From assembly GCF_041276405.1 (NCBI RefSeq), contig NZ_JBGGGT010000002.1, forward strand, positions 3,776,501-3,840,500: a DNA stretch of 64,000 bases, written 5' to 3'. Below the pieces are notes generated by a model. The model was not told where the DNA came from. It worked only from the letters and a program-made list of their open reading frames with translations, and made no database searches. Made by a program: the position numbers and the translations under genes. This DNA is from Microvirga sp. TS319 (GTDB taxonomy: Bacteria; Pseudomonadota; Alphaproteobacteria; Rhizobiales; Beijerinckiaceae). Position 1 is the first letter of the stretch. The number at the start of each line of letters is the position of its first letter. This document shows positions 1 to 64,000 of the stretch, one piece after another.

Positions 1-40
1 GGCCGATGTGAGGCGGATGAGCGTGTTTCCGGGGCGCGCT

Positions 41-355
41 CTATTTCAGGCTTCCTGCCGCGCGCTCGGCCAGTCTCGTCACGCGGGCATAGGAGCTCTC
101 GTTTCTTTCGCCGGCAATATCCGGAGAGGCGGCCACTGTCGCAGAGCCCGCCCGCCGCGTGACGATACTGTGCATCCGGGCGAGCGCTTCGCGAATCTCG
201 GGCTGCCCGGCGACATCCCGGGCCGAGAATTCGTGCCGGCATAGACGGCAGGTGAGATCGGCTCCGAATTGCAGCTTCCTCAGCCGGACTTTGAACAGCC
301 GCCGACATTGCGGACAGGGCAGATCGATCCGTGTGCTCCCGTGATCCTCAAACAA
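41..355 (-). CDS. small zinc-ribbon protein, function unknown
   Basis: This 104-residue protein has two CxxC pairs (CPQC near the N-terminus and CRLC about 22 residues later) in the spacing of a zinc ribbon or rubredoxin-like knuckle, followed by a basic, Ala/Arg-rich tail with no recognisable domain. I chose the TTG start at 355 because GGAGG lies 7 bases before it. The open frame runs on upstream to 505, but that part overlaps the neighbouring gene and carries no zinc-ribbon residues. It is cytoplasmic by appearance, since no signal peptide or membrane segment remains after the TTG start. Two Cys pairs suggest metal binding, but the partner or nucleic-acid target cannot be inferred. Confidence 0.55.
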   Translation of the reverse strand: MFEDHGSTRIDLPCPQCRRLFKVRLRKLQFGADLTCRLCRHEFSARDVAGQPEIREALARMHSIVTRRAGSATVAASPDIAGERNESSYARVTRLAERAAGSLK

Positions 356-492
356 GCGCGATCCTCCGGTTAGGGTCCCCCTGCATAGTCTGAAGCATGG
401 CAGTAAGGCGAGAGCGAGGCACGGCATGAGACACTGACGGCAAGAAACAGGCCCGCGCCATGGCAACGGGCCTGCCTCCATCCGCTCCGCCG

Positions 493-842
493 CTACCGGG
501 CGCATTCCACGGGAACACGCACGTTGCTGCCCTCGACCAGGACGGTCCGGCAGGGCACGCCATTGATGATCCGGATCTCATTGGGCGCGGCGTAGGGAAA
601 GAGCGAGTCCGGCGTTCCGGAAATCGGCCGGCCCGCGATCATTCGCCCGGCCCCTTCCTCGACGCCAATGCTCCCCGTGGCTCCCGGCTCGAAAGTCCCG
701 GTCGCGACCCGGCCGGCGCATTCCACGGGAACACGCATGTTGCTGCCCTCGACCAGGACGGTCCGGCACGGAACGCCGTTGATGATCTGGACCTCGTTGG
801 GCGCGGCATAAGGGAAGGCCGATCCGGGCGTGCCCTGAATGG
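493..842. repeat. two-copy intragenic tandem duplication (~120 bp unit)
   Basis: The stretch from about 483 to 605 and the stretch from about 719 to 838 are near-identical copies. Both contain GGGAACACGC, GTTGCTGCCCTCGACCAGG and ACGGTCCGGCA in the same order. They encode the two 41-residue modules of the secreted protein. Most differences sit at third codon positions, which suggests that both copies are under protein-level selection. Confidence 0.8.
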
Positions 843-921
843 GATTGGGTTGCGCCTGTGCGGCCGCAGGGCCTCCGGCGAGCATAAGGCCGATGCCGAT
901 CAGAACAGTTGAAGTCTTCAA
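493..921 (-). CDS. secreted protein with two tandem 41-residue repeats
   Basis: This 142-residue protein begins with a signal peptide (about 20 residues, ending in an Ala-rich AAAQAQ cleavage region). The mature part is almost entirely two copies of one module, each starting GTP.S.FPYAAPNE and ending RVPVECA, joined by a short Gly/Thr/Glu linker. Each copy contains IINGVPCRTVLVEGSN and two cysteines, one at VPC and one at VEC, so one disulfide per module is plausible in the periplasm. I chose the TTG start at 921 because GGAGG lies 7 bases upstream and it puts the signal peptide at the N-terminus. I do not recognise the family. The two modules are also very similar at DNA level, pointing to recent duplication. 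Confidence 0.65.
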   Translation of the reverse strand: MKTSTVLIGIGLMLAGGPAAAQAQPNPIQGTPGSAFPYAAPNEVQIINGVPCRTVLVEGSNMRVPVECAGRVATGTFEPGATGSIGVEEGAGRMIAGRPISGTPDSLFPYAAPNEIRIINGVPCRTVLVEGSNVRVPVECAR

Positions 922-1106
922 GAAAGCCTCCTCTCGATGAATGGCTTTGAAGCGGCCGGTCTCCCGGCCCGCGCGAGACCGCCGTGACGATCCGGCCGGA
1001 TCGTCACGCAGGCAGCATTCTAGAGATGCGAAAGCGGTGCGCTTGATCAGAGAGGACAGCCGCTTGACAGAAACGGACATGGAGGGCCGAGGCGAGGACG
1101 AGCCCT

Positions 1107-1217
1107 AGAGCATCGGACGCGGGAAGTGGGCCCACTTTTGGGATCTGATCCGATGCTCCCTTCCTGAAAAGAGCGCATCGTGCGAAAAACCGGGTCCACT
1201 TTTTCGCACGATGCGCC
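1107..1217. repeat. dispersed palindromic repeat, full two-module copy
   Basis: Module 1 runs AGAGCATCGGACGC to GATCCGATGCTC and module 2 runs GCGCATCGTGCGAAAAA to TTTTTCGCACGATGCGC. Each can fold into a long hairpin. Related copies lie at about 3139, 18016, 21631, 38042, 40817 and 60107. This copy fills the gap between the start of the repeat protein (921) and the end of the ABC permease (1261). The rest of that gap, 922-1106, shows no gene. Confidence 0.85.
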
Positions 1218-1250
1218 AGGAGCCCCCTTCGAATGGGCGTCTCTTTTCGC

Positions 1251-1274
1251 GGTCAGGCGGTCAGGCGGTCAGGC
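1251..1274. repeat. three tandem 8-bp units at the permease stop codon
   Basis: GGTCAGGC is repeated three times without spacing. On the minus strand the units read GCCTGACC, so each carries a TGA. The first one met by the ribosome is the permease stop codon. A slippage tract here would change only the last residues of the permease. Confidence 0.8.
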
Positions 1275-2091
1275 GGGGATACATGCGCGCGGCAACGGCA
1301 ACGAGCAGCGCCGTGACCGTTGTCAGCACGGCGAAGTCAAAGCCAAGTCCGTACCGGCTCGTTCCGTCGGCCAGCATGAGGGCGCGAAGGGCGTCGACCT
1401 CATAGGTCAGCGGATTCGCGGATGACACGGCCTTGAGCCATTCCGGCATGAGTTCGATCGGATAGATCGCATTGCTGGCGAAGAAGATCGGCATGGTCAG
1501 CACCTGGCCGATGCCCATGAAGCGCTCGCGGGTCTTCACGATGCACGCGATGATCAGGGAAAAGGTCGAGAACAGAGCCGATCCGATCGCGATGAAGAGC
1601 GCCACGCCGAGGAGATGGAGCGGCGCGAACGACACGCTGATTCCGATCAGGACCGAGAGGGCGTAGACGATGACCGCCTGGGATATGCCCCGCATGGCCG
1701 ATGACGCGGCTTTGCCGAGAACGAGCGCACTGCGGGGCGCAGGGCTGACCATGTAGCGATGCAGCACGCCGAGGTCGCGCTCCCAGATCGCGGCGATGCC
1801 GTAGAAGATGGCTGCGAACAGAACGCTCTGAGCAAGGATGCCGGGCGCCAGGAAATCGAGATAGCGCTCCCCGTTCGTGATGCCCCGCACCTGCGCCATG
1901 ACCTGGCCGAACAGCAGCAGCCAGATGGCTGGCTGAAGCGCCCGTGTCAGAAGCTCGCTCGGATCGTGCATGAGCTTGCGGATTTCGGCGTCCGCCACGG
2001 CATGAATCTGGGTCAGGTAGCCAGCAATCAGGGCCGGCCTCGAAAGCTCACGAGCGGGCGCGAGCGCTGGCGCGGGTCTGCCTGATGTCAC
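1261..2091 (-). CDS. ABC-2 type exporter permease (DrrB/NodJ-like)
   Basis: This 276-residue protein has about six hydrophobic segments and the ABC-2 permease layout: a cytoplasmic N-terminal stretch, then LQPAIWLLLFGQVMAQV, and a late conserved block NPLTYEVDALRALM typical of DrrB/NodJ-type permeases. It would form the membrane half of an efflux ABC transporter with the ATPase encoded just upstream. The start is GTG at 2091 with GGAGG 8 bases before it, and it overlaps the ATPase 3' end by 44 bases, so the two are translationally coupled. The substrate is unknown; relatives export antibiotics, polysaccharides or lipo-oligosaccharides. Three 8-base repeats (GGTCAGGC) span the stop codon. Confidence 0.85.
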   Translation of the reverse strand: MTSGRPAPALAPARELSRPALIAGYLTQIHAVADAEIRKLMHDPSELLTRALQPAIWLLLFGQVMAQVRGITNGERYLDFLAPGILAQSVLFAAIFYGIAAIWERDLGVLHRYMVSPAPRSALVLGKAASSAMRGISQAVIVYALSVLIGISVSFAPLHLLGVALFIAIGSALFSTFSLIIACIVKTRERFMGIGQVLTMPIFFASNAIYPIELMPEWLKAVSSANPLTYEVDALRALMLADGTSRYGLGFDFAVLTTVTALLVAVAARMYPRLTA

Positions 2092-2932
2092 GATAGGATC
2101 CTCCGGCGGCCATCTTTGTGCCGGTGATGGAAGCGAATACGTCGTCCAGGGTCGCCTCCGGGCCGATCTGCGCTTTCAGGTCCTTGGGTGAACCAACCTT
2201 CTGGAGCCTGCCCGCATGGAGCACGCCGATGCGGTCGCATAATTCGTCGGCCTCCTCCATCAGATGCGTCGTAATCAGGATTGTGGTGCCGAGTCTTGCC
2301 CGCAAGTCCCGGACGTGGTTCCAGACGGTCCGGCGCGCCACCGGATCGAGCCCCACCGTCGGCTCGTCCATGAACAGCACATCGGGTTCATGAATCATAC
2401 TCTGGGCGATTTCGAGCCGCCGGATCATGCCGCCCGAGAAGCCCGCGACGATACGATGGGCGGCGTCCTTCAGATCCATCAGTTCGAGAGCCGAGGCGAT
2501 GCGCGCCTGCCGCTCTTGTCCGGGCACGCGATAGAGGCGAGCCGAGAGGAGCAGATTTTCATAGGCTGTCAGCGCCCCGTCCGCAGAAAGGAGCTGGGGC
2601 ACGTAGCCGATATGCGCGCGCACCTTGGCGGGCTGGCGAATCATGTCGAAGCCCGCCACCGAGGCAGAGCCGGAACTTGGCGGCAAAAGCGTCGTCAGCA
2701 TCTTGATGAGCGTGGACTTTCCGGCGCCGTTCGGGCCGATCAGGCCGAAAATCTCTCCCGGCCGCACGTTCAGAGACACGCCATCGACCGCGAGCAGTTC
2801 CCCGAAGCGTCTCGTCAGAGCGCGTGTGTCGATGATGCCGGGATCGTCCGGCCCGCCTGGAGATTCCAAGACCGCCACCTTCCCTCCCGCGACCTGTGAG
2901 GCAACCTTGATCCCGAGCGGCCCGGTGCGCAT
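2048..2932 (-). CDS. ABC exporter ATP-binding protein (DrrA/NodI-like)
   Basis: This 294-residue ATPase has Walker A GPNGAGKST, signature FSGGMIRRL, Walker B VLFMDEPTVGLDP and the switch His in TTHLMEEADEL, all in the order of DrrA/CcmA-type exporters. It would energise the permease encoded immediately downstream, whose start codon it overlaps. The start is uncertain. The frame stays open to 3145, but that extension is Pro/Arg-rich, matches no ABC domain and runs into a dispersed repeat. I prefer the ATG at 2932, although its GGAGG lies about 20 bases upstream. Together with the permease it is a two-gene exporter of unknown substrate. From 2933 to 3304 I see no supported gene. Confidence 0.85.
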   Translation of the reverse strand: MRTGPLGIKVASQVAGGKVAVLESPGGPDDPGIIDTRALTRRFGELLAVDGVSLNVRPGEIFGLIGPNGAGKSTLIKMLTTLLPPSSGSASVAGFDMIRQPAKVRAHIGYVPQLLSADGALTAYENLLLSARLYRVPGQERQARIASALELMDLKDAAHRIVAGFSGGMIRRLEIAQSMIHEPDVLFMDEPTVGLDPVARRTVWNHVRDLRARLGTTILITTHLMEEADELCDRIGVLHAGRLQKVGSPKDLKAQIGPEATLDDVFASITGTKMAAGGSYRDIRQTRASARARS

Positions 2933-3138
2933 GGGCTGAAGTCGGGCAAGTTCCTCCCCGCGACGGACCGGCAATCCGGGGCCGGAGCAACCAACCCGTC
3001 CACATTCGCGTCGCGCGAAATCCCCCGCAGGCTGCTCCGGAGCCGTCTGGGCCGGCGAGACGGAGGGAAACATCTCAACAGCCCGTTCGGTTTCATCACT
3101 CGTACGAGCGGCGGGCGCCACGACGCCTGTCCACTGCC

Positions 3139-3190
3139 AGAGCATCGCTTGCTGAGAAAAACCGGGGTTACCCTCTCACACGATGCATCA
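3139..3190. repeat. dispersed palindromic repeat, degenerate single-module copy
   Basis: AGAGCATCGC...GAAAAACCGGGG...CACACGATGCATCAGG keeps the ends of module 2 fused to the AGAGCATCG start of module 1, with the inner part eroded. It lies between the ABC ATPase and the LysR/TrpD2-like gene. Confidence 0.6.
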
Positions 3191-3304
3191 GGCCTACGAC
3201 AGGCGACTCGCGGGGGCGGTTTCGATCCACGCAACAGGCGATGGGTCCCTCACGGTGACGCCCTTCATCGATATCCCGGATGAGACCGGTGGAAGCCTCC
3301 GGGT

Positions 3305-4789
3305 TCAGCGTACAGGCGTTTTCGCGCCAGGATGGGGCCTCTCGGGAAGATCCTTCCGCCGCCGCTCCCAAAGGGTCTTTGCCGCGATCAGGCACTCATC
3401 GAGACGATCTGCGCCTGCGCCGCTCAGGGTGAGGAGCGCGATCGCCGCGGTGGAATTGATGATCGTTGTGGCGCGCTCGTCGTCCACGGTCCCGTCCCAG
3501 ACCCCGCGCCAGTATTCGATGCTCGTCATTCCCGTCGGCGGATAAGCCATCGGCTCCGGCGAGGCGGGCAGAAAGAGTGTCTCCGTCTGTCCGTTGGCAC
3601 GCCGGAGGAGCGTGGTCGAACGGAATGGCGTGGCCTCGGCAGTGTCGCGGCTCCCTCCCATGACGGTCAGGTACTCGTAGCCCAGGAGAGCTCCCGCGTC
3701 GCGGTGCAATTCACGATAGGCCGGACGTACGACCCCCATGAGGATGGCGCGCGCCGCGAGAGGGTTGAGCAGCGGCATCAGCGAATTCACGGGCGAGCGC
3801 GTCTCGAAGAGGCCATACAGCATGTGCAGGCGATGGAGCTGGGAGGACATGGCGGCCACCGGCAGATAGGCAATCCCCTGCCTGGCGATCGTCTCGGTGG
3901 CGGACGCCGTGGTCGCGCTGACCGGAATACCAATGGCGGTTGCGGCGGATACGAGCTTGGCCCTCGTGCCGCCTCCCCCATCGAGGCCGTGAAGGAGAAT
4001 CCTATGTCCCGCCTGCGCCAGCAGCAATGCCGCCTGCAGGAACCAGGGCATTCTGCGGGATTTCGGTGAAATATAGGCGGGCCAGTCCAGATCGACGGAC
4101 ATTGCGCCCGGGCGCGTCGCTTGCAGGTGAGTGCGGGCCGCACGGACCAAGCCGGTCAGTTCGGCCGCGGTCTCGCCCCTGAAATTCATGACGGACAGGA
4201 GCGCTCCGATCTGCACGGGATCGGCTTCTCCGTCGAGAATGATCGAGAAGGCATCCTCCGCCTCGTCGGCGGTGAGAGGGCGGCTATGCCCGATGCCCGC
4301 TCCGAGCGTCGCGATGTGCTTGGCAAGCCGCTTGCGCGTGTCCTCCGAGGTCCCGAGCGACGCGAGCTTGCGCGCGAAGGCTTCGGGAGACGGTTCGCCT
4401 TCGAGCAGGATGCTCGGTCGGGCGGCCAGCGGAGCCGCTTCGACCACGGGAGGCCGAGCCCAATCGGCCGGATCCATGGCGGCGCCGACCATGGCCTTCT
4501 CCCGCTCCTGCGGCCGGGACAGCGCCTCGGCTTCTGCCGCCAGGGCGCGCAGCCGCTGGCGCATGGATTCTGCAAAGGGGGTCGGGATCAGACGGCGAGA
4601 GGAGCGAATGAAGATCGGATCGTCATAGACGTCCCGGATCTGGCCAAGGAGCCTGCTCATCGCGGGAGCGCTCATTCCGAGCCGTTCGGCGGCGCGGTTG
4701 ACGCTGCCCTCCACGAGCAATGCGTCGAGAGCCAGAAGAAGGCGAAGACGCCCAAGCTTCAGGCCAGGTTCCCGTAATGCAGAATCCAA
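3305..4789 (-). CDS. LysR-type HTH fused to a TrpD2/YbiB-like domain
   Basis: This 494-residue protein has two parts. Residues about 13-90 are a LysR-type winged HTH (LVEGSVNRAAERLGMSAPAMS and DPIFIRSSRRLIPTPFA). Instead of the usual LysR effector domain, residues about 130-490 follow the anthranilate-phosphoribosyltransferase fold: the helical LTADEAEDAFSIILDGEADP segment, LLSVMNFRGET, HGLDGGGGTRAKL in place of the PRPP loop, and a C-terminal half with NPLAARAILMGV. The canonical GTGGD loop is altered, as in TrpD2/YbiB proteins, which bind nucleic acid rather than make tryptophan. The start is TTG at 4789 with AGGG 7 bases upstream. It is divergent from the siderophore receptor gene. The role is unknown; a transcription factor with a nucleic-acid- or nucleotide-sensing domain is inference. 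Confidence 0.75.
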   Translation of the reverse strand: MDSALREPGLKLGRLRLLLALDALLVEGSVNRAAERLGMSAPAMSRLLGQIRDVYDDPIFIRSSRRLIPTPFAESMRQRLRALAAEAEALSRPQEREKAMVGAAMDPADWARPPVVEAAPLAARPSILLEGEPSPEAFARKLASLGTSEDTRKRLAKHIATLGAGIGHSRPLTADEAEDAFSIILDGEADPVQIGALLSVMNFRGETAAELTGLVRAARTHLQATRPGAMSVDLDWPAYISPKSRRMPWFLQAALLLAQAGHRILLHGLDGGGGTRAKLVSAATAIGIPVSATTASATETIARQGIAYLPVAAMSSQLHRLHMLYGLFETRSPVNSLMPLLNPLAARAILMGVVRPAYRELHRDAGALLGYEYLTVMGGSRDTAEATPFRSTTLLRRANGQTETLFLPASPEPMAYPPTGMTSIEYWRGVWDGTVDDERATTIINSTAAIALLTLSGAGADRLDECLIAAKTLWERRRKDLPERPHPGAKTPVR

Positions 4790-5010
4790 AACAACCCTGT
4801 TTCAAAGCCGGGCCATGGGCACCGGATAGTCATTCGTCATATTCTCGAGTTCCGCTGCCTATTTCTCATTTCCGCACATCTTTCAAGCCGCGCAGGAACA
4901 CTTTAGAGACATTACAAATTGCGATTTCCTGAACTCAGAACGACTCTCAAACATAGCCGTTGACCCTCCACTTCCGCAGAACCTAGTAGCTCCCATCACT
5001 TGGTTTTTTC

Positions 5011-7185
5011 ATGAGTTTGGGGCGGATAATGGGGTTTGACGCGGCGGTTCGGAAGGATATCGGCACCGGTTTCGGCAGTTATGAAAGAGCGGCCCGTCGT
5101 CTCGCTCTTCTTGCTTCCTGCAGTCTGTCGGCCGCGCTCCTCGTCACCTCGTCCGCGATGGCTCAGACGGCCGACATGCCCGTGGACGCTGCCGAGGACA
5201 ACGTCATCTCTCTCGATCAGATCGTCGTGACGGCATCCGGCTTCGAGCAAAGCGTCAAGGATGCTCCGGCGAGCATTTCGGTCATTACCCGCGAGGAACT
5301 CGCGAAGGGCGACTTTCGCGATCTGACGGACGCCTTGAAGGAAGTTCAGGGCGTCGCGGTGACCGGCGTCGCCAACGAGAAGGATATCTTCATCCGCGGT
5401 CTTCCGGGCACCTACACGCTGATCCTCATCGACGGAAAGCGCCAGAATACCCGGGATTCCCGGACCAACGGCAGCGCGGGATTCGAGCAGAGCTTCATCC
5501 CGCCAATGTCAGCCATCGACCGCATCGAAGTCGTCCGCGGCCCCATGTCGTCGCTCTACGGTTCCGACGCCATGGGCGGCGTGATCAACATCATCACGCG
5601 CAAGGTGTCCGACACATGGAGCGGCACGGTGACGACCGAAGGATCGCTCCAGCAGCACGATGAATTCGGCAATTCGGCTCAGGGCACCTTCTATACGAGC
5701 GGCCCGCTGATCCACCGGATGCTGGGGCTTCAGCTGTGGGGCCGGGGCTTCGGCCGGGGCGAGGACGACCTGCTCAGCGGCATCACCGGCGCGCGCGAAG
5801 GCAATCTCGGCGGGCGCCTGACCTTCACGCCCGACGAGAGGCAGGACGTGATGCTGGAGAGCGGCTTCACGCGAATCCGCAGGGACGCCTCGAAACGGGG
5901 CACGCTCGAGGCCACCGACAGCGATACGTACAATCTCAACGACCGCAAATACTGGTCGCTGAGCCATGAGGGCCGCTGGGGGCCCACGACCTCCAACGTC
6001 TCGATCCTGCAGGAATGGGCGGAGCGCAGGAATTACAAGGAGAATCCCGCAACCTCCCTCTTCGACAAGAACCCCCGCTCGCCCGAGATCAGGAACACGA
6101 TCGTCGACGGCAAGTTCACGACGCCCTTCGAGTTCTTCGGCGCCCATACCCTGGTGACGGGCGGCCAATGGTCCAATGCGATGCTGACGGATCAGAACCC
6201 CGGCCGCCGCACCAATGTCGAGGAGACGTTCACGATCAACCAATGGGCCCTCTTCGCCGAAGACGAGTGGCGCCTGTCCGATGCCTTCTCGATCACGAAC
6301 GGCCTGCGCATGGATCAGCACGAGATCTACGGCGCCCATTTCAGCCCACGCAGCTATGCGGTCTGGCACGCCACCGAGAACCTGACGGTCAAAGGCGGCG
6401 TTTCGACGGGATTTCGCGCCCCGGAGATCCGCCAGATCGCACCGGGCTACGCCTACACGACCGGCGGCGCAGGCTGCTCCTACGGCCCGAACGGGACTTG
6501 CGGCGTCATCATTGCCGATGAGAACCTGCAGGCGGAAACCAGCACCAGCTACGAGATCGGAGCGGTGTGGGACAACCTGAATGGCTTTACCGCCAGCGCC
6601 ACTTATTTCTATACCGATTTCAGGGACAAGATCAGCAATGCCCTGGTGCTGGACGATGCCGGCAACCCCGTGCGCTGGTCGGAAGATCCGAATTACCGTC
6701 TCTGGTACAACTACAACATCGACGACGCGGTGATCCAAGGCGTCGAGCTGGCCGCCACCTGGCGGGCCACCGATACGCTTTCGTTCCGCGGCAGCTACAC
6801 CTTCACGGATTCCGAGCAGCGGACAGGCGAATATGCAGGCTTCCCGCTCGCCCGCACCCCCAAGCATATGGCCAATGCGCGCGTGGATTGGGTCACACCG
6901 ATTGCCGGTCTGGCGACATGGGCCGTCGTGAACTACCACGGCTCCGAGATCATCGGCGGCGCCCGCATCGGTACGAACGGCACTCCCGTGTTCATCAACG
7001 GCATGGCGGGACGCAAATACGACGCCTATGCGACGATGGATGTCGGTCTGACCTACGACCTCACGGAGCAGCTGACCCTGAATGCGGCGGTCTACAACGT
7101 CTTCGACAAGGAAGTCCAACCTACCGACTACAACACGGTCATCGAGGGGCGTCGCCTCTGGGTGAGCATGTCGGCCACCTTCTGA
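5011..7185 (+). CDS. TonB-dependent siderophore receptor (FepA/CirA-like)
   Basis: This 724-residue outer-membrane receptor has a signal peptide ending near AMAQT, a TonB-box-like DQIVVTASG, a plug domain (SVKDAPASISVITREEL to GGVINIITRK, residues about 72-200) and a beta-barrel ending in an aromatic residue (MSATF). It would import a ferric chelate, and the plug and barrel resemble catecholate receptors such as FepA and CirA. A Cys pair in an extracellular-loop position (CSYGPNGTC) is notable. Several ATGs are possible: 5011 gives a long leader, and 5029 follows GGGGCGG. It heads a locus with a siderophore reductase and a complete FecCD-type importer. Iron control is expected, but I could not find a convincing Irr or RirA box. 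Confidence 0.9.
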   Translation: MSLGRIMGFDAAVRKDIGTGFGSYERAARRLALLASCSLSAALLVTSSAMAQTADMPVDAAEDNVISLDQIVVTASGFEQSVKDAPASISVITREELAKGDFRDLTDALKEVQGVAVTGVANEKDIFIRGLPGTYTLILIDGKRQNTRDSRTNGSAGFEQSFIPPMSAIDRIEVVRGPMSSLYGSDAMGGVINIITRKVSDTWSGTVTTEGSLQQHDEFGNSAQGTFYTSGPLIHRMLGLQLWGRGFGRGEDDLLSGITGAREGNLGGRLTFTPDERQDVMLESGFTRIRRDASKRGTLEATDSDTYNLNDRKYWSLSHEGRWGPTTSNVSILQEWAERRNYKENPATSLFDKNPRSPEIRNTIVDGKFTTPFEFFGAHTLVTGGQWSNAMLTDQNPGRRTNVEETFTINQWALFAEDEWRLSDAFSITNGLRMDQHEIYGAHFSPRSYAVWHATENLTVKGGVSTGFRAPEIRQIAPGYAYTTGGAGCSYGPNGTCGVIIADENLQAETSTSYEIGAVWDNLNGFTASATYFYTDFRDKISNALVLDDAGNPVRWSEDPNYRLWYNYNIDDAVIQGVELAATWRATDTLSFRGSYTFTDSEQRTGEYAGFPLARTPKHMANARVDWVTPIAGLATWAVVNYHGSEIIGGARIGTNGTPVFINGMAGRKYDAYATMDVGLTYDLTEQLTLNAAVYNVFDKEVQPTDYNTVIEGRRLWVSMSATF

Positions 7186-7245
7186 ACCTATGGGCGCTCT
7201 TTTCCCCTCTCACTGTCGATCGCAGTCGCAGAAACAGGAACAAGC

Positions 7246-8007
7246 ATGATGGACGACAATAAACCAGGCACCCGCGAACAGGTGCACCAGAGGCCCCCGC
7301 TGCGGAGCTGGAGTTTCCGAGTCGTCGACAGCTACAACGTAGATCCTGATATGCGCCGCGTGGTTCTGACGGCAGACGACATCGCCGCGTTCGCCTATAA
7401 GCCGGGGCAAGCCATCATCATGATGGTTCCTCTTCCGGAAGGAGGGACTGGACGGAGGGACTACACGATCCGCAATCTGGATCGTGCTGCGGGAACGATC
7501 AGCGTCGATTTCTACCTCCATGGCGATACGCCGGCCCCGGCTTGGGCCCGACAGGCGAAGACCGGAGATACGATCGAGGTGAAAGGCCCGCGAGGGGGAA
7601 CCGTACTTCACTCAGACGCGGATTGGCACCTCCTGACCGGCGATGAAACCTGCATCCCGGCCATCGCCCATATCCTTGAAGGCATGCCGCAAGGCACCCG
7701 GGCTTTTGCCTTCATCGAGACGAACGACAAGCGCGGTGAGATCGCTCTTCAGACCAAGGCGGATGCCGTCGTTCGTTGGATCCACCGCAATGGTGCCCCT
7801 GCCGGCCCGAGCGAACTGATGAACGGCGTGATCCAGGACTTCCTTCTGCCCTCGGGCAAGGGCCATGCCTATATCATCGGAGAGACGAGCAATGTCCGGC
7901 GCCAGCGACACACCCTGATCGCCCGAGGGCTATCCCGCGATCAGATCTCGGCGGAAGGCTACTGGCGCCCCGGCCGTGTCGGCGGCCACGATCATGTGAA
8001 CGACTGA
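7246..8007 (+). CDS. siderophore-interacting protein (ViuB-type flavoreductase)
   Basis: This 253-residue cytoplasmic protein belongs to the siderophore-interacting FAD reductases. It shows the FAD-binding motif RDYTIRN, a GPRGG phosphate loop, the acidic GDETCIPAIAHILEGMP block and the C-terminal YWRPGR signature. Such enzymes reduce Fe(III)-siderophores after import to free the iron, using NAD(P)H. It starts 60 bases after the receptor gene and is followed by the periplasmic binding protein, which fits a single uptake operon. The family has FAD- and F420-like subtypes; nothing here contradicts FAD. The exact chelate cannot be told. Confidence 0.9.
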   Translation: MMDDNKPGTREQVHQRPPLRSWSFRVVDSYNVDPDMRRVVLTADDIAAFAYKPGQAIIMMVPLPEGGTGRRDYTIRNLDRAAGTISVDFYLHGDTPAPAWARQAKTGDTIEVKGPRGGTVLHSDADWHLLTGDETCIPAIAHILEGMPQGTRAFAFIETNDKRGEIALQTKADAVVRWIHRNGAPAGPSELMNGVIQDFLLPSGKGHAYIIGETSNVRRQRHTLIARGLSRDQISAEGYWRPGRVGGHDHVND

Positions 8008-8053
8008 ACATCCCGCCCATCGGTCCCTGAGCCTATTCCTGGAGAACAGCGCC

Positions 8054-8989
8054 ATGACGCATATTCCTGCCCGCCTTACTCGTACCGTGACTGCAATGGT
8101 TGCAGGCGCCTTCGCACTCGGCATCCTGACGGCAGGCGCCCATGCGGAGGATATCAAGGTCCAGCACGCCAAGGGCGAGACGACGGTTCCTTTGAAGCCG
8201 AAGAAGGTTCTCGCCTTCGATCTTGCTTCGCTCGACATATTGAGCGCGCTCGGCATCGAGGTGAGCGGCGTTCCGACGGCCCGGTTTCCCGAATATCTCG
8301 CAAAGTATGGCTCGGACAAATACGAGAAGGTCGGCACGCTGTTCGAACCGGATTACGAAGCAGTGAATTCAGCCGAACCTGATCTGATCATCGTCGGAGG
8401 ACGCTCCAGCGCCAAATACGAAGCTCTGGCGAAGATCGCTCCTACGATCGACATGACAATCGACCCTAAGGATTATGTTGGCAGCGTCGTACGGAATGCT
8501 CAGCTTCTGGCAAGGATCTTCGACAGGCAGCCCGAGGCGGCATCACAGATCGCCCGGCTCGAGCAATCGATCGCTTCCCTTAAACAGGACGCATCGAAGG
8601 CGGGCAAAGGTCTCCTTGTCCTCACCACCGGCGGCAAGATGAGCGCCTACGGACCCGGCTCACGCTTCGGGGTGCTGCACACTGATTTCGGGGTCGTACC
8701 AGCCGTCGAAGGACTGGCGACGACGAACCACGGCCAAGCGATCAACGCGGAGTTTATCCTCAAGACGAATCCCGACTGGCTCTTCGTGATCGACCGCGAT
8801 GCGGCGACGGGTCGAGGCAACGGTGCAGCCAAGAAGGTTCTGGACAACGACCTCGTTGCCCAGACCAAGGCCTGGAAGAACAATCAGGTCGTTTACCTGG
8901 ATCCTGTCAATTGGTATCTGGTCGGCGGTGGATTGACCGCCCTTCAGACCAGCGTGGACCAGATCCGGAAGGCGGTCACCAAGCCATAG
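8054..8989 (+). CDS. ferric-siderophore ABC transporter substrate-binding protein
   Basis: This 311-residue periplasmic protein has a signal peptide (cleavage near AHAED) and the two-lobe layout of the FecB/CeuE/YclQ group: KPKKVLAFDLASLDILSALG in lobe one, EPDLIIVGGRSS, then a long linker helix and lobe two with PDWLFVIDRDAATG. The group binds catecholate-type ferric siderophores or their breakdown products. The RBS GGAGAACAGCGCC precedes the ATG. It is followed by a strong 8-bp hairpin and then the two permease genes, a common arrangement that lets the binding protein be made in excess. CeuE-like assignment is from overall pattern, not from a ligand residue. Confidence 0.88.
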   Translation: MTHIPARLTRTVTAMVAGAFALGILTAGAHAEDIKVQHAKGETTVPLKPKKVLAFDLASLDILSALGIEVSGVPTARFPEYLAKYGSDKYEKVGTLFEPDYEAVNSAEPDLIIVGGRSSAKYEALAKIAPTIDMTIDPKDYVGSVVRNAQLLARIFDRQPEAASQIARLEQSIASLKQDASKAGKGLLVLTTGGKMSAYGPGSRFGVLHTDFGVVPAVEGLATTNHGQAINAEFILKTNPDWLFVIDRDAATGRGNGAAKKVLDNDLVAQTKAWKNNQVVYLDPVNWYLVGGGLTALQTSVDQIRKAVTKP

Positions 8990-9029
8990 CCCTGAACCGA
9001 CCAGCTCATCAAGGTATGCCACGATTGCG

Positions 9030-9047
9030 GATCACCCACGGGTGATC
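9030..9047 (+). promoter_or_regulatory. intra-operon hairpin after the binding-protein gene
   Basis: GATCACCC-AC-GGGTGATC is a perfect 8-bp inverted repeat 41 bases after the binding-protein stop, and there is no T tract. It could stabilise the upstream mRNA against 3' decay and so raise binding protein over permease. It is unlikely to be a full terminator. Confidence 0.5.
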
Positions 9048-9096
9048 TGAAATCCTCCCAATTGGATCTGCTCGGCGCGAGCGCTCCGGAATCATT

Positions 9097-10059
9097 GTGA
9101 AACGCCTCGTCCTCGCTACGGCCATGCTTATTGTCCTGGGGCTGATCAGCCTGCTGATCGGCGTCGGCGATGTATCGCTGTCCGCACTTTTCTCACCGCA
9201 GGAGGGGCAACAAGCCGCCCAGATCCTGCTGATCTCCCGAATCCCCAGGACCCTGGCTCTCATCCTGGCCGGGACGGCCATGGCGGTGGCCGGGACGATC
9301 ATGCAGATGCTGACCCGCAACAGGTTCGTTGAACCATCCACTGCAGGGACGGTCGAGTCCGCAAGTCTCGGCCTCCTCGTCGTCACTCTGTTCGCACCGG
9401 AAGCGCCGGTCCTTGTGAAGATGCTGGTCGCTTCCGGATTTGCGCTTGCAGGGACAGCTCTGTTCCTGCGCATCCTCAAACGTGTGCCCCTCCGCTCCGT
9501 AATGACCGTACCGCTCGTCGGCATCATGTTGGGCGGAATCGTCGGCGCGATCACCACGTTCTTCGCCTACAGGTTCGATCTGCTGCAATCGGTGAATGCC
9601 TGGACCACCGGCGACTTCTCCGGCGTTCTGCGTGGTCGGTACGAGCTGCTCTGGGTTGCGTCCGCCTTGACGATCTTCGCCTATCTCGCTGCCGACCGAT
9701 TGACACTGGCCGGGATGGGGCGGGACTTCGCCACCAATCTGGGCTTGCGCTACCGCAGCATCGTATCGCTGGGCCTCGTCATCGTCGCAATGGTGACGGC
9801 CACTATCGTCGTGACCGTCGGCATGCTGCCGTTCCTCGGCCTGATCGTTCCGAATATCGTCAGTCTGGTGATCGGAGACAACATGCGGCGCTCGCTGCCC
9901 TGGGTCGCCCTCTTGGGAGCGGGCCTCGTCCTGATCTGCGACATTGTCGGGCGATTGGCATACTACCCTTACGAGATTCCGATCGGAACCGTCATGGGCA
10001 TCGTCGGCAGCGGCTTGTTCCTGTTTCTCTTGCTTCGGGGGCGCGAACGCCTTGCGTGA
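9097..10059 (+). CDS. ferric-siderophore ABC permease, first subunit (FecCD family)
   Basis: This 320-residue membrane protein has about nine hydrophobic segments and FecCD landmarks: ISRIPRTLALILAGTAMAVAG near the N-terminus, the ATPase-coupling region LGLRYRS and the GLIVPNIV block. It pairs with the second permease encoded next to form the heterodimeric channel. The start is GTG at 9097. The 3' end overlaps the TTG start of the next gene, so expression is coupled. It most resembles CeuB/FatD-type subunits. Confidence 0.9.
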   Translation: MKRLVLATAMLIVLGLISLLIGVGDVSLSALFSPQEGQQAAQILLISRIPRTLALILAGTAMAVAGTIMQMLTRNRFVEPSTAGTVESASLGLLVVTLFAPEAPVLVKMLVASGFALAGTALFLRILKRVPLRSVMTVPLVGIMLGGIVGAITTFFAYRFDLLQSVNAWTTGDFSGVLRGRYELLWVASALTIFAYLAADRLTLAGMGRDFATNLGLRYRSIVSLGLVIVAMVTATIVVTVGMLPFLGLIVPNIVSLVIGDNMRRSLPWVALLGAGLVLICDIVGRLAYYPYEIPIGTVMGIVGSGLFLFLLLRGRERLA

Positions 10060-11011
10060 ACAAAGAAAGCCTGCCCGCATTTGCCTGATCCTCGCCGCGA
10101 TGGCGATCGGCGTGATCGTGCTGTTCATGACACTGAATGCGAAAGGGCGCTGGGACTTCATCCTGGCTTTTCGCGGCATGAAGGTCGTAGCGATGATTCT
10201 GGTCGCCTACGCCATTGCAGTCTCGACCGTTCTCTTTCAGACGGTGAGCCACAACCGGATCCTGACGCCTTCCATCATGGGTTTCGATGCGCTTTATGTC
10301 CTCATCCAGACAAGCCTGATCTTCACGATCGGCTCCGCTCATGTGGCGGCCTTGGACCCTCGCCTGCTCTTCGTATGCGAAGTCGCCGCAATGGTGGCGT
10401 TCTCAAGCCTTCTCTATCGCTGGCTCTTTTCGGGCAGCAGTCGCAGCCTTCATCTGCTGGTACTGGTGGGGATCGTCTTCGGCGTTCTGTTTCGCAGTCT
10501 CTCCGGCTTCATGCAACGGATCATCGATCCCAACGAATTCGTGCTTCTCCAGGACCGCCTGTTTGCGAACTTCAATAATGTCGAGAGCAATCTTCTCGGC
10601 GTGTCGGCCGCTGCAGTTCTTATCGTATCAATCATCGGATGGCGACTCATCCCCGTCTATGACGTATTGGCCCTTGGCCGTGAGGCTGCCATCAACCTGG
10701 GTGTCGATCACAACCGAGGGACGACGGTCGTCCTTGTTCTTGTGGCGGTCCTCGTTTCGGTATCGACCGCCCTGGTGGGACCTGTGACCTTCTTCGGGCT
10801 TCTGGTCGCCAATCTCGCCTATCCTCTGGCGGGAACGTACAGACATCGGTTCGTGCTGCCGATCGCAGCACTGCTCGCTGTGATCGTTCTCGTCGGTGGT
10901 CAGCTCATCCTTGAGCGGGTCTTCGCGTTTGATACTGCCTTGAGCATCGTTATCGAATTTCTGGGCGGGATCGCCTTCCTGGCCCTCCTGATCAGAGGAT
11001 CTTCCCGTTGA
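10052..11011 (+). CDS. ferric-siderophore ABC permease, second subunit (FecCD family)
   Basis: This 319-residue integral membrane protein is the partner of the preceding permease. It contains HNRILTPSIMGFDALYVLIQT, the coupling segment INLGVDHNR and the PVTFFGLLVANLAYPLAG block of FecCD permeases. I chose TTG at 10052, which overlaps the stop of the previous gene by 8 bases and follows GGGGGCGCGAACGCC. The longer open frame to 9944 begins inside the first permease and codes for a non-hydrophobic stretch not seen in the family. It resembles CeuC/FatC-type subunits. Confidence 0.88.
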   Translation: MREQRKPARICLILAAMAIGVIVLFMTLNAKGRWDFILAFRGMKVVAMILVAYAIAVSTVLFQTVSHNRILTPSIMGFDALYVLIQTSLIFTIGSAHVAALDPRLLFVCEVAAMVAFSSLLYRWLFSGSSRSLHLLVLVGIVFGVLFRSLSGFMQRIIDPNEFVLLQDRLFANFNNVESNLLGVSAAAVLIVSIIGWRLIPVYDVLALGREAAINLGVDHNRGTTVVLVLVAVLVSVSTALVGPVTFFGLLVANLAYPLAGTYRHRFVLPIAALLAVIVLVGGQLILERVFAFDTALSIVIEFLGGIAFLALLIRGSSR

Positions 11012-11766
11012 TCGAGATCTCCAACATCCGAAAGAGCTACGGCGACTCCATCGTCGTGCGGGACGTATCGCTGCAGATCCCGCGCCGCGGCATCACGTCT
11101 ATTATCGGTCCGAACGGTGCCGGCAAGTCCACGCTCCTGTCGATGATCAGCCGGCTTGCGCCTATGACATCCGGAACGGTCCGGGTTGATGGTCTCGACG
11201 TGACCAAGACCCCTTCGGATGTCTTGGCGAAGCGTCTGTCCATCCTCAGGCAGGACAATCGCGTCGGCTCGCGGCTGACGGTCCAGGACTTGGTCGAGTT
11301 CGGCCGCTATCCCTATTCGAAGGGCCGCCTGACGGCCGAAGACCGCGCTCATGTGGACAAGGCGATCGGCTTTCTTGGGCTAGAAGGTCTCGCCGGCCGT
11401 TTCCTGGACGAATTGTCGGGCGGACAGCGCCAGCGCGCCTATGTGGCCATGGTGCTCTGCCAGGACACGGACTACGTTCTCTTCGACGAGCCCCTGAACA
11501 ATCTCGACATGAAGCATGCGGTCGGAATGATGAAGCTTCTGCGTCAAGCGGCCGACATCCTCAGCAAGACCATCGTGCTCGTTCTTCACGACATCAACTT
11601 CGCCTCCTGCTACTCGGACTACATCGTGGCCATGCGCGATGGATCCGTCATCCGGCACGGCTCACCCCGCGAGATCATGACAAGCGAAGCAATCCGCGAG
11701 ATCTATGAGATGGATGTCGAAGTGCAGGAGGTTCAGGGGCGCAGGATCTCGATCTACTATACCTGA
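11008..11766 (+). CDS. ferric-siderophore ABC transporter ATPase (FecE/FepC-like)
   Basis: This 252-residue ATPase has Walker A GPNGAGKST, signature LSGGQRQRA, Walker B YVLFDEPLNNLDM and the switch His in VLHDINFAS. It powers the two preceding permeases. The TTG start at 11008 overlaps the permease stop in a 4-base TTGA, with GAGGA upstream. It is the last gene of the iron locus; the next gene lies on the opposite strand 88 bases on. The short gap 11767-11853 holds no strong terminator hairpin that I can see. Confidence 0.92.
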   Translation: MIEISNIRKSYGDSIVVRDVSLQIPRRGITSIIGPNGAGKSTLLSMISRLAPMTSGTVRVDGLDVTKTPSDVLAKRLSILRQDNRVGSRLTVQDLVEFGRYPYSKGRLTAEDRAHVDKAIGFLGLEGLAGRFLDELSGGQRQRAYVAMVLCQDTDYVLFDEPLNNLDMKHAVGMMKLLRQAADILSKTIVLVLHDINFASCYSDYIVAMRDGSVIRHGSPREIMTSEAIREIYEMDVEVQEVQGRRISIYYT

Positions 11767-11853
11767 TAGCAGGAAGTTTCCGACTTCATCACGACACCAT
11801 GCCTCGTCGATGGGATGCGGAAGAGGTTTACTCTTTGAAAGGCACACCTCGCT

Positions 11854-12945
11854 TCATTCATTATCGGCGAGAATGGCAGCGATTACGGCATCCGTGACCT
11901 GACGTGTCGTCGCGGCTCCTCCAAGATCGGGCGTATGGAGACCCTGATCTGCCGTGACCCGCTCGATGGCTCTCATGAGGCGGTCGGCGGCGGCCTTTTC
12001 TCCAAGATGCTCCAGCATCATGGTCGCCGACCAGAACGTCCCGATCGGATTGGCAATCCCTTTCCCCGTGATATCGAACGCAGAGCCATGGATCGGCTCG
12101 AACATCGATGGGAATCTCCGCTCGGGGTTGAGATTTGCCGTCGGCGCAATGCCGAGCGAGCCCGCGAGAGCGGCCGCGAGGTCGGACAGGATGTCGGCCT
12201 GCAGATTGGTCGCCACGATGGTATCGAGGGTCCAGGGTTTGAGCGTCATGCGCATCGTCATGGCGTCGACGAGCATCTTGTCCCAGGTCACATCAGGATA
12301 ATCCGCCGCAACCTCGGCGGCAATTTCATCCCACATGACCATGCCATGCCGCTGTGCATTCGACTTCGTGACGACCGTCAGGAGCTTGCGCGGACGGGAA
12401 CGGGCCAGCTCGAACGCAAATCGCATGATCCGCGTAACGCCGGCCCGCGTGAAGATCGTCACCTCCGTAGCGACCTCTTCCGGCAATCCTCGGTGTGACC
12501 GCCCGCCCTGACCAGCGTACTCACCCTCCGAATTCTCGCGGACGATAACCCAGTCGAGATCCTTTGATCCGACATTCCGCAATGGTCCTTCGATGCCCGG
12601 CAGAATTCGGGTCGGGCGCACATTTGCGTACTGGTCGAAGGGCTGGCAGATCGCAAGGCGCAACCCCCAGAGCGTAATATGATCGGGCACGTCGGGAGCG
12701 CCGACAGCACCGAAATAGATTGCATCGAATGGCTTCAGAGTTTCCAGGCCATCCTCCGGCATCATGATCCCATGCCGCTTGTAATAGTCCGATCCCCAGT
12801 CGAAGGCTTCGAAACTGAGCCGGAACGTCCCTTCCCGCTCGGCAAGCGCATGGAGAACCTCAACGCCTGCGGAAATAACCTCCTTGCCGATTCCATCGCC
12901 CGGAATGCTTGCGATTCTATAGTCCTTCACGATCATCTCCCGCAT
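11854..12945 (-). CDS. tartrate/D-malate dehydrogenase-like decarboxylating DH, copy 1
   Basis: This 363-residue enzyme belongs to the isocitrate/isopropylmalate dehydrogenase superfamily. It has the cofactor-end motif SIPGDGIGKEV, substrate Arg residues (NVRPTRILPG), VRENSEGEYAGQGG and the metal-site region NLQADILSDLAAALAG. In most members the last reads NLFGDILSD, so the QA pair is unusual. Family members oxidise and decarboxylate (2R,3S)-hydroxydicarboxylates with NAD+ and Mn2+/Mg2+. Closest in type are tartrate and D-malate dehydrogenases. GAGG lies 7 bases before the ATG at 12945. It follows copy 2 and the PdxA-like gene in the same direction, probably as one operon. Confidence 0.85.
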   Translation of the reverse strand: MREMIVKDYRIASIPGDGIGKEVISAGVEVLHALAEREGTFRLSFEAFDWGSDYYKRHGIMMPEDGLETLKPFDAIYFGAVGAPDVPDHITLWGLRLAICQPFDQYANVRPTRILPGIEGPLRNVGSKDLDWVIVRENSEGEYAGQGGRSHRGLPEEVATEVTIFTRAGVTRIMRFAFELARSRPRKLLTVVTKSNAQRHGMVMWDEIAAEVAADYPDVTWDKMLVDAMTMRMTLKPWTLDTIVATNLQADILSDLAAALAGSLGIAPTANLNPERRFPSMFEPIHGSAFDITGKGIANPIGTFWSATMMLEHLGEKAAADRLMRAIERVTADQGLHTPDLGGAATTRQVTDAVIAAILADNE

Positions 12946-12994
12946 GGGTTGGCCTCAGCCACCCAGCCCAACGTTTCTTCTTTGCACCGCATCT

Positions 12995-14077
12995 TCAGCT
13001 GAGCGCCTCAGCAACGGCCTTTCCGGTCGTCTCGGTATCCGCGTTTCCTCCGAGGTCACGCGTCCGGAGCGTCCGTTCGCTCAGGGTGCTCTCGATGGCT
13101 CTCACAATGGCAGCAGCAGCTTCGCTTTCTCCAAGATGCTCAAGCATCATCGCACCTGCCCAGATCTGGCCGATGGGGTTTGCGATCCCCTGCCCTGCAA
13201 TATCCGGGGCCGATCCGTGAACGGGCTCGAAGAGAGATGGAAAATGACCAGGAGGATTGATGTTGCCCGAGGGTGCAATGCCGATCGTTCCGGTACAGGC
13301 AGGCCCGAGATCGGACAGAATATCGCCAAAGAGGTTGGAAGCGACAACGACGTCGAACCAGTCAGGATGCAGAACGAAATGGGCGGTCAGAATATCGATA
13401 TGATATTTGTCCCATTTGACATCCGGGTAGTTCCTGGCCATGGCCTCGACGCGATCGTCCCAGTACGGCATGGTGATCGAGATGCCATTCGATTTCGTAG
13501 CCGACGTCAAATGCTTCTTGGGCCGCTTCTGGGCCAGGTCGAACGCGAATTGCAGGACCCGGTCGACGCCGATGCGCGTCATGACGGTCTCCTGGATGAC
13601 CACTTCACGCTCCGTGCCCGGGAACATTTTTCCCCCGATAGAGGAATACTCGCCCTCCGTATTCTCGCGGACGACCCAGAAGTCGATGTCGCCGGGCTTG
13701 CGATTTGCAAGCGGCGTAGGAACGCCAGGCATCAGGCGCACGGGGCGCAGGTTGATATACTGGTCGAACTCGCGCCGGAACTGAAGCAGCGAGCCCCAGA
13801 GCGAGATGTGATCCGGGATCTTGTCCGGCCAACCGACGGCCCCGAAGAAGATGGCGTCGTGATTGCCGATCTGCTCCTTCCAATCCTCCGGCAGCATGTG
13901 ACCATGCTTGGCGTAGTAATCGTAGGATGAGAAATCGAAGTGATCGAGTTGCAGGTCGAATCCGAACTTCGACGCTGCGACCTCCAGCACGCGCACGCCT
14001 TCCGGGACGACCTCCTTGCCGATGCCGTCTCCCGGAATGACGGCCAACCGGTACTTCCTCTTCTGTTCCAGAGACAT
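12995..14077 (-). CDS. tartrate dehydrogenase/decarboxylase-like protein, copy 2
   Basis: This 360-residue paralogue keeps the canonical motifs: VIPGDGIGKEV, INLRPVRLMPG, VVRENTEGEYSSIGG and NLFGDILSDLGPACTG, followed by HGSAPDIAGQGIANP. These match TtuC/DmlA-type enzymes acting on tartrate or D-malate with NAD+. I start at ATG 14077 (MSLEQKRKY). The 17 extra residues back to 14128 are unlike the family. It lies 49 bases upstream of copy 1 and 109 bases downstream of the PdxA-like gene. Of the three paralogues in the island it is the least divergent and so the safest functional call. Confidence 0.88.
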   Translation of the reverse strand: MSLEQKRKYRLAVIPGDGIGKEVVPEGVRVLEVAASKFGFDLQLDHFDFSSYDYYAKHGHMLPEDWKEQIGNHDAIFFGAVGWPDKIPDHISLWGSLLQFRREFDQYINLRPVRLMPGVPTPLANRKPGDIDFWVVRENTEGEYSSIGGKMFPGTEREVVIQETVMTRIGVDRVLQFAFDLAQKRPKKHLTSATKSNGISITMPYWDDRVEAMARNYPDVKWDKYHIDILTAHFVLHPDWFDVVVASNLFGDILSDLGPACTGTIGIAPSGNINPPGHFPSLFEPVHGSAPDIAGQGIANPIGQIWAGAMMLEHLGESEAAAAIVRAIESTLSERTLRTRDLGGNADTETTGKAVAEALS

Positions 14078-14159
14078 CGCTGACACCTGTGAAGCGCTTA
14101 ATACTTTGCTTTTCGGGCACTCGACCAAAGCATGACGATCCTGCCGAGGCCCGTTCGAT

Positions 14160-14201
14160 CAGGCCGCCATCATCAGGCCGCCATCATCAGGCCGCCATCT
14201 T
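14160..14201. repeat. three tandem 14-bp units at the PdxA-like stop codon
   Basis: CAGGCCGCCATCAT is present three times in a row (the third ends CTT). On the minus strand the unit reads ATGATGGCGGCCTG, and the PdxA-like gene ends inside the array with its TGA at 14187-14189. The unit is not a multiple of 3, so copy-number change would alter only the tail. Confidence 0.85.
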
Positions 14202-15224
14202 GGCCTTTTCGGCTCCCGCCAGCCTTGCAGCAAGGCGCACGGCATTCTCCAATGCGCCGGTGGAGGCAATGCCCTTGCCGACGATGTCGAACGCGGTTCC
14301 ATGTGCCGGGGTCGTGAAGACCGCCCCAAGCCCGGCCGTGACCGTGACGCCCCGGTTGAAACCGCGCAGCTTCGTCGCGATCTGCCCCTGATCGTGGTAC
14401 ATGGCGACAACTCCATCATACTCGCCCGCAAACGCCTTCAGGTAAACCGTGTCGGCGGGAAACGGACCCCGGCAGTCGATTCCGCTCTGCGCGGCGGCGG
14501 CTACCGCGGGAGCGATGATCTCGATCTCCTCGGTTCCGAACAGTCCTCCCTCCCCGGCATGCGGATTGAGCGCCGCGACAGCCAAGCGCGGCTTCGCGAT
14601 GCCCGCCCGCCTCATGGTACGGTCGGCCAGTTGGATGGCGTCCGTGATGCTCTGGGCGTTGATCTGCTCGATGGCCTGCCGCAGAGAGACATGGGATGTC
14701 ACCCGCGACATCCATTGATCGTCGAGGACATTCATCTCGGAGAAATATCCACGGTGATCGAGAAGGTGGGCGAACATCTTGTGCTCGTCCGGAAAGTGCC
14801 ACCCTCCGGCGTGGAGAGCCGCCTTGTTGAGCGGCGCGAAGGTGATAGCGTCCACCTCACCCCGTTGTGACATCGCAATGGCATACGCCAAGGTGTCCCC
14901 TGTCAGGCGGCCCGACTCGGCCGAGACGACACCGCGGGGCAAGCTCGTCGGATCGATGTTCTTGAGATCAACGACAGGGACATCCGGGCAGCTCCAGTCG
15001 ATTTCGGAAACCGATGAAACGGCACGCCAGGACAATGATGCTCCCGCATCTCGCATGCCCTGCTCCAGAACCCGCACGTCTCCGACCACCATGAGGCGAG
15101 CTGCATCGTTCAGGCGTCCATCCGACAGGACGCGAGCGCACTGCTCCGGCCCGATTCCCGTGTAGTCGCCGAGCAGGAGCGCGATTCGGGGCAGTGCCTG
15201 CCCTTCAGTGCTTGATACCGCCAC
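14187..15224 (-). CDS. PdxA-like dehydrogenase (PdxA2 subgroup)
   Basis: This 345-residue protein has the PdxA fold landmarks: LLGDYTGIGPEQ, VTSHVSLRQAIEQI, the metal-binding NPHAGEGGLFGTEE, MYHDQGQIATK and GTAFDIVGKG. PdxA oxidises 4-phosphohydroxy-threonine, while PdxA2-type paralogues act on phosphorylated or diol acids in catabolism. The substrate loop FPDEHKMFAHLL differs from the GHTE of biosynthetic PdxA, and the context is catabolic, so vitamin B6 synthesis is unlikely. The GTG at 15224 has AGGGGAA about 6-9 bases upstream. It is the first gene of a probable operon with the two tartrate-DH-like genes, under the palindrome at 15346. Confidence 0.8.
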   Translation of the reverse strand: MAVSSTEGQALPRIALLLGDYTGIGPEQCARVLSDGRLNDAARLMVVGDVRVLEQGMRDAGASLSWRAVSSVSEIDWSCPDVPVVDLKNIDPTSLPRGVVSAESGRLTGDTLAYAIAMSQRGEVDAITFAPLNKAALHAGGWHFPDEHKMFAHLLDHRGYFSEMNVLDDQWMSRVTSHVSLRQAIEQINAQSITDAIQLADRTMRRAGIAKPRLAVAALNPHAGEGGLFGTEEIEIIAPAVAAAAQSGIDCRGPFPADTVYLKAFAGEYDGVVAMYHDQGQIATKLRGFNRGVTVTAGLGAVFTTPAHGTAFDIVGKGIASTGALENAVRLAARLAGAEKAKMAA

Positions 15225-15345
15225 GTTCAGAGTTCCCCTTACCGATGAGTGCCGCTCAGGGTGAAGCCAATGGAATTCTCGCCCGCCTGGCCACCTGAGG
15301 CATGTACCGGAAGCATGGCAACTCACAGAAAATAGTCAATGGAAG

Positions 15346-15357
15346 ATTGTTGACAAT
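15346..15357. promoter_or_regulatory. candidate GntR operator ATTGTTGACAAT
   Basis: The inverted repeat ATTGT-TG-ACAAT sits in the divergent gap between the PdxA-like gene (122 bp from its start) and the dehalogenase-like gene (51 bp before its ATG). The same motif recurs at 20827, 25716, 26622 and 32777, each next to a promoter of the island. The TTGT..ACAA core fits FCD/FadR-type GntR sites. Confidence 0.7.
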
Positions 15358-15407
15358 TTACGAAATTGGCTCGACGTTTGCGCTGTGTCCAACCTGGATG
15401 ATCAGTG

Positions 15408-16391
15408 ATGAACAGACCTTTGTTCGAGCGGAACGCTTCCATGCCGCCCCTGAGCGCTCATGGCAGCTCGTTGATGGAAGGCTTCACCTACAAGACCATC
15501 GAGACGTCGGGTGCTAAAATCCGCGTTGCCGTCGCGGGAAATGGTCCGCCCCTTCTTCTTCTTCACGGCAATCCGCTGACACATGTGAGCTGGCACAAGA
15601 TCGCTCCAAGCCTCGCGAAGAGTTTCACCGTGGTAGCGCCTGATCTACGCGGCTATGGCGACAGTTCCAAGCCTGACGGCGGCTCGGAGCATGAGGCGTA
15701 TACGTTCCGAGCCATGGGGCAGGACAACTTTGAGGTCATGACCGCCCTGGGCTTCGAGCGTTTTGCCGTTGCCGGCCATGACCGTGGGGCGCGCGTCGCC
15801 TTCCGCATGGCTCTGGACGCTCCGGACAGGATCGAGCGCATCGCCGCCTTGGACATCGTGCCGACGCACCATGTGCTGACCAATGTTACGCTTGGATGGG
15901 GTCTTGAGGCGTATCACTGGTTCTTCATGGCGCAAAAGGCCCCTTTTCCCGAGAAGCTGATCTGCGCCGATCTTGATTATTACATCCACTACAAACTCAA
16001 TAAGAAAGGCGTCGGCCTCGAGATCTTCTCGCCCGAAGCCATGGCCGAGTATGTGCGCTGCACGACGCCTGAACAGATCCATGCGGTTTGTGAGGATTAC
16101 CGTGCGACCGTCACGCTCGACCTCGCCATGGACCAGGCGGATTTCGGCGTGAAGAGCATCTCTTGCCCGGTCCTGGTCCTCTGGGGATCGAACAGTCATT
16201 GCGGCCGCCACTTCAAGCCTCTGGAAGCCTGGGAGCCCTGGGCTCCGGATCTGAGGGGCTGGGCCATTCCCACGGGCCACTACCCTGCAGAGCACAGACC
16301 GGATCTTGTCTATTCCGCATTCTGGACTTTCTTCACGGGAGGCGAGCCGGCACCGTTCAGCGGGCACGTCGAGGAAACTGCGGCGCCGTGA
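15408..16391 (+). CDS. fluoroacetate-dehalogenase-type alpha/beta hydrolase
   Basis: This 327-residue alpha/beta hydrolase carries the full constellation known from fluoroacetate dehalogenases: nucleophile Asp125 in GHDRGAR with Arg126 and Arg129 for the carboxylate, acid Asp149 in ALDIVPT, His170-Trp171 in AYHWFFMA and Tyr231 in CEDYRA for the halide pocket, and His291 in PTGHYPAEH. Spacings of 24 and 45 residues from the nucleophile agree with characterised enzymes as I recall them. The expected reaction is hydrolysis of a haloacetate to glycolate and halide, but some homologues hydrolyse other short acids. The ATG at 15408 follows a GTG; the RBS is weak. It overlaps the rhodanese gene by one base, so the two are co-translated. 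Confidence 0.82.
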   Translation: MNRPLFERNASMPPLSAHGSSLMEGFTYKTIETSGAKIRVAVAGNGPPLLLLHGNPLTHVSWHKIAPSLAKSFTVVAPDLRGYGDSSKPDGGSEHEAYTFRAMGQDNFEVMTALGFERFAVAGHDRGARVAFRMALDAPDRIERIAALDIVPTHHVLTNVTLGWGLEAYHWFFMAQKAPFPEKLICADLDYYIHYKLNKKGVGLEIFSPEAMAEYVRCTTPEQIHAVCEDYRATVTLDLAMDQADFGVKSISCPVLVLWGSNSHCGRHFKPLEAWEPWAPDLRGWAIPTGHYPAEHRPDLVYSAFWTFFTGGEPAPFSGHVEETAAP

Positions 16392-17962
16392 TGAGAGACA
16401 TCGACGCCGCTACAGCGAAGGATCTTGTCCACGCGCCTGCCGAAGTCGCCTTTCTGGACGTGCGTGAACACGGTCCCTATGGAGAAGGCCATCCGCTTCT
16501 CGCCGTATGGTGCCCGTACAGCCGGCTCGAGCTCTTGGCCCTCTCCCTCGTTCCCAACTTCCGTGTGCCGGTCGTCCTGATCGATGCCGGAGATGGTGTC
16601 GCCGAGAAGGCAGCAAGCCGCCTGGAACGCCTCGGCTATCAGGACATCAGGGTCGTGACGGGAGGGGTCCAGGCATGGATCGAGGCGGGCTATACCCTCT
16701 TCGAAGGAGAATACGTTCCAAGCAAAACCCTGGGGGAACTTGCCGAACACGTCTTTCATCCCGACGTGATTGACCCGGAGACGTTGGCCGAATGGCAGAG
16801 AGAGCACCGTCCACATTTCCTCGTCGACGTACGCCCGCCGACGGAACACCATAAGATGACCATTCCGGGAGCGCGCTGCCTGCCGAACGGCGAGCTCCCA
16901 CACCGTTTTCCTGCGGTCGTTTCCGACACATCGATTCCGCTCGTGCTCACATGCGCCGGACGCACCAGAAGTCTGATCGGCGCCATCAGCCTGAAACTGC
17001 TCGGGCTCGATAACCCTGTTTATGGGCTCCGGAATGGGACGCAGGGGTGGACCCTCGCAGGACTTGATCTCAATCGCGGTCAGGTCCCTGCCGAGGCCCC
17101 TTCGTTATCCCATGGGGAACTGGCGGCGAGTCGACTTCGAGCGCAGAATTTTGCCCAACGAGCCGGCATACCGATGGTCGACGCAGGCATGCTGGGCACT
17201 TTCGCCGCGGACCGAAGCCGAACGCTGTATCTGCTCGATGTCCGTAGCGGAGAGGAGTACGCGGCCGCGCATCTGCAGGGGGCAATCCATGCACCCTGTG
17301 TGCAGATTGTCCAGGCCACGGATCGTTGGCTCGGCGTGCGCCGCGCGCGCGTCGTCCTTGCTGATGACACGGGATTGCGGGCTTCTCTTGCAGCCTATTG
17401 GCTCAGGCAAATCGGCTACGAGACCTATGTGCTGACGGACACGGACACGACCCTCGCTCACGACGGGTGGCGGCCTTTCCAGGCCTCGCCTGTCATTCCT
17501 GCTCCGGGTCTGCAGCATATTGCACCGCGGGAAGCCGCAGAGGCTGCTGCGGGCGGCAAAGTCCTTCTCCTGGATCTTCGCTTGTCCATCGAATACCGCC
17601 GGGAGCATCCTGCAGGAAGCCGCTGGACGATCCGTCCTGAACTGAAGACAACCCTTGGCGACTGGCAGGGCAGTCTTTGCCTGATCGCGGACGAGTCAAT
17701 CGCCCGTCTCGCGGCTCTCGACCTCAGGGAGATCGGATATGAGGATGTGCGAATTGTGAGTGGCGGCCTCGATGCCTGGAAGTCCGCGGGCCTGGCGACG
17801 GAGACGGGTTGGCCGGAATCAACAGCATGTCCGATCGATTTCCTGTCCTTCGTTCACGACAGGCATGACGGCAATCTCGATGCAGCCCGACAATATCTCG
17901 CATGGGAGACGGGTCTCTTAGACCGGCTCGATGCTCAGGAGCGGGCCACGTTTCTGCTTTGA
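16391..17962 (+). CDS. four-domain rhodanese protein, one intact active site
   Basis: This 523-residue protein consists of four rhodanese-like domains (about 5-105, 125-225, 255-360 and 378-470) and a helical tail. Each domain has an LDVR/VDVR/LDLR strand motif and a GG..AW or G...W end. Only domain 2 has the catalytic Cys, Cys188 in LTCAGRTRS. The equivalent loops in domains 1, 3 and 4 read LIDAGDG, LADDTGLR and IADESIAR, so three domains look structural or regulatory. Rhodaneses move sulfane sulfur between thiols. No signal peptide is seen, so it is cytoplasmic. It overlaps the dehalogenase-type gene by one base, which suggests linked roles, though the chemistry joining them is not known. 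Confidence 0.82.
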   Translation: MRDIDAATAKDLVHAPAEVAFLDVREHGPYGEGHPLLAVWCPYSRLELLALSLVPNFRVPVVLIDAGDGVAEKAASRLERLGYQDIRVVTGGVQAWIEAGYTLFEGEYVPSKTLGELAEHVFHPDVIDPETLAEWQREHRPHFLVDVRPPTEHHKMTIPGARCLPNGELPHRFPAVVSDTSIPLVLTCAGRTRSLIGAISLKLLGLDNPVYGLRNGTQGWTLAGLDLNRGQVPAEAPSLSHGELAASRLRAQNFAQRAGIPMVDAGMLGTFAADRSRTLYLLDVRSGEEYAAAHLQGAIHAPCVQIVQATDRWLGVRRARVVLADDTGLRASLAAYWLRQIGYETYVLTDTDTTLAHDGWRPFQASPVIPAPGLQHIAPREAAEAAAGGKVLLLDLRLSIEYRREHPAGSRWTIRPELKTTLGDWQGSLCLIADESIARLAALDLREIGYEDVRIVSGGLDAWKSAGLATETGWPESTACPIDFLSFVHDRHDGNLDAARQYLAWETGLLDRLDAQERATFLL

Positions 17963-18015
17963 CAGAATGACGAGGCCCGGACACGGCTGCCTGTTTCCGG
18001 ACTGCCGGGTCCACT

Positions 18016-18073
18016 ACAGCATCGTGCGGAAAAGTGGACCCGGTTTTCGCTGCCGGGTCCGCGCGATGCGCTC
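18016..18073. repeat. dispersed palindromic repeat, module 2 only
   Basis: ACAGCATCGTGCGGAAAAGTGG to TCCGCGCGATGCGC is a shortened copy of module 2 between two convergent genes (rhodanese end 17962, dehydrogenase end 18089). It can fold and may serve as a transcription end for both. Confidence 0.65.
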
Positions 18074-18088
18074 GTTCGCAATCGCGAG

Positions 18089-19183
18089 TTAGGCGACTGC
18101 GCGCGTGTCTTCCTCGATGTTCCGGACGATAGCGCGGGTCATGTCTCCAGTCCGCCCGGTCCCACGGATATCGCCGGTGCGGCTTGCGGGATCCATCAGT
18201 GTCCGGGTCATTGCCCGTTCCATGGACGCGGCGGCGGCAATCGCTTCTGGGACCTCGCGAGCATGGCCAAGCCAATCGAAGAGCATGCGGGTCGACTCGA
18301 TCATGGCATACGGGTTCGCAATTCCCTTCCCGGCGATATCTGGCGCCGAGCCATGGGTCGCCTGCGCCATGGCAATGTTGCCCTCGCCGATGCAGAGACC
18401 GGGCGCCATGCCGAGCCCCCCGACGAGACCCGCAGCCTCATCGGACAGGATGTCCCCGAACATGTTCGTGGTCACGACAACGTCGAAGCTCTGCGGATCC
18501 CTGACGAGGCGCATCGCGAACGTGTCTACGATGACATCGTCGACGACCACATCAGGATACTCCTGCGCGGCGCGCTTGCACTCCTCGACGAACATGCCGC
18601 ATCCGAGCTTGAAGACGGTGTCCTTGTGAACGAAGGTCAGGTGCTTGCGCCGGTGCCGAGCAAGCTCGAGGGCCGCCTTGGCGACACGATAGCTGCCCGC
18701 ACGCGTGATGACGCGGACGGAGATCGTCACGTCCTCGGTTGGACGGAATTCGCCCGAACCCGCAACGACGTTCCGATCCGGCTGGAACCCCTCATTGTTC
18801 TCGCGCACGATGATGAGATCAACATCGTCATGGAGGCAGCCGATATCCGGATAGGACCGTGTCGGCCGCACATTCGCGAAGAGATTGAAGTGCTTGCGCA
18901 GGATCGGGTGAGGATTAATCGCACCCGGACCGCGCGGATAGGCCCGATGCCCAATCGGCCCGAGAATCCAGCCGTCCAGCGCCGTCAGCGTTTCAAGTGT
19001 CCTGTCGGGCATTGTCGAACCATGAGTATCAAGAGCCCGTCGACCAATCGGCACGGAAATCCAATCGATCGACAGATTATGGCGACGTGCCGCCGCTCTG
19101 GCCACTTCGACGGCTGCCGGAACCACCTCATGGCCGATATCGTCACCCTCCAAAATTCCGATCTTGAGAGTCTTACTGCTCAC
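18089..19183 (-). CDS. isocitrate/isopropylmalate DH family protein, copy 3 (divergent)
   Basis: This 364-residue member of the beta-decarboxylating dehydrogenases differs clearly from copies 1 and 2. The N-terminal loop reads LEGDDIGHEV instead of PGDGIGKEV, the signature is IVRENNEGFQPDRN, and the metal region NMFGDILSDEAAGLVGG is standard. The HGSAPDIAGKGIANP block is intact. Changes in the substrate loop suggest a different (2R,3S)-hydroxyacid substrate. I chose GTG at 19183, which follows GGAGAAAGAAC; the open frame to 19291 lacks family residues. It lies downstream of a MmgE/PrpD gene in the same direction (157-base gap) and may share its promoter. Confidence 0.82.
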   Translation of the reverse strand: MSSKTLKIGILEGDDIGHEVVPAAVEVARAAARRHNLSIDWISVPIGRRALDTHGSTMPDRTLETLTALDGWILGPIGHRAYPRGPGAINPHPILRKHFNLFANVRPTRSYPDIGCLHDDVDLIIVRENNEGFQPDRNVVAGSGEFRPTEDVTISVRVITRAGSYRVAKAALELARHRRKHLTFVHKDTVFKLGCGMFVEECKRAAQEYPDVVVDDVIVDTFAMRLVRDPQSFDVVVTTNMFGDILSDEAAGLVGGLGMAPGLCIGEGNIAMAQATHGSAPDIAGKGIANPYAMIESTRMLFDWLGHAREVPEAIAAAASMERAMTRTLMDPASRTGDIRGTGRTGDMTRAIVRNIEEDTRAVA

Positions 19184-19340
19184 TGTTCTTTCTCCGCTTC
19201 TGAGACCAGCGATGTCGGCCAATCCGGTCAGTGGATCGTAGGCCGTCGCAACAAAATGAAAGCGCCGGGCCCCGCAGGGCCACAGCGCCATGGGGAGGGT
19301 TCGTCATGCCGAACCCTCGTGCCGAATGCGGCAGTGGCGC

Positions 19341-20759
19341 TCAGTCCTTGAGGCGCAACCGGCTCATCAGCTGATCGATCGACTTGAGGGTCTCGAGATC
19401 CCGCACCATGGCCACGACATCTTCGGCTTGCTGACGCGGGAAGCGGGCAAACTCCGCGCATTCACGGAATTTGTTGGAGACCTCCTCATAGGTCATGGGA
19501 TTCGACGGGCTTCCTTTACCGAAATCGGCGCGCCCGGAAACCTTTCGGCCATCGGCAAGCTCAATGTCGATGATCGTCGTCATCTTATGGTAACCGGCGT
19601 TCTCCGCCTCCTCGTCCACCACGAAATCGATCTTCTCGATCATCGCCCGCACATCCGGACGCAGCACCACCTCGTCGGTGAACTCGTTAAGACCGGCCCG
19701 TCCCTCCAGCAGGAGGATCGCCATGCAGAACTCCATCGAGAATTTAGCCTGGAGTTCATTCGTCGGACGGTGGTGAATGAGGGCGTTCGGCATATTGGAA
19801 TTGGTTCCGACGCGAACCCGTTTGACGTCTCCGGCGCGAATGCCGTTTTCACGAATCAGCCTTAGCATCTCGGTCATGCCCGGATGCGTCAGAGAGCCTG
19901 ACGGATGCGGTTTGATCGAGACGCCCGGATCGGCGAACGTCCATGGCGCACCGAGCTTGCCCACAATCGCATTGGGATCGAAGCCTCCGCCAGCGGCACG
20001 GAAGAAGCCGCGAGGCGCCTCTAGAATTTTATCCGTTGCCGTCCATCCGTAATTTGCGAACTGGGCGGCCGCGACACCGCTTTCGGATGAGCGCCCCGCA
20101 TGGAACGGCTTCGTCATCGTGCCGAAATTCTCGCGGAGCCCCGCGGACTGACTTCCCGCGATCGATAGGGCTCTGTTCGTTGTTTCCGGATTCAGGCCCA
20201 TCAGGCGCGATGTCGCGGCTGCGGCAGCGAAAGTCCCGCAGGTCGCGGTGGCGTGGAATCCGGTCTGGTAATGGCGTGGGTTGATCGCCTCGGCGATCTT
20301 GCACTCGACTTCGACGCCGAGATGATAGGCAAGCATGACGGAGCGGCCATCGGCGCCGACCATCTCACCGATGGCAAGAGCCGCCGGCAGCGCGGGTGCG
20401 GTGGGATGGGTGAGAAGCCCATAGACACGATCAGCCGCGACCGCGAGCTGAGTGTCGTCATAGTCGTCGGCATGGATTCCCACGCCATTGGCGAAGGCGG
20501 CGAAGCGAGGAGCAACACGCAGCGCTGTGCCGATGACGGTCGATGGACCAGCACTCAGTCCAAGATCGGCGAGATGACGTTGAACATATTCGCCCGACTT
20601 CGCAACCGACCCTGAAATCGCAAGCCCAAGCCCGTCGAGAATAGATTTCTTTCCGAGTTCGACGACGTTCTGCGGAAGGTCCGCCTCGCCTGTGTTGCAG
20701 ATGAAGTCGGCGACGTACCACGTGAGCGCGCTGTCTCCGGTTTCGACCTTCGTGTCCAT
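19341..20759 (-). CDS. MmgE/PrpD family protein, copy 1
   Basis: This 472-residue protein belongs to the MmgE/PrpD family (2-methylcitrate dehydratase, cis-aconitate decarboxylase, iminodisuccinate epimerase). It has the active-site region GVGIHADDYDDTQ, with Asp residues matching those of cis-aconitate decarboxylase, and LLTHPTAP with a conserved His. The C-terminal small domain contains RADFGKGSPSNPMTYEE. The RBS AGGAAG precedes the ATG. It is divergent from the GntR gene, with the palindrome at 20827 between them. The family acts on tri- and dicarboxylates without cofactors, but sequence does not tell dehydration, decarboxylation and epimerisation apart. Confidence 0.85.
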   Translation of the reverse strand: MDTKVETGDSALTWYVADFICNTGEADLPQNVVELGKKSILDGLGLAISGSVAKSGEYVQRHLADLGLSAGPSTVIGTALRVAPRFAAFANGVGIHADDYDDTQLAVAADRVYGLLTHPTAPALPAALAIGEMVGADGRSVMLAYHLGVEVECKIAEAINPRHYQTGFHATATCGTFAAAAATSRLMGLNPETTNRALSIAGSQSAGLRENFGTMTKPFHAGRSSESGVAAAQFANYGWTATDKILEAPRGFFRAAGGGFDPNAIVGKLGAPWTFADPGVSIKPHPSGSLTHPGMTEMLRLIRENGIRAGDVKRVRVGTNSNMPNALIHHRPTNELQAKFSMEFCMAILLLEGRAGLNEFTDEVVLRPDVRAMIEKIDFVVDEEAENAGYHKMTTIIDIELADGRKVSGRADFGKGSPSNPMTYEEVSNKFRECAEFARFPRQQAEDVVAMVRDLETLKSIDQLMSRLRLKD

Positions 20760-20826
20760 ACTCTTCCTTCCCTGGTGCTACCCTGATGGGCCTATTGGTA
20801 TTCTGAGCATTTGATATTCATTGTTT

Positions 20827-20838
20827 ATTGTCAACAAT
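20827..20838. promoter_or_regulatory. candidate GntR operator ATTGTCAACAAT
   Basis: This is an inverted repeat with exact ATTGT/ACAAT arms. It is centred in the gap between the divergent MmgE/PrpD gene (68 bp from its ATG) and the GntR gene (67 bp from its ATG). Fourteen bases (ATTGTCAACAATCT) are identical to the site at 25716. The position suits autoregulation plus control of the catabolic gene. Confidence 0.75.
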
Positions 20839-20904
20839 CTTTTGCATACTGGCCTCGGAACGCGGTATCATTTAAAGGAAGCCAAACATGTTGATGGTGG
20901 CACT

Positions 20905-21594
20905 ATGGACACGACTTTAGATCCAGGATTGGGTCTCCGGATCCGGCGAACGGAATCCCTGACCTCTCTCATTCGGCGTGAGCTTGAACGGATGATCGAA
21001 GTGGGAGAGCTCAAGGCCGGTGACCGACTCAACGAGAACTCGCTTGCGGCCAAGCTCGGCGTGAGCCGTGGCCCGGTACGGGAAGCCTGCCGCGGGCTTG
21101 AGCAGAGCGGCCTCGTGCACGTTATCGTCAATCGCGGGGTATTCGTCAGGGAGATCAGCAACCGTGAGGCTGCGGAACTCTATGACATTCGCGCTTCGCT
21201 CTACGCGCTCGCGGGCCGGCTTCTCGCCCCGAAGATCACCAAGAAGCAGGTGACCGAACTGCGCCGCATGATCAGGCAGATGGACGATGCCGCCGATAAG
21301 GGCGAGCTCAACATCTTCTATCCGCTCAACGTGCGTTTTCACGAGGCGATCGTGGAGTTTAGCGGCAACGGGCGTCTCCTCAGCATGTGCGCGTCCGTTC
21401 ATCGCGAGATGCACCTCTTCCGTCGCCGAACGCTCGATATGCCGGGCCGTATGAAAATCTCGAATGCGGAACACACCGCCATCGTCGACGCGCTCGAGAC
21501 CAAGGACAGCGAGAAGGCGGCCCAGGTGATGGCGGAGCATGTTCTGACCAGTCGCACGCTTCTTTTCGGCCCGATCGGTACGCCGGCCGGCTGA
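20905..21594 (+). CDS. GntR family regulator, FCD subfamily
   Basis: This 229-residue regulator has a winged HTH (residues about 15-80: LKAGDRLNENSLAAKLGVSRGP and VREACRGLEQSGLV) and an all-helical FCD ligand domain. The FCD domain contains YDIRASLYALAGR and the metal-coordinating pattern FHEAIVEFSGN...MKISNAEHTAIVDAL...AEHVLTSR. FCD regulators usually bind organic acids through a metal ion. I start at ATG 20905 after a GGTGG; the extra 28 residues to 20821 overlap the operator. It is the probable reader of the ATTGT-NN-ACAAT sites in this half of the island. Confidence 0.88.
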   Translation: MDTTLDPGLGLRIRRTESLTSLIRRELERMIEVGELKAGDRLNENSLAAKLGVSRGPVREACRGLEQSGLVHVIVNRGVFVREISNREAAELYDIRASLYALAGRLLAPKITKKQVTELRRMIRQMDDAADKGELNIFYPLNVRFHEAIVEFSGNGRLLSMCASVHREMHLFRRRTLDMPGRMKISNAEHTAIVDALETKDSEKAAQVMAEHVLTSRTLLFGPIGTPAG

Positions 21595-21630
21595 GCCTGA
21601 CGGGTCAGCCGACCATTCCAGAGTTTTCTT

Positions 21631-21737
21631 AGAGCATCGGCCCCAAAAGTGGCATCCACTTTTGGGGCCGATCCCTTCTTGGAGGGAACGCATCGTTCTT
21701 GCGAAAAACCGGGGCCACTTTTTCGCACGATGCGCTA
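21631..21737. repeat. dispersed palindromic repeat, full two-module copy
   Basis: AGAGCATCGGCCCC...GGGGCCGAT (module 1, with the closing CGATGCTC altered) is followed by ACGCATCGTTCTTGCGAAAAA and TTTTTCGCACGATGCGC. It lies between convergent genes. The ABC permease stop codon (TAG on the minus strand) is made from the last bases of the repeat. Confidence 0.8.
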
Positions 21738-23456
21738 GCGAGCGGTCGGCAGGCGCTGGCCGCCCAGCACGGGAAGTCGGTTCGCGATGATAACCACCGC
21801 GAAGGAGATCACGAGGAGCATGATCCCGAGCACCGAGATCGCGCCGAGATCGCCACTCTCGTTCAGATCGTAGATGATGACCGAAACCAGTTTCGTATCT
21901 GCCGTCGTCAACAGGATCGTCGCCGAGAGTTCCCGGATCGTGCCGATGAACACGAAGCACCAGGTTGCGATCACGTTCGAGCGCAGGAGAGGCGCCGTAA
22001 TCAGCCGCAGTGTCGTCATCCGGTTGCCGCCCAGGATGCGGCTTGCTTCCTCAAGTTCGGGATGCACGCTCTTGAATGCGGAGGACAGCTGCTGATAGCC
22101 TGCGGGCATCTCGATCGTCAGGAAGGCGATGAGAAGGATCCAGAGGGTTCCATACAGCATCAGGACCGGGTTGGAGTAGCTCAGGAAGAGCCCCACGCCG
22201 AGGACGATGCCCGGGATCGCGACGGGCGCCGTCGCGAGATAGCCGAGTATCTGGCTCCCCGGGACTGATCGCCGGGTCACGAGATAGGCGATCACAAGTG
22301 CGATGGCCGTACCGATGGTCGCCGTCAGGAAGCCCAGCAGGAAGGTGTTGCGCAAGGCAAGCTTTGTCGCCGAGAACTCGAAAAACACGAAATTCACATG
22401 GTGAAGGGTGAAGCTGCTCCAGGTGAGTGGTTCCGCAACCGTTCGCGTCAAGGCCGTCTTCAGCAGAGCCGCATAAGGCAGAATCACCGTCAGCAGAAGA
22501 ACGGTGACAACAAAGGCGATAGCCAGCCACCGCCACCGGCCAAGCTTCGCAATGCGAGGGTCGCTGTTCTTGCCGCCGAGGGTCGTATAGCCTCGACGTC
22601 CCAGGATTCGAGCCTGCCCCCACAGCAGCATCACTGTCACGATGAGCAGCGGCAAGGCGGCAGCCGCAGCAAGGCCCGGCTTCGGTGGATATTGGAAGAG
22701 GCTCCAGATCTTCGTCGTGATCACGTGGAACCCGGCCGGGAGCGCGAGAATGGCAGGCGAGCCGAACATGGTGAGCGCCTGCAGAATGGCGATCATCGTG
22801 CCGGCGAGAATCGCAGGAAGCACAAGAGGAATCGTCACCCGGCGCAAGGTTACCGAGAGACGCCCGCCGAGCATGGAGGACGCATCTTCGAGATCAGACG
22901 GAACGCGCTCCAGCGCATTCACGACCAGGGTGAAGATGTAGGGGAACGTGTAGCACGCAATGGCGAAGACGAGCCCTTCGAACGTGTAGATGTCGACAAG
23001 ATACTCGTACGGCTCCAGCCCGAAGATACGGCGATAAGCGACGTTGATGAGGCCGCTGTTGGGGGCGGCCAGAATTTCCCACGCGATGGCTCCCAGGAAC
23101 GGCGGCGTGACGAACGAAGCCGTGACGAGCGCCCTGATGGCCGAGCGCCCGGGGAGGTCGGACCGAGCGACAAGCCACGCGAGCGGCGTCGCGATGATAC
23201 AGGCAACCACCCCGACGCCGAGCGCCATCCCGAGCGCCGTCAGAAAGGGACGACGCAAGGTCGGGTCGGTCACAAGTGCGGAAAAATTGGCCAGCGTGAA
23301 CTGGCCGTTCTGATCCAGGAAACTGTAGTAGCCGAGCCAGAACAGGGGCAGGACGACAAGAAGGCCCAGCACCAGCACCAGCATGACGAAGATCGGTCGC
23401 GACAAGTCGAGACGTCCGCGCCGTGCCGGCATCGGAAGAGAAATCGAGACGTTCAT
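21735..23456 (-). CDS. Fbp/AfuB-type ABC permease (fused double permease)
   Basis: This 573-residue membrane protein consists of two BPD_transp_1 permease halves in one chain, each with an EAA-type coupling loop (LEDASSMLGGRLSVTLRRVTI and LEEASRILGGNRMTTLRLI). About twelve hydrophobic segments are visible. The arrangement is that of FbpB/AfuB-like importers for ferric iron or small organic molecules such as 2-aminoethylphosphonate or polyamines. It lies downstream of the binding protein and ATPase on the same strand (ATPase, binding protein, permease), and GGAGCAGTGA precedes its ATG. In this island an organic-acid or metal-chelate substrate is more likely than free iron; that is inference from context. 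Confidence 0.87.
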   Translation of the reverse strand: MNVSISLPMPARRGRLDLSRPIFVMLVLVLGLLVVLPLFWLGYYSFLDQNGQFTLANFSALVTDPTLRRPFLTALGMALGVGVVACIIATPLAWLVARSDLPGRSAIRALVTASFVTPPFLGAIAWEILAAPNSGLINVAYRRIFGLEPYEYLVDIYTFEGLVFAIACYTFPYIFTLVVNALERVPSDLEDASSMLGGRLSVTLRRVTIPLVLPAILAGTMIAILQALTMFGSPAILALPAGFHVITTKIWSLFQYPPKPGLAAAAALPLLIVTVMLLWGQARILGRRGYTTLGGKNSDPRIAKLGRWRWLAIAFVVTVLLLTVILPYAALLKTALTRTVAEPLTWSSFTLHHVNFVFFEFSATKLALRNTFLLGFLTATIGTAIALVIAYLVTRRSVPGSQILGYLATAPVAIPGIVLGVGLFLSYSNPVLMLYGTLWILLIAFLTIEMPAGYQQLSSAFKSVHPELEEASRILGGNRMTTLRLITAPLLRSNVIATWCFVFIGTIRELSATILLTTADTKLVSVIIYDLNESGDLGAISVLGIMLLVISFAVVIIANRLPVLGGQRLPTAR

Positions 23457-23502
23457 TCACTGCTCCGAAAATCTAACCCGCGCTACTACAGATGACCGTC
23501 GA

Positions 23503-24561
23503 TCAGGTACCGAAGGTCAGCTCGTACTTTTTCTTGATGTCCTCGATCATCGGCTCGAGCTTGTTCGGATCGGAATAGAGAATCTTGATCTGGGAGAGCG
23601 GCGTGCGCCCTTCCTTCTCCTTCACTTGCGGATGGAACGAACGCAAGCCACCCGCGTCGCTGATCAGTTGCTGTGTCTCCTGTGTGAACATGAACGCATA
23701 GAAGAGCTTAGCTGCGTTGGGATGAGCCGGATTCTTCAGGATACCCGCATGCCCGATGGCGATCGGAGTGCCCTCGGTCGCGTAGACGACCTCGACGGGA
23801 ACGCCCGTCTCTTTGAGCATGAACATGTTGTACTCGTTGCCGTCTGCCATGACGGAGCGCTCGCCCTGAGCCAGCTTCTTCGGCGGTTCGGTGGACGATT
23901 GCACCTGCATGACGCGCTGCTTGGCGAGTTTCTCGAAATAGTCCCATCCGAGAGCCTCGCTGAGCGCGTGCGTTCCCGTCATGATCGTGCCGCTGTAACC
24001 CGGATGAGCCTTGACGATTCGATTGCGCCACTTCGGATCGAGCAGATCCGCATGGCTCTTGGGCGCCTCGTCCTTCTTCACCTGGTTCGTGTTGTAACCG
24101 ATGACGGAAAGATGCGCGCGGTAGGCAGCGAAGAAACCATCGGGATCCTTCGTCTCTGCAGGCCAGGATTTCGCGACGTCGGCCGGAACCGCCGGCTGCA
24201 GCCAACCCTGCCGCTTGAACAGGATGAAGTGAACGGCGTCGGAGGTTTCAACCACGTCCGCTTTATGAATTCCTGCGCCGTATTCCTGACTGATGCGCTG
24301 GAAGACGCGCTCGGCGCCGGAACGTTCGACCTGCACCTTGATGCCTGGGTACTTTGCCTCGAAGGCGCTGCCGACCTTTTCCGCAACTTGAACGTCGGTA
24401 GCCGTATACCAGACGACAACCCCTTCCTTTTTGGCCGCGTCGATCATCTCCTGGTTGGGCTCATAGGGTGCCGGAGCCTGAGCCCACGCGAGACTTCCGG
24501 CACTGCAGAGCGCAAGGCTGCTGACCAGTGCCCCGCTCAGAACTGTTCTACGATTGATCAT
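23503..24561 (-). CDS. ABC transporter substrate-binding protein (FbpA-like)
   Basis: This 352-residue periplasmic protein has a signal peptide with a twin-arginine-like start (NRRTVLSGA) and cleavage near AWAQA. The mature protein has the FbpA/PotD-type fold: EGVVVWYTATDVQVAEKV, FEAKYPGIKV, a central TYR-free lobe and a C-terminal helix. The two consecutive tyrosines that bind iron in FbpA are not evident, so a free ferric-iron role is doubtful. An organic anion is more likely. GGGAGGAAAGAC precedes the ATG. The gene sits between the ATPase and permease genes of the same operon. Confidence 0.85.
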   Translation of the reverse strand: MINRRTVLSGALVSSLALCSAGSLAWAQAPAPYEPNQEMIDAAKKEGVVVWYTATDVQVAEKVGSAFEAKYPGIKVQVERSGAERVFQRISQEYGAGIHKADVVETSDAVHFILFKRQGWLQPAVPADVAKSWPAETKDPDGFFAAYRAHLSVIGYNTNQVKKDEAPKSHADLLDPKWRNRIVKAHPGYSGTIMTGTHALSEALGWDYFEKLAKQRVMQVQSSTEPPKKLAQGERSVMADGNEYNMFMLKETGVPVEVVYATEGTPIAIGHAGILKNPAHPNAAKLFYAFMFTQETQQLISDAGGLRSFHPQVKEKEGRTPLSQIKILYSDPNKLEPMIEDIKKKYELTFGT

Positions 24562-24573
24562 GTCTTTCCTCCC

Positions 24574-25638
24574 TTAATGTGCGAGCGCACGGCAGTGCTC
24601 CAGCGGAAGATGGAGCCAAACCGGTTGCCCTTGGGGGACAGCGACATCCGCCGGAGTGACCGCACGGATCGTGTCCCCGTTACTCAGCGTGACCAGATAG
24701 TCGCGGTGAGATCCGAGATAGACCTGACGGGTGACCGTTCCAGGCACCCAATTCGTTTCGCCAAGAGGCGGGGCAGTCGTGGCGAAGTTGATGTCGTGAT
24801 GCCGGATGGCCACCGAGGTTTGGCCTTGAGCGGCAAAGTCGCCTCCACCGCACCGCAGCACGACCCCGCCGATATCGACTGCATCGCCCGGCAGGCGATC
24901 ACCCTTCAGGATGTTGGCGCCACCGATGAACCTCGCGACGAATTCCGAGCGCGGTCTCTTGTAGATGTCTTCAGGGGAACCGGCCTGCTCGATACGCCCC
25001 TGGTTCATCACGACGATCAGATCGGCGGTCGTCATCGCCTCCGATTGATCGTGAGTGACATAGACAGTGGTATATCGGTACTCGTCGTGCAGGCGCCGGA
25101 TCTCAAAACGCATCTCTTCGCGGAGATTGGCATCCAGATTGGACAAGGGTTCATCGAGAAGCAGCGTCTCGGGCTCGACCACGAGAGCGCGCGCCAGAGA
25201 CACACGCTGCTGCTGACCACCCGACAGCTCGCCCGGGTAGCGGCCGGCGAGGGGCTTCAGCTTAGCGACGTCCAGAATGGTCTCGACCCGCCGGGTGACC
25301 TCCTCACGGGGCATTTTACGGAGCCGCAGTCCATAGGCGACGTTCTCGAAAACGGTCATATGCGGCCAGAGCGCGTAGCTCTGGAAGATCATGGACATGT
25401 TACGCCGCTCAGGCGGCTCGCTACGCCCCGGGGACGAGACCGTTCGCCCACCCACCCGGATCTCCCCCTCGCTCGGTTCGACGAAACCGGCGACGAGGCG
25501 CAACGTGGTGGTTTTTCCGCAGCCAGATGGCCCCAGCAGACAAACCAGAAGTCCTTTTGCGATCGCGAGGTTGACGTCGTTGACCGCAAAATGCGCGCCA
25601 TACTTCTTGGAAAGACGCGTAAGCTCGACGTAGCTCAT
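24574..25638 (-). CDS. ABC importer ATP-binding protein (FbpC/PotA-like)
   Basis: This 354-residue ATPase has Walker A GPSGCGKTT, signature LSGGQQQRVSLARAL, Walker B TLLLDEPLSNLDA and the switch His in VTHDQSEAM, followed by a C-terminal TOBE regulatory domain (RHHDINFATT to LPLE). It belongs to the import class serving Fbp/Pot systems. GGGAGGTGAG gives a strong RBS before ATG 25638. It is the first gene of the three-gene importer operon, with the operator-like palindrome at 25716 lying 78 bases upstream. Confidence 0.9.
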   Translation of the reverse strand: MSYVELTRLSKKYGAHFAVNDVNLAIAKGLLVCLLGPSGCGKTTTLRLVAGFVEPSEGEIRVGGRTVSSPGRSEPPERRNMSMIFQSYALWPHMTVFENVAYGLRLRKMPREEVTRRVETILDVAKLKPLAGRYPGELSGGQQQRVSLARALVVEPETLLLDEPLSNLDANLREEMRFEIRRLHDEYRYTTVYVTHDQSEAMTTADLIVVMNQGRIEQAGSPEDIYKRPRSEFVARFIGGANILKGDRLPGDAVDIGGVVLRCGGGDFAAQGQTSVAIRHHDINFATTAPPLGETNWVPGTVTRQVYLGSHRDYLVTLSNGDTIRAVTPADVAVPQGQPVWLHLPLEHCRALAH

Positions 25639-25715
25639 CTCACCTCCCTGTTGTGCCGGTAACCGGCCAGCACCTCTATGGGTACCCTAGGGTGAGCTTC
25701 AGCGACTGAACCCGG

Positions 25716-25727
25716 ATTGTCAACAAT
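25716..25727. promoter_or_regulatory. candidate GntR operator ATTGTCAACAAT
   Basis: A perfect-arm copy of the island motif lies 78 bases before the ATPase start and directly upstream of the importer operon. It shares the extended form ATTGTCAACAATCT with the site at 20827. The rest of the gap 25639-25886 shows no gene. Confidence 0.75.
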
Positions 25728-25886
25728 CTACTTTTAGCAAATCTGCATTAATTTAGGTCATAATACTGGTGACTGCTCAGATGTGCCGACCGGACCAGGA
25801 CAGGAATCGAGTGTTCCCGGCGTGGAAGCCTGTCGCGAGCAGGCCATCCGGAAGCGGCATTTTGAACCCGAGACGCCTCCGAGACC

Positions 25887-26560
25887 TTACCCGACAGGGA
25901 CTTCGACGACACTGAGAAGGCGATCACGCGCCGCAGTCACATGCTGGGAATGCGCGTCGTGTGCCCAACTGGGATCACGAGCCGCAATGGCAGACAACAT
26001 CTCACGATGCTCCTTGTTCGAGATCGAAAGTCCTCCGCCCTGCACAAGACTGCGCGCGCGAAACAGATGAAGCTTCTTGACGAACATCCGATACTGCTGC
26101 GCAAGCAGCGCATTGCCGGCGGAATCGACGATGAACTCATGAAACGCCAGGTTCAAGGGATAGTACATTTCGAAATTGCGCAACTTGGATGCCTCCTCCA
26201 TCTCAACCACCAACTGGGTCAAGCGTCGGATCTGATCGTTCGTCACGCGTTCGGCAAGCAGCCTTCCGGCAAGGCCGAACGTATCTCATAGACCTCCCTC
26301 ACTTCCCGCACCGACAGTTGGCGGATGAAGGAGCCGCGATTTCGGAGGGAGACGATCAATCCTTTGCCCTCCAAGGCCCGTATCGCCTCGCGGATGGGCC
26401 CACGGCTCGTTCCCAGTTCCGAGGCCAATCTGTTCTCGTTGATCCGCTCACCGGGAGCGTAGCTACCATCGAGGATAAGCCGCTCGACCTCGCGCTCGAT
26501 CGCGGTAGCAAGGGAGGACGTGCGGAGGATGCCCAATTCATCGGAAGGAGACGTTTTCAT
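25887..26560 (-). pseudogene. GntR/FCD regulator broken by a frameshift
   Basis: Two frames together make one FCD-type GntR regulator. Frame one (26560-26243) gives the HTH half (GERINENRLASELGTSRGPI, then VREVYEIRS) and ends LPEGCLPNA-stop. The other frame picks up at GLAGRLLAERVTNDQIRRLT and continues through FHEFIVDSAGN to the end at 25887. Comparison with the intact paralogue (YDIRASLYALAGRLLAPKIT) suggests about 10 bases are missing near 26275-26290, just after the codons for EIRS. The HTH half could still be made alone as a truncated 105-residue DNA-binding protein. A sequencing error is possible but less likely for a multi-base gap. Confidence 0.82.
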
Positions 26561-26621
26561 AAAACAGAGTACCTCGAGTCAGCCGGGCCGAATGCTCCGA
26601 CTGTACAGCACATTTTCGTTA

Positions 26622-26633
26622 ACTGTTGACAAT
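26622..26633. promoter_or_regulatory. candidate GntR operator ACTGTTGACAAT
   Basis: This is the island motif with one changed base in the left arm. It lies 62 bases before the start of the broken regulator and 81 bases before the ATG of the divergent MmgE/PrpD gene. Confidence 0.65.
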
Positions 26634-26713
26634 TTTCGGGGAACCATCCATTCACACAATGGTGCCCTTCGAGGGCTGCAAACGTCCCGGCTTATTTTTG
26701 GAGAACAGTACAA

Positions 26714-28078
26714 ATGGATTCTGCAGTGATTGACCGATCAAAGGTCACGCAAGTTCTTGCGAACTTCGTTGTCAGCTCCAAGCCAGGGGATATCGCCGAG
26801 GACGTTTACACGGAAGCGACCCGCTCATTCCTGAACTGGGCGGGGTGTGCTGTCGGTGGCTCGATTCACGAGACGCTCGACCGCACGCTCGCGGCGATCC
26901 GTCCATTCGCAGGCGAAGGTCAGGCGACGGTTCTCGGCCGGGGCGAGAAGCTGGATCTGCTCCACGCAGCGCTGCTGAACGGGATTTCCTCGCACGTCTT
27001 CGATTTTGACGATACACATCTCAAGACGATCATCCATCCTGCCGGTCCTATCGCATCGGCCCTTCTGGCCCTGGCTGAAACCCGCCCCATGAGCGGCCGT
27101 GAGTTCCTTCACGCGTTCGTCCTCGGTGTCGAGGTCGAATGCCGGATCGGCAACTCCGTCTATCCCGAGCATTACGACCGTGGCTGGCACATCACGGGAA
27201 CCGCGGGCGTCTTCGGTGCTGCTGCGGCCGCCGGAAAGGTCCTCGGCCTGGACCCGCAGCAGATGACGTGGGCACTTGGTATTGCAGCGACCCAATCCTC
27301 GGGTCTGCGCGAAATGTTCGGCACGATGTGCAAGCCGTTGCATCCCGGACGCGCAGCGCAGAATGGCCTGCTTGCCGCTCATCTGGCCGCTCAGAATTTC
27401 ACCAGCTCCGATCGCGGCATCGAGGCTCCCCGCGGTTTCGCTCACGTGCTGTCGACGAAGTTCGATCCCAAGGAAATCACGGAGAATCTGGGTAAAACCT
27501 GGGAAGTCTCGCTGAATACCTACAAGCCCTTCGCCTGTGGCATTGTCATCCACCCGGCGCTCGACGGCTGCATCCAGCTCAGGAATGCTCATGACCTGAA
27601 AGCCGATGACATCGCGTCCATCGAGCTGAAAGTGCACCCTCTCGTCCTCGAACTGACCGGCAAGGCAGAACCCAGAACCGGACTTGAAGGCAAGTTCTCC
27701 GTCTATCACTCCTGTGCGGCTGCCATCGTTTACGGCCGCTGCGGCGAGCATGAATATGCCGATGAGGTGGTTGCAGATCCCAAGATCGTCAACCTGCGCC
27801 GTAAGGTGAGGGCAGAGGCAGAGAAAGGCATCCACGAAGATCAGGTGAAGGTGACGATCACCACGGCTGACGGAAAAGTGTACGAACTGTTCGTCGAGCA
27901 TGCCATCGGCAGCCTCGGCCGCCCGATGAGCAACGAAGAGCTCGACCAGAAGGTGCGCGATCTCTGCGTGCCTGTCCTGGGCCCCACCGGAACGGAGCGT
28001 TTCATCGGCCTGTGCCGTGATGTTGTGAACGCCTCGTCCCTTGCGGAGATCATCAAGGCAGGCGTTCCGGCTCGGTAA
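26714..28078 (+). CDS. MmgE/PrpD family protein, copy 2
   Basis: This 454-residue family member has GISSHVFDFDDTH and TIIHPAGPIASALLALAE, the clearest match in the window to the Asp/His active-site stretch of cis-aconitate decarboxylase and 2-methylcitrate dehydratase. It also has MCKPLHPGRAAQNG, a typical loop. GGAGAACAG precedes the ATG. It is transcribed away from the broken GntR gene with the palindrome at 26622 between. It ends convergently with copy 3, separated by two hairpins. The reaction is unknown, but the intact active site makes it a likely working lyase or isomerase on a polycarboxylate. Confidence 0.87.
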   Translation: MDSAVIDRSKVTQVLANFVVSSKPGDIAEDVYTEATRSFLNWAGCAVGGSIHETLDRTLAAIRPFAGEGQATVLGRGEKLDLLHAALLNGISSHVFDFDDTHLKTIIHPAGPIASALLALAETRPMSGREFLHAFVLGVEVECRIGNSVYPEHYDRGWHITGTAGVFGAAAAAGKVLGLDPQQMTWALGIAATQSSGLREMFGTMCKPLHPGRAAQNGLLAAHLAAQNFTSSDRGIEAPRGFAHVLSTKFDPKEITENLGKTWEVSLNTYKPFACGIVIHPALDGCIQLRNAHDLKADDIASIELKVHPLVLELTGKAEPRTGLEGKFSVYHSCAAAIVYGRCGEHEYADEVVADPKIVNLRRKVRAEAEKGIHEDQVKVTITTADGKVYELFVEHAIGSLGRPMSNEELDQKVRDLCVPVLGPTGTERFIGLCRDVVNASSLAEIIKAGVPAR

Positions 28079-28089
28079 GATCAAGCGGA

Positions 28090-28173
28090 AAGGGCAGCTC
28101 CTCAATCAGGATCCTGCCCTTCCTCCGGGACCAGATGATCAAGAAGAGCGCGGGCGATCCACCCGCGCTCTTC
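28090..28173. terminator. pair of hairpins between convergent MmgE/PrpD genes
   Basis: The first stem is AAGGGCAG (28090-28097) with CTGCCCTT (28114-28121). The second is GAAGAGCGCGGG (28143-28154) with CCCGCGCTCTTC (28162-28173), a perfect 12-bp stem and 7-base loop. They sit between two gene ends and can act in both directions, though long T tracts are lacking. Confidence 0.65.
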
Positions 28174-28179
28174 ACGCAT

Positions 28180-29571
28180 TCAGCCGCGAAACCTCTCGAT
28201 TCCGTCGAGGCTCGGAGCGTCGAACAGGCGAGCGCACCATTGCGCAAGGGCATCCGCCTGGGCGTCCGCCCAGCCTCCAAACAGAACGTTCGCCCGGAAC
28301 TTCGCGAGGATCTCGTCACGCGAGAGAGGCTCTCTAGCACCACCACGCATGTGGGGCTGATGCGCATGATGGACGCTACCATCGCGGAGCGTTGCAATCA
28401 CAGTACCGGTATAGTTTCTCGGATATTCGTCGTTCGGATCGATCTCGTATCGAACCTTTTGCGCAAGGGCCAGGATGTCCCCATTCTGGATCTTCTGCTC
28501 GCTGAATTGTCCAAGTCCCGCGGCCTTGTCGACGAAACCGACAGCGACACCGAAAGGCACGCTGAACTTCGCTGAATACGGCGTCGATGGGCGACGCTTT
28601 TCGGCGAGAGGCTCCCACAATCTGTGAACGGTGCCTTCACCGACCCTGCAGAGAACGTCCTCGATCTGCTCAGCCCCGATTCCCTCCCGCGCGAGGCGGA
28701 TGGCGCAATCGATGAAAGGTTGAACCATCGTGCCGCAGGCATATGGCTTGAAGGCTATGCGGGCAGCCTTCCAGTCGCGCCCGAGGTCGGTCGTGATGCG
28801 GGAATGGTCGGCGGCAATATCCGGAACACCGAAAGAATAGAAAAAGCCGTGTTCTCCTTCGAATACCGTCCTTGGTCCTTTGAAACCTGCGCGGCCGAGG
28901 GCTGCGGCACGCAATCCCGCCTGTGCGGCCCAGCCTGGATGAATGCGCTTCGTCCAGGTGCCCTCGGCGAGGTATTCGATGATGCCGGACGCGAAGCTGG
29001 CCGCGATTCCCAAAGCGTCGACGAATTGAACTGGGGACAGGCGCAGAGCCGTACTGACGCCGGCGGCCGCGCCGAGCGCACCGATGATGGCCGTCGGATG
29101 GAAGCCTGCCCTGTGCTGAGCCGTCGGGGCGACGATCGCCATCCGGCACATGAGCTCCGCGCCGACGGCGATGCCCCGCAGCGCATCCGCGCCCGTTCGT
29201 CCATGACGTTCGCAGGCCGCGAGAACGGCGGGCACGATGACGGCGCTCGTATGCACCGGCGTACCCTCGAAGGTGTCGTCATAATCCTCGCCGTGAGAGG
29301 CCGTTCCATTGATCAGCGCAGCACCCGCTGCATCATAGCCGCGCGCGTGACCGAATGCCGTGCAGGGTCCCTCGCCTTCCCAGGAGGACACGATGGCCCG
29401 AACGTATTCCTCATGGCGGGCAGAGACGGTCAAACCGGCATGGTCGATGAGTGCAGACGTCAGGGTATCCTTGAGATCCTGTGGCAAAGCGGCATCGTCA
29501 AGGGACGAGGCCCAGCCCGCAAACTGCTCCGCAAGGGCTTGCCCAGGCGGCGGTGTGTTTTCCTTCGCCAT
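28180..29571 (-). CDS. MmgE/PrpD family protein, copy 3
   Basis: This 463-residue family member has GTASHGEDYDDTFEGTPVH, retaining the acidic pair and His but with a different spacing from copy 2, and GWAAQAGLRAAALGRAGF further on. GGAGAGTAGGA precedes the ATG. It lies downstream of tctCBA on the same strand, with a terminator-like hairpin at 29604-29634 in the 75-base gap, so read-through expression would be partial. Likely substrates are the polycarboxylates imported by the tripartite transporter; that is inference. Confidence 0.85.
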   Translation of the reverse strand: MAKENTPPPGQALAEQFAGWASSLDDAALPQDLKDTLTSALIDHAGLTVSARHEEYVRAIVSSWEGEGPCTAFGHARGYDAAGAALINGTASHGEDYDDTFEGTPVHTSAVIVPAVLAACERHGRTGADALRGIAVGAELMCRMAIVAPTAQHRAGFHPTAIIGALGAAAGVSTALRLSPVQFVDALGIAASFASGIIEYLAEGTWTKRIHPGWAAQAGLRAAALGRAGFKGPRTVFEGEHGFFYSFGVPDIAADHSRITTDLGRDWKAARIAFKPYACGTMVQPFIDCAIRLAREGIGAEQIEDVLCRVGEGTVHRLWEPLAEKRRPSTPYSAKFSVPFGVAVGFVDKAAGLGQFSEQKIQNGDILALAQKVRYEIDPNDEYPRNYTGTVIATLRDGSVHHAHQPHMRGGAREPLSRDEILAKFRANVLFGGWADAQADALAQWCARLFDAPSLDGIERFRG

Positions 29572-29599
29572 TCCTACTCTCCATATGGTGGTCTCAAAT

Positions 29600-29634
29600 G
29601 AAAACGGCGCCTTCCCGATCGGAGAAGGCGCCGT
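29600..29634 (-). terminator. Rho-independent terminator after tctA
   Basis: On the minus strand, ACGGCGCCTTC pairs with GAAGGCGCCGT (11 bp, 9-base loop) and is followed by TTTTCATTT. It begins 13 bases after the tctA stop codon. Confidence 0.8.
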
Positions 29635-29646
29635 GCATGTGGTCCG

Positions 29647-31161
29647 TCAGTGAGCGGGAGCTTCCTCCAGCTTGATTGGGTTTCTCATTCGGCGAATTTC
29701 GCGCATGGCCGACAGGCCGACAATGAGAGCCGCACAGGCAAGAAGACCGAGGCTCACGCCGTCCTGCAGGAATACGATGTGATCGCCGTTGGTGATCAGC
29801 AGCGCGCGACGATAGTTGGACTCGATCATGTAGCCGAGAACGAGACCGAGGATCAGCGGGAGCGTCGGAAAGCCGAACTTACGCATGATGAAGCCGACGA
29901 CGCCAGCCACGAGAACGATCGTCAGGTCGAAGAGGCTGTGATCGATCGCATAGACACCGGAGACCACGAGCCCGAAAATGGCGGCCATCAGGTAAGGCTT
30001 AGGCCGGCTCACCAACCAAATGCACGGTGTCAAGATCACAGCGCCAATCAGAAACATCAAGATATTGGCCGTAAACAGACCACCGAAGAGGCCATAGACG
30101 ATCTCGGGATTGGTGGTGAACAGCAATGGCCCAGGCTGCAGGCCATGGATCAGGAAGCCGCCAAGGAGAATCGCCGTCGAGTTGGAGCCGGGAATGCCGA
30201 AACTCAAGGTTGGAACGATCGCCGTTGCGGATACGACGTTGTTGGCCGTTTCGGGAGCAATAACCCCTTCCTCGGAACCCTTGCCGAATTTCTCCGGCTC
30301 CTTCGACCAGCGGCGAGCCTCGTTGTAGGAGAGAAATGCAGCGACCGAGCCGCCGCCTCCCGGGATTGCTCCTTCAATGGCGCCCAGAACGCACCCGATG
30401 CCCTGCGCCCTGCGCAGACGCCACAGGGTCGCGAGGCTCGGGAGCCTCAAGCGCGTTGTGCCGGTCTTAGGCTTCGTACCTTCCGTCCAGCGCTCCTCGC
30501 CCGCCTGCGCCATGAGTTCCGCCACGGCAAAGATTCCAAGCATGACGAGGATGAAGTGAATGCCTTCGAGCAGATCCGGATTTCCGAATGTGAATCGGCT
30601 CACACCGGAAATCGGATCCGTGCCAACTGTTGCGATCATCAAGCCGAGCACGCCAGCGATGAGCCCCTTGAGAAGCGCCCCCTCGGAGAGGGATCCGATG
30701 ATGCTGATGCCCAGGATGCCAAGCGCGAAATAGGCTGGCGGCGTAAAGACCAGCGCGAGGCTTGCCAGCGGCCCCGTCAACGTGGAGAGCAGAATCAATC
30801 CGAACAATCCGCCGATGGTGCCCCCGACGAGGGACAGGCCGAGCGCTTCACCGCCCCGGCCCTGGCGGTGCATCTCGTAGCCGTCGATCACAGTCGCGGC
30901 AGCGGAATTCGTGCCGGGCGTGCGGATCAGGATTGCCGGAATGGAGCCGCCATATTCGGCGCCCACATAAACCGACGCAAGGAGAACCACCGCGACGAGC
31001 GGCGGGAGATTATAGGTGAAGGGCAGCAGAAGGGCCATCGCGATAGACGGCGAGATCCCTGGGAGCGCCCCTCCCAATATACCCCAGGTAACGCCGCCGA
31101 TCGCGGCAAGCAGAACGGGCATCGACGTGACAGCCTGCCAGCCGTAGTAGAGGCCTTCCAT
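29647..31161 (-). CDS. tctA: tripartite tricarboxylate transporter large permease (TctA)
   Basis: This 504-residue membrane protein has the TctA hallmarks: GGVTWGILGGALPGISPSIAMALLLP near the N-terminus, the repeat RTPGTNSAAATVIDGY, and a second copy around GAIEGAIPGGGGSVAAF and SFGIPGSNSTAILLGG. TctA forms the transmembrane path that uses an ion gradient to import tricarboxylates brought by TctC. GGGAGCGTACAG precedes the ATG. The order tctC-tctB-tctA matches the family, and a terminator follows. The solute need not be citrate; it is set by the TctC partner. Confidence 0.92.
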   Translation of the reverse strand: MEGLYYGWQAVTSMPVLLAAIGGVTWGILGGALPGISPSIAMALLLPFTYNLPPLVAVVLLASVYVGAEYGGSIPAILIRTPGTNSAAATVIDGYEMHRQGRGGEALGLSLVGGTIGGLFGLILLSTLTGPLASLALVFTPPAYFALGILGISIIGSLSEGALLKGLIAGVLGLMIATVGTDPISGVSRFTFGNPDLLEGIHFILVMLGIFAVAELMAQAGEERWTEGTKPKTGTTRLRLPSLATLWRLRRAQGIGCVLGAIEGAIPGGGGSVAAFLSYNEARRWSKEPEKFGKGSEEGVIAPETANNVVSATAIVPTLSFGIPGSNSTAILLGGFLIHGLQPGPLLFTTNPEIVYGLFGGLFTANILMFLIGAVILTPCIWLVSRPKPYLMAAIFGLVVSGVYAIDHSLFDLTIVLVAGVVGFIMRKFGFPTLPLILGLVLGYMIESNYRRALLITNGDHIVFLQDGVSLGLLACAALIVGLSAMREIRRMRNPIKLEEAPAH

Positions 31162-31219
31162 CTGTACGCTCCCTTGATGTGATGAGGAAAAGACGCGCGT
31201 TCCCGGCGCGCGTCCGTGG

Positions 31220-31705
31220 TCAGCCGATCAGCCGTGGCCAAAACCCTGCCGGTAGAGGCACGTCCAGAACCCGCACGAAGAGCAGGTAGAAGAAGACGGA
31301 GCCGACGATCGCGAATACAAGGAGCCCTGCTGTGGGGCGTTTGCCATTGTAGATTGCGACCGCGAGCAGCAACAGGGCAATGGTCAGCATGTAGCCCAGA
31401 TAGGGCACCAGCACGAGATAGGCGGCACCGATCACGATCATGCCGAAGCCCCTCAGATAGACTGATATGGGCTCGCCTGTCGCCTTTGATCCTGCATTGG
31501 CGGTGACCTGCGCTGCCCGCATCATCAGAAGGTTCTGGACGATGAGGCCTGCCGAGAGAACGCCGAGCGCAATTGCCAATATCTTTGGAAGGCCATCGGC
31601 GCCGACGCTCCCGCCGAGACGGCTTTTCGGGATCGCATCCGCACCGAACCAGAAGACCACCGAAAAGATCAGAAGAAGGGTGCCCGTGATCAGATTTGAG
31701 CGCAT
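31220..31705 (-). CDS. tctB: tripartite tricarboxylate transporter small subunit (TctB)
   Basis: This 161-residue protein has four hydrophobic segments and the pattern of TctB proteins: ITGTLLLIFSVVFWFGADAIP at the N-terminus, and GYMLTIALLLLAVAIYNGKRP with PLPAGFWPRLIG at the C-terminus. It is the small membrane subunit between TctC and TctA. GGGAAACATATC precedes the ATG, and it lies 39 bases after tctC. Confidence 0.85.
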   Translation of the reverse strand: MRSNLITGTLLLIFSVVFWFGADAIPKSRLGGSVGADGLPKILAIALGVLSAGLIVQNLLMMRAAQVTANAGSKATGEPISVYLRGFGMIVIGAAYLVLVPYLGYMLTIALLLLAVAIYNGKRPTAGLLVFAIVGSVFFYLLFVRVLDVPLPAGFWPRLIG

Positions 31706-31744
31706 GATATGTTTCCCGAAAAGCGCGAGATATCTGTCGGACGA

Positions 31745-32710
31745 TCACTCGGCCGTGATGCCATACTTCGTGAAGAAGGCCTTCTGCTCCTGCGCGAAGC
31801 CAGCAAGAAACTTCCCGTACTGTTCCTGATTCAGATAGGACGGGATGAGGGCATCCTTCTCGTAGACCGCTTTGAACTTCGGGTCCTGAAGCACCTTCTG
31901 CGCCGCGTCTTCCCAAGCTGCGACGATGTCGCGTGGCAGCCCCTTCGGACCGGCAAGGCCGCGGAATTTCCGCACGACCAGATTGATGCCCTGCTCCTTC
32001 GCTGTCGGGACATCTGCAAACTGCGGGAGGCGTTCATCGGTGTAGGTGGTGATGAGACGGATCTTCTTCGCGTCGAGCTGGCCGCGCAGTTCGCCAATTT
32101 CGCCGATGCCGACGGTCGACGTGCCGTTGAGCACGCTCAGCATGACGTCGCCACCGCCGTCATGCGTAATGATGGTCACTTCGGTACCGGTCTCGGCTTT
32201 GAGCTGCTCCATGACCTGGCGGTCGAGAGAGCCAGGGGTGCTGACACCGACACGCACCTGGTTCGGGCGCTTCTTGGCGTCTTCGACGACATCCTTCAGC
32301 GATTTGTAGGGACTGTCGGCGCGGACGAATACGATCTGCGGGTCCTGGAACAGGTTCACGACGGGATCGAGGTCCTCGTACGTCTTATCAGGTTTGCTGA
32401 GCAGCGACGTATTGATGTAGCTCGGCGTCGTTCCGTAGAACACGCTGCCATCCGCCGGCGAGCCTGCGAGATACGCGATGGCCTTGGCTCCAGCGCCGCC
32501 GCGAACGTTCTCGACCACGTAAGTCACGCCCGTAATCGGCGTGAGATGCTTGATCAGCTCACGCAGGAAGACGTCCGTTCCGCCGCCGGGACTGGAATGG
32601 GTGACGAGCTTCACGGTTTTGTGCGGATAGTTCGCCGCAAGAGCAGGTTGGGCCAGGAAGCCGGCGGTCGTCAAGCCCACCAAGAGTGCAGTCTTGATCT
32701 TGGAAATCAT
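31745..32710 (-). CDS. tctC: TctC/Bug-family periplasmic solute receptor
   Basis: This 321-residue protein has a signal peptide (cleavage near ALAAN) and the Bug/TctC pattern: YPHKTVKLVTHSSPGGGTDVFLRELIKHL, then VENVRGGAGAKAIAYLAGSPADG and FRGLAGPKGLP. Bug receptors hold carboxylated solutes through the loops after SPGGGTD and the second-lobe Gly-rich segment. GGAGGAACTCACG precedes the ATG. It heads the tctCBA operon, with the operator-like site 67 bases upstream. The ligand is probably a di- or tricarboxylate. Confidence 0.9.
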   Translation of the reverse strand: MISKIKTALLVGLTTAGFLAQPALAANYPHKTVKLVTHSSPGGGTDVFLRELIKHLTPITGVTYVVENVRGGAGAKAIAYLAGSPADGSVFYGTTPSYINTSLLSKPDKTYEDLDPVVNLFQDPQIVFVRADSPYKSLKDVVEDAKKRPNQVRVGVSTPGSLDRQVMEQLKAETGTEVTIITHDGGGDVMLSVLNGTSTVGIGEIGELRGQLDAKKIRLITTYTDERLPQFADVPTAKEQGINLVVRKFRGLAGPKGLPRDIVAAWEDAAQKVLQDPKFKAVYEKDALIPSYLNQEQYGKFLAGFAQEQKAFFTKYGITAE

Positions 32711-32776
32711 CGTGAGTTCCTCCTTGGTTCATGGAAGCCGCCTTCCCGGCGGTCTGTTGGTTGGTCGAATTTGCCA

Positions 32777-32788
32777 ACTGTCGACAAT
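32777..32788. promoter_or_regulatory. candidate GntR operator ACTGTCGACAAT
   Basis: A copy of the island motif with one mismatch lies 67 bases before tctC and just beyond the 3' end of the SDR gene. It is the last such site before the motif changes to the AT-centred form. Confidence 0.65.
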
Positions 32789-32864
32789 TTACAGAATACA
32801 TACTACTCCCTTACGAAACGCAAGGGCCATGCCATATTTTGCTACTGATGCAACTTGGTTTCGA

Positions 32865-33623
32865 TCACGGCATGAAGAGCCCACCATTCACGTGAATGGT
32901 CTGTCCTGTGATGAAACCACCGGTTGGGAGGCACAGAGTGCGAACAACCTCCGCAACATCCTCTGAAGCACCATCGTGACCGACGAGGGGCTGCCCCCCG
33001 CCTGGAAGAGACACACTGTGCCCCGACGTTGCCGAGCGTTTCCCGCCGATCTTACCCGGAGCAACGCAGTTCACCGTGATCCCGTGCTCCGCGAACTCGA
33101 CAGCGAGCGCGCGGGTCAGTCCCGTCAAGCCACTTTTCGCCGCTGCCACATGGGCGCGATTATAGGCGCCCGTATGGGCACTGACGCCGCCGATATTGAT
33201 GATCCGCCCATGTCTCGAACGGACCATATGCGGGAGAACCTCGCGGGAGCACAGGAATGGGGCTTCGAGAATGACGCCTGTAATCTCACGCCATTCCGAA
33301 AGGGACATTTCCGTAAACGGGACCTCCCGACGGATCGCCGCATTGTTCACCAGGATATCGATGCGCCCGAAAGTCCCCATCGTCGCGGAAACGAGACCAG
33401 CGACGGCCTCCTCGTCCGTGACATCGGCCAGATGAACGATGGCACGTCCGCCAGCGACCTCGATCTCGTGGGCAGCGGACTCGGCCTCCTCGCGGGATGA
33501 TTTCGCATTGATGACGATGGCAGCGCCTTCCTTTGCCAACGATAAGGCGATTGCCTTGCCAATACGGCGCACACCGCCCGTGACGATGGCGACCTGTCCT
33601 TCAAGAAGTTTCCCTTCGGCCAA
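32865..33623 (-). CDS. SDR-family protein lacking the catalytic tyrosine
   Basis: This 252-residue protein has the SDR fold: cofactor loop TGGVRRIGKA, NNAAI, Ser148 in GGVSAHTG, and a C-terminal GGFITGQTIHVNGG. In the catalytic YxxxK the Tyr position is Val159 (VAAAK with Lys163), so normal hydride-transfer chemistry should be impaired. A nearby Tyr154 is out of register. The TTG start at 33623 follows GGAGGAAGTC. It may be a binding or regulatory protein, or use other residues. It stands alone on its strand between tctC and the AbrB gene, with an AT-centred operator-like site upstream at 33775. Confidence 0.78.
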   Translation of the reverse strand: MAEGKLLEGQVAIVTGGVRRIGKAIALSLAKEGAAIVINAKSSREEAESAAHEIEVAGGRAIVHLADVTDEEAVAGLVSATMGTFGRIDILVNNAAIRREVPFTEMSLSEWREITGVILEAPFLCSREVLPHMVRSRHGRIINIGGVSAHTGAYNRAHVAAAKSGLTGLTRALAVEFAEHGITVNCVAPGKIGGKRSATSGHSVSLPGGGQPLVGHDGASEDVAEVVRTLCLPTGGFITGQTIHVNGGLFMP

Positions 33624-33774
33624 GACTTCCTCCCCATTCCGCCCTGCTGAGCGGCAAGCTGTTTTTTGATCCCTACGGAGTGGCTAGCGCAGTGGTCATC
33701 CTGCAGACTCAGCGACTGGGTCCCAAACCCGGGATCCAGCCCTTCATCATGGCCTTGGTTTCAGCAGCCATTTT

Positions 33775-33786
33775 ATTGTATACATA
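33775..33786. promoter_or_regulatory. candidate second-type operator, TTGTATACAT core
   Basis: ATTGTATACATA contains the palindrome TGTATACA and lies 152 bases before the SDR start. The gap 33624-33884 holds no gene. Compare TTTGTATACAAA at 41059. Confidence 0.5.
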
Positions 33787-33884
33787 AGTACGCACAAGAA
33801 ATCGGAGGGGTCAAGCCTATCCTTTGGCAAGAAACTGAAACGTGCCGAACCAGTGAGTGACTGGAACTCCCGGTCCGGCATGGC

Positions 33885-34979
33885 TCAACGCGACAAGCGC
33901 CGTCCCATGAGAAGAGCGATTCCGGAAAAAAGCCCTATCTTGTTGAAAATCCTATAGAAGTACAATGAAAACCCATTCACGAAGAAGGCGCGAATGACCT
34001 GAAAGGCGATCACGAGCGCCACATTGAGATGGAGGACTTGCGCCGTCAGCGCCATTTCCGCCATTCCACCCGGAGAGGAACCAAGGGCAACGCTCGCAAG
34101 ATCAAGGCCTGTTATGGCGGTCAAAGCCCCGGCATAGGCAAAGAGCAGTGCCGCCAGGGCGATCGTGAACAAGGCACTGACGAGGAAAACCCGTGGGAGC
34201 CGGACCAGGCTTTCGCGTCGGAAGCGGGCCCCGATCGATACCCCGATGAGGAATTGCGCTGCGGCAAACAAGATCCCGGGAATTCGTCCGCTCAGCAGTC
34301 CCAGAGCGGCAATGAATCCTGTGCCGAGAATGGCCCCGACGGTCCAAGGATTGTTGAAGCGGAGCAGCCATGTGACCGTGACCCCGGCCAGTCCGGCCGC
34401 GAGCGCCGCCGTGACCTGAAACCAGGAAAGCTCGATCCGAGCAGCCTGATTCATCAACCCGCCATCAATCCCCAATGCAATGATGAGAGGTGGCATGAGG
34501 CAGACCAGCAAAGCGACGCGGATCGCCTGTGAGACTGCGATCGGTTCGGCCTCGGCTCCCACGGAAACGCCGATATTCGCCATTTCGGAGAGACCGCCCG
34601 GAGTGAGGGAGAAATAGGCTGTCTTATGATCGATCTTGCCCGCGATGGACATCGGCACGGACAGCACTGCGGCCAGGACGATTCCGACAAGCGCCGTCAC
34701 GACCATCCATGGGGCCCACATGACGATGGTGTCGAGAGCAGCTGCGGTGATGTTGAGGCCAATGCTCGTGCCGACGACGGCCTGCCCGAAACGCCTTCCG
34801 AGAGCAGGCGCGACGACCGGATATCCCGTAACGGACACCAATGCTGTCACGATCATGGGGCCGAGGACCCATGCAAGTGGCATATGAACATACGATGCGA
34901 GCCATCCGAGCCCCGCAGCCAGGGCAAGGCCCGGAATGGCACGCCAGAATGGGACGGGAGAGGCCGGTATCATGCGCAT
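33885..34979 (-). CDS. AbrB-family membrane protein (PF05145-like)
   Basis: This 364-residue integral membrane protein is a tandem duplication. Each half carries a GLSEMA/GGMAEMA motif (SLTPGGLSEMANIGV and SSPGGMAEMALTAQV) within about five hydrophobic segments, typical of the AbrB/ammonia-monooxygenase-regulator-like family. Family members are often beside catabolic dicarboxylate genes and may be transporters, but function is not settled. The ATG at 34979 overlaps the end of the upstream MmgE/PrpD gene by 10 bases, so the two are coupled. It could provide uptake or export for that enzyme's substrate. Confidence 0.8.
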   Translation of the reverse strand: MRMIPASPVPFWRAIPGLALAAGLGWLASYVHMPLAWVLGPMIVTALVSVTGYPVVAPALGRRFGQAVVGTSIGLNITAAALDTIVMWAPWMVVTALVGIVLAAVLSVPMSIAGKIDHKTAYFSLTPGGLSEMANIGVSVGAEAEPIAVSQAIRVALLVCLMPPLIIALGIDGGLMNQAARIELSWFQVTAALAAGLAGVTVTWLLRFNNPWTVGAILGTGFIAALGLLSGRIPGILFAAAQFLIGVSIGARFRRESLVRLPRVFLVSALFTIALAALLFAYAGALTAITGLDLASVALGSSPGGMAEMALTAQVLHLNVALVIAFQVIRAFFVNGFSLYFYRIFNKIGLFSGIALLMGRRLSR

Positions 34980-36349
34980 TGCACCAGCAGGCTACCGACA
35001 TCCTCGATCTGTTCAAGCCGCCAGACCGAATCGCGAATGCGGGATGCCCTCTCGTCTCCGATCAGCGGCACCGCGTTCGCCAGGAACTTCCCTTCAAGGG
35101 CAGCATCCGACATCGGGTTGTCGACGGTGCCGCTCGCATGGGTGACTTGGTATTCGTATCGCTCGCCGGTTCGCAAGGCGACGCAAGCCCATGCCTGATC
35201 CCGTCCGAGGCCCTCATCGGTCCTGACGCTGACGATCTCTCGCAAAGCGACGACCTCGGGCGCGCGGGCACGCTCGTCAGTGTACTGGGCGATGCCGGCT
35301 GCCCGATCCAGAAATGCGACAGCCGCAGTGTGGGTCAGGCTGAACTTCGATTTGAGACCCGTCCCAGGATCGGCCACACCCGTGATGGAGACGGCCAGAG
35401 GATTGACCCGCAACTCGATTGCAGACACCTGGTCCGGTGCGGATACCTTGGCCCGGAGGGCGATCATGGCATCGATCGTCGGATGCAGAACCACGCCGCA
35501 GGCATAGGGTTTGTGGCCATTGCGGGCGATCTCCCAGCGCCGCCCCAGCCGGTCGAGAATGAGATCCGTCTTCGCGACACTGCTGTAGATCCGGCAGAAA
35601 CCACGCTTTCCCTCGAGGATCTCGTCCGAACTGTCGAAACCGCTCTGTGCGAGCAGGGCAGCGAGAAGCCCGCTCGAGGCCGCCTTGCCGGCGTGAAGCG
35701 ACTTGCACATCGTTCCCCGGTTCTGCTGCATGCCGGCCGCCTGCGTCGCCGCAATGCCCAGGGCGTGTACCAGTTGCTGAGAATCCAGCCCAAGGAGCTT
35801 TCCAGCGGCGGCGCCCGCGGCGATCGAGCCCAGCGTCCCGGTCAGGTGCCATCCCCCTGCGTGATGAGCAGGGGCCCCCTGTCCCGTGCGGACGCCCGCC
35901 TCGAAACCGGCCGCGTAAGCCAGAAGGAAATCCTTGCCGGTGACCGGATTTCTCTCCGACAGGGCGAAGAGCGCAGCCAGAATCGGTGAGCTCGCATGGA
36001 GAACGACACCGCCCATGTGAGTGTCGTCGAAATCAAGCACATGGCCCATCTGGCCGTTGGCAATCGGGGCCTCAAGCAGCCCGAGCCTCATGTCGCGCCC
36101 GAGCACGGTCGCCCGTGGAGCGCTTCCTACCGCCTCCAGCACCGAAAGGAGCTTGGAAATCGTCGGGTGCCGGCTCCCGGCGAGAGCGCAGCCGATCCAA
36201 TCGAGAACGCCGCGACGACCTGCGTGGACGGCCGCTTCGGGCATGCTCTCGAAAGTGGCTGCGGCCATGAATGCGCACAGATCCTTGGTGACGTTCAGAT
36301 CGAGGGCCGCAGCCCCATAATCGGATTGGGATGCCGGCTGGCCGTTCAT
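34970..36349 (-). CDS. MmgE/PrpD family protein, copy 4
   Basis: This 459-residue family member has GQMGHVLDFDDTHMGGVVLHASSP, with Asp and His placed as in copy 2, and MCKSLHAGKAASSG. I prefer ATG 36349 over 36355, because GGGAGC leaves 7 bases before the later ATG and none before the earlier. It overlaps the AbrB-family gene at its 3' end by 10 bases. It is divergent from copy 5 across a 253-base gap carrying TTTGGATACATT-type half sites. Confidence 0.85.
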   Translation of the reverse strand: MNGQPASQSDYGAAALDLNVTKDLCAFMAAATFESMPEAAVHAGRRGVLDWIGCALAGSRHPTISKLLSVLEAVGSAPRATVLGRDMRLGLLEAPIANGQMGHVLDFDDTHMGGVVLHASSPILAALFALSERNPVTGKDFLLAYAAGFEAGVRTGQGAPAHHAGGWHLTGTLGSIAAGAAAGKLLGLDSQQLVHALGIAATQAAGMQQNRGTMCKSLHAGKAASSGLLAALLAQSGFDSSDEILEGKRGFCRIYSSVAKTDLILDRLGRRWEIARNGHKPYACGVVLHPTIDAMIALRAKVSAPDQVSAIELRVNPLAVSITGVADPGTGLKSKFSLTHTAAVAFLDRAAGIAQYTDERARAPEVVALREIVSVRTDEGLGRDQAWACVALRTGERYEYQVTHASGTVDNPMSDAALEGKFLANAVPLIGDERASRIRDSVWRLEQIEDVGSLLVQCA

Positions 36350-36405
36350 GGACATGCTCCCTAGGGGCGCCGTTCGGCAGAGGCCTTCAATGCGCCTTGT
36401 CTTCG

Positions 36406-36417
36406 TTTGGATACATT
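36406..36417. promoter_or_regulatory. candidate second-type operator, TTTGGATACATT
   Basis: It matches TTTGTATACAAA in nine positions and lies 57 bases before copy 4. A second ATTAGATACATT follows at 36425-36436, giving a direct repeat spaced 19 bases in the divergent copy 4/copy 5 promoter region. Confidence 0.45.
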
Positions 36418-36602
36418 AGTATTCATTAGATACATTCACGATCCAGGTAAATCCCAAAACGATCTCAGGTCCGAGCGGATATGCAGCCCCGATCGTGGCT
36501 GCATATCCGACCGCACGCGAAGGAGGTCGGATCGCCGGCATCATCTGGTCCGTTCGAACGCGCACCATCGATTGAAACATACTGAAACGAGAGGACAGTC
36601 TC

Positions 36603-37979
36603 ATGCATGACTCATCGAAGCCCGAGGTCCCGCACGAAAGTGCGATCCTCTCGGACTACATCGCGGGCGCTCACAGGCACGAATTGCCGGCCGATGTCAG
36701 CCTCAAAACGAAGCATCACATTCTGGATACGCTCGCGGCGATCCTGTCGGGATCACGTCTCAGGGCGGGCCGTCTCGGCGCCGCCTACGTCGCCCAAACC
36801 GGCGGGAAACCCGAAGCGACGGTGATCGGAACCTCGCTCGTCGTGCCCGCCGTCAGCGCAGCTCTGGCGAACGGCATGGCAGGCCATGCGGACGAGACGG
36901 ACGATTCCCATCTCGTGGGACGATTCCACCCCGGTTGCGGTATCGTTCCCGCAGCTCTCGCCATTGCCGAGCAGCAGGATCGCAGTGGACAGGATCTGCT
37001 GCGCGCCGTTGCTCTCGGCTATGATATCGGTGCCCGTACAACCATGTCCCTCGGCTTCAGCCGACCCGATACGGCCCGTCACAGCACCCATAGCCTGGGC
37101 CCGGCCTTCGGCGCGGCAGCGGCAGCGGCAGCGCTCCTGCGCTTCGATTCGACCCGCGTCCGCCATGTCCTGTCCTATTCGGCCCAGCAGGCCTCAGGCA
37201 TTCCGTTCTGGCAGCGGGACAAGGAGCACGTCGAGAAGGCTTTCGACTTCGGCGGCATGGGCGCCCGCAACGGAGTGGCGGCCGCGACCATGGTGGCGGC
37301 CGGCTTCTCAGCCGTGGACGATCCGTTCTCAGGCAAGCACAACCTGTTCACGGCATTCGGCGAGAACCCCGTTCCCGCCCGTCTGATCGAAGACCTGGGG
37401 TCCCGGTTCGAGATTATGCGCGCCTCGATCAAGAAATGGTGTGTGGGGTCGCCGATCCAAGCCGTCCTGGATGCGACGGTGACCCTGATCGAAACGCACG
37501 GCATCAAAGCCGACGATGTCAGGCGCGTCTTGATCACGATGCCGGATGATCGCATCCATATCGTCGACAGCCGGACAATGCCTGATGTCTGCGTACAGCA
37601 TCTTGCCGCCTTGGCGCTGGTCGATGGTACAGTCACATTCGAGAGCTGCCATGATCAGGATCGGATGAACGATCCTGCCATTCTGGCGATCCGCAGATTG
37701 ATCGAACTCGTTCCAAGCGCCGAACTGACGATTGCAACCCCGGCAAGACAGGCCATCGTAGAGATCGAGACCACCGGCGGACGCCACCTCCGTCATCATG
37801 CGAAAGCCGTTCGCGGCACTCCCGAGAATCCGATGGACGGCAGCGAAATCGAAGCAAAGGCCCTCGATCTTGTGGTCCCGATTATCGGCGAGGAGAGAGG
37901 TCGCACGCTCGTCGAGACCGTGCTGCGACTGGACCAACTCCCTAAAGTGAGCGGCCTTCGGCCTTTGCTGTCCGCCTAG
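36603..37979 (+). CDS. MmgE/PrpD family protein, copy 5 (divergent active-site region)
   Basis: This 458-residue family member reads GMAGHADETDDSHLVGRFHPG where the others have DFDDT/DYDDT, so the aromatic residue is replaced and the acidic spacing shifts. The rest follows the family (QQASGIPFWQRDKEHVEKAFDFGGMGARNG). The GFWQR/FGGMGARNG segment is found in a subgroup distinct from citrate-type PrpD. GAGAGGACAGTCTC precedes the ATG. It is transcribed away from copy 4. The substrate probably differs from that of copies 2-4. Confidence 0.83.
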   Translation: MHDSSKPEVPHESAILSDYIAGAHRHELPADVSLKTKHHILDTLAAILSGSRLRAGRLGAAYVAQTGGKPEATVIGTSLVVPAVSAALANGMAGHADETDDSHLVGRFHPGCGIVPAALAIAEQQDRSGQDLLRAVALGYDIGARTTMSLGFSRPDTARHSTHSLGPAFGAAAAAAALLRFDSTRVRHVLSYSAQQASGIPFWQRDKEHVEKAFDFGGMGARNGVAAATMVAAGFSAVDDPFSGKHNLFTAFGENPVPARLIEDLGSRFEIMRASIKKWCVGSPIQAVLDATVTLIETHGIKADDVRRVLITMPDDRIHIVDSRTMPDVCVQHLAALALVDGTVTFESCHDQDRMNDPAILAIRRLIELVPSAELTIATPARQAIVEIETTGGRHLRHHAKAVRGTPENPMDGSEIEAKALDLVVPIIGEERGRTLVETVLRLDQLPKVSGLRPLLSA

Positions 37980-38041
37980 CGCAGCGTGCGAAGAAGTGGG
38001 AACCGATCCTTCACGAAGAACGAGGCTTCATCAAAGATGAT

Positions 38042-38079
38042 AGAGCATCGGATGTGGGGTCGATATCCTATCCGATGCT
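38042..38079. repeat. dispersed palindromic repeat, module 1 only
   Basis: AGAGCATCGGATGTGGGGTC pairs with the following ATCCTATCCGATGCT. A degraded module-2-like piece (GTGCGAAGAAGTGGG) precedes it at 37986. It lies between the convergent MmgE/PrpD copy 5 and tcuB genes. The remaining gap to 38207 shows no gene. Confidence 0.65.
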
Positions 38080-38207
38080 GTAAAGGTCACACGCCAAGAC
38101 GCTTGGTATCTCCAGGACGCTTGGCATCTCGGTGCCCTGTCATTGAGCGATGGGGGTACCGAGCATTCTGAAAGACGGTGCGGGGCGTGATCGGCCCCTC
38201 ACCTTTT

Positions 38208-39365
38208 TCAAGCCCCCGCCTTGGCGCCGGGAATCCCGAGCGCCTTCGCTTTCGACGGGGTCGGCTCGTGAAGCGCGCGGCGCTCCTTGGCGTAGCGAAC
38301 GAGGGCGCCGAAGCGGTAGATGCCGTGGACGAACTTGCCGTAGGGCATGGTGATGAAGAAGCCGAACACGAAGCCCATATGAAGGGCGAGCATCGTGCCC
38401 ATCGCCGGGGTCGCCCGCAGCACCAGGAGCATGAGGCCTGTCAGGCTCACCAGGAACAGCATGACGATGAACGCCATCTCCATGCCGCGCCCGTTCTCGT
38501 CGCGTAGGGCCGGATCGCGCTTGAATTTCGCCCGCATGAGGCCGGCAGGTCCGATGACGAGCCCGATCCCGCCAAGCGTCCCGAGCACCACCGGCAGGTC
38601 GTACCAGGGATAAGGCGCCTCCAGGCCGAGAAGATAGTGATAGAGGGTCGCCGTGCTGGTCGCACCAAGGCACAGGAAGAATCCGTAGAATGTCAGGTGA
38701 TGGTAGAGGCGGCGACGGTCGTTCGGCCGCTCGCCCTCGTTGAAGCAGCCGGGGCCACCGCCGTCGAGATAACGCAGCGCCATGGTGTCCTTCATGGCCT
38801 GCCAGACCGAGATGCCGCTGGTCAGCGTCTCCCGCGTCTCGCCGATGTCTCGCCAGAACATGCGAAAGCCCATGATCAGCGCCGCAATCGCATAGAAGAA
38901 CGCAGCCCCGAACACGCCCGCCATCGCGTTGTGCGACATGATCCGGTAGAACGCGCCGGGGCCCGTCTGCACGCCGAACATGACGGCCGGATCGTTGATC
39001 GCCATCAGGCCGAAGAAGAAGGTGCCGACACTGAGCGCCGCGATGAGGCTGATCGCCAACCCGTTACGCTCGAACAACGGCGCCAGCGCCCGCGGCCAGA
39101 CGTAGACCTTGTACGAGTCGTTGCGTACCTTCGCGAGCGTCTGCGGGACGTTGACGTTGAACTCGTGCGGCGGCGAGAACTGGCAGTCGGTGTAGCAGGC
39201 CCCGCAGCTGTGGCAGAGATTGGCCAGATAGTTGAGATCGCCGTCCGAGAAGGCGCGCCGCATTTCCATAGCGGGAAAAACCGCACAGAGTCCTTCGCAG
39301 TAGCGGCAGGAGTTGCAGACCGTCATGAGACGATCGGCTTCCTTGAGTGCTTCAGTCGCGTGCAT
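38208..39365 (-). CDS. tcuB: tricarballylate utilisation Fe-S/membrane protein TcuB
   Basis: This 385-residue protein has two ferredoxin-like clusters near the N-terminus (CNSCRYCEGLC and CHSCGACYTDC) and about six hydrophobic segments after that, the architecture of TcuB (CitB). In Salmonella, TcuB reoxidises the FAD of tricarballylate dehydrogenase TcuA and passes electrons to the quinone pool. The ATG at 39365 has GGGAGG 9 bases upstream and overlaps the tcuA 3' end by 14 bases, so the pair is coupled. Histidines in the membrane part may carry heme or quinone sites. Confidence 0.9.
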   Translation of the reverse strand: MHATEALKEADRLMTVCNSCRYCEGLCAVFPAMEMRRAFSDGDLNYLANLCHSCGACYTDCQFSPPHEFNVNVPQTLAKVRNDSYKVYVWPRALAPLFERNGLAISLIAALSVGTFFFGLMAINDPAVMFGVQTGPGAFYRIMSHNAMAGVFGAAFFYAIAALIMGFRMFWRDIGETRETLTSGISVWQAMKDTMALRYLDGGGPGCFNEGERPNDRRRLYHHLTFYGFFLCLGATSTATLYHYLLGLEAPYPWYDLPVVLGTLGGIGLVIGPAGLMRAKFKRDPALRDENGRGMEMAFIVMLFLVSLTGLMLLVLRATPAMGTMLALHMGFVFGFFITMPYGKFVHGIYRFGALVRYAKERRALHEPTPSKAKALGIPGAKAGA

Positions 39366-40737
39366 TCTTCGCAGCCTCCCGTCCGGCAATCCGCCCGAAG
39401 ACGCTGCCGATTGTCATTCCGATGCCGGCGGCATATCCCTTGCCGAGGACGTTTCCGGCCATGATTTCCCCGGCCGCGAACATGTTGGCTGAAGGAGAGC
39501 CGTCGGCCATGAGCATCCGGGCCTCCTTGTTCACGCGTGTGCCCAGATAGGTGAACGTGATGCCCGGGCGGACCGGGTAGGCATAGAACGGAGCCGTCCC
39601 GATCCGCTTGGCCCAATGGGTCTTTGCCGGCGTCAGCCCTTCGGTCCGGCAGTCATCCAGGATCGTGTGGTCGAACGTGCCGGGGCGGACGGCCTGGTTG
39701 AAGGTTGCGACCGTGGTCTCAAGTGCCTGCGGGTCGAGCCCCAGCTTATCCGCGAGCTCACCGATGCTGTCCGCCTTCAGGGGCGGATAGAGCGACGGCA
39801 TGAAGAGTTCGAGCGAGGGTCCATCAAAGATGATGTAGGCGATCTGATCGGGTTGGGCAGCGACGAGCCGCCCCCAGATGGCGTAGCGCTTCGGCCAGAT
39901 GTCCTCGCCCTCGTCGTAGAAGCGCTCGGCGTTCTTGTTCACCACGATACCAAAGACGACGCAGTCGAGCCGGGTGATGATGCCGCCGTCGAATTTCGGC
40001 GCCCGAGCGTCGATCGCCACCGCATGACACTGGGTGGGATCGCCGATCTCCTGCACGCCCTTGTCCAGCAGCATCTTAAGGACCGAGCCGCGGTTGTAGG
40101 GCGTGCCGCGGATGAGAAAGTTTTCGGCGATGTCGCCCCAATACTGCTTCAGCCATGCGATATTGGCCTCGAAGCCGCCTGCAGCTGCCACAAGGCTCGA
40201 CGCATGCACTTGGTGCCGCTGCCCGCCATACGCGACTGTGGCCGACTGGAACTTGCCGCCCTGAATATCGAGGTCGACGACTTCCGCGTCGTAGAGCACG
40301 TCGACGCCGAGGTCCTCCGCCGTGCGGTAGAGTGCGTTGAGCATCGCCCGCCCTCCCCCGAGGAAGAATGAGTTCGTGCGCCCAAGGCTGAGCGTTCCGC
40401 CGAGAGACGGCTGCCATCGCACGCCCTGCTGGACGATCCAGTGCAGGATCTCCTTGGACTCATGGATCATGAAACGGGCGAGCTCCTCGTCGGTCTGGCC
40501 GCCCGTCACGCGCAGAAGATCGTCCCAGAATTCCGCCTCGGTATAGGGACCAGTCAGGATCTCGGTCGCCGTATCGTGGGCGCAGCGCATGTTGCGCGTG
40601 TGGCGGGTGTTGCCGCCGCGGTAGAACTTGGGAGCGGCCTCGAGCACGAGCACGGAGGCCCCCGATCGGCGAGCGCTGATGGCCGCGCAGAGTGCCGCGT
40701 TGCCGCCGCCGATCACGAGCACATCGTAATGGCGCAT
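39352..40737 (-). CDS. tcuA: FAD-dependent tricarballylate dehydrogenase TcuA
   Basis: This 461-residue flavoprotein has the N-terminal Rossmann motif VIGGGNAALCAAISARRSG and EAAPKFYRGGNTRHTRN, with the C-terminal FAD cap GKGYAAGIGMTIGSVFGRIAG. TcuA oxidises tricarballylate to cis-aconitate; related enzymes oxidise other saturated polycarboxylates. The frame is open to 40959, but that extension runs through a dispersed repeat, so ATG 40737 (MRHYDVLVIGG) is taken. It is co-transcribed with tcuB. Tricarballylate is the best-known substrate for this pair but not proven here. Confidence 0.88.
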   Translation of the reverse strand: MRHYDVLVIGGGNAALCAAISARRSGASVLVLEAAPKFYRGGNTRHTRNMRCAHDTATEILTGPYTEAEFWDDLLRVTGGQTDEELARFMIHESKEILHWIVQQGVRWQPSLGGTLSLGRTNSFFLGGGRAMLNALYRTAEDLGVDVLYDAEVVDLDIQGGKFQSATVAYGGQRHQVHASSLVAAAGGFEANIAWLKQYWGDIAENFLIRGTPYNRGSVLKMLLDKGVQEIGDPTQCHAVAIDARAPKFDGGIITRLDCVVFGIVVNKNAERFYDEGEDIWPKRYAIWGRLVAAQPDQIAYIIFDGPSLELFMPSLYPPLKADSIGELADKLGLDPQALETTVATFNQAVRPGTFDHTILDDCRTEGLTPAKTHWAKRIGTAPFYAYPVRPGITFTYLGTRVNKEARMLMADGSPSANMFAAGEIMAGNVLGKGYAAGIGMTIGSVFGRIAGREAAKNARD

Positions 40738-40816
40738 CAATTCGACCGGAATATTGCGCGAACCAGCGCCTGCCGATGCGGGTTCGAGCTGTGCCGTCGA
40801 TGGCAGCTCTCGCGCT

Positions 40817-40932
40817 AGAGCATCGGGCCCAAAAGTGGCCTCCACTTTTGGGGTCGATTCGATGCTCCCACGATAGGACAGCGCATCGTTTGCTGCGAAA
40901 AACCGGGTCCACTTTTTCGCACGGTGCGCTAG
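40817..40932. repeat. dispersed palindromic repeat, full two-module copy
   Basis: AGAGCATCGGGCCCAAAAGTGG to TCGATTCGATGCTC, then GCGCATCGTTTGCTGCG to TTTTTCGCACGGTGCGC. It fills much of the 409-base gap between tcuA and the second GntR gene. Apart from this and the operator at 41059, the gap shows no gene. Confidence 0.85.
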
Positions 40933-41058
40933 TGCAACTCCACCTGTCATCTGCCCCAACCTCCTGCAGGCGTATCAGTGTAACCCCCGCCAGAGCCTTC
41001 GCTCGGCCGGAATCCTCATGCGTTCGGCAGCAAAGCTTGGCTTGAGCTTTTGCGCACG

Positions 41059-41070
41059 TTTGTATACAAA
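41059..41070. promoter_or_regulatory. candidate second-type operator TTTGTATACAAA
   Basis: A perfect 12-base palindrome lies 77 bases before the GntR start at 41147 and upstream of the divergent tcuAB operon. The arms share TTGT/ACAA with the first motif, but the centre is AT instead of CA/TG/CG. The position suits autoregulation. Confidence 0.7.
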
Positions 41071-41146
41071 AATATCCAAATGAGTGCCCTGGTCAAGTAT
41101 GATCTTCTTTGCTTCATAGACCAGAATATCGACCACAGGAGCGTGC

Positions 41147-41827
41147 ATGTCGGATCACGTCCATAACGACCTGAAGTTGGTCGACCGGGACACCGGAATT
41201 CCTCTCAGCGAGGCCGTCTTTCGCTCGCTCTGCCAAGCCTTGCGCGCAGGTATCTACCGCCCGGGAGACCGGTTGCGGGAAGAGGAAGTCGCACAACGGC
41301 TCAAAGTCAGCCGCACTCCCGTTCGGGAGGCGTTGGGGCGACTGATGGCGAAGGGATTGGTGGAGCCCGCAGGCGGCCGCGGTCTCATCGTTCGCAGTCT
41401 CGGCACGGCCGAAGTGCTGGAACTCTACGCCATGCGGGAGATTCTCGAGGGTGCGGCAGCTCGCCTGGCGGCGCAGCATGCATCGCAACCCGAGATCGAT
41501 GCCCTCAGGGATCTCGAGGAAGCCTTCGAGACGCACCTCGAGGATTCCGTCGAGATGGCGCGCCTCAACCGGGCGTTTCACGAGACGATCTTCCGTGCCG
41601 CCCGAAACCGTTACCTCGACAGCGCCCTTCAGGAGCTTCAGGACGGAATTTCCCTTCTCGGCCCCACGACCTTCAGCGTCGGAGGCCGGCCCACGACAGC
41701 GGCCGAGGAGCACCGGGCTCTCATCGAGGCCATCGCAGCCCGCGACCCCGATCTGGCCGAGAGGCTCGCGAGGGCGCATATCCAAGAGGCCCTGCGCTCC
41801 CGACTGAAGCTGATCCAAGCCCGGTGA
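41147..41827 (+). CDS. GntR family regulator, FCD subfamily (second intact copy)
   Basis: This 226-residue regulator has an HTH at about residues 20-85 (YRPGDRLREEEVAQRLKVSRTPVREALGRL) and an FCD domain with FHETIFRAARN and a metal-type EEHRALIEAI...RLARAHIQEAL. Aligned by eye with the 20905 protein it differs strongly in the recognition helix (SRTPVREAL against SRGPVREAC), which fits a different operator centre. CAGGAG lies 5 bases before the ATG. It probably responds to a carboxylate and controls tcuAB, the two divergent MmgE/PrpD genes and the SDR; that is inferred from sites at 33775, 36406 and 41059. Confidence 0.87.
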   Translation: MSDHVHNDLKLVDRDTGIPLSEAVFRSLCQALRAGIYRPGDRLREEEVAQRLKVSRTPVREALGRLMAKGLVEPAGGRGLIVRSLGTAEVLELYAMREILEGAAARLAAQHASQPEIDALRDLEEAFETHLEDSVEMARLNRAFHETIFRAARNRYLDSALQELQDGISLLGPTTFSVGGRPTTAAEEHRALIEAIAARDPDLAERLARAHIQEALRSRLKLIQAR

Positions 41828-41863
41828 GCCGCGCCCGACAAGGGGCCCGGCTCCGAGCCTCTC

Positions 41864-45416
<3,553 letters not shown>

Positions 45417-45441
45417 GTCTGGCTGCCCGGGCTTCGAGCGA

Positions 45442-45855
45442 TCAATAGGTTGCCCAAAGCCCGGGCGTCGCCAGCTCCAGCACGTGCCCGTCTGGATCGT
45501 GGAAATAGACACTCGCGCCGCCTTGCGACCAAGTGACCTTGCTGATGATCGGGATCTGCCGTTCCCGCAGTCTCGCCTCCCACGCGGTCAGCTCTTCGTG
45601 CGAGATGGCAAAGGCCATATGAAGCGGCCCATGCCCATCGTGCCCGGGGATCGTTCCTCCCGGAGTCGCCATGTCCTGCGCCGAAGCCCCGCGCTGGAAC
45701 AGGAGCAGGACGCTGCTTCCTCCAACATCGAGGGCGCACATGCGCTGGTTTTCGAGCAGGAGCGGCAATTCGAGATCGTCGCGATAGAATGCTCTGGATC
45801 GCGCCAGATCGTCCACATACAGGGCGGTTTCAAGAACGGAGTTCAGCTTCGGCAT
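45442..45855 (-). CDS. VOC-family (glyoxalase/bleomycin-resistance fold) protein
   Basis: This 137-residue protein has two beta-alpha-beta-beta-beta halves. The N-terminal one starts LETALYVDDLARSRAFY. A central LHMAF and a C-terminal VYFHDPDGHVLEL give His and Glu ligands for a divalent metal. VOC proteins include dioxygenases, glyoxalases and antibiotic-binding proteins. The reaction is not decidable here. ATG 45855 has GAGGG close upstream; the alternative ATG at 45870 adds five residues. It ends 25 bases from pgm on the opposite strand. Confidence 0.82.
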   Translation of the reverse strand: MPKLNSVLETALYVDDLARSRAFYRDDLELPLLLENQRMCALDVGGSSVLLLFQRGASAQDMATPGGTIPGHDGHGPLHMAFAISHEELTAWEARLRERQIPIISKVTWSQGGASVYFHDPDGHVLELATPGLWATY

Positions 45856-46015
45856 CGCGCCCTCGCGCATTCGTGTTGCATCGACCTTGATCGGACCATT
45901 TTAGAGAGGCCCGGCCCCTCCCGACAGCCTCAGCCTCTCTGGAAGCCGAAAAATTGGGCAGCCATGCTGACCTTTTGATCTTGTGGAATGCCGGCACAGA
46001 TCCTAACTATCGCAA

Positions 46016-46106
46016 TGCAGCACGGCGATTGGCGTCGCAGTGCTGCTGCCCTTCTTGGGCGTTTCCTCCCTAAACTTCGGGCCGCTGGTGACAGCGGCCT
46101 TTTTTC
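46016..46106 (+). ncRNA. mmgR: candidate mmgR/suhB-family (alpha-r8) small RNA
   Basis: The stretch has three parts of a small trans-acting RNA. The first is a 5' stem GCAGCAC/GTGCTGC. The second is a single-stranded TTTCCTCCCT, the conserved element I recall for the mmgR/suhB family. The third is a terminator, GGCCGCT-GGTGAC-AGCGGCC followed by six T (46080-46105). A promoter fits: TTGTGG at 45981, 17 bases, then TAACTA at 46004. In Sinorhizobium, mmgR limits polyhydroxybutyrate storage and needs Hfq. No protein-coding frame explains the region 45871-46198. The exact 5' end is estimated. Confidence 0.72.
46080..46105 (+). terminator. Rho-independent terminator of the small RNA
   Basis: GGCCGCT and AGCGGCC form a 7-bp stem around GGTGAC, followed directly by TTTTTT. 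There is no coding gene just upstream on this strand, so it belongs to a short transcript. Confidence 0.85.
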
Positions 46107-46198
46107 TTGTCCTGTAAGGGGTTGGCCCGATCGTGGGCTTTGAGGAACCTCGCGCATTCCCGATGGTTTCCCCTGTCGTGGAGCCCGGGAAAGTTTCG

Positions 46199-46579
46199 AT
46201 GTCCACCCGTTCAGACAACCCCAACCCAACCGATATCCCGCCCGCATACACCATCGAGCCGATGGATGCTCCACCCAGGAATGCGGGCTCCACCTCAGCA
46301 CAGCTGAAAGGAGACATCGACAGCGGACGGACAGGCGACAAGAACGACGCGTTCGACCCCGGGTTGTCTCCACTCGGCACGGATGATGAAGCTGCCGGTA
46401 CGCCGCCGAGCCCGGATCAGGTGGATCTCGCCCGACATCATGAAAGGTCCTCGCGCTGGCAGAACGGCAATGACAGGGACAGTTACGCCCACCGGGATTC
46501 CCGCAAGGCCCTTTACGCCTATGTGGGCTTTATTGCCCTGGTTCTCGTGGTCTTCGCAGGCGCTTTCTCCATTTTCTGA
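46199..46579 (+). CDS. small protein with C-terminal membrane anchor
   Basis: This 126-residue protein is hydrophilic and disordered-looking (Pro/Asp/Ser/Arg-rich) up to about residue 100 and ends in one hydrophobic segment, ALYAYVGFIALVLVVFAGAF. The topology is that of a tail-anchored protein facing the cytoplasm. ATG 46199 follows GGGAAAG; an earlier ATG at 46133 is possible. I do not recognise the family. Its 3' end overlaps the 3' end of the LacI gene by 61 bases on the opposite strand. Confidence 0.55.
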   Translation: MSTRSDNPNPTDIPPAYTIEPMDAPPRNAGSTSAQLKGDIDSGRTGDKNDAFDPGLSPLGTDDEAAGTPPSPDQVDLARHHERSSRWQNGNDRDSYAHRDSRKALYAYVGFIALVLVVFAGAFSIF

Positions 46580-47637
46580 AGCGGCGCCACGCTGTCCCGG
46601 AGGATGAGTTCCGTTTCGAGACGAATCCGCAGGGGTGACGGCCGCCCCTGCAGGAGATCGATGAGGACGGCGGCGGCCGTCTGGCCCAGTTCCCGTCGGG
46701 GCTGGCGAATCGTGGTCAGGGCCGGCTCCGCGACGGCGGCGAACTCGATATCGTCGAACCCCGCGACCGAGATGTCGCCCGGCACCTTGAGTCCGGCCGA
46801 CAACAGCGTCCGCATCAACCCGATCGCCATTTCGTCACTGGTACAGAACACGGCTGTCGGGCGCGTCGAACGGGCCACCAGCGCCTGTCCCGCCGCCCGG
46901 CCCGATTCGATGGTGTAGTCCCCCGGCAGCACCAGCGCGGGATCAAAAGGCAAGCCTGCAGCCTCGAGACCGTCCTGATATCCAAGGAAGCGCTCCCGCT
47001 CGAGAACGTTGTTCTGCGGCCCGCTCACGTAAGCGATGCTTCGGTGACCGAGCGAGGCGAGATGCCGCGTCATGCGGCGGGCCGCGCCACGGTTGTCGAT
47101 CTCGATCTGAGGAATATCGGCGAAAGGAATGGCCTCACAGAGCGCCACCAGAGGGATGCCGATCCTGGCCGGCGCTCCCTTCCCCTCACGGTTCTGCCCG
47201 AAAAGATGCCCATTGAGGAGAATGGCGCCGTCCACGCGACCTGCGGCCGTGAAGGCCGCGAAATGAGCCTCCTTCTCGGGGGATCCGTCGAGATCGCTGA
47301 TGATCATGCCGTAGCCCGCCTCGAACAGCCGCTCCTCGATGCCGCGCAGAATCCTGGAGAAGAATGTGTTCGCGAGATCCGGCAGGACGACGAGCACCAT
47401 GTAGGTCTTCTGGGAGCGGAGCGAGCGCGCGGCAGGATTGGGCACATAGCCGGTCTTTGCAATCGCCTCCAGAACACGGGCACGCGCCTCCGGCGACACG
47501 CGTTCCGGCGAGGCCAGCGCTCGGCTGACCGTCGCCGTGGAGACTTCCGCGAGCCGTGCCACATCCTGAATACGCACGGCACGACTGCCGGAAACGACCG
47601 CGCCGTTCGTTTTGCCCGAAGGCCCGCTCTCGTCCAT
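46519..47637 (-). CDS. LacI family transcriptional regulator
   Basis: This 372-residue regulator has an N-terminal LacI HTH (IQDVARLAEVSTATVSRALASPERVSPEAR with hinge YVPNPAARSLRS) and a periplasmic-binding-protein-like sugar domain (VLPDLANTFFSRILRGIEE, FCTSDEMAIGLMRTLLSAGLKVPGDISVAGFDDIEFA). It faces the sugar operon across a gap holding the perfect palindrome at 47694. By family practice it represses that operon until the sugar or a derivative binds. Confidence 0.9.
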   Translation of the reverse strand: MDESGPSGKTNGAVVSGSRAVRIQDVARLAEVSTATVSRALASPERVSPEARARVLEAIAKTGYVPNPAARSLRSQKTYMVLVVLPDLANTFFSRILRGIEERLFEAGYGMIISDLDGSPEKEAHFAAFTAAGRVDGAILLNGHLFGQNREGKGAPARIGIPLVALCEAIPFADIPQIEIDNRGAARRMTRHLASLGHRSIAYVSGPQNNVLERERFLGYQDGLEAAGLPFDPALVLPGDYTIESGRAAGQALVARSTRPTAVFCTSDEMAIGLMRTLLSAGLKVPGDISVAGFDDIEFAAVAEPALTTIRQPRRELGQTAAAVLIDLLQGRPSPLRIRLETELILRDSVAPLQKMEKAPAKTTRTRAIKPT

Positions 47638-47693
47638 GATCCTCCCCTACCTTGGTCCTGTTTGACAGAAGCAACCGTTTCGGTAAAGTTTCG

Positions 47694-47709
47694 ATGTAAT
47701 CGATTACAT
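47694..47709. promoter_or_regulatory. LacI-type operator, perfect 16-bp palindrome
   Basis: ATGTAATCGATTACAT is a perfect palindrome with the central CG expected for LacI-family sites. It lies 57 bases from the LacI start and 188 bases before the ABC ATPase start, in the divergent promoter region. The rest of the 259-base gap shows no gene. Confidence 0.8.
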
Positions 47710-47896
47710 GGAGGCATTGCCAAAGAACGGCATGTTCCTAGATCGATCGTTCAAGTCCCGCCAGAGGACGCATCGACAAATCGGAGGGAATGATTGCCAG
47801 CACGCGCCACGTCCTACTGAGCACTCCGTCTCGAATTGCCTGAACACCGCTGACGCAATCGCGCCTGCGAACGATGTCGTCTACCCGGAGCCATGC

Positions 47897-49417
47897 ATGG
47901 ATCCTGTTCTTCGCGCAGAGAACATTTCCAAATCCTTCGGCCCCAACGAGGTGCTGAGCGGTATTTCGCTCGATCTGCACCCGGGAGAGGTCCATGCGGT
48001 GATCGGCGAGAACGGCGCCGGCAAATCCACCCTCATGCGCATCCTCTCCGGGCACATCGCTCCCACGAAAGGCGGTCTTTACCTCGACGGGCGGCCCATC
48101 GCCTTTTCCGGCCCCGCGGATGCGGAAGGCCACGGCATCGTTCTCGTGCACCAGGAAATCCTGCTGGCGGAAGACCTGACGGTGGCGCAGAACCTATTTC
48201 TCGGCCGCGAGATCAAGCGTTTCGGGTTCGTGGACGACAAGGCCATGCGCGAACGCACGCGTGGAGTCCTGGCGGAACTCGGCACCCGGATCGACCCGGA
48301 CTGCGAGGTGCGGCGCCTCTCCATCGCCGACCGGCAGCTTGTGCAGATCGCCCGCGCCCTCCTGGTACCGCACAAGGTCGTGGCCTTCGACGAACCGACC
48401 GCTGTTCTCACGCCCGTCGAGGCGGAGAGCCTCTTCGCCATCATCCGGAAGCTGCGCTCCCACGGCGTGGCGGTGCTCTACATCTCCCACCGCCTCAACG
48501 AGGTGAAGGCCATTGCGGATCGCGTGACCGTCCTGCGCGACGGCCGCCACATCGCCACCCGCGACATCGAAGGTTTGGAGCCCCTTGAAATGGCCCGCCT
48601 GATGGTCGGGCGCGACATGTCGAAGCTCTATCCCGACAAGCCCGCAACGGCCTCGGAACATATCATCCTGTCGGTGCGCGATATGGCCGTCCCCGGTCAT
48701 GTGGAGAACGCCTCGTTCACCTTGAAGCGCGGCGAGATCCTCGGCTTCGGCGGATTGATCGGTGCCGGTCGCACGGAGCTTTTCGAGGGGCTCGTCGGGC
48801 TGCGTCCAAGCCAGGGCGCGATCATTCTCCGTGGCCAGAGCGTACGCTTCCGCGATGCGAGCGACGCCATGGCGGCGGGAATCGTCTATCTCTCCGAGGA
48901 CCGGAAGGGAAAAGGTCTGCTGCTGCAGCAGAACCTCAGGGTCAATCTCTCTCTGGCCGCCCTCGGCAAGTTCAGCCGTGGTCCCTTCATCGACGCGGGC
49001 GCGGAAGAGCAGGCGCTCGACGACGCGATCAGGGATTTCGACATTCGCACCCGAAGCCGCGAACTCCTGGCGGGCCAGCTCTCCGGCGGCAATCAGCAGA
49101 AGCTGCTCTTGGCCAAGATGATGCTGATGGAGCCGCGCATCATCATCATCGACGAGCCGACCCGGGGCGTCGACATCGGCACGAAGGAGCAGATCTACCG
49201 CTTCATCGCGCGGCTTGCCGAGAACGGCCTTTCCATCGTCGTCATCTCCTCGGAGATGCAGGAGCTGATCGGCCTCTGCCACAGGGTCGTGGTGATGCGC
49301 GGCGGTCGTATCGCGGGCGAAATCGACCAGGCCGATCTGTCGGAGGATTCCATCGTTTACCTCGCCACCGGCGTTCATGAAGAAAGGGCGGCGGAAATCG
49401 CCGCAGGCCACGCATGA
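47897..49417 (+). CDS. sugar ABC importer ATPase (RbsA/XylG-like, double domain)
   Basis: This 506-residue protein has two ABC domains. The first has Walker A GENGAGKST, signature LSIADRQLVQIARAL and Walker B VVAFDEPTAVL. The second has a degenerate Walker A (GLIGAGRTE), LSGGNQQKLLLAKM and IIIIDEPTRGVD. That asymmetry is characteristic of CUT2 sugar importers. ATG 47897 is taken because CGGAG precedes it and the family domain begins at once. It overlaps the permease gene in ATGA, so translation is coupled. Confidence 0.92.
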   Translation: MDPVLRAENISKSFGPNEVLSGISLDLHPGEVHAVIGENGAGKSTLMRILSGHIAPTKGGLYLDGRPIAFSGPADAEGHGIVLVHQEILLAEDLTVAQNLFLGREIKRFGFVDDKAMRERTRGVLAELGTRIDPDCEVRRLSIADRQLVQIARALLVPHKVVAFDEPTAVLTPVEAESLFAIIRKLRSHGVAVLYISHRLNEVKAIADRVTVLRDGRHIATRDIEGLEPLEMARLMVGRDMSKLYPDKPATASEHIILSVRDMAVPGHVENASFTLKRGEILGFGGLIGAGRTELFEGLVGLRPSQGAIILRGQSVRFRDASDAMAAGIVYLSEDRKGKGLLLQQNLRVNLSLAALGKFSRGPFIDAGAEEQALDDAIRDFDIRTRSRELLAGQLSGGNQQKLLLAKMMLMEPRIIIIDEPTRGVDIGTKEQIYRFIARLAENGLSIVVISSEMQELIGLCHRVVVMRGGRIAGEIDQADLSEDSIVYLATGVHEERAAEIAAGHA

Positions 49418-50412
49418 CCGAAACCGTGCTTCGCACCAGCGCCGAGAAGCGCAAGATCAAGATCGACATGCGGGCGCTCTCGCCCTTCATCGCGCTCATC
49501 GTTCTTGCCGCGGCCGGCGCGATGATCAATCCCGACTTCCTGACGGCCTCGAACATCCTGAACGTGGTCACCCGCTCGGCCTTCATCGCCATCATCGCCG
49601 TCGGCGCTACCTTCGTGATCTCCGCCGGTGGCCTCGATCTCTCGGTCGGCTCCATGGCGGCGCTCACGGCGGGCGTCATGATCCTGACCCTGAACACGCT
49701 CGGCGGTGCCGATGTGGGCACGCTGGCGATCGGCATGCTGGCCGCCATCGCGCTCAGCGCCGCCTGTGGACTGGCGAACGGCCTCATCGTCACGTTCGGG
49801 CGCATCGAGCCCTTCATCGTCACGCTCGGCACGATGGGAATCTTCCGCTCGCTCGTGGTCTGGCTCGCGGCAGGCGGCACCATCACCCTGCGCAATCTCG
49901 AGCTCCGCGAGCTTTATCGGCCCGTCTATTTCGGCAGCGTGTTCGGCATCCCCGTTCCGATCATCGCATTTCTCCTGGTTGCCGCCATCGGCGCGCTGAT
50001 CCTCTATCGCACATCGTTCGGCCGTCATGTGGTGGCCCTCGGCTCCAACGAGGACGTCGCGCGGTATTCCGGCGTCCCGATCTGGCGCGTGCGCACGCTC
50101 ACCTACATCATCCAGGGCATCTGCGTCGGCATCGCGGTCCTGGTCTATGTGCCGCGCCTCGGCTCCGCCACGCCGACCACGGGACTGCTCTGGGAGCTGC
50201 AGGCGATCACCGCCGTCGTCATCGGGGGCACGGCCCTCAAGGGGGGCGTGGGGCGCGTCTGGGGCACCGTGGTCGGTGCGGTGATCCTCGAACTCGTCGC
50301 CAACATCATGGTGCTGTCGAATTTCGTCTCCGAGTTCCTCGTGGGCGCAGTTCAAGGTGCCATCATCATTATCGCCATGCTCGTGCAGCGGTCGGTCCAC
50401 CGCGGGCGATGA
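49414..50412 (+). CDS. sugar ABC importer permease (RbsC-like)
   Basis: This 332-residue membrane protein has the CUT2 pattern: FVISAGGLDLSVGSMAALTAGV near the N-terminus, SNEDVARYSGVPIWRVRTLTY as the cytoplasmic coupling loop and AVVIGGTALKGGVGRVWGTVVGA near the C-terminus, with about eight to ten hydrophobic segments. It functions as a homodimer with the preceding ATPase. Its ATG overlaps the ATPase stop by four bases. Confidence 0.92.
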   Translation: MTETVLRTSAEKRKIKIDMRALSPFIALIVLAAAGAMINPDFLTASNILNVVTRSAFIAIIAVGATFVISAGGLDLSVGSMAALTAGVMILTLNTLGGADVGTLAIGMLAAIALSAACGLANGLIVTFGRIEPFIVTLGTMGIFRSLVVWLAAGGTITLRNLELRELYRPVYFGSVFGIPVPIIAFLLVAAIGALILYRTSFGRHVVALGSNEDVARYSGVPIWRVRTLTYIIQGICVGIAVLVYVPRLGSATPTTGLLWELQAITAVVIGGTALKGGVGRVWGTVVGAVILELVANIMVLSNFVSEFLVGAVQGAIIIIAMLVQRSVHRGR

Positions 50413-50479
50413 GGCCGGGGAGAACTCCACCGGGCAAAGGACAGAGGGCTTACAACCAGAACCCTTCAGGGAGGAACAG

Positions 50480-51430
50480 ATGAAGGCAACACTTCTGAAA
50501 GTCGCAGTGGCGGCCGGCCTGACGGCCGGTGTCGCAACCGGTGCCATGGCACAGCAGAAGAACGTGACGATCGCCGTCTCGATTCCGGCCGCTACCCACG
50601 GCTGGACCGGCGGCGTGGTCTATCATGCGCAGGAAACCGCCAAGCAGCTCGAGAAGGGCTACCCGGGTCTGAAGGTGATCGTGAAGACATCGCCCGACGG
50701 CGCATCCCAGGCGAATGCTCTGGACGATCTGATGGCTCAGAAGGTGGATGCGCTCGTCGTCCTTCCCTTCAATTCGGACGAACTGACCGACCCGGTCCGC
50801 GAGGTCAAGAAGCACGGCACCTTCGTGACGGTCGTCGACCGCGGCCTGAAGGACGCGTCGATCCAGGACATCTATGTCGCGGGCAACAATCCGGAATTCG
50901 GCCGCGTCGCCGGCAAGTACTTCGCCGACAATCTGAAGGAAGGCAATGTCGTGGTATTCCGCGGCATCCCGACCGTGATCGACGAGGAGCGCGTATCCAA
51001 TTTCGAGAAGGCGCTCCAGGGCTCGGGCGTGAAGGTCATCGACAAGCAATATGCCAACTGGAACCGTGACGACGCCTTCAAGGTGATGCAGGACTTCCTC
51101 TCCAAGCATCCCAAGATCGACGCCGTCTGGGCCTCCGACGACGACATGGCGCTCGGCATCATGGAGGCGATCCGCCAGGCCAAACGCGAAGACATCAAGT
51201 TCGTGCTCGGCGGCGCCGGCATGAAGGACATGGTCAAGAAAGTGATGGACGGCGACAAGATGATCCCGGCGGACGTATCCTATCCGCCGTCGATGATCTC
51301 CACCGCCATGGGCATCACGGCGGCGCATTTCTACACCAATGCCCCGATGCGCGGCACCTACGTGCTCAATGCCCAGCTGATCACGAAGGATAACGCCAAG
51401 GAGCACTACTTCCCCGATTCGCCGTTCTAA
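50480..51430 (+). CDS. sugar ABC importer substrate-binding protein (RbsB-like)
   Basis: This 316-residue periplasmic protein has a signal peptide ending AMAQQ and the sugar-binding fold: TIAVSIPAATHGWTGGVVYHAQ, VVLPFNSDELTDPV, VFRGIPTVIDEERVSNFEK and AVWASDDDMALGI. An aromatic Trp in the first loop (HGWTGG) suggests stacking against a sugar ring. GGGAGGAACAG precedes the ATG. It is followed by two strong hairpins, then the two catabolic genes. The ligand is not known; the position of the metabolic genes suggests a cyclitol or ketosugar. Confidence 0.9.
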   Translation: MKATLLKVAVAAGLTAGVATGAMAQQKNVTIAVSIPAATHGWTGGVVYHAQETAKQLEKGYPGLKVIVKTSPDGASQANALDDLMAQKVDALVVLPFNSDELTDPVREVKKHGTFVTVVDRGLKDASIQDIYVAGNNPEFGRVAGKYFADNLKEGNVVVFRGIPTVIDEERVSNFEKALQGSGVKVIDKQYANWNRDDAFKVMQDFLSKHPKIDAVWASDDDMALGIMEAIRQAKREDIKFVLGGAGMKDMVKKVMDGDKMIPADVSYPPSMISTAMGITAAHFYTNAPMRGTYVLNAQLITKDNAKEHYFPDSPF

Positions 51431-51442
51431 CGGCGTCGGACT

Positions 51443-51468
51443 CTCGCCCCTCCCCAAGGAGGGGCGAG
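51443..51468 (+). promoter_or_regulatory. strong inter-gene hairpin after the binding-protein gene
   Basis: CTCGCCCCTCC pairs perfectly with GGAGGGGCGAG (11 bp, 4-base loop). A second nested hairpin (AAGCCGC...GCGGCTT) follows at about 51478-51504. There is no T tract, so it is more likely an mRNA stability element or attenuator than a full terminator. Confidence 0.65.
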
Positions 51469-51550
51469 GCAACGGCAAGCCGCATGCCGCCCGCAGGCGG
51501 CTTCCCGTTGCCTGTCATGTCTTTCTCAATCGCATCTCGGGAGTTCACCC

Positions 51551-52612
51551 ATGAAGACCATGAAGGGGCCCGGTCTCTTCCTCGCTCAATTCGCGGGCGA
51601 CGAAGCGCCGTTCAATTCGCTCGATTCCATCTGCCGCTGGGCGGCCTCCCTCGGCTACAAAGGCGTTCAGATCCCCACTTGGGACGCGCGCCTCTTCGAT
51701 CTGGGGAGAGCCTCCGAGTCGGACGCCTATTGCGACGAGGTCCAGGGCATCGTCCGCTCGCACGGACTGGAGATCACCGAGCTCTCCACGCACTTGCAGG
51801 GCCAGCTCGTGGCCGTTCACCCGGCCTTGGACGAAGCCTTCGAGGGTTTCGCGGCACCGGAGGTGCGCGGCGACCCGAAGGCGAGGCAGGCCTGGGCCGT
51901 CGACCAGATGCTCATGGCCGCCAAGGCGTCCAGGCGCTTCGGGCTGAAGGCGAGCGTCACCTTCTCCGGCGCGCTCGCCTGGCCCTTCGTATATCCCTGG
52001 CCGCAGCGCCCGGCGGGCCTCATCGAAACGGCCTTCGAGGAGCTGGGCCGTCGCTGGCGCCCCATCCTCGACGCATATGAGGACGCCGATTGCGACGTCT
52101 GCTACGAGATTCATCCCGGCGAGGATATCCACGACGGCGCGACCTTCGAACGTTTCGTGGATGCCGTGGGCGGCCATAAACGCGCCTGCATCAACTACGA
52201 TCCGAGCCACTTCCTGCTGCAGCAGCTCGATTATGTCGCGTTCATCGACCTCTATCACGAGCGCATCAAGGCGTTCCACGTGAAGGATGCGGAGTTCAAC
52301 CCGACAGGACGCGTCGGAGTCTACGGTGGCTACGAGAGCTGGATCAACCGCGCGGGCCGCTTCCGCTCGCTCGGAGACGGGCAGGTGGATTTCGGCGCGA
52401 TCTTCTCCAAGCTCGCACAGTACGACTACGATTCCTGGGCGGTGCTGGAATGGGAATGCGCCCTGAAGCACCCGGAGGACGGTGCACGGGAAGGCGCGGA
52501 ATTCATCAGGTCTCACATCATCCGCGTCACCGAGAAGGCATTCGACGACTTCGCCGGCGGCGGAACGGACGAAGCTGCCAATCGGCGCCTTCTCGGCATC
52601 GATGCGGCTTGA
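51551..52612 (+). CDS. TIM-barrel sugar phosphate isomerase/epimerase-like protein
   Basis: This 353-residue protein has the AP-endonuclease-2/xylose-isomerase-like barrel with the metal-ligand pattern: DVCYEIHPGEDIHDG, INYDPSHF, FHVKDAEF and a late Glu in VLEWECALK. Relatives act as isomerases, epimerases or lyases on sugars and cyclitols, with Mn2+ or Mg2+. Pairs of such a protein with a Gfo/Idh/MocA oxidoreductase oxidise a sugar hydroxyl and then rearrange or cleave the ketosugar. It is separated from the oxidoreductase by 12 bases, so it is the same operon. Confidence 0.86.
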   Translation: MKTMKGPGLFLAQFAGDEAPFNSLDSICRWAASLGYKGVQIPTWDARLFDLGRASESDAYCDEVQGIVRSHGLEITELSTHLQGQLVAVHPALDEAFEGFAAPEVRGDPKARQAWAVDQMLMAAKASRRFGLKASVTFSGALAWPFVYPWPQRPAGLIETAFEELGRRWRPILDAYEDADCDVCYEIHPGEDIHDGATFERFVDAVGGHKRACINYDPSHFLLQQLDYVAFIDLYHERIKAFHVKDAEFNPTGRVGVYGGYESWINRAGRFRSLGDGQVDFGAIFSKLAQYDYDSWAVLEWECALKHPEDGAREGAEFIRSHIIRVTEKAFDDFAGGGTDEAANRRLLGIDAA

Positions 52613-52624
52613 GAGGAGAAGGCC

Positions 52625-53800
52625 ATGACCATTGCAGGATCCCGAACCGAGACGCTGAACCGCCGGCTCCGACTCGGCATGGTCGGCGGCGGCCGCGGCG
52701 CCTTCATCGGCGCCGTTCATCGCATCGCGGCCCGCCTCGACGACCGCTGGGAGCTGGTCGCAGGCGCACTCTCGTCCGATCCGGAGCGGGCGCGCCTGTC
52801 CGGCGCGGACCTGCTGCTGCCACCGGAGCGGACCTATGACAGCTTTCAGGACATGGCTCGACGCGAGGCGGAGCGTGGCGATCGCATCGATGCGGTTGCG
52901 ATCGTCACGCCGAACCACGCCCATGCGGCGGCGGCCGAAGCCTTTCTCCAGGCAGGCATCCATGTGATCTGCGACAAGCCCCTCACCACGACGCGGCAGG
53001 AAGCCGAGAGACTGGCCCAACTGGCGCACGAGTCGGGGCTGATCTTCGCCGTTACCCATAATTACACCGGTTATCCGCTGGTGCGGCAGGCGCGCGCCAT
53101 GGTGGCGGGAGGCGAGCTTGGCGCCATTCGTCTGGTTCAGGTGGAATACGCCCAGGATTGGCTCGCGACCCGTGTGGAAGACACCGGCAGCAAGCAGGCC
53201 GAGTGGCGCACGGACCCTGCCCGCTCGGGACCTGCGGGCGCGGTCGGCGACATCGGCACCCATGCATTCAACCTGGCGGAATTCATCGCCGGGGATGAGG
53301 TCGCTTCGCTGGCGGCCGAACTGCACACCTTTGTGGAAGGCCGTCGGCTCGACGACAATGCCCACATGATGCTGCGCTTTGCGTCCGGCGCGAAGGGGAT
53401 GCTCTGGTGCAGCCAGGTGGCGGCCGGACAGGAGAACGGTCTTCGCATCCGTGTCTATGGCGAGAAGGCCGGCCTCGAATGGCATCAGGAAAATCCGAAC
53501 ATCCTGCTGTTCTCGCCCTTGGGCGAGCCGCCCCGGATCATCCGCCGCAACGGGTACGGCGCTAACGAAGTGTCGCGCGCAGCCTCGCGCATCCCAGGCG
53601 GTCACCCGGAAGGCTATCTGGAGGGCTTCGCTCAGCTCTACACCGATGTCGCAGAGCAGATTGCCGCGCGGATCGAAGGCCGTGCCCCCGATTCCTTCTC
53701 CCTCCAGGTTCCGACTGTCGAGCACGGAGTGCGCGGCGTGCGCTTCATCGAGGCAGCGGTCCGATCCTCGCAGGACGAGGCTGCCTGGATCGACGTATGA
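52625..53800 (+). CDS. Gfo/Idh/MocA family NAD(P)-dependent oxidoreductase
   Basis: This 391-residue protein has an N-terminal Rossmann fold (RLGMVGGGRGAFIGAVHR), the Gfo/Idh motif VICDKPLTTT (the catalytic Lys of EKP), VAIVTPNHAHA, GAVGDIGTHAFNLAEFI and a C-terminal alpha/beta domain. Such enzymes oxidise a sugar or cyclitol hydroxyl with NAD(P)+. GAGAGGAGAAGGCC precedes the ATG. It is the last gene of the LacI-controlled operon; the short gap to the Zur-like gene contains small hairpins but no gene. Confidence 0.9.
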   Translation: MTIAGSRTETLNRRLRLGMVGGGRGAFIGAVHRIAARLDDRWELVAGALSSDPERARLSGADLLLPPERTYDSFQDMARREAERGDRIDAVAIVTPNHAHAAAAEAFLQAGIHVICDKPLTTTRQEAERLAQLAHESGLIFAVTHNYTGYPLVRQARAMVAGGELGAIRLVQVEYAQDWLATRVEDTGSKQAEWRTDPARSGPAGAVGDIGTHAFNLAEFIAGDEVASLAAELHTFVEGRRLDDNAHMMLRFASGAKGMLWCSQVAAGQENGLRIRVYGEKAGLEWHQENPNILLFSPLGEPPRIIRRNGYGANEVSRAASRIPGGHPEGYLEGFAQLYTDVAEQIAARIEGRAPDSFSLQVPTVEHGVRGVRFIEAAVRSSQDEAAWIDV

Positions 53801-53957
53801 TCCGGTCCCAAAGGAGGCGGATCCATCGGCCGTGGCGGCACGGGCTTTCGCAGGCCCTGCGCCTTCAGAGCGCAGGCTTCTGTCCCGCGCCTTGAAATTA
53901 CCCCTGCAATGATGACGTATAGGGCGACCCAAGCCTTCCCTGGAAACCTATCCCGTC

Positions 53958-54362
53958 ATGGCAGCGAATCACCACCACGCCCTCGAGGAGTTGAACGACA
54001 CCCAAAAGCGCGTTCATCGTATTCTCAGCGCGGCCGAGAATCCTCTTTCAGCCTACGAGGTCCTCGACAAGCTGCGGGCCAAGGGGGCTGTCACACCCCC
54101 GACCGTTTATCGCTCCCTCGACAAGCTCATCGAGAAGGGGCTCGCTCATCGGCTCGAGAGCCTCAACGCCTATGTGGTGTGCAAGCACCCTCATCATCAC
54201 GAGATGGCGGCCTTTGCAATTTGTGAGAGCTGCGGCCTAGTCACGGAATTCAGCGATTCGAGCATCAATGAGCGTTTGACGCAGTGGAGCGATGATCATT
54301 CCTTCTGTCCCAAGAAGGCTATCGTTGAGATAAGGGGACTCTGCTCGGTCTGCTCGAAGTGA
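53958..54362 (+). CDS. zur: Fur-family zinc-uptake regulator (Zur-like)
   Basis: This 134-residue metalloregulator has a winged HTH (VTPPTVYRSLDKLIEKGLAHRL), a metal site with HPHHHEM and Glu97, and two structural-zinc CxxC pairs (Cys89/Cys92 and Cys129/Cys132). This is the full set found in Zur proteins, which repress zinc uptake when zinc is bound. The weak RBS GGAAA lies about 13 bases upstream of the ATG. It is monocistronic in appearance; 200 bases on lies a second Fur-family gene without metal ligands. Assignment to zinc rather than iron rests on the histidine-rich segment and is moderate. Confidence 0.82.
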   Translation: MAANHHHALEELNDTQKRVHRILSAAENPLSAYEVLDKLRAKGAVTPPTVYRSLDKLIEKGLAHRLESLNAYVVCKHPHHHEMAAFAICESCGLVTEFSDSSINERLTQWSDDHSFCPKKAIVEIRGLCSVCSK

Positions 54363-54471
54363 TCATGATCTTGTAATATCAGTTCAAACGAAACGTTGCT
54401 TCGTGCCGCCCGGCCCGGCTTTGGAGAGATCTCTGCCAAATCGCCAAATTCCGCTGGGGAAAATGCAGAAA

Positions 54472-54488
54472 TGCAATAGAATATTGCA
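54472..54488. promoter_or_regulatory. Fur/Mur-box-like inverted repeat TGCAATA-GAA-TATTGCA
   Basis: Two perfect 7-bp arms around GAA lie 74 bases before the ATG of the second Fur-family gene. The TGCAA..TTGCA form resembles alphaproteobacterial Fur/Mur boxes. An additional TGCA half site precedes it. Confidence 0.6.
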
Positions 54489-54561
54489 ACGATAACACAT
54501 TGTGCGGAAAACGCTTCACCTATATGAATAGGTAGGTTTTGAAATAACAGGAGCGTGGCCC

Positions 54562-55020
54562 ATGAGCACCAGAGCCCTCAGAAAAGAAGAAGAAGAGAAC
54601 CTCCTCCGCCGTGCGGACGACCTGTGCCGTCAGAACAATCTTCGTCTGACGCCCATCCGGGAGCGTGTTTACCGCGAGCTGGTCCAGAGCGGCGGCCCGG
54701 TGGGTGCTTATGATCTCGTCGACCGTCTCAGCAGCGACAAGAAGCGTTTGGCGCCCGTGACGATCTATCGGGCCCTCGACTTCCTGCGGGATGCCGGCCT
54801 CGTTCACCGCCTGGCCACGCAGAACTCCTACGTGGTCTCCCACGGCCAGCCCGACGTGAACGCCATGAAGATCATGTTCGTGGATTCGAAGACCGGCGAA
54901 ACCATCGAGGTCCATTCCACCGAAGTGGCGGAGGCCGTCCGTAAGGCCGCCGAGCAGGCCGGCTTCAAGTCGGTCTCGCCCTTCATGGAAGTCGAAGGCG
55001 AGCTCGTCCGCCAAGGCTGA
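54562..55020 (+). CDS. Fur-family protein lacking metal-binding residues
   Basis: This 152-residue protein has the Fur winged HTH (residues about 25-85: RLTPIRERVYRELVQSGGPVGAYDLVDRL and APVTIYRALDFLRDAGLVHRL), but the metal-binding dimer domain is altered. The HxH/CxxC stretch reads VSHGQPDVNAMKIMFVDSKTGE, there are no CxxC pairs, and the C-terminus reads SVSPFMEVEGELVRQ in place of the usual Cys/His. It can still fold and dimerise, but iron, zinc or manganese sensing in the normal way seems lost. ACAGGAGCGTGGCCC precedes the ATG, and a Fur-box-like repeat lies upstream. The ligand or partner is not known. Confidence 0.78.
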   Translation: MSTRALRKEEEENLLRRADDLCRQNNLRLTPIRERVYRELVQSGGPVGAYDLVDRLSSDKKRLAPVTIYRALDFLRDAGLVHRLATQNSYVVSHGQPDVNAMKIMFVDSKTGETIEVHSTEVAEAVRKAAEQAGFKSVSPFMEVEGELVRQG

Positions 55021-55091
55021 TCCTGGCCGGGTTCAACCAAGGTCGGGTCCGAACAATGGATGGTGCGGAAGCTCCATCCTCCGATAGAGAC

Positions 55092-55123
55092 AAAAAGGCC
55101 GGACATCTCTGTCCGGCCTTTTT
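55092..55123. terminator. bidirectional Rho-independent terminator
   Basis: AAAAAGGCCGGACA pairs with TGTCCGGCCTTTTT (14 bp, 4-base loop TCTC), giving T tracts in both directions. It lies between the Fur-family gene and the end of the RND pump gene, which converge. Confidence 0.92.
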
Positions 55124-55127
55124 CGTT

Positions 55128-58100
55128 TTATTCCGCCGCGAGCGCCGCCTGACGATGGGCGTGCTCTTCACTCGTCCGCCCGCTCCTCACGGTCTCCTTG
55201 GAGATGTAGGTGTAGAACATCGGCACCACGAAGAGCGTGAAGATCGTGCCGATCGACATTCCCGACGCGATCACAAGTCCCATGGAGAAGCGAGCCGCCG
55301 CACCCGCACCGCTGGCATAGAGCAGTGGCGCGACGCCGAGCACCATGGCGGCCGTGGTCATGAGGATCGGCCGCAGACGCACGCGGGCCGCCTCCTGAAT
55401 CGCCTCCCGCTTGCTGACGCCGCTCTTCTCCTTCAGTTCGTTGGCGAACTCCACCATCAGAATGCCGTGCTTGGTGATCAGCCCCACCAGGGTGATCAGG
55501 CCAACCTGCGTGTAGATGTTGAGCGTCGCCAGGCCCACGTTCAGGAAGATCATGGCACCGAACATGGAGAGCGGCACCGACATCATGATGATGAACGGAT
55601 CGCGGAAGCTCTCGAACTGCGCGGCAAGCACCAGATAGATCACAATCACGGCAAGGCCGAAGGCGAGCAGAATGGAGCTTCCTTCCTGCACTTCGAGGCG
55701 CGACTGACCGGCATAATCCTCATAGAACCCTTGCGGCATTACCTCCTGCGCGATGGAGCGCAGGGTCGCCAGTCCTTCCGAGGTGGTCACGCCGGGCAGA
55801 GGCAGCGCCGAGATGGTGGCCGCGTTCAGCTGGTTGAACTGCTCGATCGTCGCGGGCGCGGCATCCGTCTCGATCCTCACCAGAGCCGAGAGCGGAACCA
55901 TCGACCCATCCGCCGCCCGCACGTAATACTGCCCCAGAAGCTCCGGGTTCAGGCGGTCGGACTGGCGGACCTGGCTCACGACGTCATAGCTGCGGTTGTC
56001 CCGATCGAATTTCGAGATCGGAGCACCGCCGACGAGCGCACCCAGCGTGGTGCCGATCTGGCTCACGGGAACCCCGAGAGCGGCGGCGCGATCACGATCG
56101 ACCGTAATGCGCGCCCGAGGCGTCTCGTAGGAGATCGAGTTCTGCACGACGATGAACTTGCCCGATTTCTGCGCACGCTGACGCACCTGCTCCCCGACCT
56201 CGTAGGCCTGAGCCGGATCTCCAATGGTCCGCAGCACATATTGGATCGGGAGGCCGCCGCCGGCGCCCGGCAGGGATGGAGGCGCGAAGACGAAGGCCTG
56301 TAGGCCGCCGTTCTCGTTCAGGAGATTCTGAATCTCCTGCTTGGTCTGAGGGCCCTTCTTCTCGCGCTGGTCCCACGGCTTCAGCTTGAAACCGACGAAG
56401 CCGCCGCCGCCGCCGTCGATGCCGACGATGAGGAAGCTGGCGTCGATCTCGGGAATATGCTCGGCAGCTCCCGTGAACTGTTTCGAGAACTCCTGCGTAT
56501 AGTCCGCAGTCGCATATCGCGGCGCGTTGACGAGACCGAGATAGGCACCCTGATCCTCTTCCGGTGCAAGCTCGGACGAGGTCTTCGAGAAGAGATAGCC
56601 TGTGGTCCCGAGCAGCGCGAACACGATGATGAGCGTGACGGGGCGATAGTCCAGCGAGCCCTTCAGGCGACGCCCATACCAGTTCTCGAGCCGGGTGAAG
56701 GTGCGGTCGACGAAGCTTGCAAACCGGCTCTGCCCGCCGTGAGGCTTCAGGAGCTTCGACGACATCATGGGCGAGAGCGTGATCGCGATGATGCCCGAGA
56801 TGATCACCGCACCCGCAAGGGTGAAGGCGAACTCGCGGAAGAGCGAGCCGGTCAGGCCCTGCGTGAAGCCGATGGGCGCATACACGGCGGCCAGCGTGAC
56901 CGTCATGGACACGATCGGCAGGAAGATCTCCTTCATGCCGACGATGGCGGCATCGACCGGCTTCAGCCCCTCCTCGATGTGGCGGTGGATGTTCTCCAGA
57001 ACCACGATGGCGTCATCGACCACGAGGCCGATGGCGAGCACCATCGCCAGCAGGGTCAGAAGATTGATCGAGTAGCCCAGCGCATAGAGGAAGAAGCACA
57101 CGCCGATGAGCGAGAGCGGGATCGTCACGATGGGAATCAGCACCGAGCGGAACGAGCCCAGGAACAGCAGGATCACCACCACCACGATGAGCGCGGCCTC
57201 AGCGATCGTCTTGAACACCTCCTCGATGGAGGCGGAGATGAAGTCCGACGCATCGTAGACGATCTGCACGGTCATGCCCTTGGGAAGGGTCGGACGGATC
57301 TGATCGATCGCTTTCGTCACCTCCGCGGCGACCGTGAGCGGGTTGGCCGAGGGCGTCGGGGTGACACCGATGAAGGTACCCTCCTTGCCGTTGAAGCTCA
57401 CCTTCACGTCCGTGCTCTTGGGGCCGAGTTCCACATCGGCCACGTCGCGCAGGCGCACGACCTGATCGCCGTTCGAGCGGATGGGCAGCGCACCGAAGGT
57501 CTCCGGCGTCTGCAGGGTCGTCTGCATCTGCAACGAGTAGGCGACATACTCGTTCTGCGTTTTGCCGGGCGCTGCGAGGAAGTTGTTGGCACCGATCGCC
57601 GACACCACGTCGCCTGCCGTCACACCGCGGGCGGCGAGACGCACGGGATCCATCCACACGCGCATGGCAAAATCTCGGCCGCCGAGAATTTCGGCATTGC
57701 CGACACCGTCGAGCGTGGCAAAGCGCGGCTGCACCACGCGCGTCAGGAATTCCGACACCTGCTCCGGGTTCATCTCCGTGCTGGCGAAGGTGATGTACAT
57801 GAGGGCGAAGGTCTGGCCCGTTCCCTTCATGATCACAGGGTCCTCGGCCTCCTGCGGAAGCTGAGCGCGCACCTGCTGCACCTTTGCGGTCACTTCAGTG
57901 AGAGCCGCATTGGGATCGGTGTTCAGGCGCATGCGCACGGAGACCGTGCTCACGCCGAGACGGCTCTGCGTCGTGACATAATCGACGCCCTCCGCGCTCG
58001 ATACGGACTTGGCGATGGGCGTGCTGATGAAGCCCTGGATCAGGTCCGCGCTTGCGCCCGTGTAGGTCGTCGTGACGGTGATCGTGGTTTCCTCGACCTC

Positions 58101-58214
58101 AGGATACTGACGCACCTGAAGGTTCATCAGACCCTGCGCGCCGAGCAACAGGATCAGGAGGCTCACCACCATCGACAAGACGGGGCGACGAATGAAAAGC
58201 TCTGTGAAACTCAT
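55128..58214 (-). CDS. RND efflux pump inner-membrane transporter (AcrB/MexB type)
   Basis: This 1028-residue protein has the RND layout of twelve hydrophobic segments and two large periplasmic loops. Visible motifs are the proton-relay pair in GLVVDDAIVVLENIHRH, the N-terminal FIRRPVLSMVVSLLI and the second-half EGSSILLAFGLAVIVIYLVLAAQFESF. It exports drugs or other hydrophobic compounds using the proton gradient, with the adaptor encoded upstream and an outer-membrane channel not present here. I start at ATG 58214; the frame to 58253 overlaps the adaptor stop. The adaptor stop is 11 bases away, so the two form an operon. Confidence 0.93.
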   Translation of the reverse strand: MSFTELFIRRPVLSMVVSLLILLLGAQGLMNLQVRQYPEVEETTITVTTTYTGASADLIQGFISTPIAKSVSSAEGVDYVTTQSRLGVSTVSVRMRLNTDPNAALTEVTAKVQQVRAQLPQEAEDPVIMKGTGQTFALMYITFASTEMNPEQVSEFLTRVVQPRFATLDGVGNAEILGGRDFAMRVWMDPVRLAARGVTAGDVVSAIGANNFLAAPGKTQNEYVAYSLQMQTTLQTPETFGALPIRSNGDQVVRLRDVADVELGPKSTDVKVSFNGKEGTFIGVTPTPSANPLTVAAEVTKAIDQIRPTLPKGMTVQIVYDASDFISASIEEVFKTIAEAALIVVVVILLFLGSFRSVLIPIVTIPLSLIGVCFFLYALGYSINLLTLLAMVLAIGLVVDDAIVVLENIHRHIEEGLKPVDAAIVGMKEIFLPIVSMTVTLAAVYAPIGFTQGLTGSLFREFAFTLAGAVIISGIIAITLSPMMSSKLLKPHGGQSRFASFVDRTFTRLENWYGRRLKGSLDYRPVTLIIVFALLGTTGYLFSKTSSELAPEEDQGAYLGLVNAPRYATADYTQEFSKQFTGAAEHIPEIDASFLIVGIDGGGGGFVGFKLKPWDQREKKGPQTKQEIQNLLNENGGLQAFVFAPPSLPGAGGGLPIQYVLRTIGDPAQAYEVGEQVRQRAQKSGKFIVVQNSISYETPRARITVDRDRAAALGVPVSQIGTTLGALVGGAPISKFDRDNRSYDVVSQVRQSDRLNPELLGQYYVRAADGSMVPLSALVRIETDAAPATIEQFNQLNAATISALPLPGVTTSEGLATLRSIAQEVMPQGFYEDYAGQSRLEVQEGSSILLAFGLAVIVIYLVLAAQFESFRDPFIIMMSVPLSMFGAMIFLNVGLATLNIYTQVGLITLVGLITKHGILMVEFANELKEKSGVSKREAIQEAARVRLRPILMTTAAMVLGVAPLLYASGAGAAARFSMGLVIASGMSIGTIFTLFVVPMFYTYISKETVRSGRTSEEHAHRQAALAAE

Positions 58215-58224
58215 GGCGTTTTGC

Positions 58225-59358
58225 CTATTGCCCGTTCGCGAGCCTGGTCGCATCGAGCTTCGTCACGTCAATGCTGTTATTGATCTTGACCGTCGCACCG
58301 GCCTGCAGCTTGTTCTGCCCCGAGGCGACGACCTGCTGACCCGGCGTAATGCCGGAGAGGACCTCGAGAACGCCGCCGCGGCGGCGGCCGGTCTTCACGA
58401 AGACCTGATGTGCGACCTGAACCTGGTTGCCAGCCCGCTCTTCCTGATCGATCGTATAAACGTAGTCGCCGTAGAGACTGGTGATAACGGCCGTCTGTGG
58501 CACGGTAATGACGTTGGGTTCCTGGGGCAGGATCACCTCCACGTGGAGGAACTGTCCGGGCAGAACCGCCCTTGCCTTGTTGTCCTCGATGAGAGCCTGC
58601 ACGGAAACGAGGCGGGTCTTCGGATCGACCCGTGGATCCTTGCCGATGACATGCCCCTTGAACGGAAGGTCTGCCTCGTTCACGCCGATGTGCACTTCCT
58701 GGCCGAGCTTGACATCGTTGGCCGTCTGCTCGGGGACCGTGAAGTCAACTTTCATCGAGTCCAGGTCCTGAAAGCTCGCAATCACCGAACCGGGCTGGAG
58801 ATATTGCCCGACATCGATCCGCGGAATGCCGATCACGCCCGAGAAGGGAGCCTTCAGGGCCTTCTGCTCGATCGTCGCCTGAAGGCGCGCAAGACGGGAG
58901 CGAGCGGTGGCGAGCAATGCACTCGCCTGATCGAGGTTGGCCTCGGTGCCATAGCCGCGGGACGACAGGGTCTTGGCGCGCTCGAAGGCGCTCTCCGCGG
59001 TCTTCACGGCAGCCTGAACGTCCTGAAGATCTGCCCGCTCGACCGTATCGTCGAGCTGGACGAGAACGTCGCCTTCGCGGATGTTCTGGTTGGCCTTGAA
59101 CTTGATTTCCTTGACGATTCCCGGTGTCTCGAAGGCAAGCTCGACCCCATTCGCCGCCCTGGCCGTGCCGATGGCGCTGATGCTCGGCGTCCAGGTCTTG
59201 GTCTCAACCTTGGCGGCAGTCACGGCCTGCGGCGGCTGCTGCATAGTGGCGAAGAACTGGGTGATCATCTTGTCCCGGAAGATGTTGAACCCCACCAGTC
59301 CGGCACAGAGCAAGATCGCGAAAATGAAGACGAGACTGACGATGATGCGCCGTTTCAT
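58225..59358 (-). CDS. RND efflux periplasmic adaptor (membrane fusion protein)
   Basis: This 377-residue protein has an N-terminal hydrophobic anchor (IVSLVFIFAILLCAGLVG), a lipoyl/barrel-sandwich half (NIREGDVLVQLDDTVERADLQ), a coiled coil (residues about 100-150) and a second half with APFSGVIGIPRIDVGQYLQPG. This is the MacA/AcrA-type adaptor that links the RND pump to an outer-membrane channel. GGAAGAAG lies upstream of the ATG at 59358. It is divergent from the TetR gene, with the operator-like site at 59468 between them. Confidence 0.92.
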   Translation of the reverse strand: MKRRIIVSLVFIFAILLCAGLVGFNIFRDKMITQFFATMQQPPQAVTAAKVETKTWTPSISAIGTARAANGVELAFETPGIVKEIKFKANQNIREGDVLVQLDDTVERADLQDVQAAVKTAESAFERAKTLSSRGYGTEANLDQASALLATARSRLARLQATIEQKALKAPFSGVIGIPRIDVGQYLQPGSVIASFQDLDSMKVDFTVPEQTANDVKLGQEVHIGVNEADLPFKGHVIGKDPRVDPKTRLVSVQALIEDNKARAVLPGQFLHVEVILPQEPNVITVPQTAVITSLYGDYVYTIDQEERAGNQVQVAHQVFVKTGRRRGGVLEVLSGITPGQQVVASGQNKLQAGATVKINNSIDVTKLDATRLANGQ

Positions 59359-59467
59359 AGGCTTCTTCCAGGAGTTTGAGACCCGACGGGCGGGCTTAAA
59401 GATTGAGTTGGAGGTGCGGCATTAGCGCGACTTGCCCTTGACGCCAATGCTGCGGCAGCATTTATAT

Positions 59468-59481
59468 ACCGACTGGACGGT
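59468..59481. promoter_or_regulatory. TetR-type operator candidate ACCGACTGGACGGT
   Basis: This is an imperfect palindrome (ACCG.C..G.CGGT) in the divergent promoter region between the pump adaptor (110 bp from its start) and the TetR gene (20 bp before its ATG). The flanking ATAT...TTTA is typical of TetR sites. Confidence 0.6.
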
Positions 59482-59500
59482 TTAGTTGCAAGAGTAGCGA

Positions 59501-60070
59501 ATGTTCGAGAACGCCCGAGGCCGCAAGAGTTCCCGCGAGAAGATTCTCGACGCGGCCGCGGAACTTGTCGCTGAAATCGGCGCCGGTCGCGTGACCCTCG
59601 ATGCGGTGGCCGAAAGGGCCGGCCTCAGCAAGGGCGGCCTCCTCTATAACTTTCCGAGCAAGGATGCGCTGCTCCAGGCCATGATCCAGCGCATGATCGA
59701 CCAGGTTTCCGAGGCCAAGGAGGCTTTACGCGACCAGATGGAGCCTGGTCCCAACCTGGAAGCGCGCGTGGCCACGACGAGCCTGCTGAACATGTGCTGT
59801 GGTGGCACGATGCAGGAGATCGCCACCGGCATGATGGCCGCCGCAGCCGAAAACCCGCGCCTGCTCGATCCGGTGCGGGAGGTGATCGCCACAACGGTCG
59901 AGCAGTTGATGACCCGGTCGGACGATGTCGAGGCAGCCCTCCTCGGCTGGCTCGCGGTCGAAGGCCTCAGCAATCTGGAAATGCACCAGCTCAGCCCGTT
60001 TTCGGATCAGGACCGGGAGCGGATCGTCGGCATGATCAACCGCCTGCTCACCAAGGGCATCGCGCCATAG
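59501..60070 (+). CDS. TetR family regulator of the adjacent RND pump
   Basis: This 189-residue regulator has an N-terminal HTH (REKILDAAAELVAEIGAGRVTLDAVAERAGLSKGGLLYNFPSKDALL) and a helical ligand domain. The motif LSKGGLLYNFPSK is the typical TetR recognition helix. It is divergent from the RND operon. By position it should repress the pump and itself, and be released by an exported compound. The RBS before the ATG is weak. Confidence 0.88.
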   Translation: MFENARGRKSSREKILDAAAELVAEIGAGRVTLDAVAERAGLSKGGLLYNFPSKDALLQAMIQRMIDQVSEAKEALRDQMEPGPNLEARVATTSLLNMCCGGTMQEIATGMMAAAAENPRLLDPVREVIATTVEQLMTRSDDVEAALLGWLAVEGLSNLEMHQLSPFSDQDRERIVGMINRLLTKGIAP

Positions 60071-60106
60071 AGCCGCTTCCAACGATGCGAGAACGGCCCA
60101 TTGCTT

Positions 60107-60220
60107 AGAGCATCGGACGCGGGAAGTGGATTTCACTTTTGGGATGGAATCCGACGCTCACTCCTAGAAGAGCGCATCGTTCTGGAAAAACCGGGGCCAC
60201 TTTTTCTAACGATGCGCTAG
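60107..60220. repeat. dispersed palindromic repeat, full two-module copy
   Basis: AGAGCATCGGACGCGGGAAG to GAATCCGACGCTC, then GCGCATCGTTCTGG to TTTTTCTAACGATGCGC. It lies between convergent genes. The CoA-transferase stop TAG (minus strand) is formed by the final CTAG of the repeat. Confidence 0.85.
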
Positions 60221-61389
60221 GCCATCCAGGCCGGATCGTTCAGGACCTCCTCCGTATGCTCGCCGAGGCGCGGCGAGGGACGCGCAGCCGCCATGGGCTC
60301 GCCATTCATGACGATCGGCGAACGCACGGACGGAATCGCACCGCCCTTTGCGTCGGGCGACGGAAGATCGATCTTCATGCCCCGCGCAATCACATGAGGG
60401 TCGGCAAAAACATCCGCAACGGTGTTGATGGGGCCGGCCGGAACGCCTTGCTTTTCAAGGGCCGCCAGGAGAGCCTCGCGTGTGGTCTGAAGCGTGAGCC
60501 CGGTGAGGATGGGCACGAGTTCGGCACGGTGGCGCACGCGTCCCGCATTGGTGGCGAACCGTTCGTCGTGCGCGAGTTCCGCCTGTCCCAGGACGGCGGC
60601 GAAGCGGGAGAACTGCCCATCGTTGCCTACGGCCACGATGACATGGCCGTCGGCAACCGGAAACACCTGGTAGGGCACGATATTGGGATGCGCATTGCCC
60701 ATGCGGCGGGGCGACTTGCCGGAGGCCAGGTAGTTCATCGCCTGATTGGCCAGTACGCTCGTCTGGACGTCGAGCAGCGCCATGTCGAGATGCGCCCCCT
60801 CCCCCGTCTGATCGCGACGGCGCAGGGCCGAGAGAATGCCGACCACCGAATAGACGCCCGTGAAGATATCGACATAGGCCACGCCGATCTTCTGCGGCTC
60901 GCCCTCCGGATCGCCCGTGAGGTCCATGATCCCGCCGAGGCCCTGGATCATGAAGTCGTAGCCGGCGCGCGACGCATAAGGCCCGTTCTGGCCGAAGCCC
61001 GTGATGGAGCAATACACGAGGCGCGGATTGACCTTCTTGAGGCTCTCGTAATCGAGCCCGTATTTCTTCAGCCCGCCGACCTTGAAGTTCTCGATCACCA
61101 CATCCGCATGGGCCGCGAGCTTGCGCACGAGCGCCTGCCCCTCCGGGCTCTCGAAATCGACCGCGATGGAGCGCTTGCCCCGATTGCAGGAATGGAAATA
61201 CGCCGCCGACAGGTCGCCGCCATCGGCGGCCTCCACGAAGGGAGGTCCCCACCCGCGCGTGTCGTCGCCGGCGCCGGGGCGCTCCACCTTCACCACGTCG
61301 GCGCCGAGATCGGCGAGCATCTGACCGACCCATGGACCGGCGAGAATGCGGGCGAGTTCAAGGACCTTGAGACCTGCAAGCGGCTTCAT
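60217..61389 (-). CDS. CaiB/BaiF family III CoA-transferase
   Basis: This 390-residue enzyme has the family III pattern: PLAGLKVLELARILAGPWVGQMLADLGADVVKVE at the N-terminus, GYDFMIQGLGGIMDLTG around the region of the catalytic Asp, and the C-terminal SPIVMNGEPMAAARPSPRLGEHTEEVL. In a glutaryl-CoA operon the expected reaction is transfer of CoA to glutarate, as in SUGCT. ATG 61389 follows directly on the DapB-like stop at 61395, so the two are one operon. The acceptor and donor are inferred from context. Confidence 0.87.
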   Translation of the reverse strand: MKPLAGLKVLELARILAGPWVGQMLADLGADVVKVERPGAGDDTRGWGPPFVEAADGGDLSAAYFHSCNRGKRSIAVDFESPEGQALVRKLAAHADVVIENFKVGGLKKYGLDYESLKKVNPRLVYCSITGFGQNGPYASRAGYDFMIQGLGGIMDLTGDPEGEPQKIGVAYVDIFTGVYSVVGILSALRRRDQTGEGAHLDMALLDVQTSVLANQAMNYLASGKSPRRMGNAHPNIVPYQVFPVADGHVIVAVGNDGQFSRFAAVLGQAELAHDERFATNAGRVRHRAELVPILTGLTLQTTREALLAALEKQGVPAGPINTVADVFADPHVIARGMKIDLPSPDAKGGAIPSVRSPIVMNGEPMAAARPSPRLGEHTEEVLNDPAWMA

Positions 61390-61394
61390 GACAA

Positions 61395-62201
61395 TCAATC
61401 CATCACGGCATCGAGGCCGCGCTTCAATCCGATGAAGGAAAAGACACGGCGTGCCGCCAGCAAGGTGCCGGCGACATAGGGAGCAGCGGACGATCCGGCA
61501 TCGTGACGGATCACGAGGCGTTCGTTGTCGGCGCCGAAGACCGCCTCGCAGGAAAGAACGAAGGACGGCATGCGCAGAGAATGGACCTGCACCGGCTCCT
61601 TGGCCCCGAGGGCACCGCCGCGCGTCTCACGAACGCCGGTCAGCTCGCCGACCGGCCTCGTGGTCGCTGGCTGACGGATGTCGCTCAGGAGTTCGGCCAG
61701 TTCGCGCGCCGTACCGGACGGCGTATCGGGTTTCGGTGCGGACGCGTAATCGATCACCTCCACATCCGGCACGTAGCGGGCGGCCTCCAGCGCGAACCGG
61801 CGCAGCAGCGTCGCCGTGATCGAGAAGTTGCCGGCCGCGAGAACGCCCCGTTCGGCATGAAGGGCATGACGGTCGATCTCCGCATAGTCGTCGGCGGAGA
61901 GGCCCGACGTGCCGATCACGACGGAGCGGCCGCGAGACAGCGCAGTCAGGGCATGCCCTTTGACCGAGCCCGGCTTGGTGTAATCGATCACCACGTCGGA
62001 CGGCACCTGCAATGCCTCTTCGAGCGTCGCGCTGACCGCGACGCCGATCCGGGGAAGGCCGGCGGCTTCGCCGGCGTCCCGGCCCGCCGCATTGCGGCTG
62101 ACCGCACCGACGAGTTCCAAATCGTCGGCGGCCGCGATCGCCTCCACCAGCGCCTTGCCGACCCAGCCGGTCGACCCCGCCAGAGTGATCCGAAGAGGCA
62201 T
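61395..62201 (-). CDS. DapB-like protein without the catalytic His pair
   Basis: This 268-residue protein has the DapB fold: an N-terminal AGSTGWVGKAL nucleotide loop, GTSGLSADDY, AAGNFSITATLL and KPDTPSGTA with Lys157. In dihydrodipicolinate reductase this segment reads HHRHKVDAPSGTA; here Ala153 and Ser154 replace the two histidines, so normal catalysis is unlikely. It sits between the CoA-transferase and glutaryl-CoA dehydrogenase genes, 14 bases after the latter. It may reduce a different substrate or act in lysine/glutarate catabolism. Biosynthetic DapB would be expected elsewhere. Confidence 0.82.
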   Translation of the reverse strand: MPLRITLAGSTGWVGKALVEAIAAADDLELVGAVSRNAAGRDAGEAAGLPRIGVAVSATLEEALQVPSDVVIDYTKPGSVKGHALTALSRGRSVVIGTSGLSADDYAEIDRHALHAERGVLAAGNFSITATLLRRFALEAARYVPDVEVIDYASAPKPDTPSGTARELAELLSDIRQPATTRPVGELTGVRETRGGALGAKEPVQVHSLRMPSFVLSCEAVFGADNERLVIRHDAGSSAAPYVAGTLLAARRVFSFIGLKRGLDAVMD

Positions 62202-62215
62202 GCCGCCTACCTTTC

Positions 62216-63415
62216 TCAGAAGAAGGCCTGCAGGCCCGTCTGCGCGCGGCCCAGGATGAGAGCATGCACGTCGTGCGTGCCCTCATAGGTATTCACCGTC
62301 TCCAGGTTCTGCGCGTGGCGCATCACATGGTATTCCTCCTGGATGCCGTTGCCGCCGTGCATGTCGCGGGCCGCCCGGGCGATCTCGAGCGCCTTGCCGC
62401 AGTTGTTGCGCTTGACGAGCGAGATCATCTCCGGAGCCATGCGGCCCTCGTCAAAGAGCCGGCCGACGCGAAGGGAGGCGTGCAGACCGAGGGTGATCTC
62501 GGTCATCATGTCCGCGAGCTTCTTCTGCACGAGCTGGGTGGCCGCGAGCGGCTTGTTGAACTGCTTGCGGTCGAGCGTGTATTGAAGCGCCCGGTGCCAG
62601 CAATCCTCCGCCGCCCCCATGGCGCCCCAGGAAATGCCGTAGCGCGCGCGGTTGAGGCAGCCGAACGGACCTTTGAGACCGGATACGTTCGGCAGCAGCG
62701 CATCCTCGCCGACCTCGACGCCGTCCATGACGATCTCGCCGGTGATGGAGGCGCGCAGGCTGAGCTTTCCGCCGATCTTGGGCGCGGAGAGACCCTTCAT
62801 GCCCTTCTCCAGCACGAAGCCGCGGATCTGGTTGTCATGGGCCTCCGATTTCGCCCACACCACGAACACGTCCGCGATGGGAGAGTTCGAGATCCACATC
62901 TTCGAACCCTTCAGGCGATAACCGCCATCGATCTTCTCGGCACGGGTCTTCATGCCGGCCGGATCGGAGCCGGCATCCGGCTCGGTCAGGCCGAAACAGC
63001 CGACGAATTCGCCCGATGCGAGCTTGGGCAGATACTTCCGGCGCTGCTCCTCGGAGCCATAGGCGTAAATGGGATACATGACGAGGGACGATTGCACGCT
63101 CATCATGGAACGATAGCCTGAATCGACGCGCTCCACCTCGCGGGCGACGAGGCCATAGGCAACGTAGGAAGCACCCGCGCAGCCGTATTCCTCCGGCAAG
63201 GTCACGCCGAGGAGACCGAGCTCACCCATCTCGTTGAAGATCGCGCGGTCCGTATGCTCTTCGCGATAGGCCTCGATCACGCGCGGCAGGAGCTTGTCCT
63301 GGGCGTAGGCGCGGGCCGTGTCGCGGATCATGCGCTCATCGTCCGTGAGCAGATCGTCAAGGAGAAGCGGATCCTCCCACTTGAGCTTCGCGATGTCCTG
63401 ATGTGCACCTGCCAT
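62216..63415 (-). CDS. gcdH: glutaryl-CoA dehydrogenase (decarboxylating)
   Basis: This 399-residue acyl-CoA dehydrogenase has the GcdH-type features: [13 protein letters not shown], the FAD-binding [32 protein letters not shown], and the active-site Glu378 in [20 protein letters not shown]. GcdH oxidises and decarboxylates glutaryl-CoA to crotonyl-CoA in lysine and tryptophan breakdown. The frame is open to 63616, but AGAGGA before ATG 63415 and the family N-terminus fix the start there. It is the first gene of the operon and is divergent from the LysR gene. Confidence 0.93.
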
Positions 63416-63560
63416 GATGAGCAATCCTCTTCGGTAAAAGCCCGGAAGGCTGTTCCGGAACCCGGTCAAACCCATTGAATTTTGCCGGAAAAATCGCGCT
63501 GGACAGGAGAGAAGTAAAGCGACATCTTCGCAGCAGGTTATTCGGAAATGGAATGAACTG

Positions 63561-64000
63561 GTGCTCCGTCGCGGCTTTCTGCCCAATATCGGCAATCTTC
63601 TCGCCTTCGAGGCCACGGCCCGTCATGGCAGCGTCTCCCGCGCCGCGGAGGAGCTGAATCTCACTCAGAGCGCCGTCTCCCGGCAGATCCAGCAGCTCGA
63701 GGACTCCCTTGGCGTCTCCCTGTTCAGCCGCTCCCGCCAAAGGGTTGTGCTGACGGATGTGGGACGTCTCTATGCATCGCAGGTCCGCAGCACCCTTTCC
63801 GAACTCTCCGATGCCACTCACCAGGCCATTGCGCTTTCGGGCACGAGCGGCGTCCTGAACCTTGCAACCCTGCCGACCTTCGGCACCCGCTGGCTCATTC
63901 CCCGCATTTCGCACTTTCTGGCCCAGCACCCGAACGCGACGGTGAATTTCGGCGTGCGCCTCGTGCCGTTCGACTTTTCCGCAGAGCCCTTCGATGCGGC
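63561..64000 (+). CDS. LysR-type regulator, partial (3' end beyond window)
   Basis: A reading frame beginning at GTG 63561 gives an HTH ([21 protein letters not shown], then [15 protein letters not shown]) and the start of the LysR effector domain ([26 protein letters not shown]). The gene is cut at the window edge after 146 codons. The start rests on GGAATGAACT upstream and on the family N-terminus; no in-frame ATG lies close upstream. It is divergent from gcdH and is probably its activator, like GcdR. The gap 63416-63560 shows no gene. Confidence 0.85.

Follow-up and report, generated by a model that had tools for sequence, protein, structure and literature searches.

Organization of the island

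The window analyzed here comprises 64,000 nucleotides of the genome of the soil bacterium Microvirga sp. TS319, and the island under study covers its positions 11.85-41.83 kb, with the following features:

11854..12945, minus strand: TTC1, decarboxylating dehydrogenase forming a distinct subtype within the tartrate-dehydrogenase family; loop TLWGLRLAICQ
12995..14128, minus: TTC2, tartrate/D-malate-type dehydrogenase; loop SLWGSLLQFRRE
14187..15326, minus: PdxA-like dehydrogenase; nearest solved relatives D-threonate-4-phosphate dehydrogenase/PdxA2
15346..15357: candidate operator ATTGTTGACAAT, perfect match, between the divergent genes PdxA and ABH
15405..16391, plus: ABH, alpha/beta-hydrolase member of the fluoroacetate/haloacetate dehalogenase family
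16391..17962 (start approximate), plus: RHOD, four rhodanese domains
18089..19291, minus: DH3, isopropylmalate/isocitrate-family dehydrogenase outside assigned subtypes; loop NPHPILRK
19341..20759, minus: PrpD1, MmgE/PrpD protein of the iminodisuccinate-epimerase type; same strand as DH3, 49 bases before it
20821..21594 as called, plus: GntR1, FCD-type regulator
20827..20838: candidate operator ATTGTCAACAAT, perfect match, between the divergent genes PrpD1 and GntR1
21735..25638, minus: Fbp/Phn2-type (PhnT2-type) ABC importer, made up of an ATPase, a solute-binding protein and a fused permease
25716..25727: candidate operator ATTGTCAACAAT, perfect match, preceding the ABC operon
25902..26575, minus: second GntR, frame-broken near 26.27 kb
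26622..26633: candidate operator ACTGTTGACAAT, with a single mismatch, preceding both PrpD2 and the broken GntR
26714..28078, plus: PrpD2, iminodisuccinate-epimerase type
28180..29571, minus: PrpD3, closing gene of the TctCBA unit
29647..32710, minus: TctA, TctB and TctC, tripartite tricarboxylate importer
32777..32788: candidate operator ACTGTCGACAAT, with a single mismatch; TctC starts 66 bases downstream
32865..33623, minus: SDR oxidoreductase, FabG-like
33885..34979, minus: AbrB_dup membrane protein, 10-base overlap with PrpD4
34970..36355, minus: PrpD4, 40% identical to PrpD2
36603..37979, plus: PrpD5, most divergent of the five PrpDs
38208..40959, minus: TcuB (at 38208) and TcuA (at 39352), tricarballylate-type unit, probably separate
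41059..41070: palindrome TTTGTATACAAA, unlike the island's, between TcuA and GntR3
41147..41827, plus: GntR3, putative regulator of the TcuAB unit

The first-pass annotation had listed five MmgE/PrpD genes, three genes of the isopropylmalate/tartrate dehydrogenase family, a PdxA-like gene, two importers, an AbrB gene, TcuAB and three GntR genes, all of which lie where it had put them, but it had overlooked ABH, the four-domain rhodanese and the SDR. The break in the second GntR gene is real, as the match to an intact relative passes from one reading frame to another near 26.27 kb. Since a candidate operator falls within the first codons of the called GntR1 reading frame, the true start probably lies at ~20905. 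In all five PrpDs, both MmgE_PrpD domains score above their Pfam cut-offs, and the TctA, TctB and TctC domains each exceed the gathering score. Given that five of the seven MmgE_PrpD_N matches in the 6.26-Mb genome sit inside the island, the density of PrpDs at this locus is not a matter of chance.

Paralog specialization and an overlooked hydrolase

The nearest solved relatives of the PrpDs are iminodisuccinate epimerase and cis-aconitate-decarboxylase-type proteins. In an alignment, the positions of His99, His150, Lys198 and Lys266 (numbering of the iminodisuccinate-epimerase chain, as counted in this analysis) and an Asp pair are kept in all five. Tyr145, which has been proposed as the second base of the epimerase, paired with His99 (PMC7347537), is present only in PrpD1 and PrpD2 and absent from PrpD3-5; the first two paralogs alone carry His99/Tyr145 together with Lys198 and Lys266. 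Differences in the acidic motif (DFDDT, DYDDT, ETDDS) had been taken to suggest non-redundant substrates. They are real, but the Asp pair is invariant, and specialization, while supported, emerges more clearly from the substrate loops of the dehydrogenases. An assignment of the PrpDs as 2-methylcitrate dehydratase (PrpD proper) was rejected, with best scores of 37-55 bits per protein against a cut-off of 950 (NF042438) and lower scores, where matched, on NF006943 and TIGR02330 (cut-offs 575 and 458).

TTC1 (583.5 bits) and TTC2 (594.1 bits) both exceed the TIGR02089 cut-off (470.4 bits) for the family of TtuC/DmlA, whereas DH3 reaches only 219.5 bits and stays under the cut-off on all 16 NCBIfam models matched. 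The three proteins carry three different substrate loops, with a Cys in TTC1 where TTC2 has an Arg, presumably the equivalent of IPMDH Arg94; LRLAICQ, including the Cys, is present in all 11 TTC1 ortholog rows aligned. The PdxA-like protein misses all matched NCBIfam cut-offs (265.9 of 290.35, 269.6 of 583 and 276.8 of 470 bits, and four lower scores). Phosphorylated acids are the usual substrates of its PdxA relatives, and the annotated island genes include no kinase, which speaks against the pathway proposed below.

ABH narrows the chemistry to be expected of the island. Aligned with fluoroacetate dehalogenases, it keeps the catalytic triad (D126-D150-H292) and the halide-pocket residues (H171/W172/Y232), as defined in PMC11022551, and carries Lys201 in place of a pocket Trp (Trp185 in RPA1163, Trp180 in H1), the distance from the halide Trp being 29 residues in each case (156/185, 151/180 and 172/201, respectively). 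Lys201 is invariant in 16 aligned sequences. However, some of the solved relatives bear the name epoxide hydrolase or acyltransferase, so that the family name leaves the reaction of ABH unfixed. The adjacent rhodanese, in which inspection by eye shows a single Cys loop resembling an active site (CAGRTR, Cys188), fits nowhere in the pathway proposed below.

A patchy module that recurs across genomes

The possibility that these genes are never conserved together can be set aside. Among 19 PrpD1 loci (16 genomes and 3 plasmids, window excluded; tblastn with identity thresholds chosen in this analysis), DH3 is found in 14, ABH, SDR and PrpD3 in 12 each, TTC and TctA in 11 each, PdxA in 10, PrpD2 in 9, the Fbp ABC importer in 8 and RHOD in 7, with an AbrB-type gene in 11 under a loose criterion (29%), PrpD5 in 5 and PrpD4 in 3. 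At least three PrpD copies are present in 12/19, and the 15 loci outside Microvirga include DH3 in 10, TTC in 9 and ABH in 8. Across 384 other genomes sampled from the class, with only 4-5 candidates scored per genome, PrpD1 was detected in 8, while ABH and DH3 were detected in the same 4, all PrpD1-positive (p = 8e-8 and 1e-9, uncorrected for kinship). Compact versions exist in Rhizobium BK313 (GntR-TctCBA-PrpD3-SDR-PrpD2-DH3) and BK376, which adds ABH, PdxA, TTC2, GntR and the Fbp ABC importer. Apart from the PrpD1 anchor, no gene occurs in all 19 loci, making the module a mosaic; in five of them (G259, G289, G318, G509, G577), no orthologous DH3, ABH, TTC or PdxA was found near PrpD1. Variant loci contain malic enzyme or enolase-superfamily proteins. 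The open-access literature searched holds no account of such a gene module.

The genes are further linked by a palindrome, ATTGT-NN-ACAAT, which with at most one mismatch occurs five times in the window (0.46 expected), always in promoter gaps; three of the six exact copies in the whole genome are in the window. Across 36 related module loci, 38 exact copies spread over 16 loci all lie upstream of island-type genes (38/38), a zone that makes up 10.2% of the sequence, and five control patterns gave 0 matches. The exact palindrome is absent from 20/36 loci and precedes a TctC gene in only one relative (G040), and the SDR, PrpD4/AbrB and PrpD5 promoters of the window carry no copy at 0-1 mismatch.

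TcuAB, previously counted as part of the block, is probably a unit separate from the recurrent module. TcuA (719.6 bits, cut-off 369) and TcuB (472.7 bits, cut-off 246.6, TIGR02484) are well supported, although TcuB falls short on NF011607 (468 of 524), but the pair occurs in just 1/19 PrpD1 loci, at 43-57% identity, is found on a different contig from the otherwise collinear island in the draft assembly of M. pakistanensis, and has its own palindrome, TTTGTATACAAA, which is the same in 6/7 loci fetched from nine other TcuA-positive Microvirga. Within the genus, a link to the module is possible, because TcuA is present in all 4 other PrpD1-positive Microvirga compared with 5/43 PrpD1-negative ones (uncorrected for kinship), TcuAB adjoins PrpD5 in M. 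vignae, and in M. pakistanensis the GntR3 gene still adjoins PrpD5 without TcuAB.

Proposed function and alternative explanations

On balance, if with little more than even confidence, we interpret most of the block (11.85-32.7 kb) as one patchy GntR-controlled regulon whose products import substituted C4-dicarboxylates and degrade them by stereoconvergent oxidative decarboxylation, and to which the SDR and AbrB/PrpD4/PrpD5 genes would belong more loosely. The earlier interpretation is borne out in part: much of the block recurs as a catabolic module that appears to be co-regulated, and specialization of the paralogs is supported, but the membership of TcuAB is not, and a single complex polycarboxylate would be just one possible substrate. 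The gene families, their joint recurrence and the shared palindrome are observed; the following steps are inferred. GntR1, in relatives along with a second GntR, would leave the ATTGTCAACAAT operators once a substituted C4-dicarboxylate is present, which the Fbp-type ABC and TctCBA importers would take up. PrpDs may then remove a proton beside a carboxylate of the 1,4-dicarboxylate, epimerizing or (de)hydrating it until its C2/C3 stereochemistry fits, and ABH could produce a hydroxy acid by hydrolyzing the C-X bond of a halide or epoxide at the alpha position of a carboxylate. TTC2, TTC1, DH3 and the PdxA-like enzyme would each act on a different substrate, oxidizing the hydroxyl group and releasing the beta-carboxylate as CO2, with the SDR contributing a hydroxy/keto step and ordinary 2-oxo or hydroxy acids as end products. 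The likeliest substrate class is that of 2,3-substituted succinates, namely tartrates, 3-substituted malates, and succinates carrying an epoxide or a halogen; the pair of importers and the number of PrpDs (up to five) are as compatible with several related substrates as with one.

A less probable but serious alternative is a catabolic hot spot of several independent small pathways (PrpD2-DH3-SDR-PrpD3-TctCBA; ABH-TTC-PdxA; PrpD4-AbrB; PrpD5; TcuAB for tricarballylate) under similar but separately acting GntR regulators. Sub-units do occur alone: betaproteobacterial loci (e.g. L009, L014, L017, L022, L024) have PrpD2 and DH3 (55-56%) but neither ABH nor PdxA, and an Oxalobacteraceae locus has PrpD2-SDR-PrpD3 with a malic enzyme. 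The rarity of PrpD4 and PrpD5 and the distinct TcuAB palindrome agree with this notion. However, several genera have one and the same palindrome ahead of their ABH, PdxA, PrpD1, Fbp and TTC genes, and the exact co-occurrence of ABH and DH3 in the class sample likewise favors a common regulon.

It is also conceivable, though unlikely, that hydrolysis comes first, with ABH opening trans-epoxysuccinate or cleaving a halosuccinate or a fluorocitrate-like acid to give a tartrate or a hydroxy-polycarboxylate, TTC2, TTC1 and PdxA decarboxylating the product and the PrpDs fixing its stereochemistry. The conserved triad and halide pocket argue for this order, the invariant Lys201 would suit a second carboxylate, ABH and PdxA/TTC have palindrome and position in common, and fungi make (2S,3S)-trans-epoxysuccinate, according to PMC12568646. 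Speaking against it are the epoxide hydrolase and acyltransferase names among the ABH relatives, the 7/19 PrpD1 loci in which ABH was not found and the absence of any Rfam match, fluoride riboswitches included, from nine module loci. Marginally more doubtful still is the idea that the module spread horizontally as a pathway specialized in polycarboxylates with an alpha-halogen or an epoxide group (fungal trans-epoxysuccinate, halosuccinates, possibly fluorocitrate). It would start with a new type of dehalogenase-fold hydrolase, the pocket Lys of which would bind the additional carboxylate, and end with stereospecific decarboxylating dehydrogenases, including the Arg-to-Cys TTC subtype.

A variant of iminodisuccinate/EDDS or 2-methylcitrate/itaconate/methylsuccinate catabolism is very improbable despite the kinship of the PrpDs to iminodisuccinate epimerase and the His/Tyr pair of PrpD1 and PrpD2, as iminodisuccinate degradation needs a C-N lyase partner and the annotated island genes include no aspartase/fumarase-type C-N lyase, no methylcitrate synthase or lyase (the 2-methylcitrate dehydratase scores also being far too low) and none of the methylsuccinate/itaconate markers named in PMC12290011 (CoA transferase, hydratase, citramalyl-CoA lyase, acyl-CoA dehydrogenase), while the one recurrent reading frame outside the island families, in 4/19 PrpD1 loci, encodes an enolase-superfamily acid-dehydratase-like protein.

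MmgE/PrpD proteins are mostly uncharacterized, as stated in PMC12290011. By tying at least three PrpDs (12/19 loci) to particular dehydrogenases, a dehalogenase-fold hydrolase and importers, the module provides a short, testable list of linked enzymes, and its palindrome is a possible reporter for quick substrate discovery. If ABH acts on epoxy- or halo-polycarboxylates, it could supply a gene for trans-epoxysuccinate hydrolase-type chemistry, to our knowledge so far known from enzyme activities only, or a natural defluorination route.

Comparison with known systems

The five PrpDs share both domains and the conserved residues with iminodisuccinate epimerase (2HP0), methylsuccinate isomerase, cis-aconitate decarboxylase and 2-methylcitrate dehydratase, yet they are only 24-31% identical to the epimerase and 25-40% among themselves, and the partner genes of known MmgE/PrpD pathways were not found among the annotated island genes. 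The known substrates of this family have a 1,4-dicarboxylate and a C2 enolate in common, according to PMC12290011. Compared with tartrate/D-malate dehydrogenase (TIGR02089), TTC1 and TTC2 both qualify and TTC2 carries the LLQFRRE loop, whereas TTC1 has LRLAICQ and DH3, below the cut-off, NPHPILRK. ABH resembles the fluoroacetate dehalogenases RPA1163, FA1, H-1 and Alr0039 in its triad and His/Trp/Tyr halide pocket but differs in the pocket Lys and in its setting, a polycarboxylate-type module. As in tricarballylate utilization, TcuA and TcuB (the latter by TIGR02484) exceed curated cut-offs and have a divergent GntR gene alongside, but here they lie next to, and apparently outside, the recurrent module, with a different palindrome. 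GntR-family operators include the TNGT-NN-ACNA type, to which the candidate site in the promoter gaps of the island, the palindromic ATTGT-NN-ACAAT, may be compared.

Content and borders of the island

Most of the organic-acid catabolic block at 11.85-41.83 kb (the island) is well supported as a co-regulated module for polycarboxylate use. Gene and domain annotation of the window bore out the gene list of the first-pass annotation, which had, however, overlooked three genes.

Island genes added to the first-pass list
15405-16391, +: ABH, alpha/beta hydrolase
about 16391-17962, +: RHOD, four rhodanese domains, directly after ABH
32865-33623, -: SDR

As read by eye, RHOD, which adjoins ABH, has the Cys loop in only one of its four domains. 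The GntR gene beside PrpD2 (25902-26575, -) is frame-broken in the window; in a relative its frame runs uninterrupted through 239 codons. Within the 6.26-Mb host genome, the island (G+C 0.609 vs 0.622 and 0.632 in the flanks) is bordered on the right by an ABC-F/phosphoglucomutase pair and on the left by a catecholate-siderophore receptor/Fec-type ABC locus (5011-11766, +), which lies directly beside the island and encodes a TonB receptor, a siderophore-interacting protein and a FecBCDE-like ABC transporter. TonB and FecE also flank the island in M. pakistanensis, the only one among the PrpD1 loci compared to have them, and this iron locus was rejected as a part of the module. Elsewhere in the window lie an mmgR/suhB sRNA (46041-46115, +; Rfam RF00519, 79.5 bits) and a single ORF (3305-4789, -) that joins an N-terminal LysR-type HTH to a TrpD2-like glycosyltransferase-family part (PRK09071), an apparent fusion.

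Recurrence around PrpD1

At a cut-off of E = 1e-110, close orthologues of PrpD1, one of the five MmgE/PrpD genes of the island (PrpD1-PrpD5), were found in 4 of the 159 other genomes in the order sample, 4 of 47 other Microvirga and 8 of 384 other genomes of the class sample, and the gene is thus rare and scattered. The 16 orthologue loci from the genome samples and three plasmid copies (Neorhizobium NCHU2750, Phyllobacterium zundukense and Pacificitalea manganoxidans) gave 19 loci for comparison. The first-pass annotation had treated the genes as one catabolic block, and the comparison agrees for much of it: the island families return together around PrpD1, with gene order and strand altered. 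The isopropylmalate/isocitrate-family dehydrogenase DH3 recurs in 14 of the 19 loci, ABH, SDR and PrpD3 in 12 each, the tartrate-dehydrogenase family (TTC), TctA and the AbrB-type protein in 11 each, the PdxA-like dehydrogenase (PdxA) in 10, PrpD2 in 9, the Fbp ABC importer in 8, RHOD in 7, PrpD5 in 5, PrpD4 in 3 and the tricarballylate-type unit TcuAB in 1, at identity thresholds that we set ourselves and that are loose for AbrB, RHOD and SDR. At least three PrpD copies occur in 12 of the loci and a single copy in five. Orthologous DH3, ABH, TTC and PdxA were all missing near PrpD1 in 5/19 loci (G259, G289, G318, G509 and G577); in G509, PrpD1 lies on a short contig, and ABH and DH3, the latter with one internal stop, are adjacent on another. 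In the class sample, the same four genomes carry ABH and DH3, all of them PrpD1-positive (kinship uncorrected, with four to five candidates scored per genome).

Compact forms of the module, with each part present once, occur in Rhizobium BK313 and BK376. Outside the island's own families, ORFs recurring in at least four loci comprise a sixth PrpD type (6 loci), a second AbrB type (8) and a 389-residue family (4), an enolase-superfamily protein nearest to talarate/galactarate dehydratase that scores below every NCBIfam cut-off. Among variant loci, L070 contains a malic enzyme and L044 two enolase-superfamily proteins (gene positions: L044, 11301-14751; L070, 6217-7512; L085, 14541-15710); the predicted chemistry of these additional genes is again of the malate, tartrate or sugar-acid type. 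In each of the two rhizobial plasmids, the module encloses a chromate-transporter gene pair (L081, 24899-26000; L082, 25956-26991). We found no description of this gene combination in the open-access literature searched.

A palindrome shared by several island genes

The palindrome ATTGT-NN-ACAAT, a putative operator, occurs at five island sites.

Sites of ATTGT-NN-ACAAT in the island
15346: exact, between PdxA and ABH
20827: exact, between PrpD1 and GntR1
25716: exact, upstream of the ABC operon
26622: one mismatch, PrpD2 and broken GntR
32777: one mismatch, TctCBA-PrpD3

When one mismatch is allowed, these five are the only sites in the 64 kb (0.46 expected); at two mismatches (18 vs 9.4 expected), the pattern loses its value site by site. 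Genome-wide there are six exact palindromes, three of them in the island; the flanks of the other three look unrelated from ORFs read by eye. Across 36 related module loci (972 kb), 38 exact palindromes are spread over 16 loci, with none in the remaining 20/36, and each of the 38 is followed by an island-type gene no more than 450 bases downstream. Such upstream zones cover 10.2% of the sequence; counts were 0-1 in five Markov simulations and 0 for five control patterns. The palindrome precedes ABH, PdxA, PrpD1, Fbp and TTC genes in several genera and the TctC gene in one relative only. The PrpD4/PrpD5 gap contains it in two sister Microvirga and lacks it in the window. For PrpD2, 80 of 203 relatives were kept for comparison, and the palindrome counts exclude just four PrpD2 loci known to come from genomes already represented by PrpD1. 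The 59 other loci (58 PrpD2 loci and G577) hold 11 sites, of which 9 precede PrpD2 or GntR. One exact palindrome (G000:C1:597733, locus L122) lies near an ORF that by eye resembles a urea/branched-chain amino acid periplasmic binding protein.

TcuAB is probably a neighbour of the module. TcuA and TcuB score above curated cut-offs, and the first-pass annotation had included TcuA oxidation in the pathway; we reject it as a module step, given the single TcuAB occurrence among the PrpD1 loci and a different palindrome. The TcuAB-GntR3 gap carries TTTGTATACAAA; of seven loci fetched from the nine other TcuA-positive Microvirga, six have this site too. In M. pakistanensis, TcuAB lies on another contig, the island being collinear in all other respects. 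Other results speak for a link to the module: TcuA is present in 4/4 other PrpD1-positive Microvirga vs 5/43 PrpD1-negative ones, TcuAB adjoins PrpD5 in M. vignae, as in the window, and GntR3 still adjoins PrpD5 in M. pakistanensis.

Enzymes and substrate class

Orthologue alignment assigns three different conserved loops to the dehydrogenases TTC1, TTC2 and DH3: LRLAICQ in 11/11 TTC1 orthologue rows (the twelfth row being a TTC2), a loop with RR kept in 14/14 rows in TTC2, and NPHPI(L/M)RK in DH3 rows of at least 65% identity. The exchanged loop Arg of TTC1 presumably corresponds to Arg94 of isopropylmalate dehydrogenase.

Five of the seven MmgE_PrpD_N matches in the genome lie in the island. 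By curated model scores, none of the five comes near the 2-methylcitrate dehydratase cut-offs; among solved structures, iminodisuccinate epimerase and B. subtilis IRG1 stand closest to them. In the alignment, all five keep the Asp pair, His99, His150, Lys198 and Lys266, and only PrpD1 and PrpD2 keep Tyr145; His99 and Tyr145 are the proposed bases of iminodisuccinate epimerase (PMC7347537). Since the copies share only 25-40% pairwise identity and keep the catalytic residues, all five look like working enzymes with old and separate specificities. Differences in their acidic motif, previously taken as a sign of different substrates, do not serve as such, the catalytic residues being identical across copies. 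The 2-methylcitrate cycle, the itaconate/methylsuccinate cluster and the iminodisuccinate pathway were rejected as candidates, as annotation places none of their marker genes among the island genes. According to a 2025 paper (PMC12290011), the B. subtilis IRG1-type protein had been described without evidence of enzymatic activity, a 1,4-dicarboxylate is common to all known MmgE/PrpD family substrates and the common step is (de)protonation at C2. From this family chemistry, we infer that the substrates may be 2,3-substituted succinates.

The hydrolase ABH and its relatives

The step of greatest interest is the one in which ABH would hydrolyse a halo or epoxy acid. Comparison with solved structures places ABH in the fluoroacetate-dehalogenase family, and the hydrolase nearest to it comes from 'Microvirga sp. 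M2' (97%). A link to fluoride riboswitches was rejected, none being found in nine module loci. In the alignment, ABH keeps Asp126-Asp150-His292 and His171/Trp172/Tyr232, and thus resembles RPA1163 in both the catalytic triad and the halide pocket, as these residues are given in PMC11022551. Trp185, a substrate-pocket residue of the R. palustris enzyme (PMC11465415), corresponds to Trp180 of H-1, and smaller residues at this position of RPA1163 admit bulkier acids (PMC12955510). The halide Trp and the pocket position are spaced by 29 in RPA1163, H-1 and ABH alike. Unlike RPA1163 and H-1, however, ABH carries Lys201 at the position of the pocket Trp, a residue that is invariant in 16 aligned sequences (the window, 13 of 120 listed proteins and two plasmid copies).
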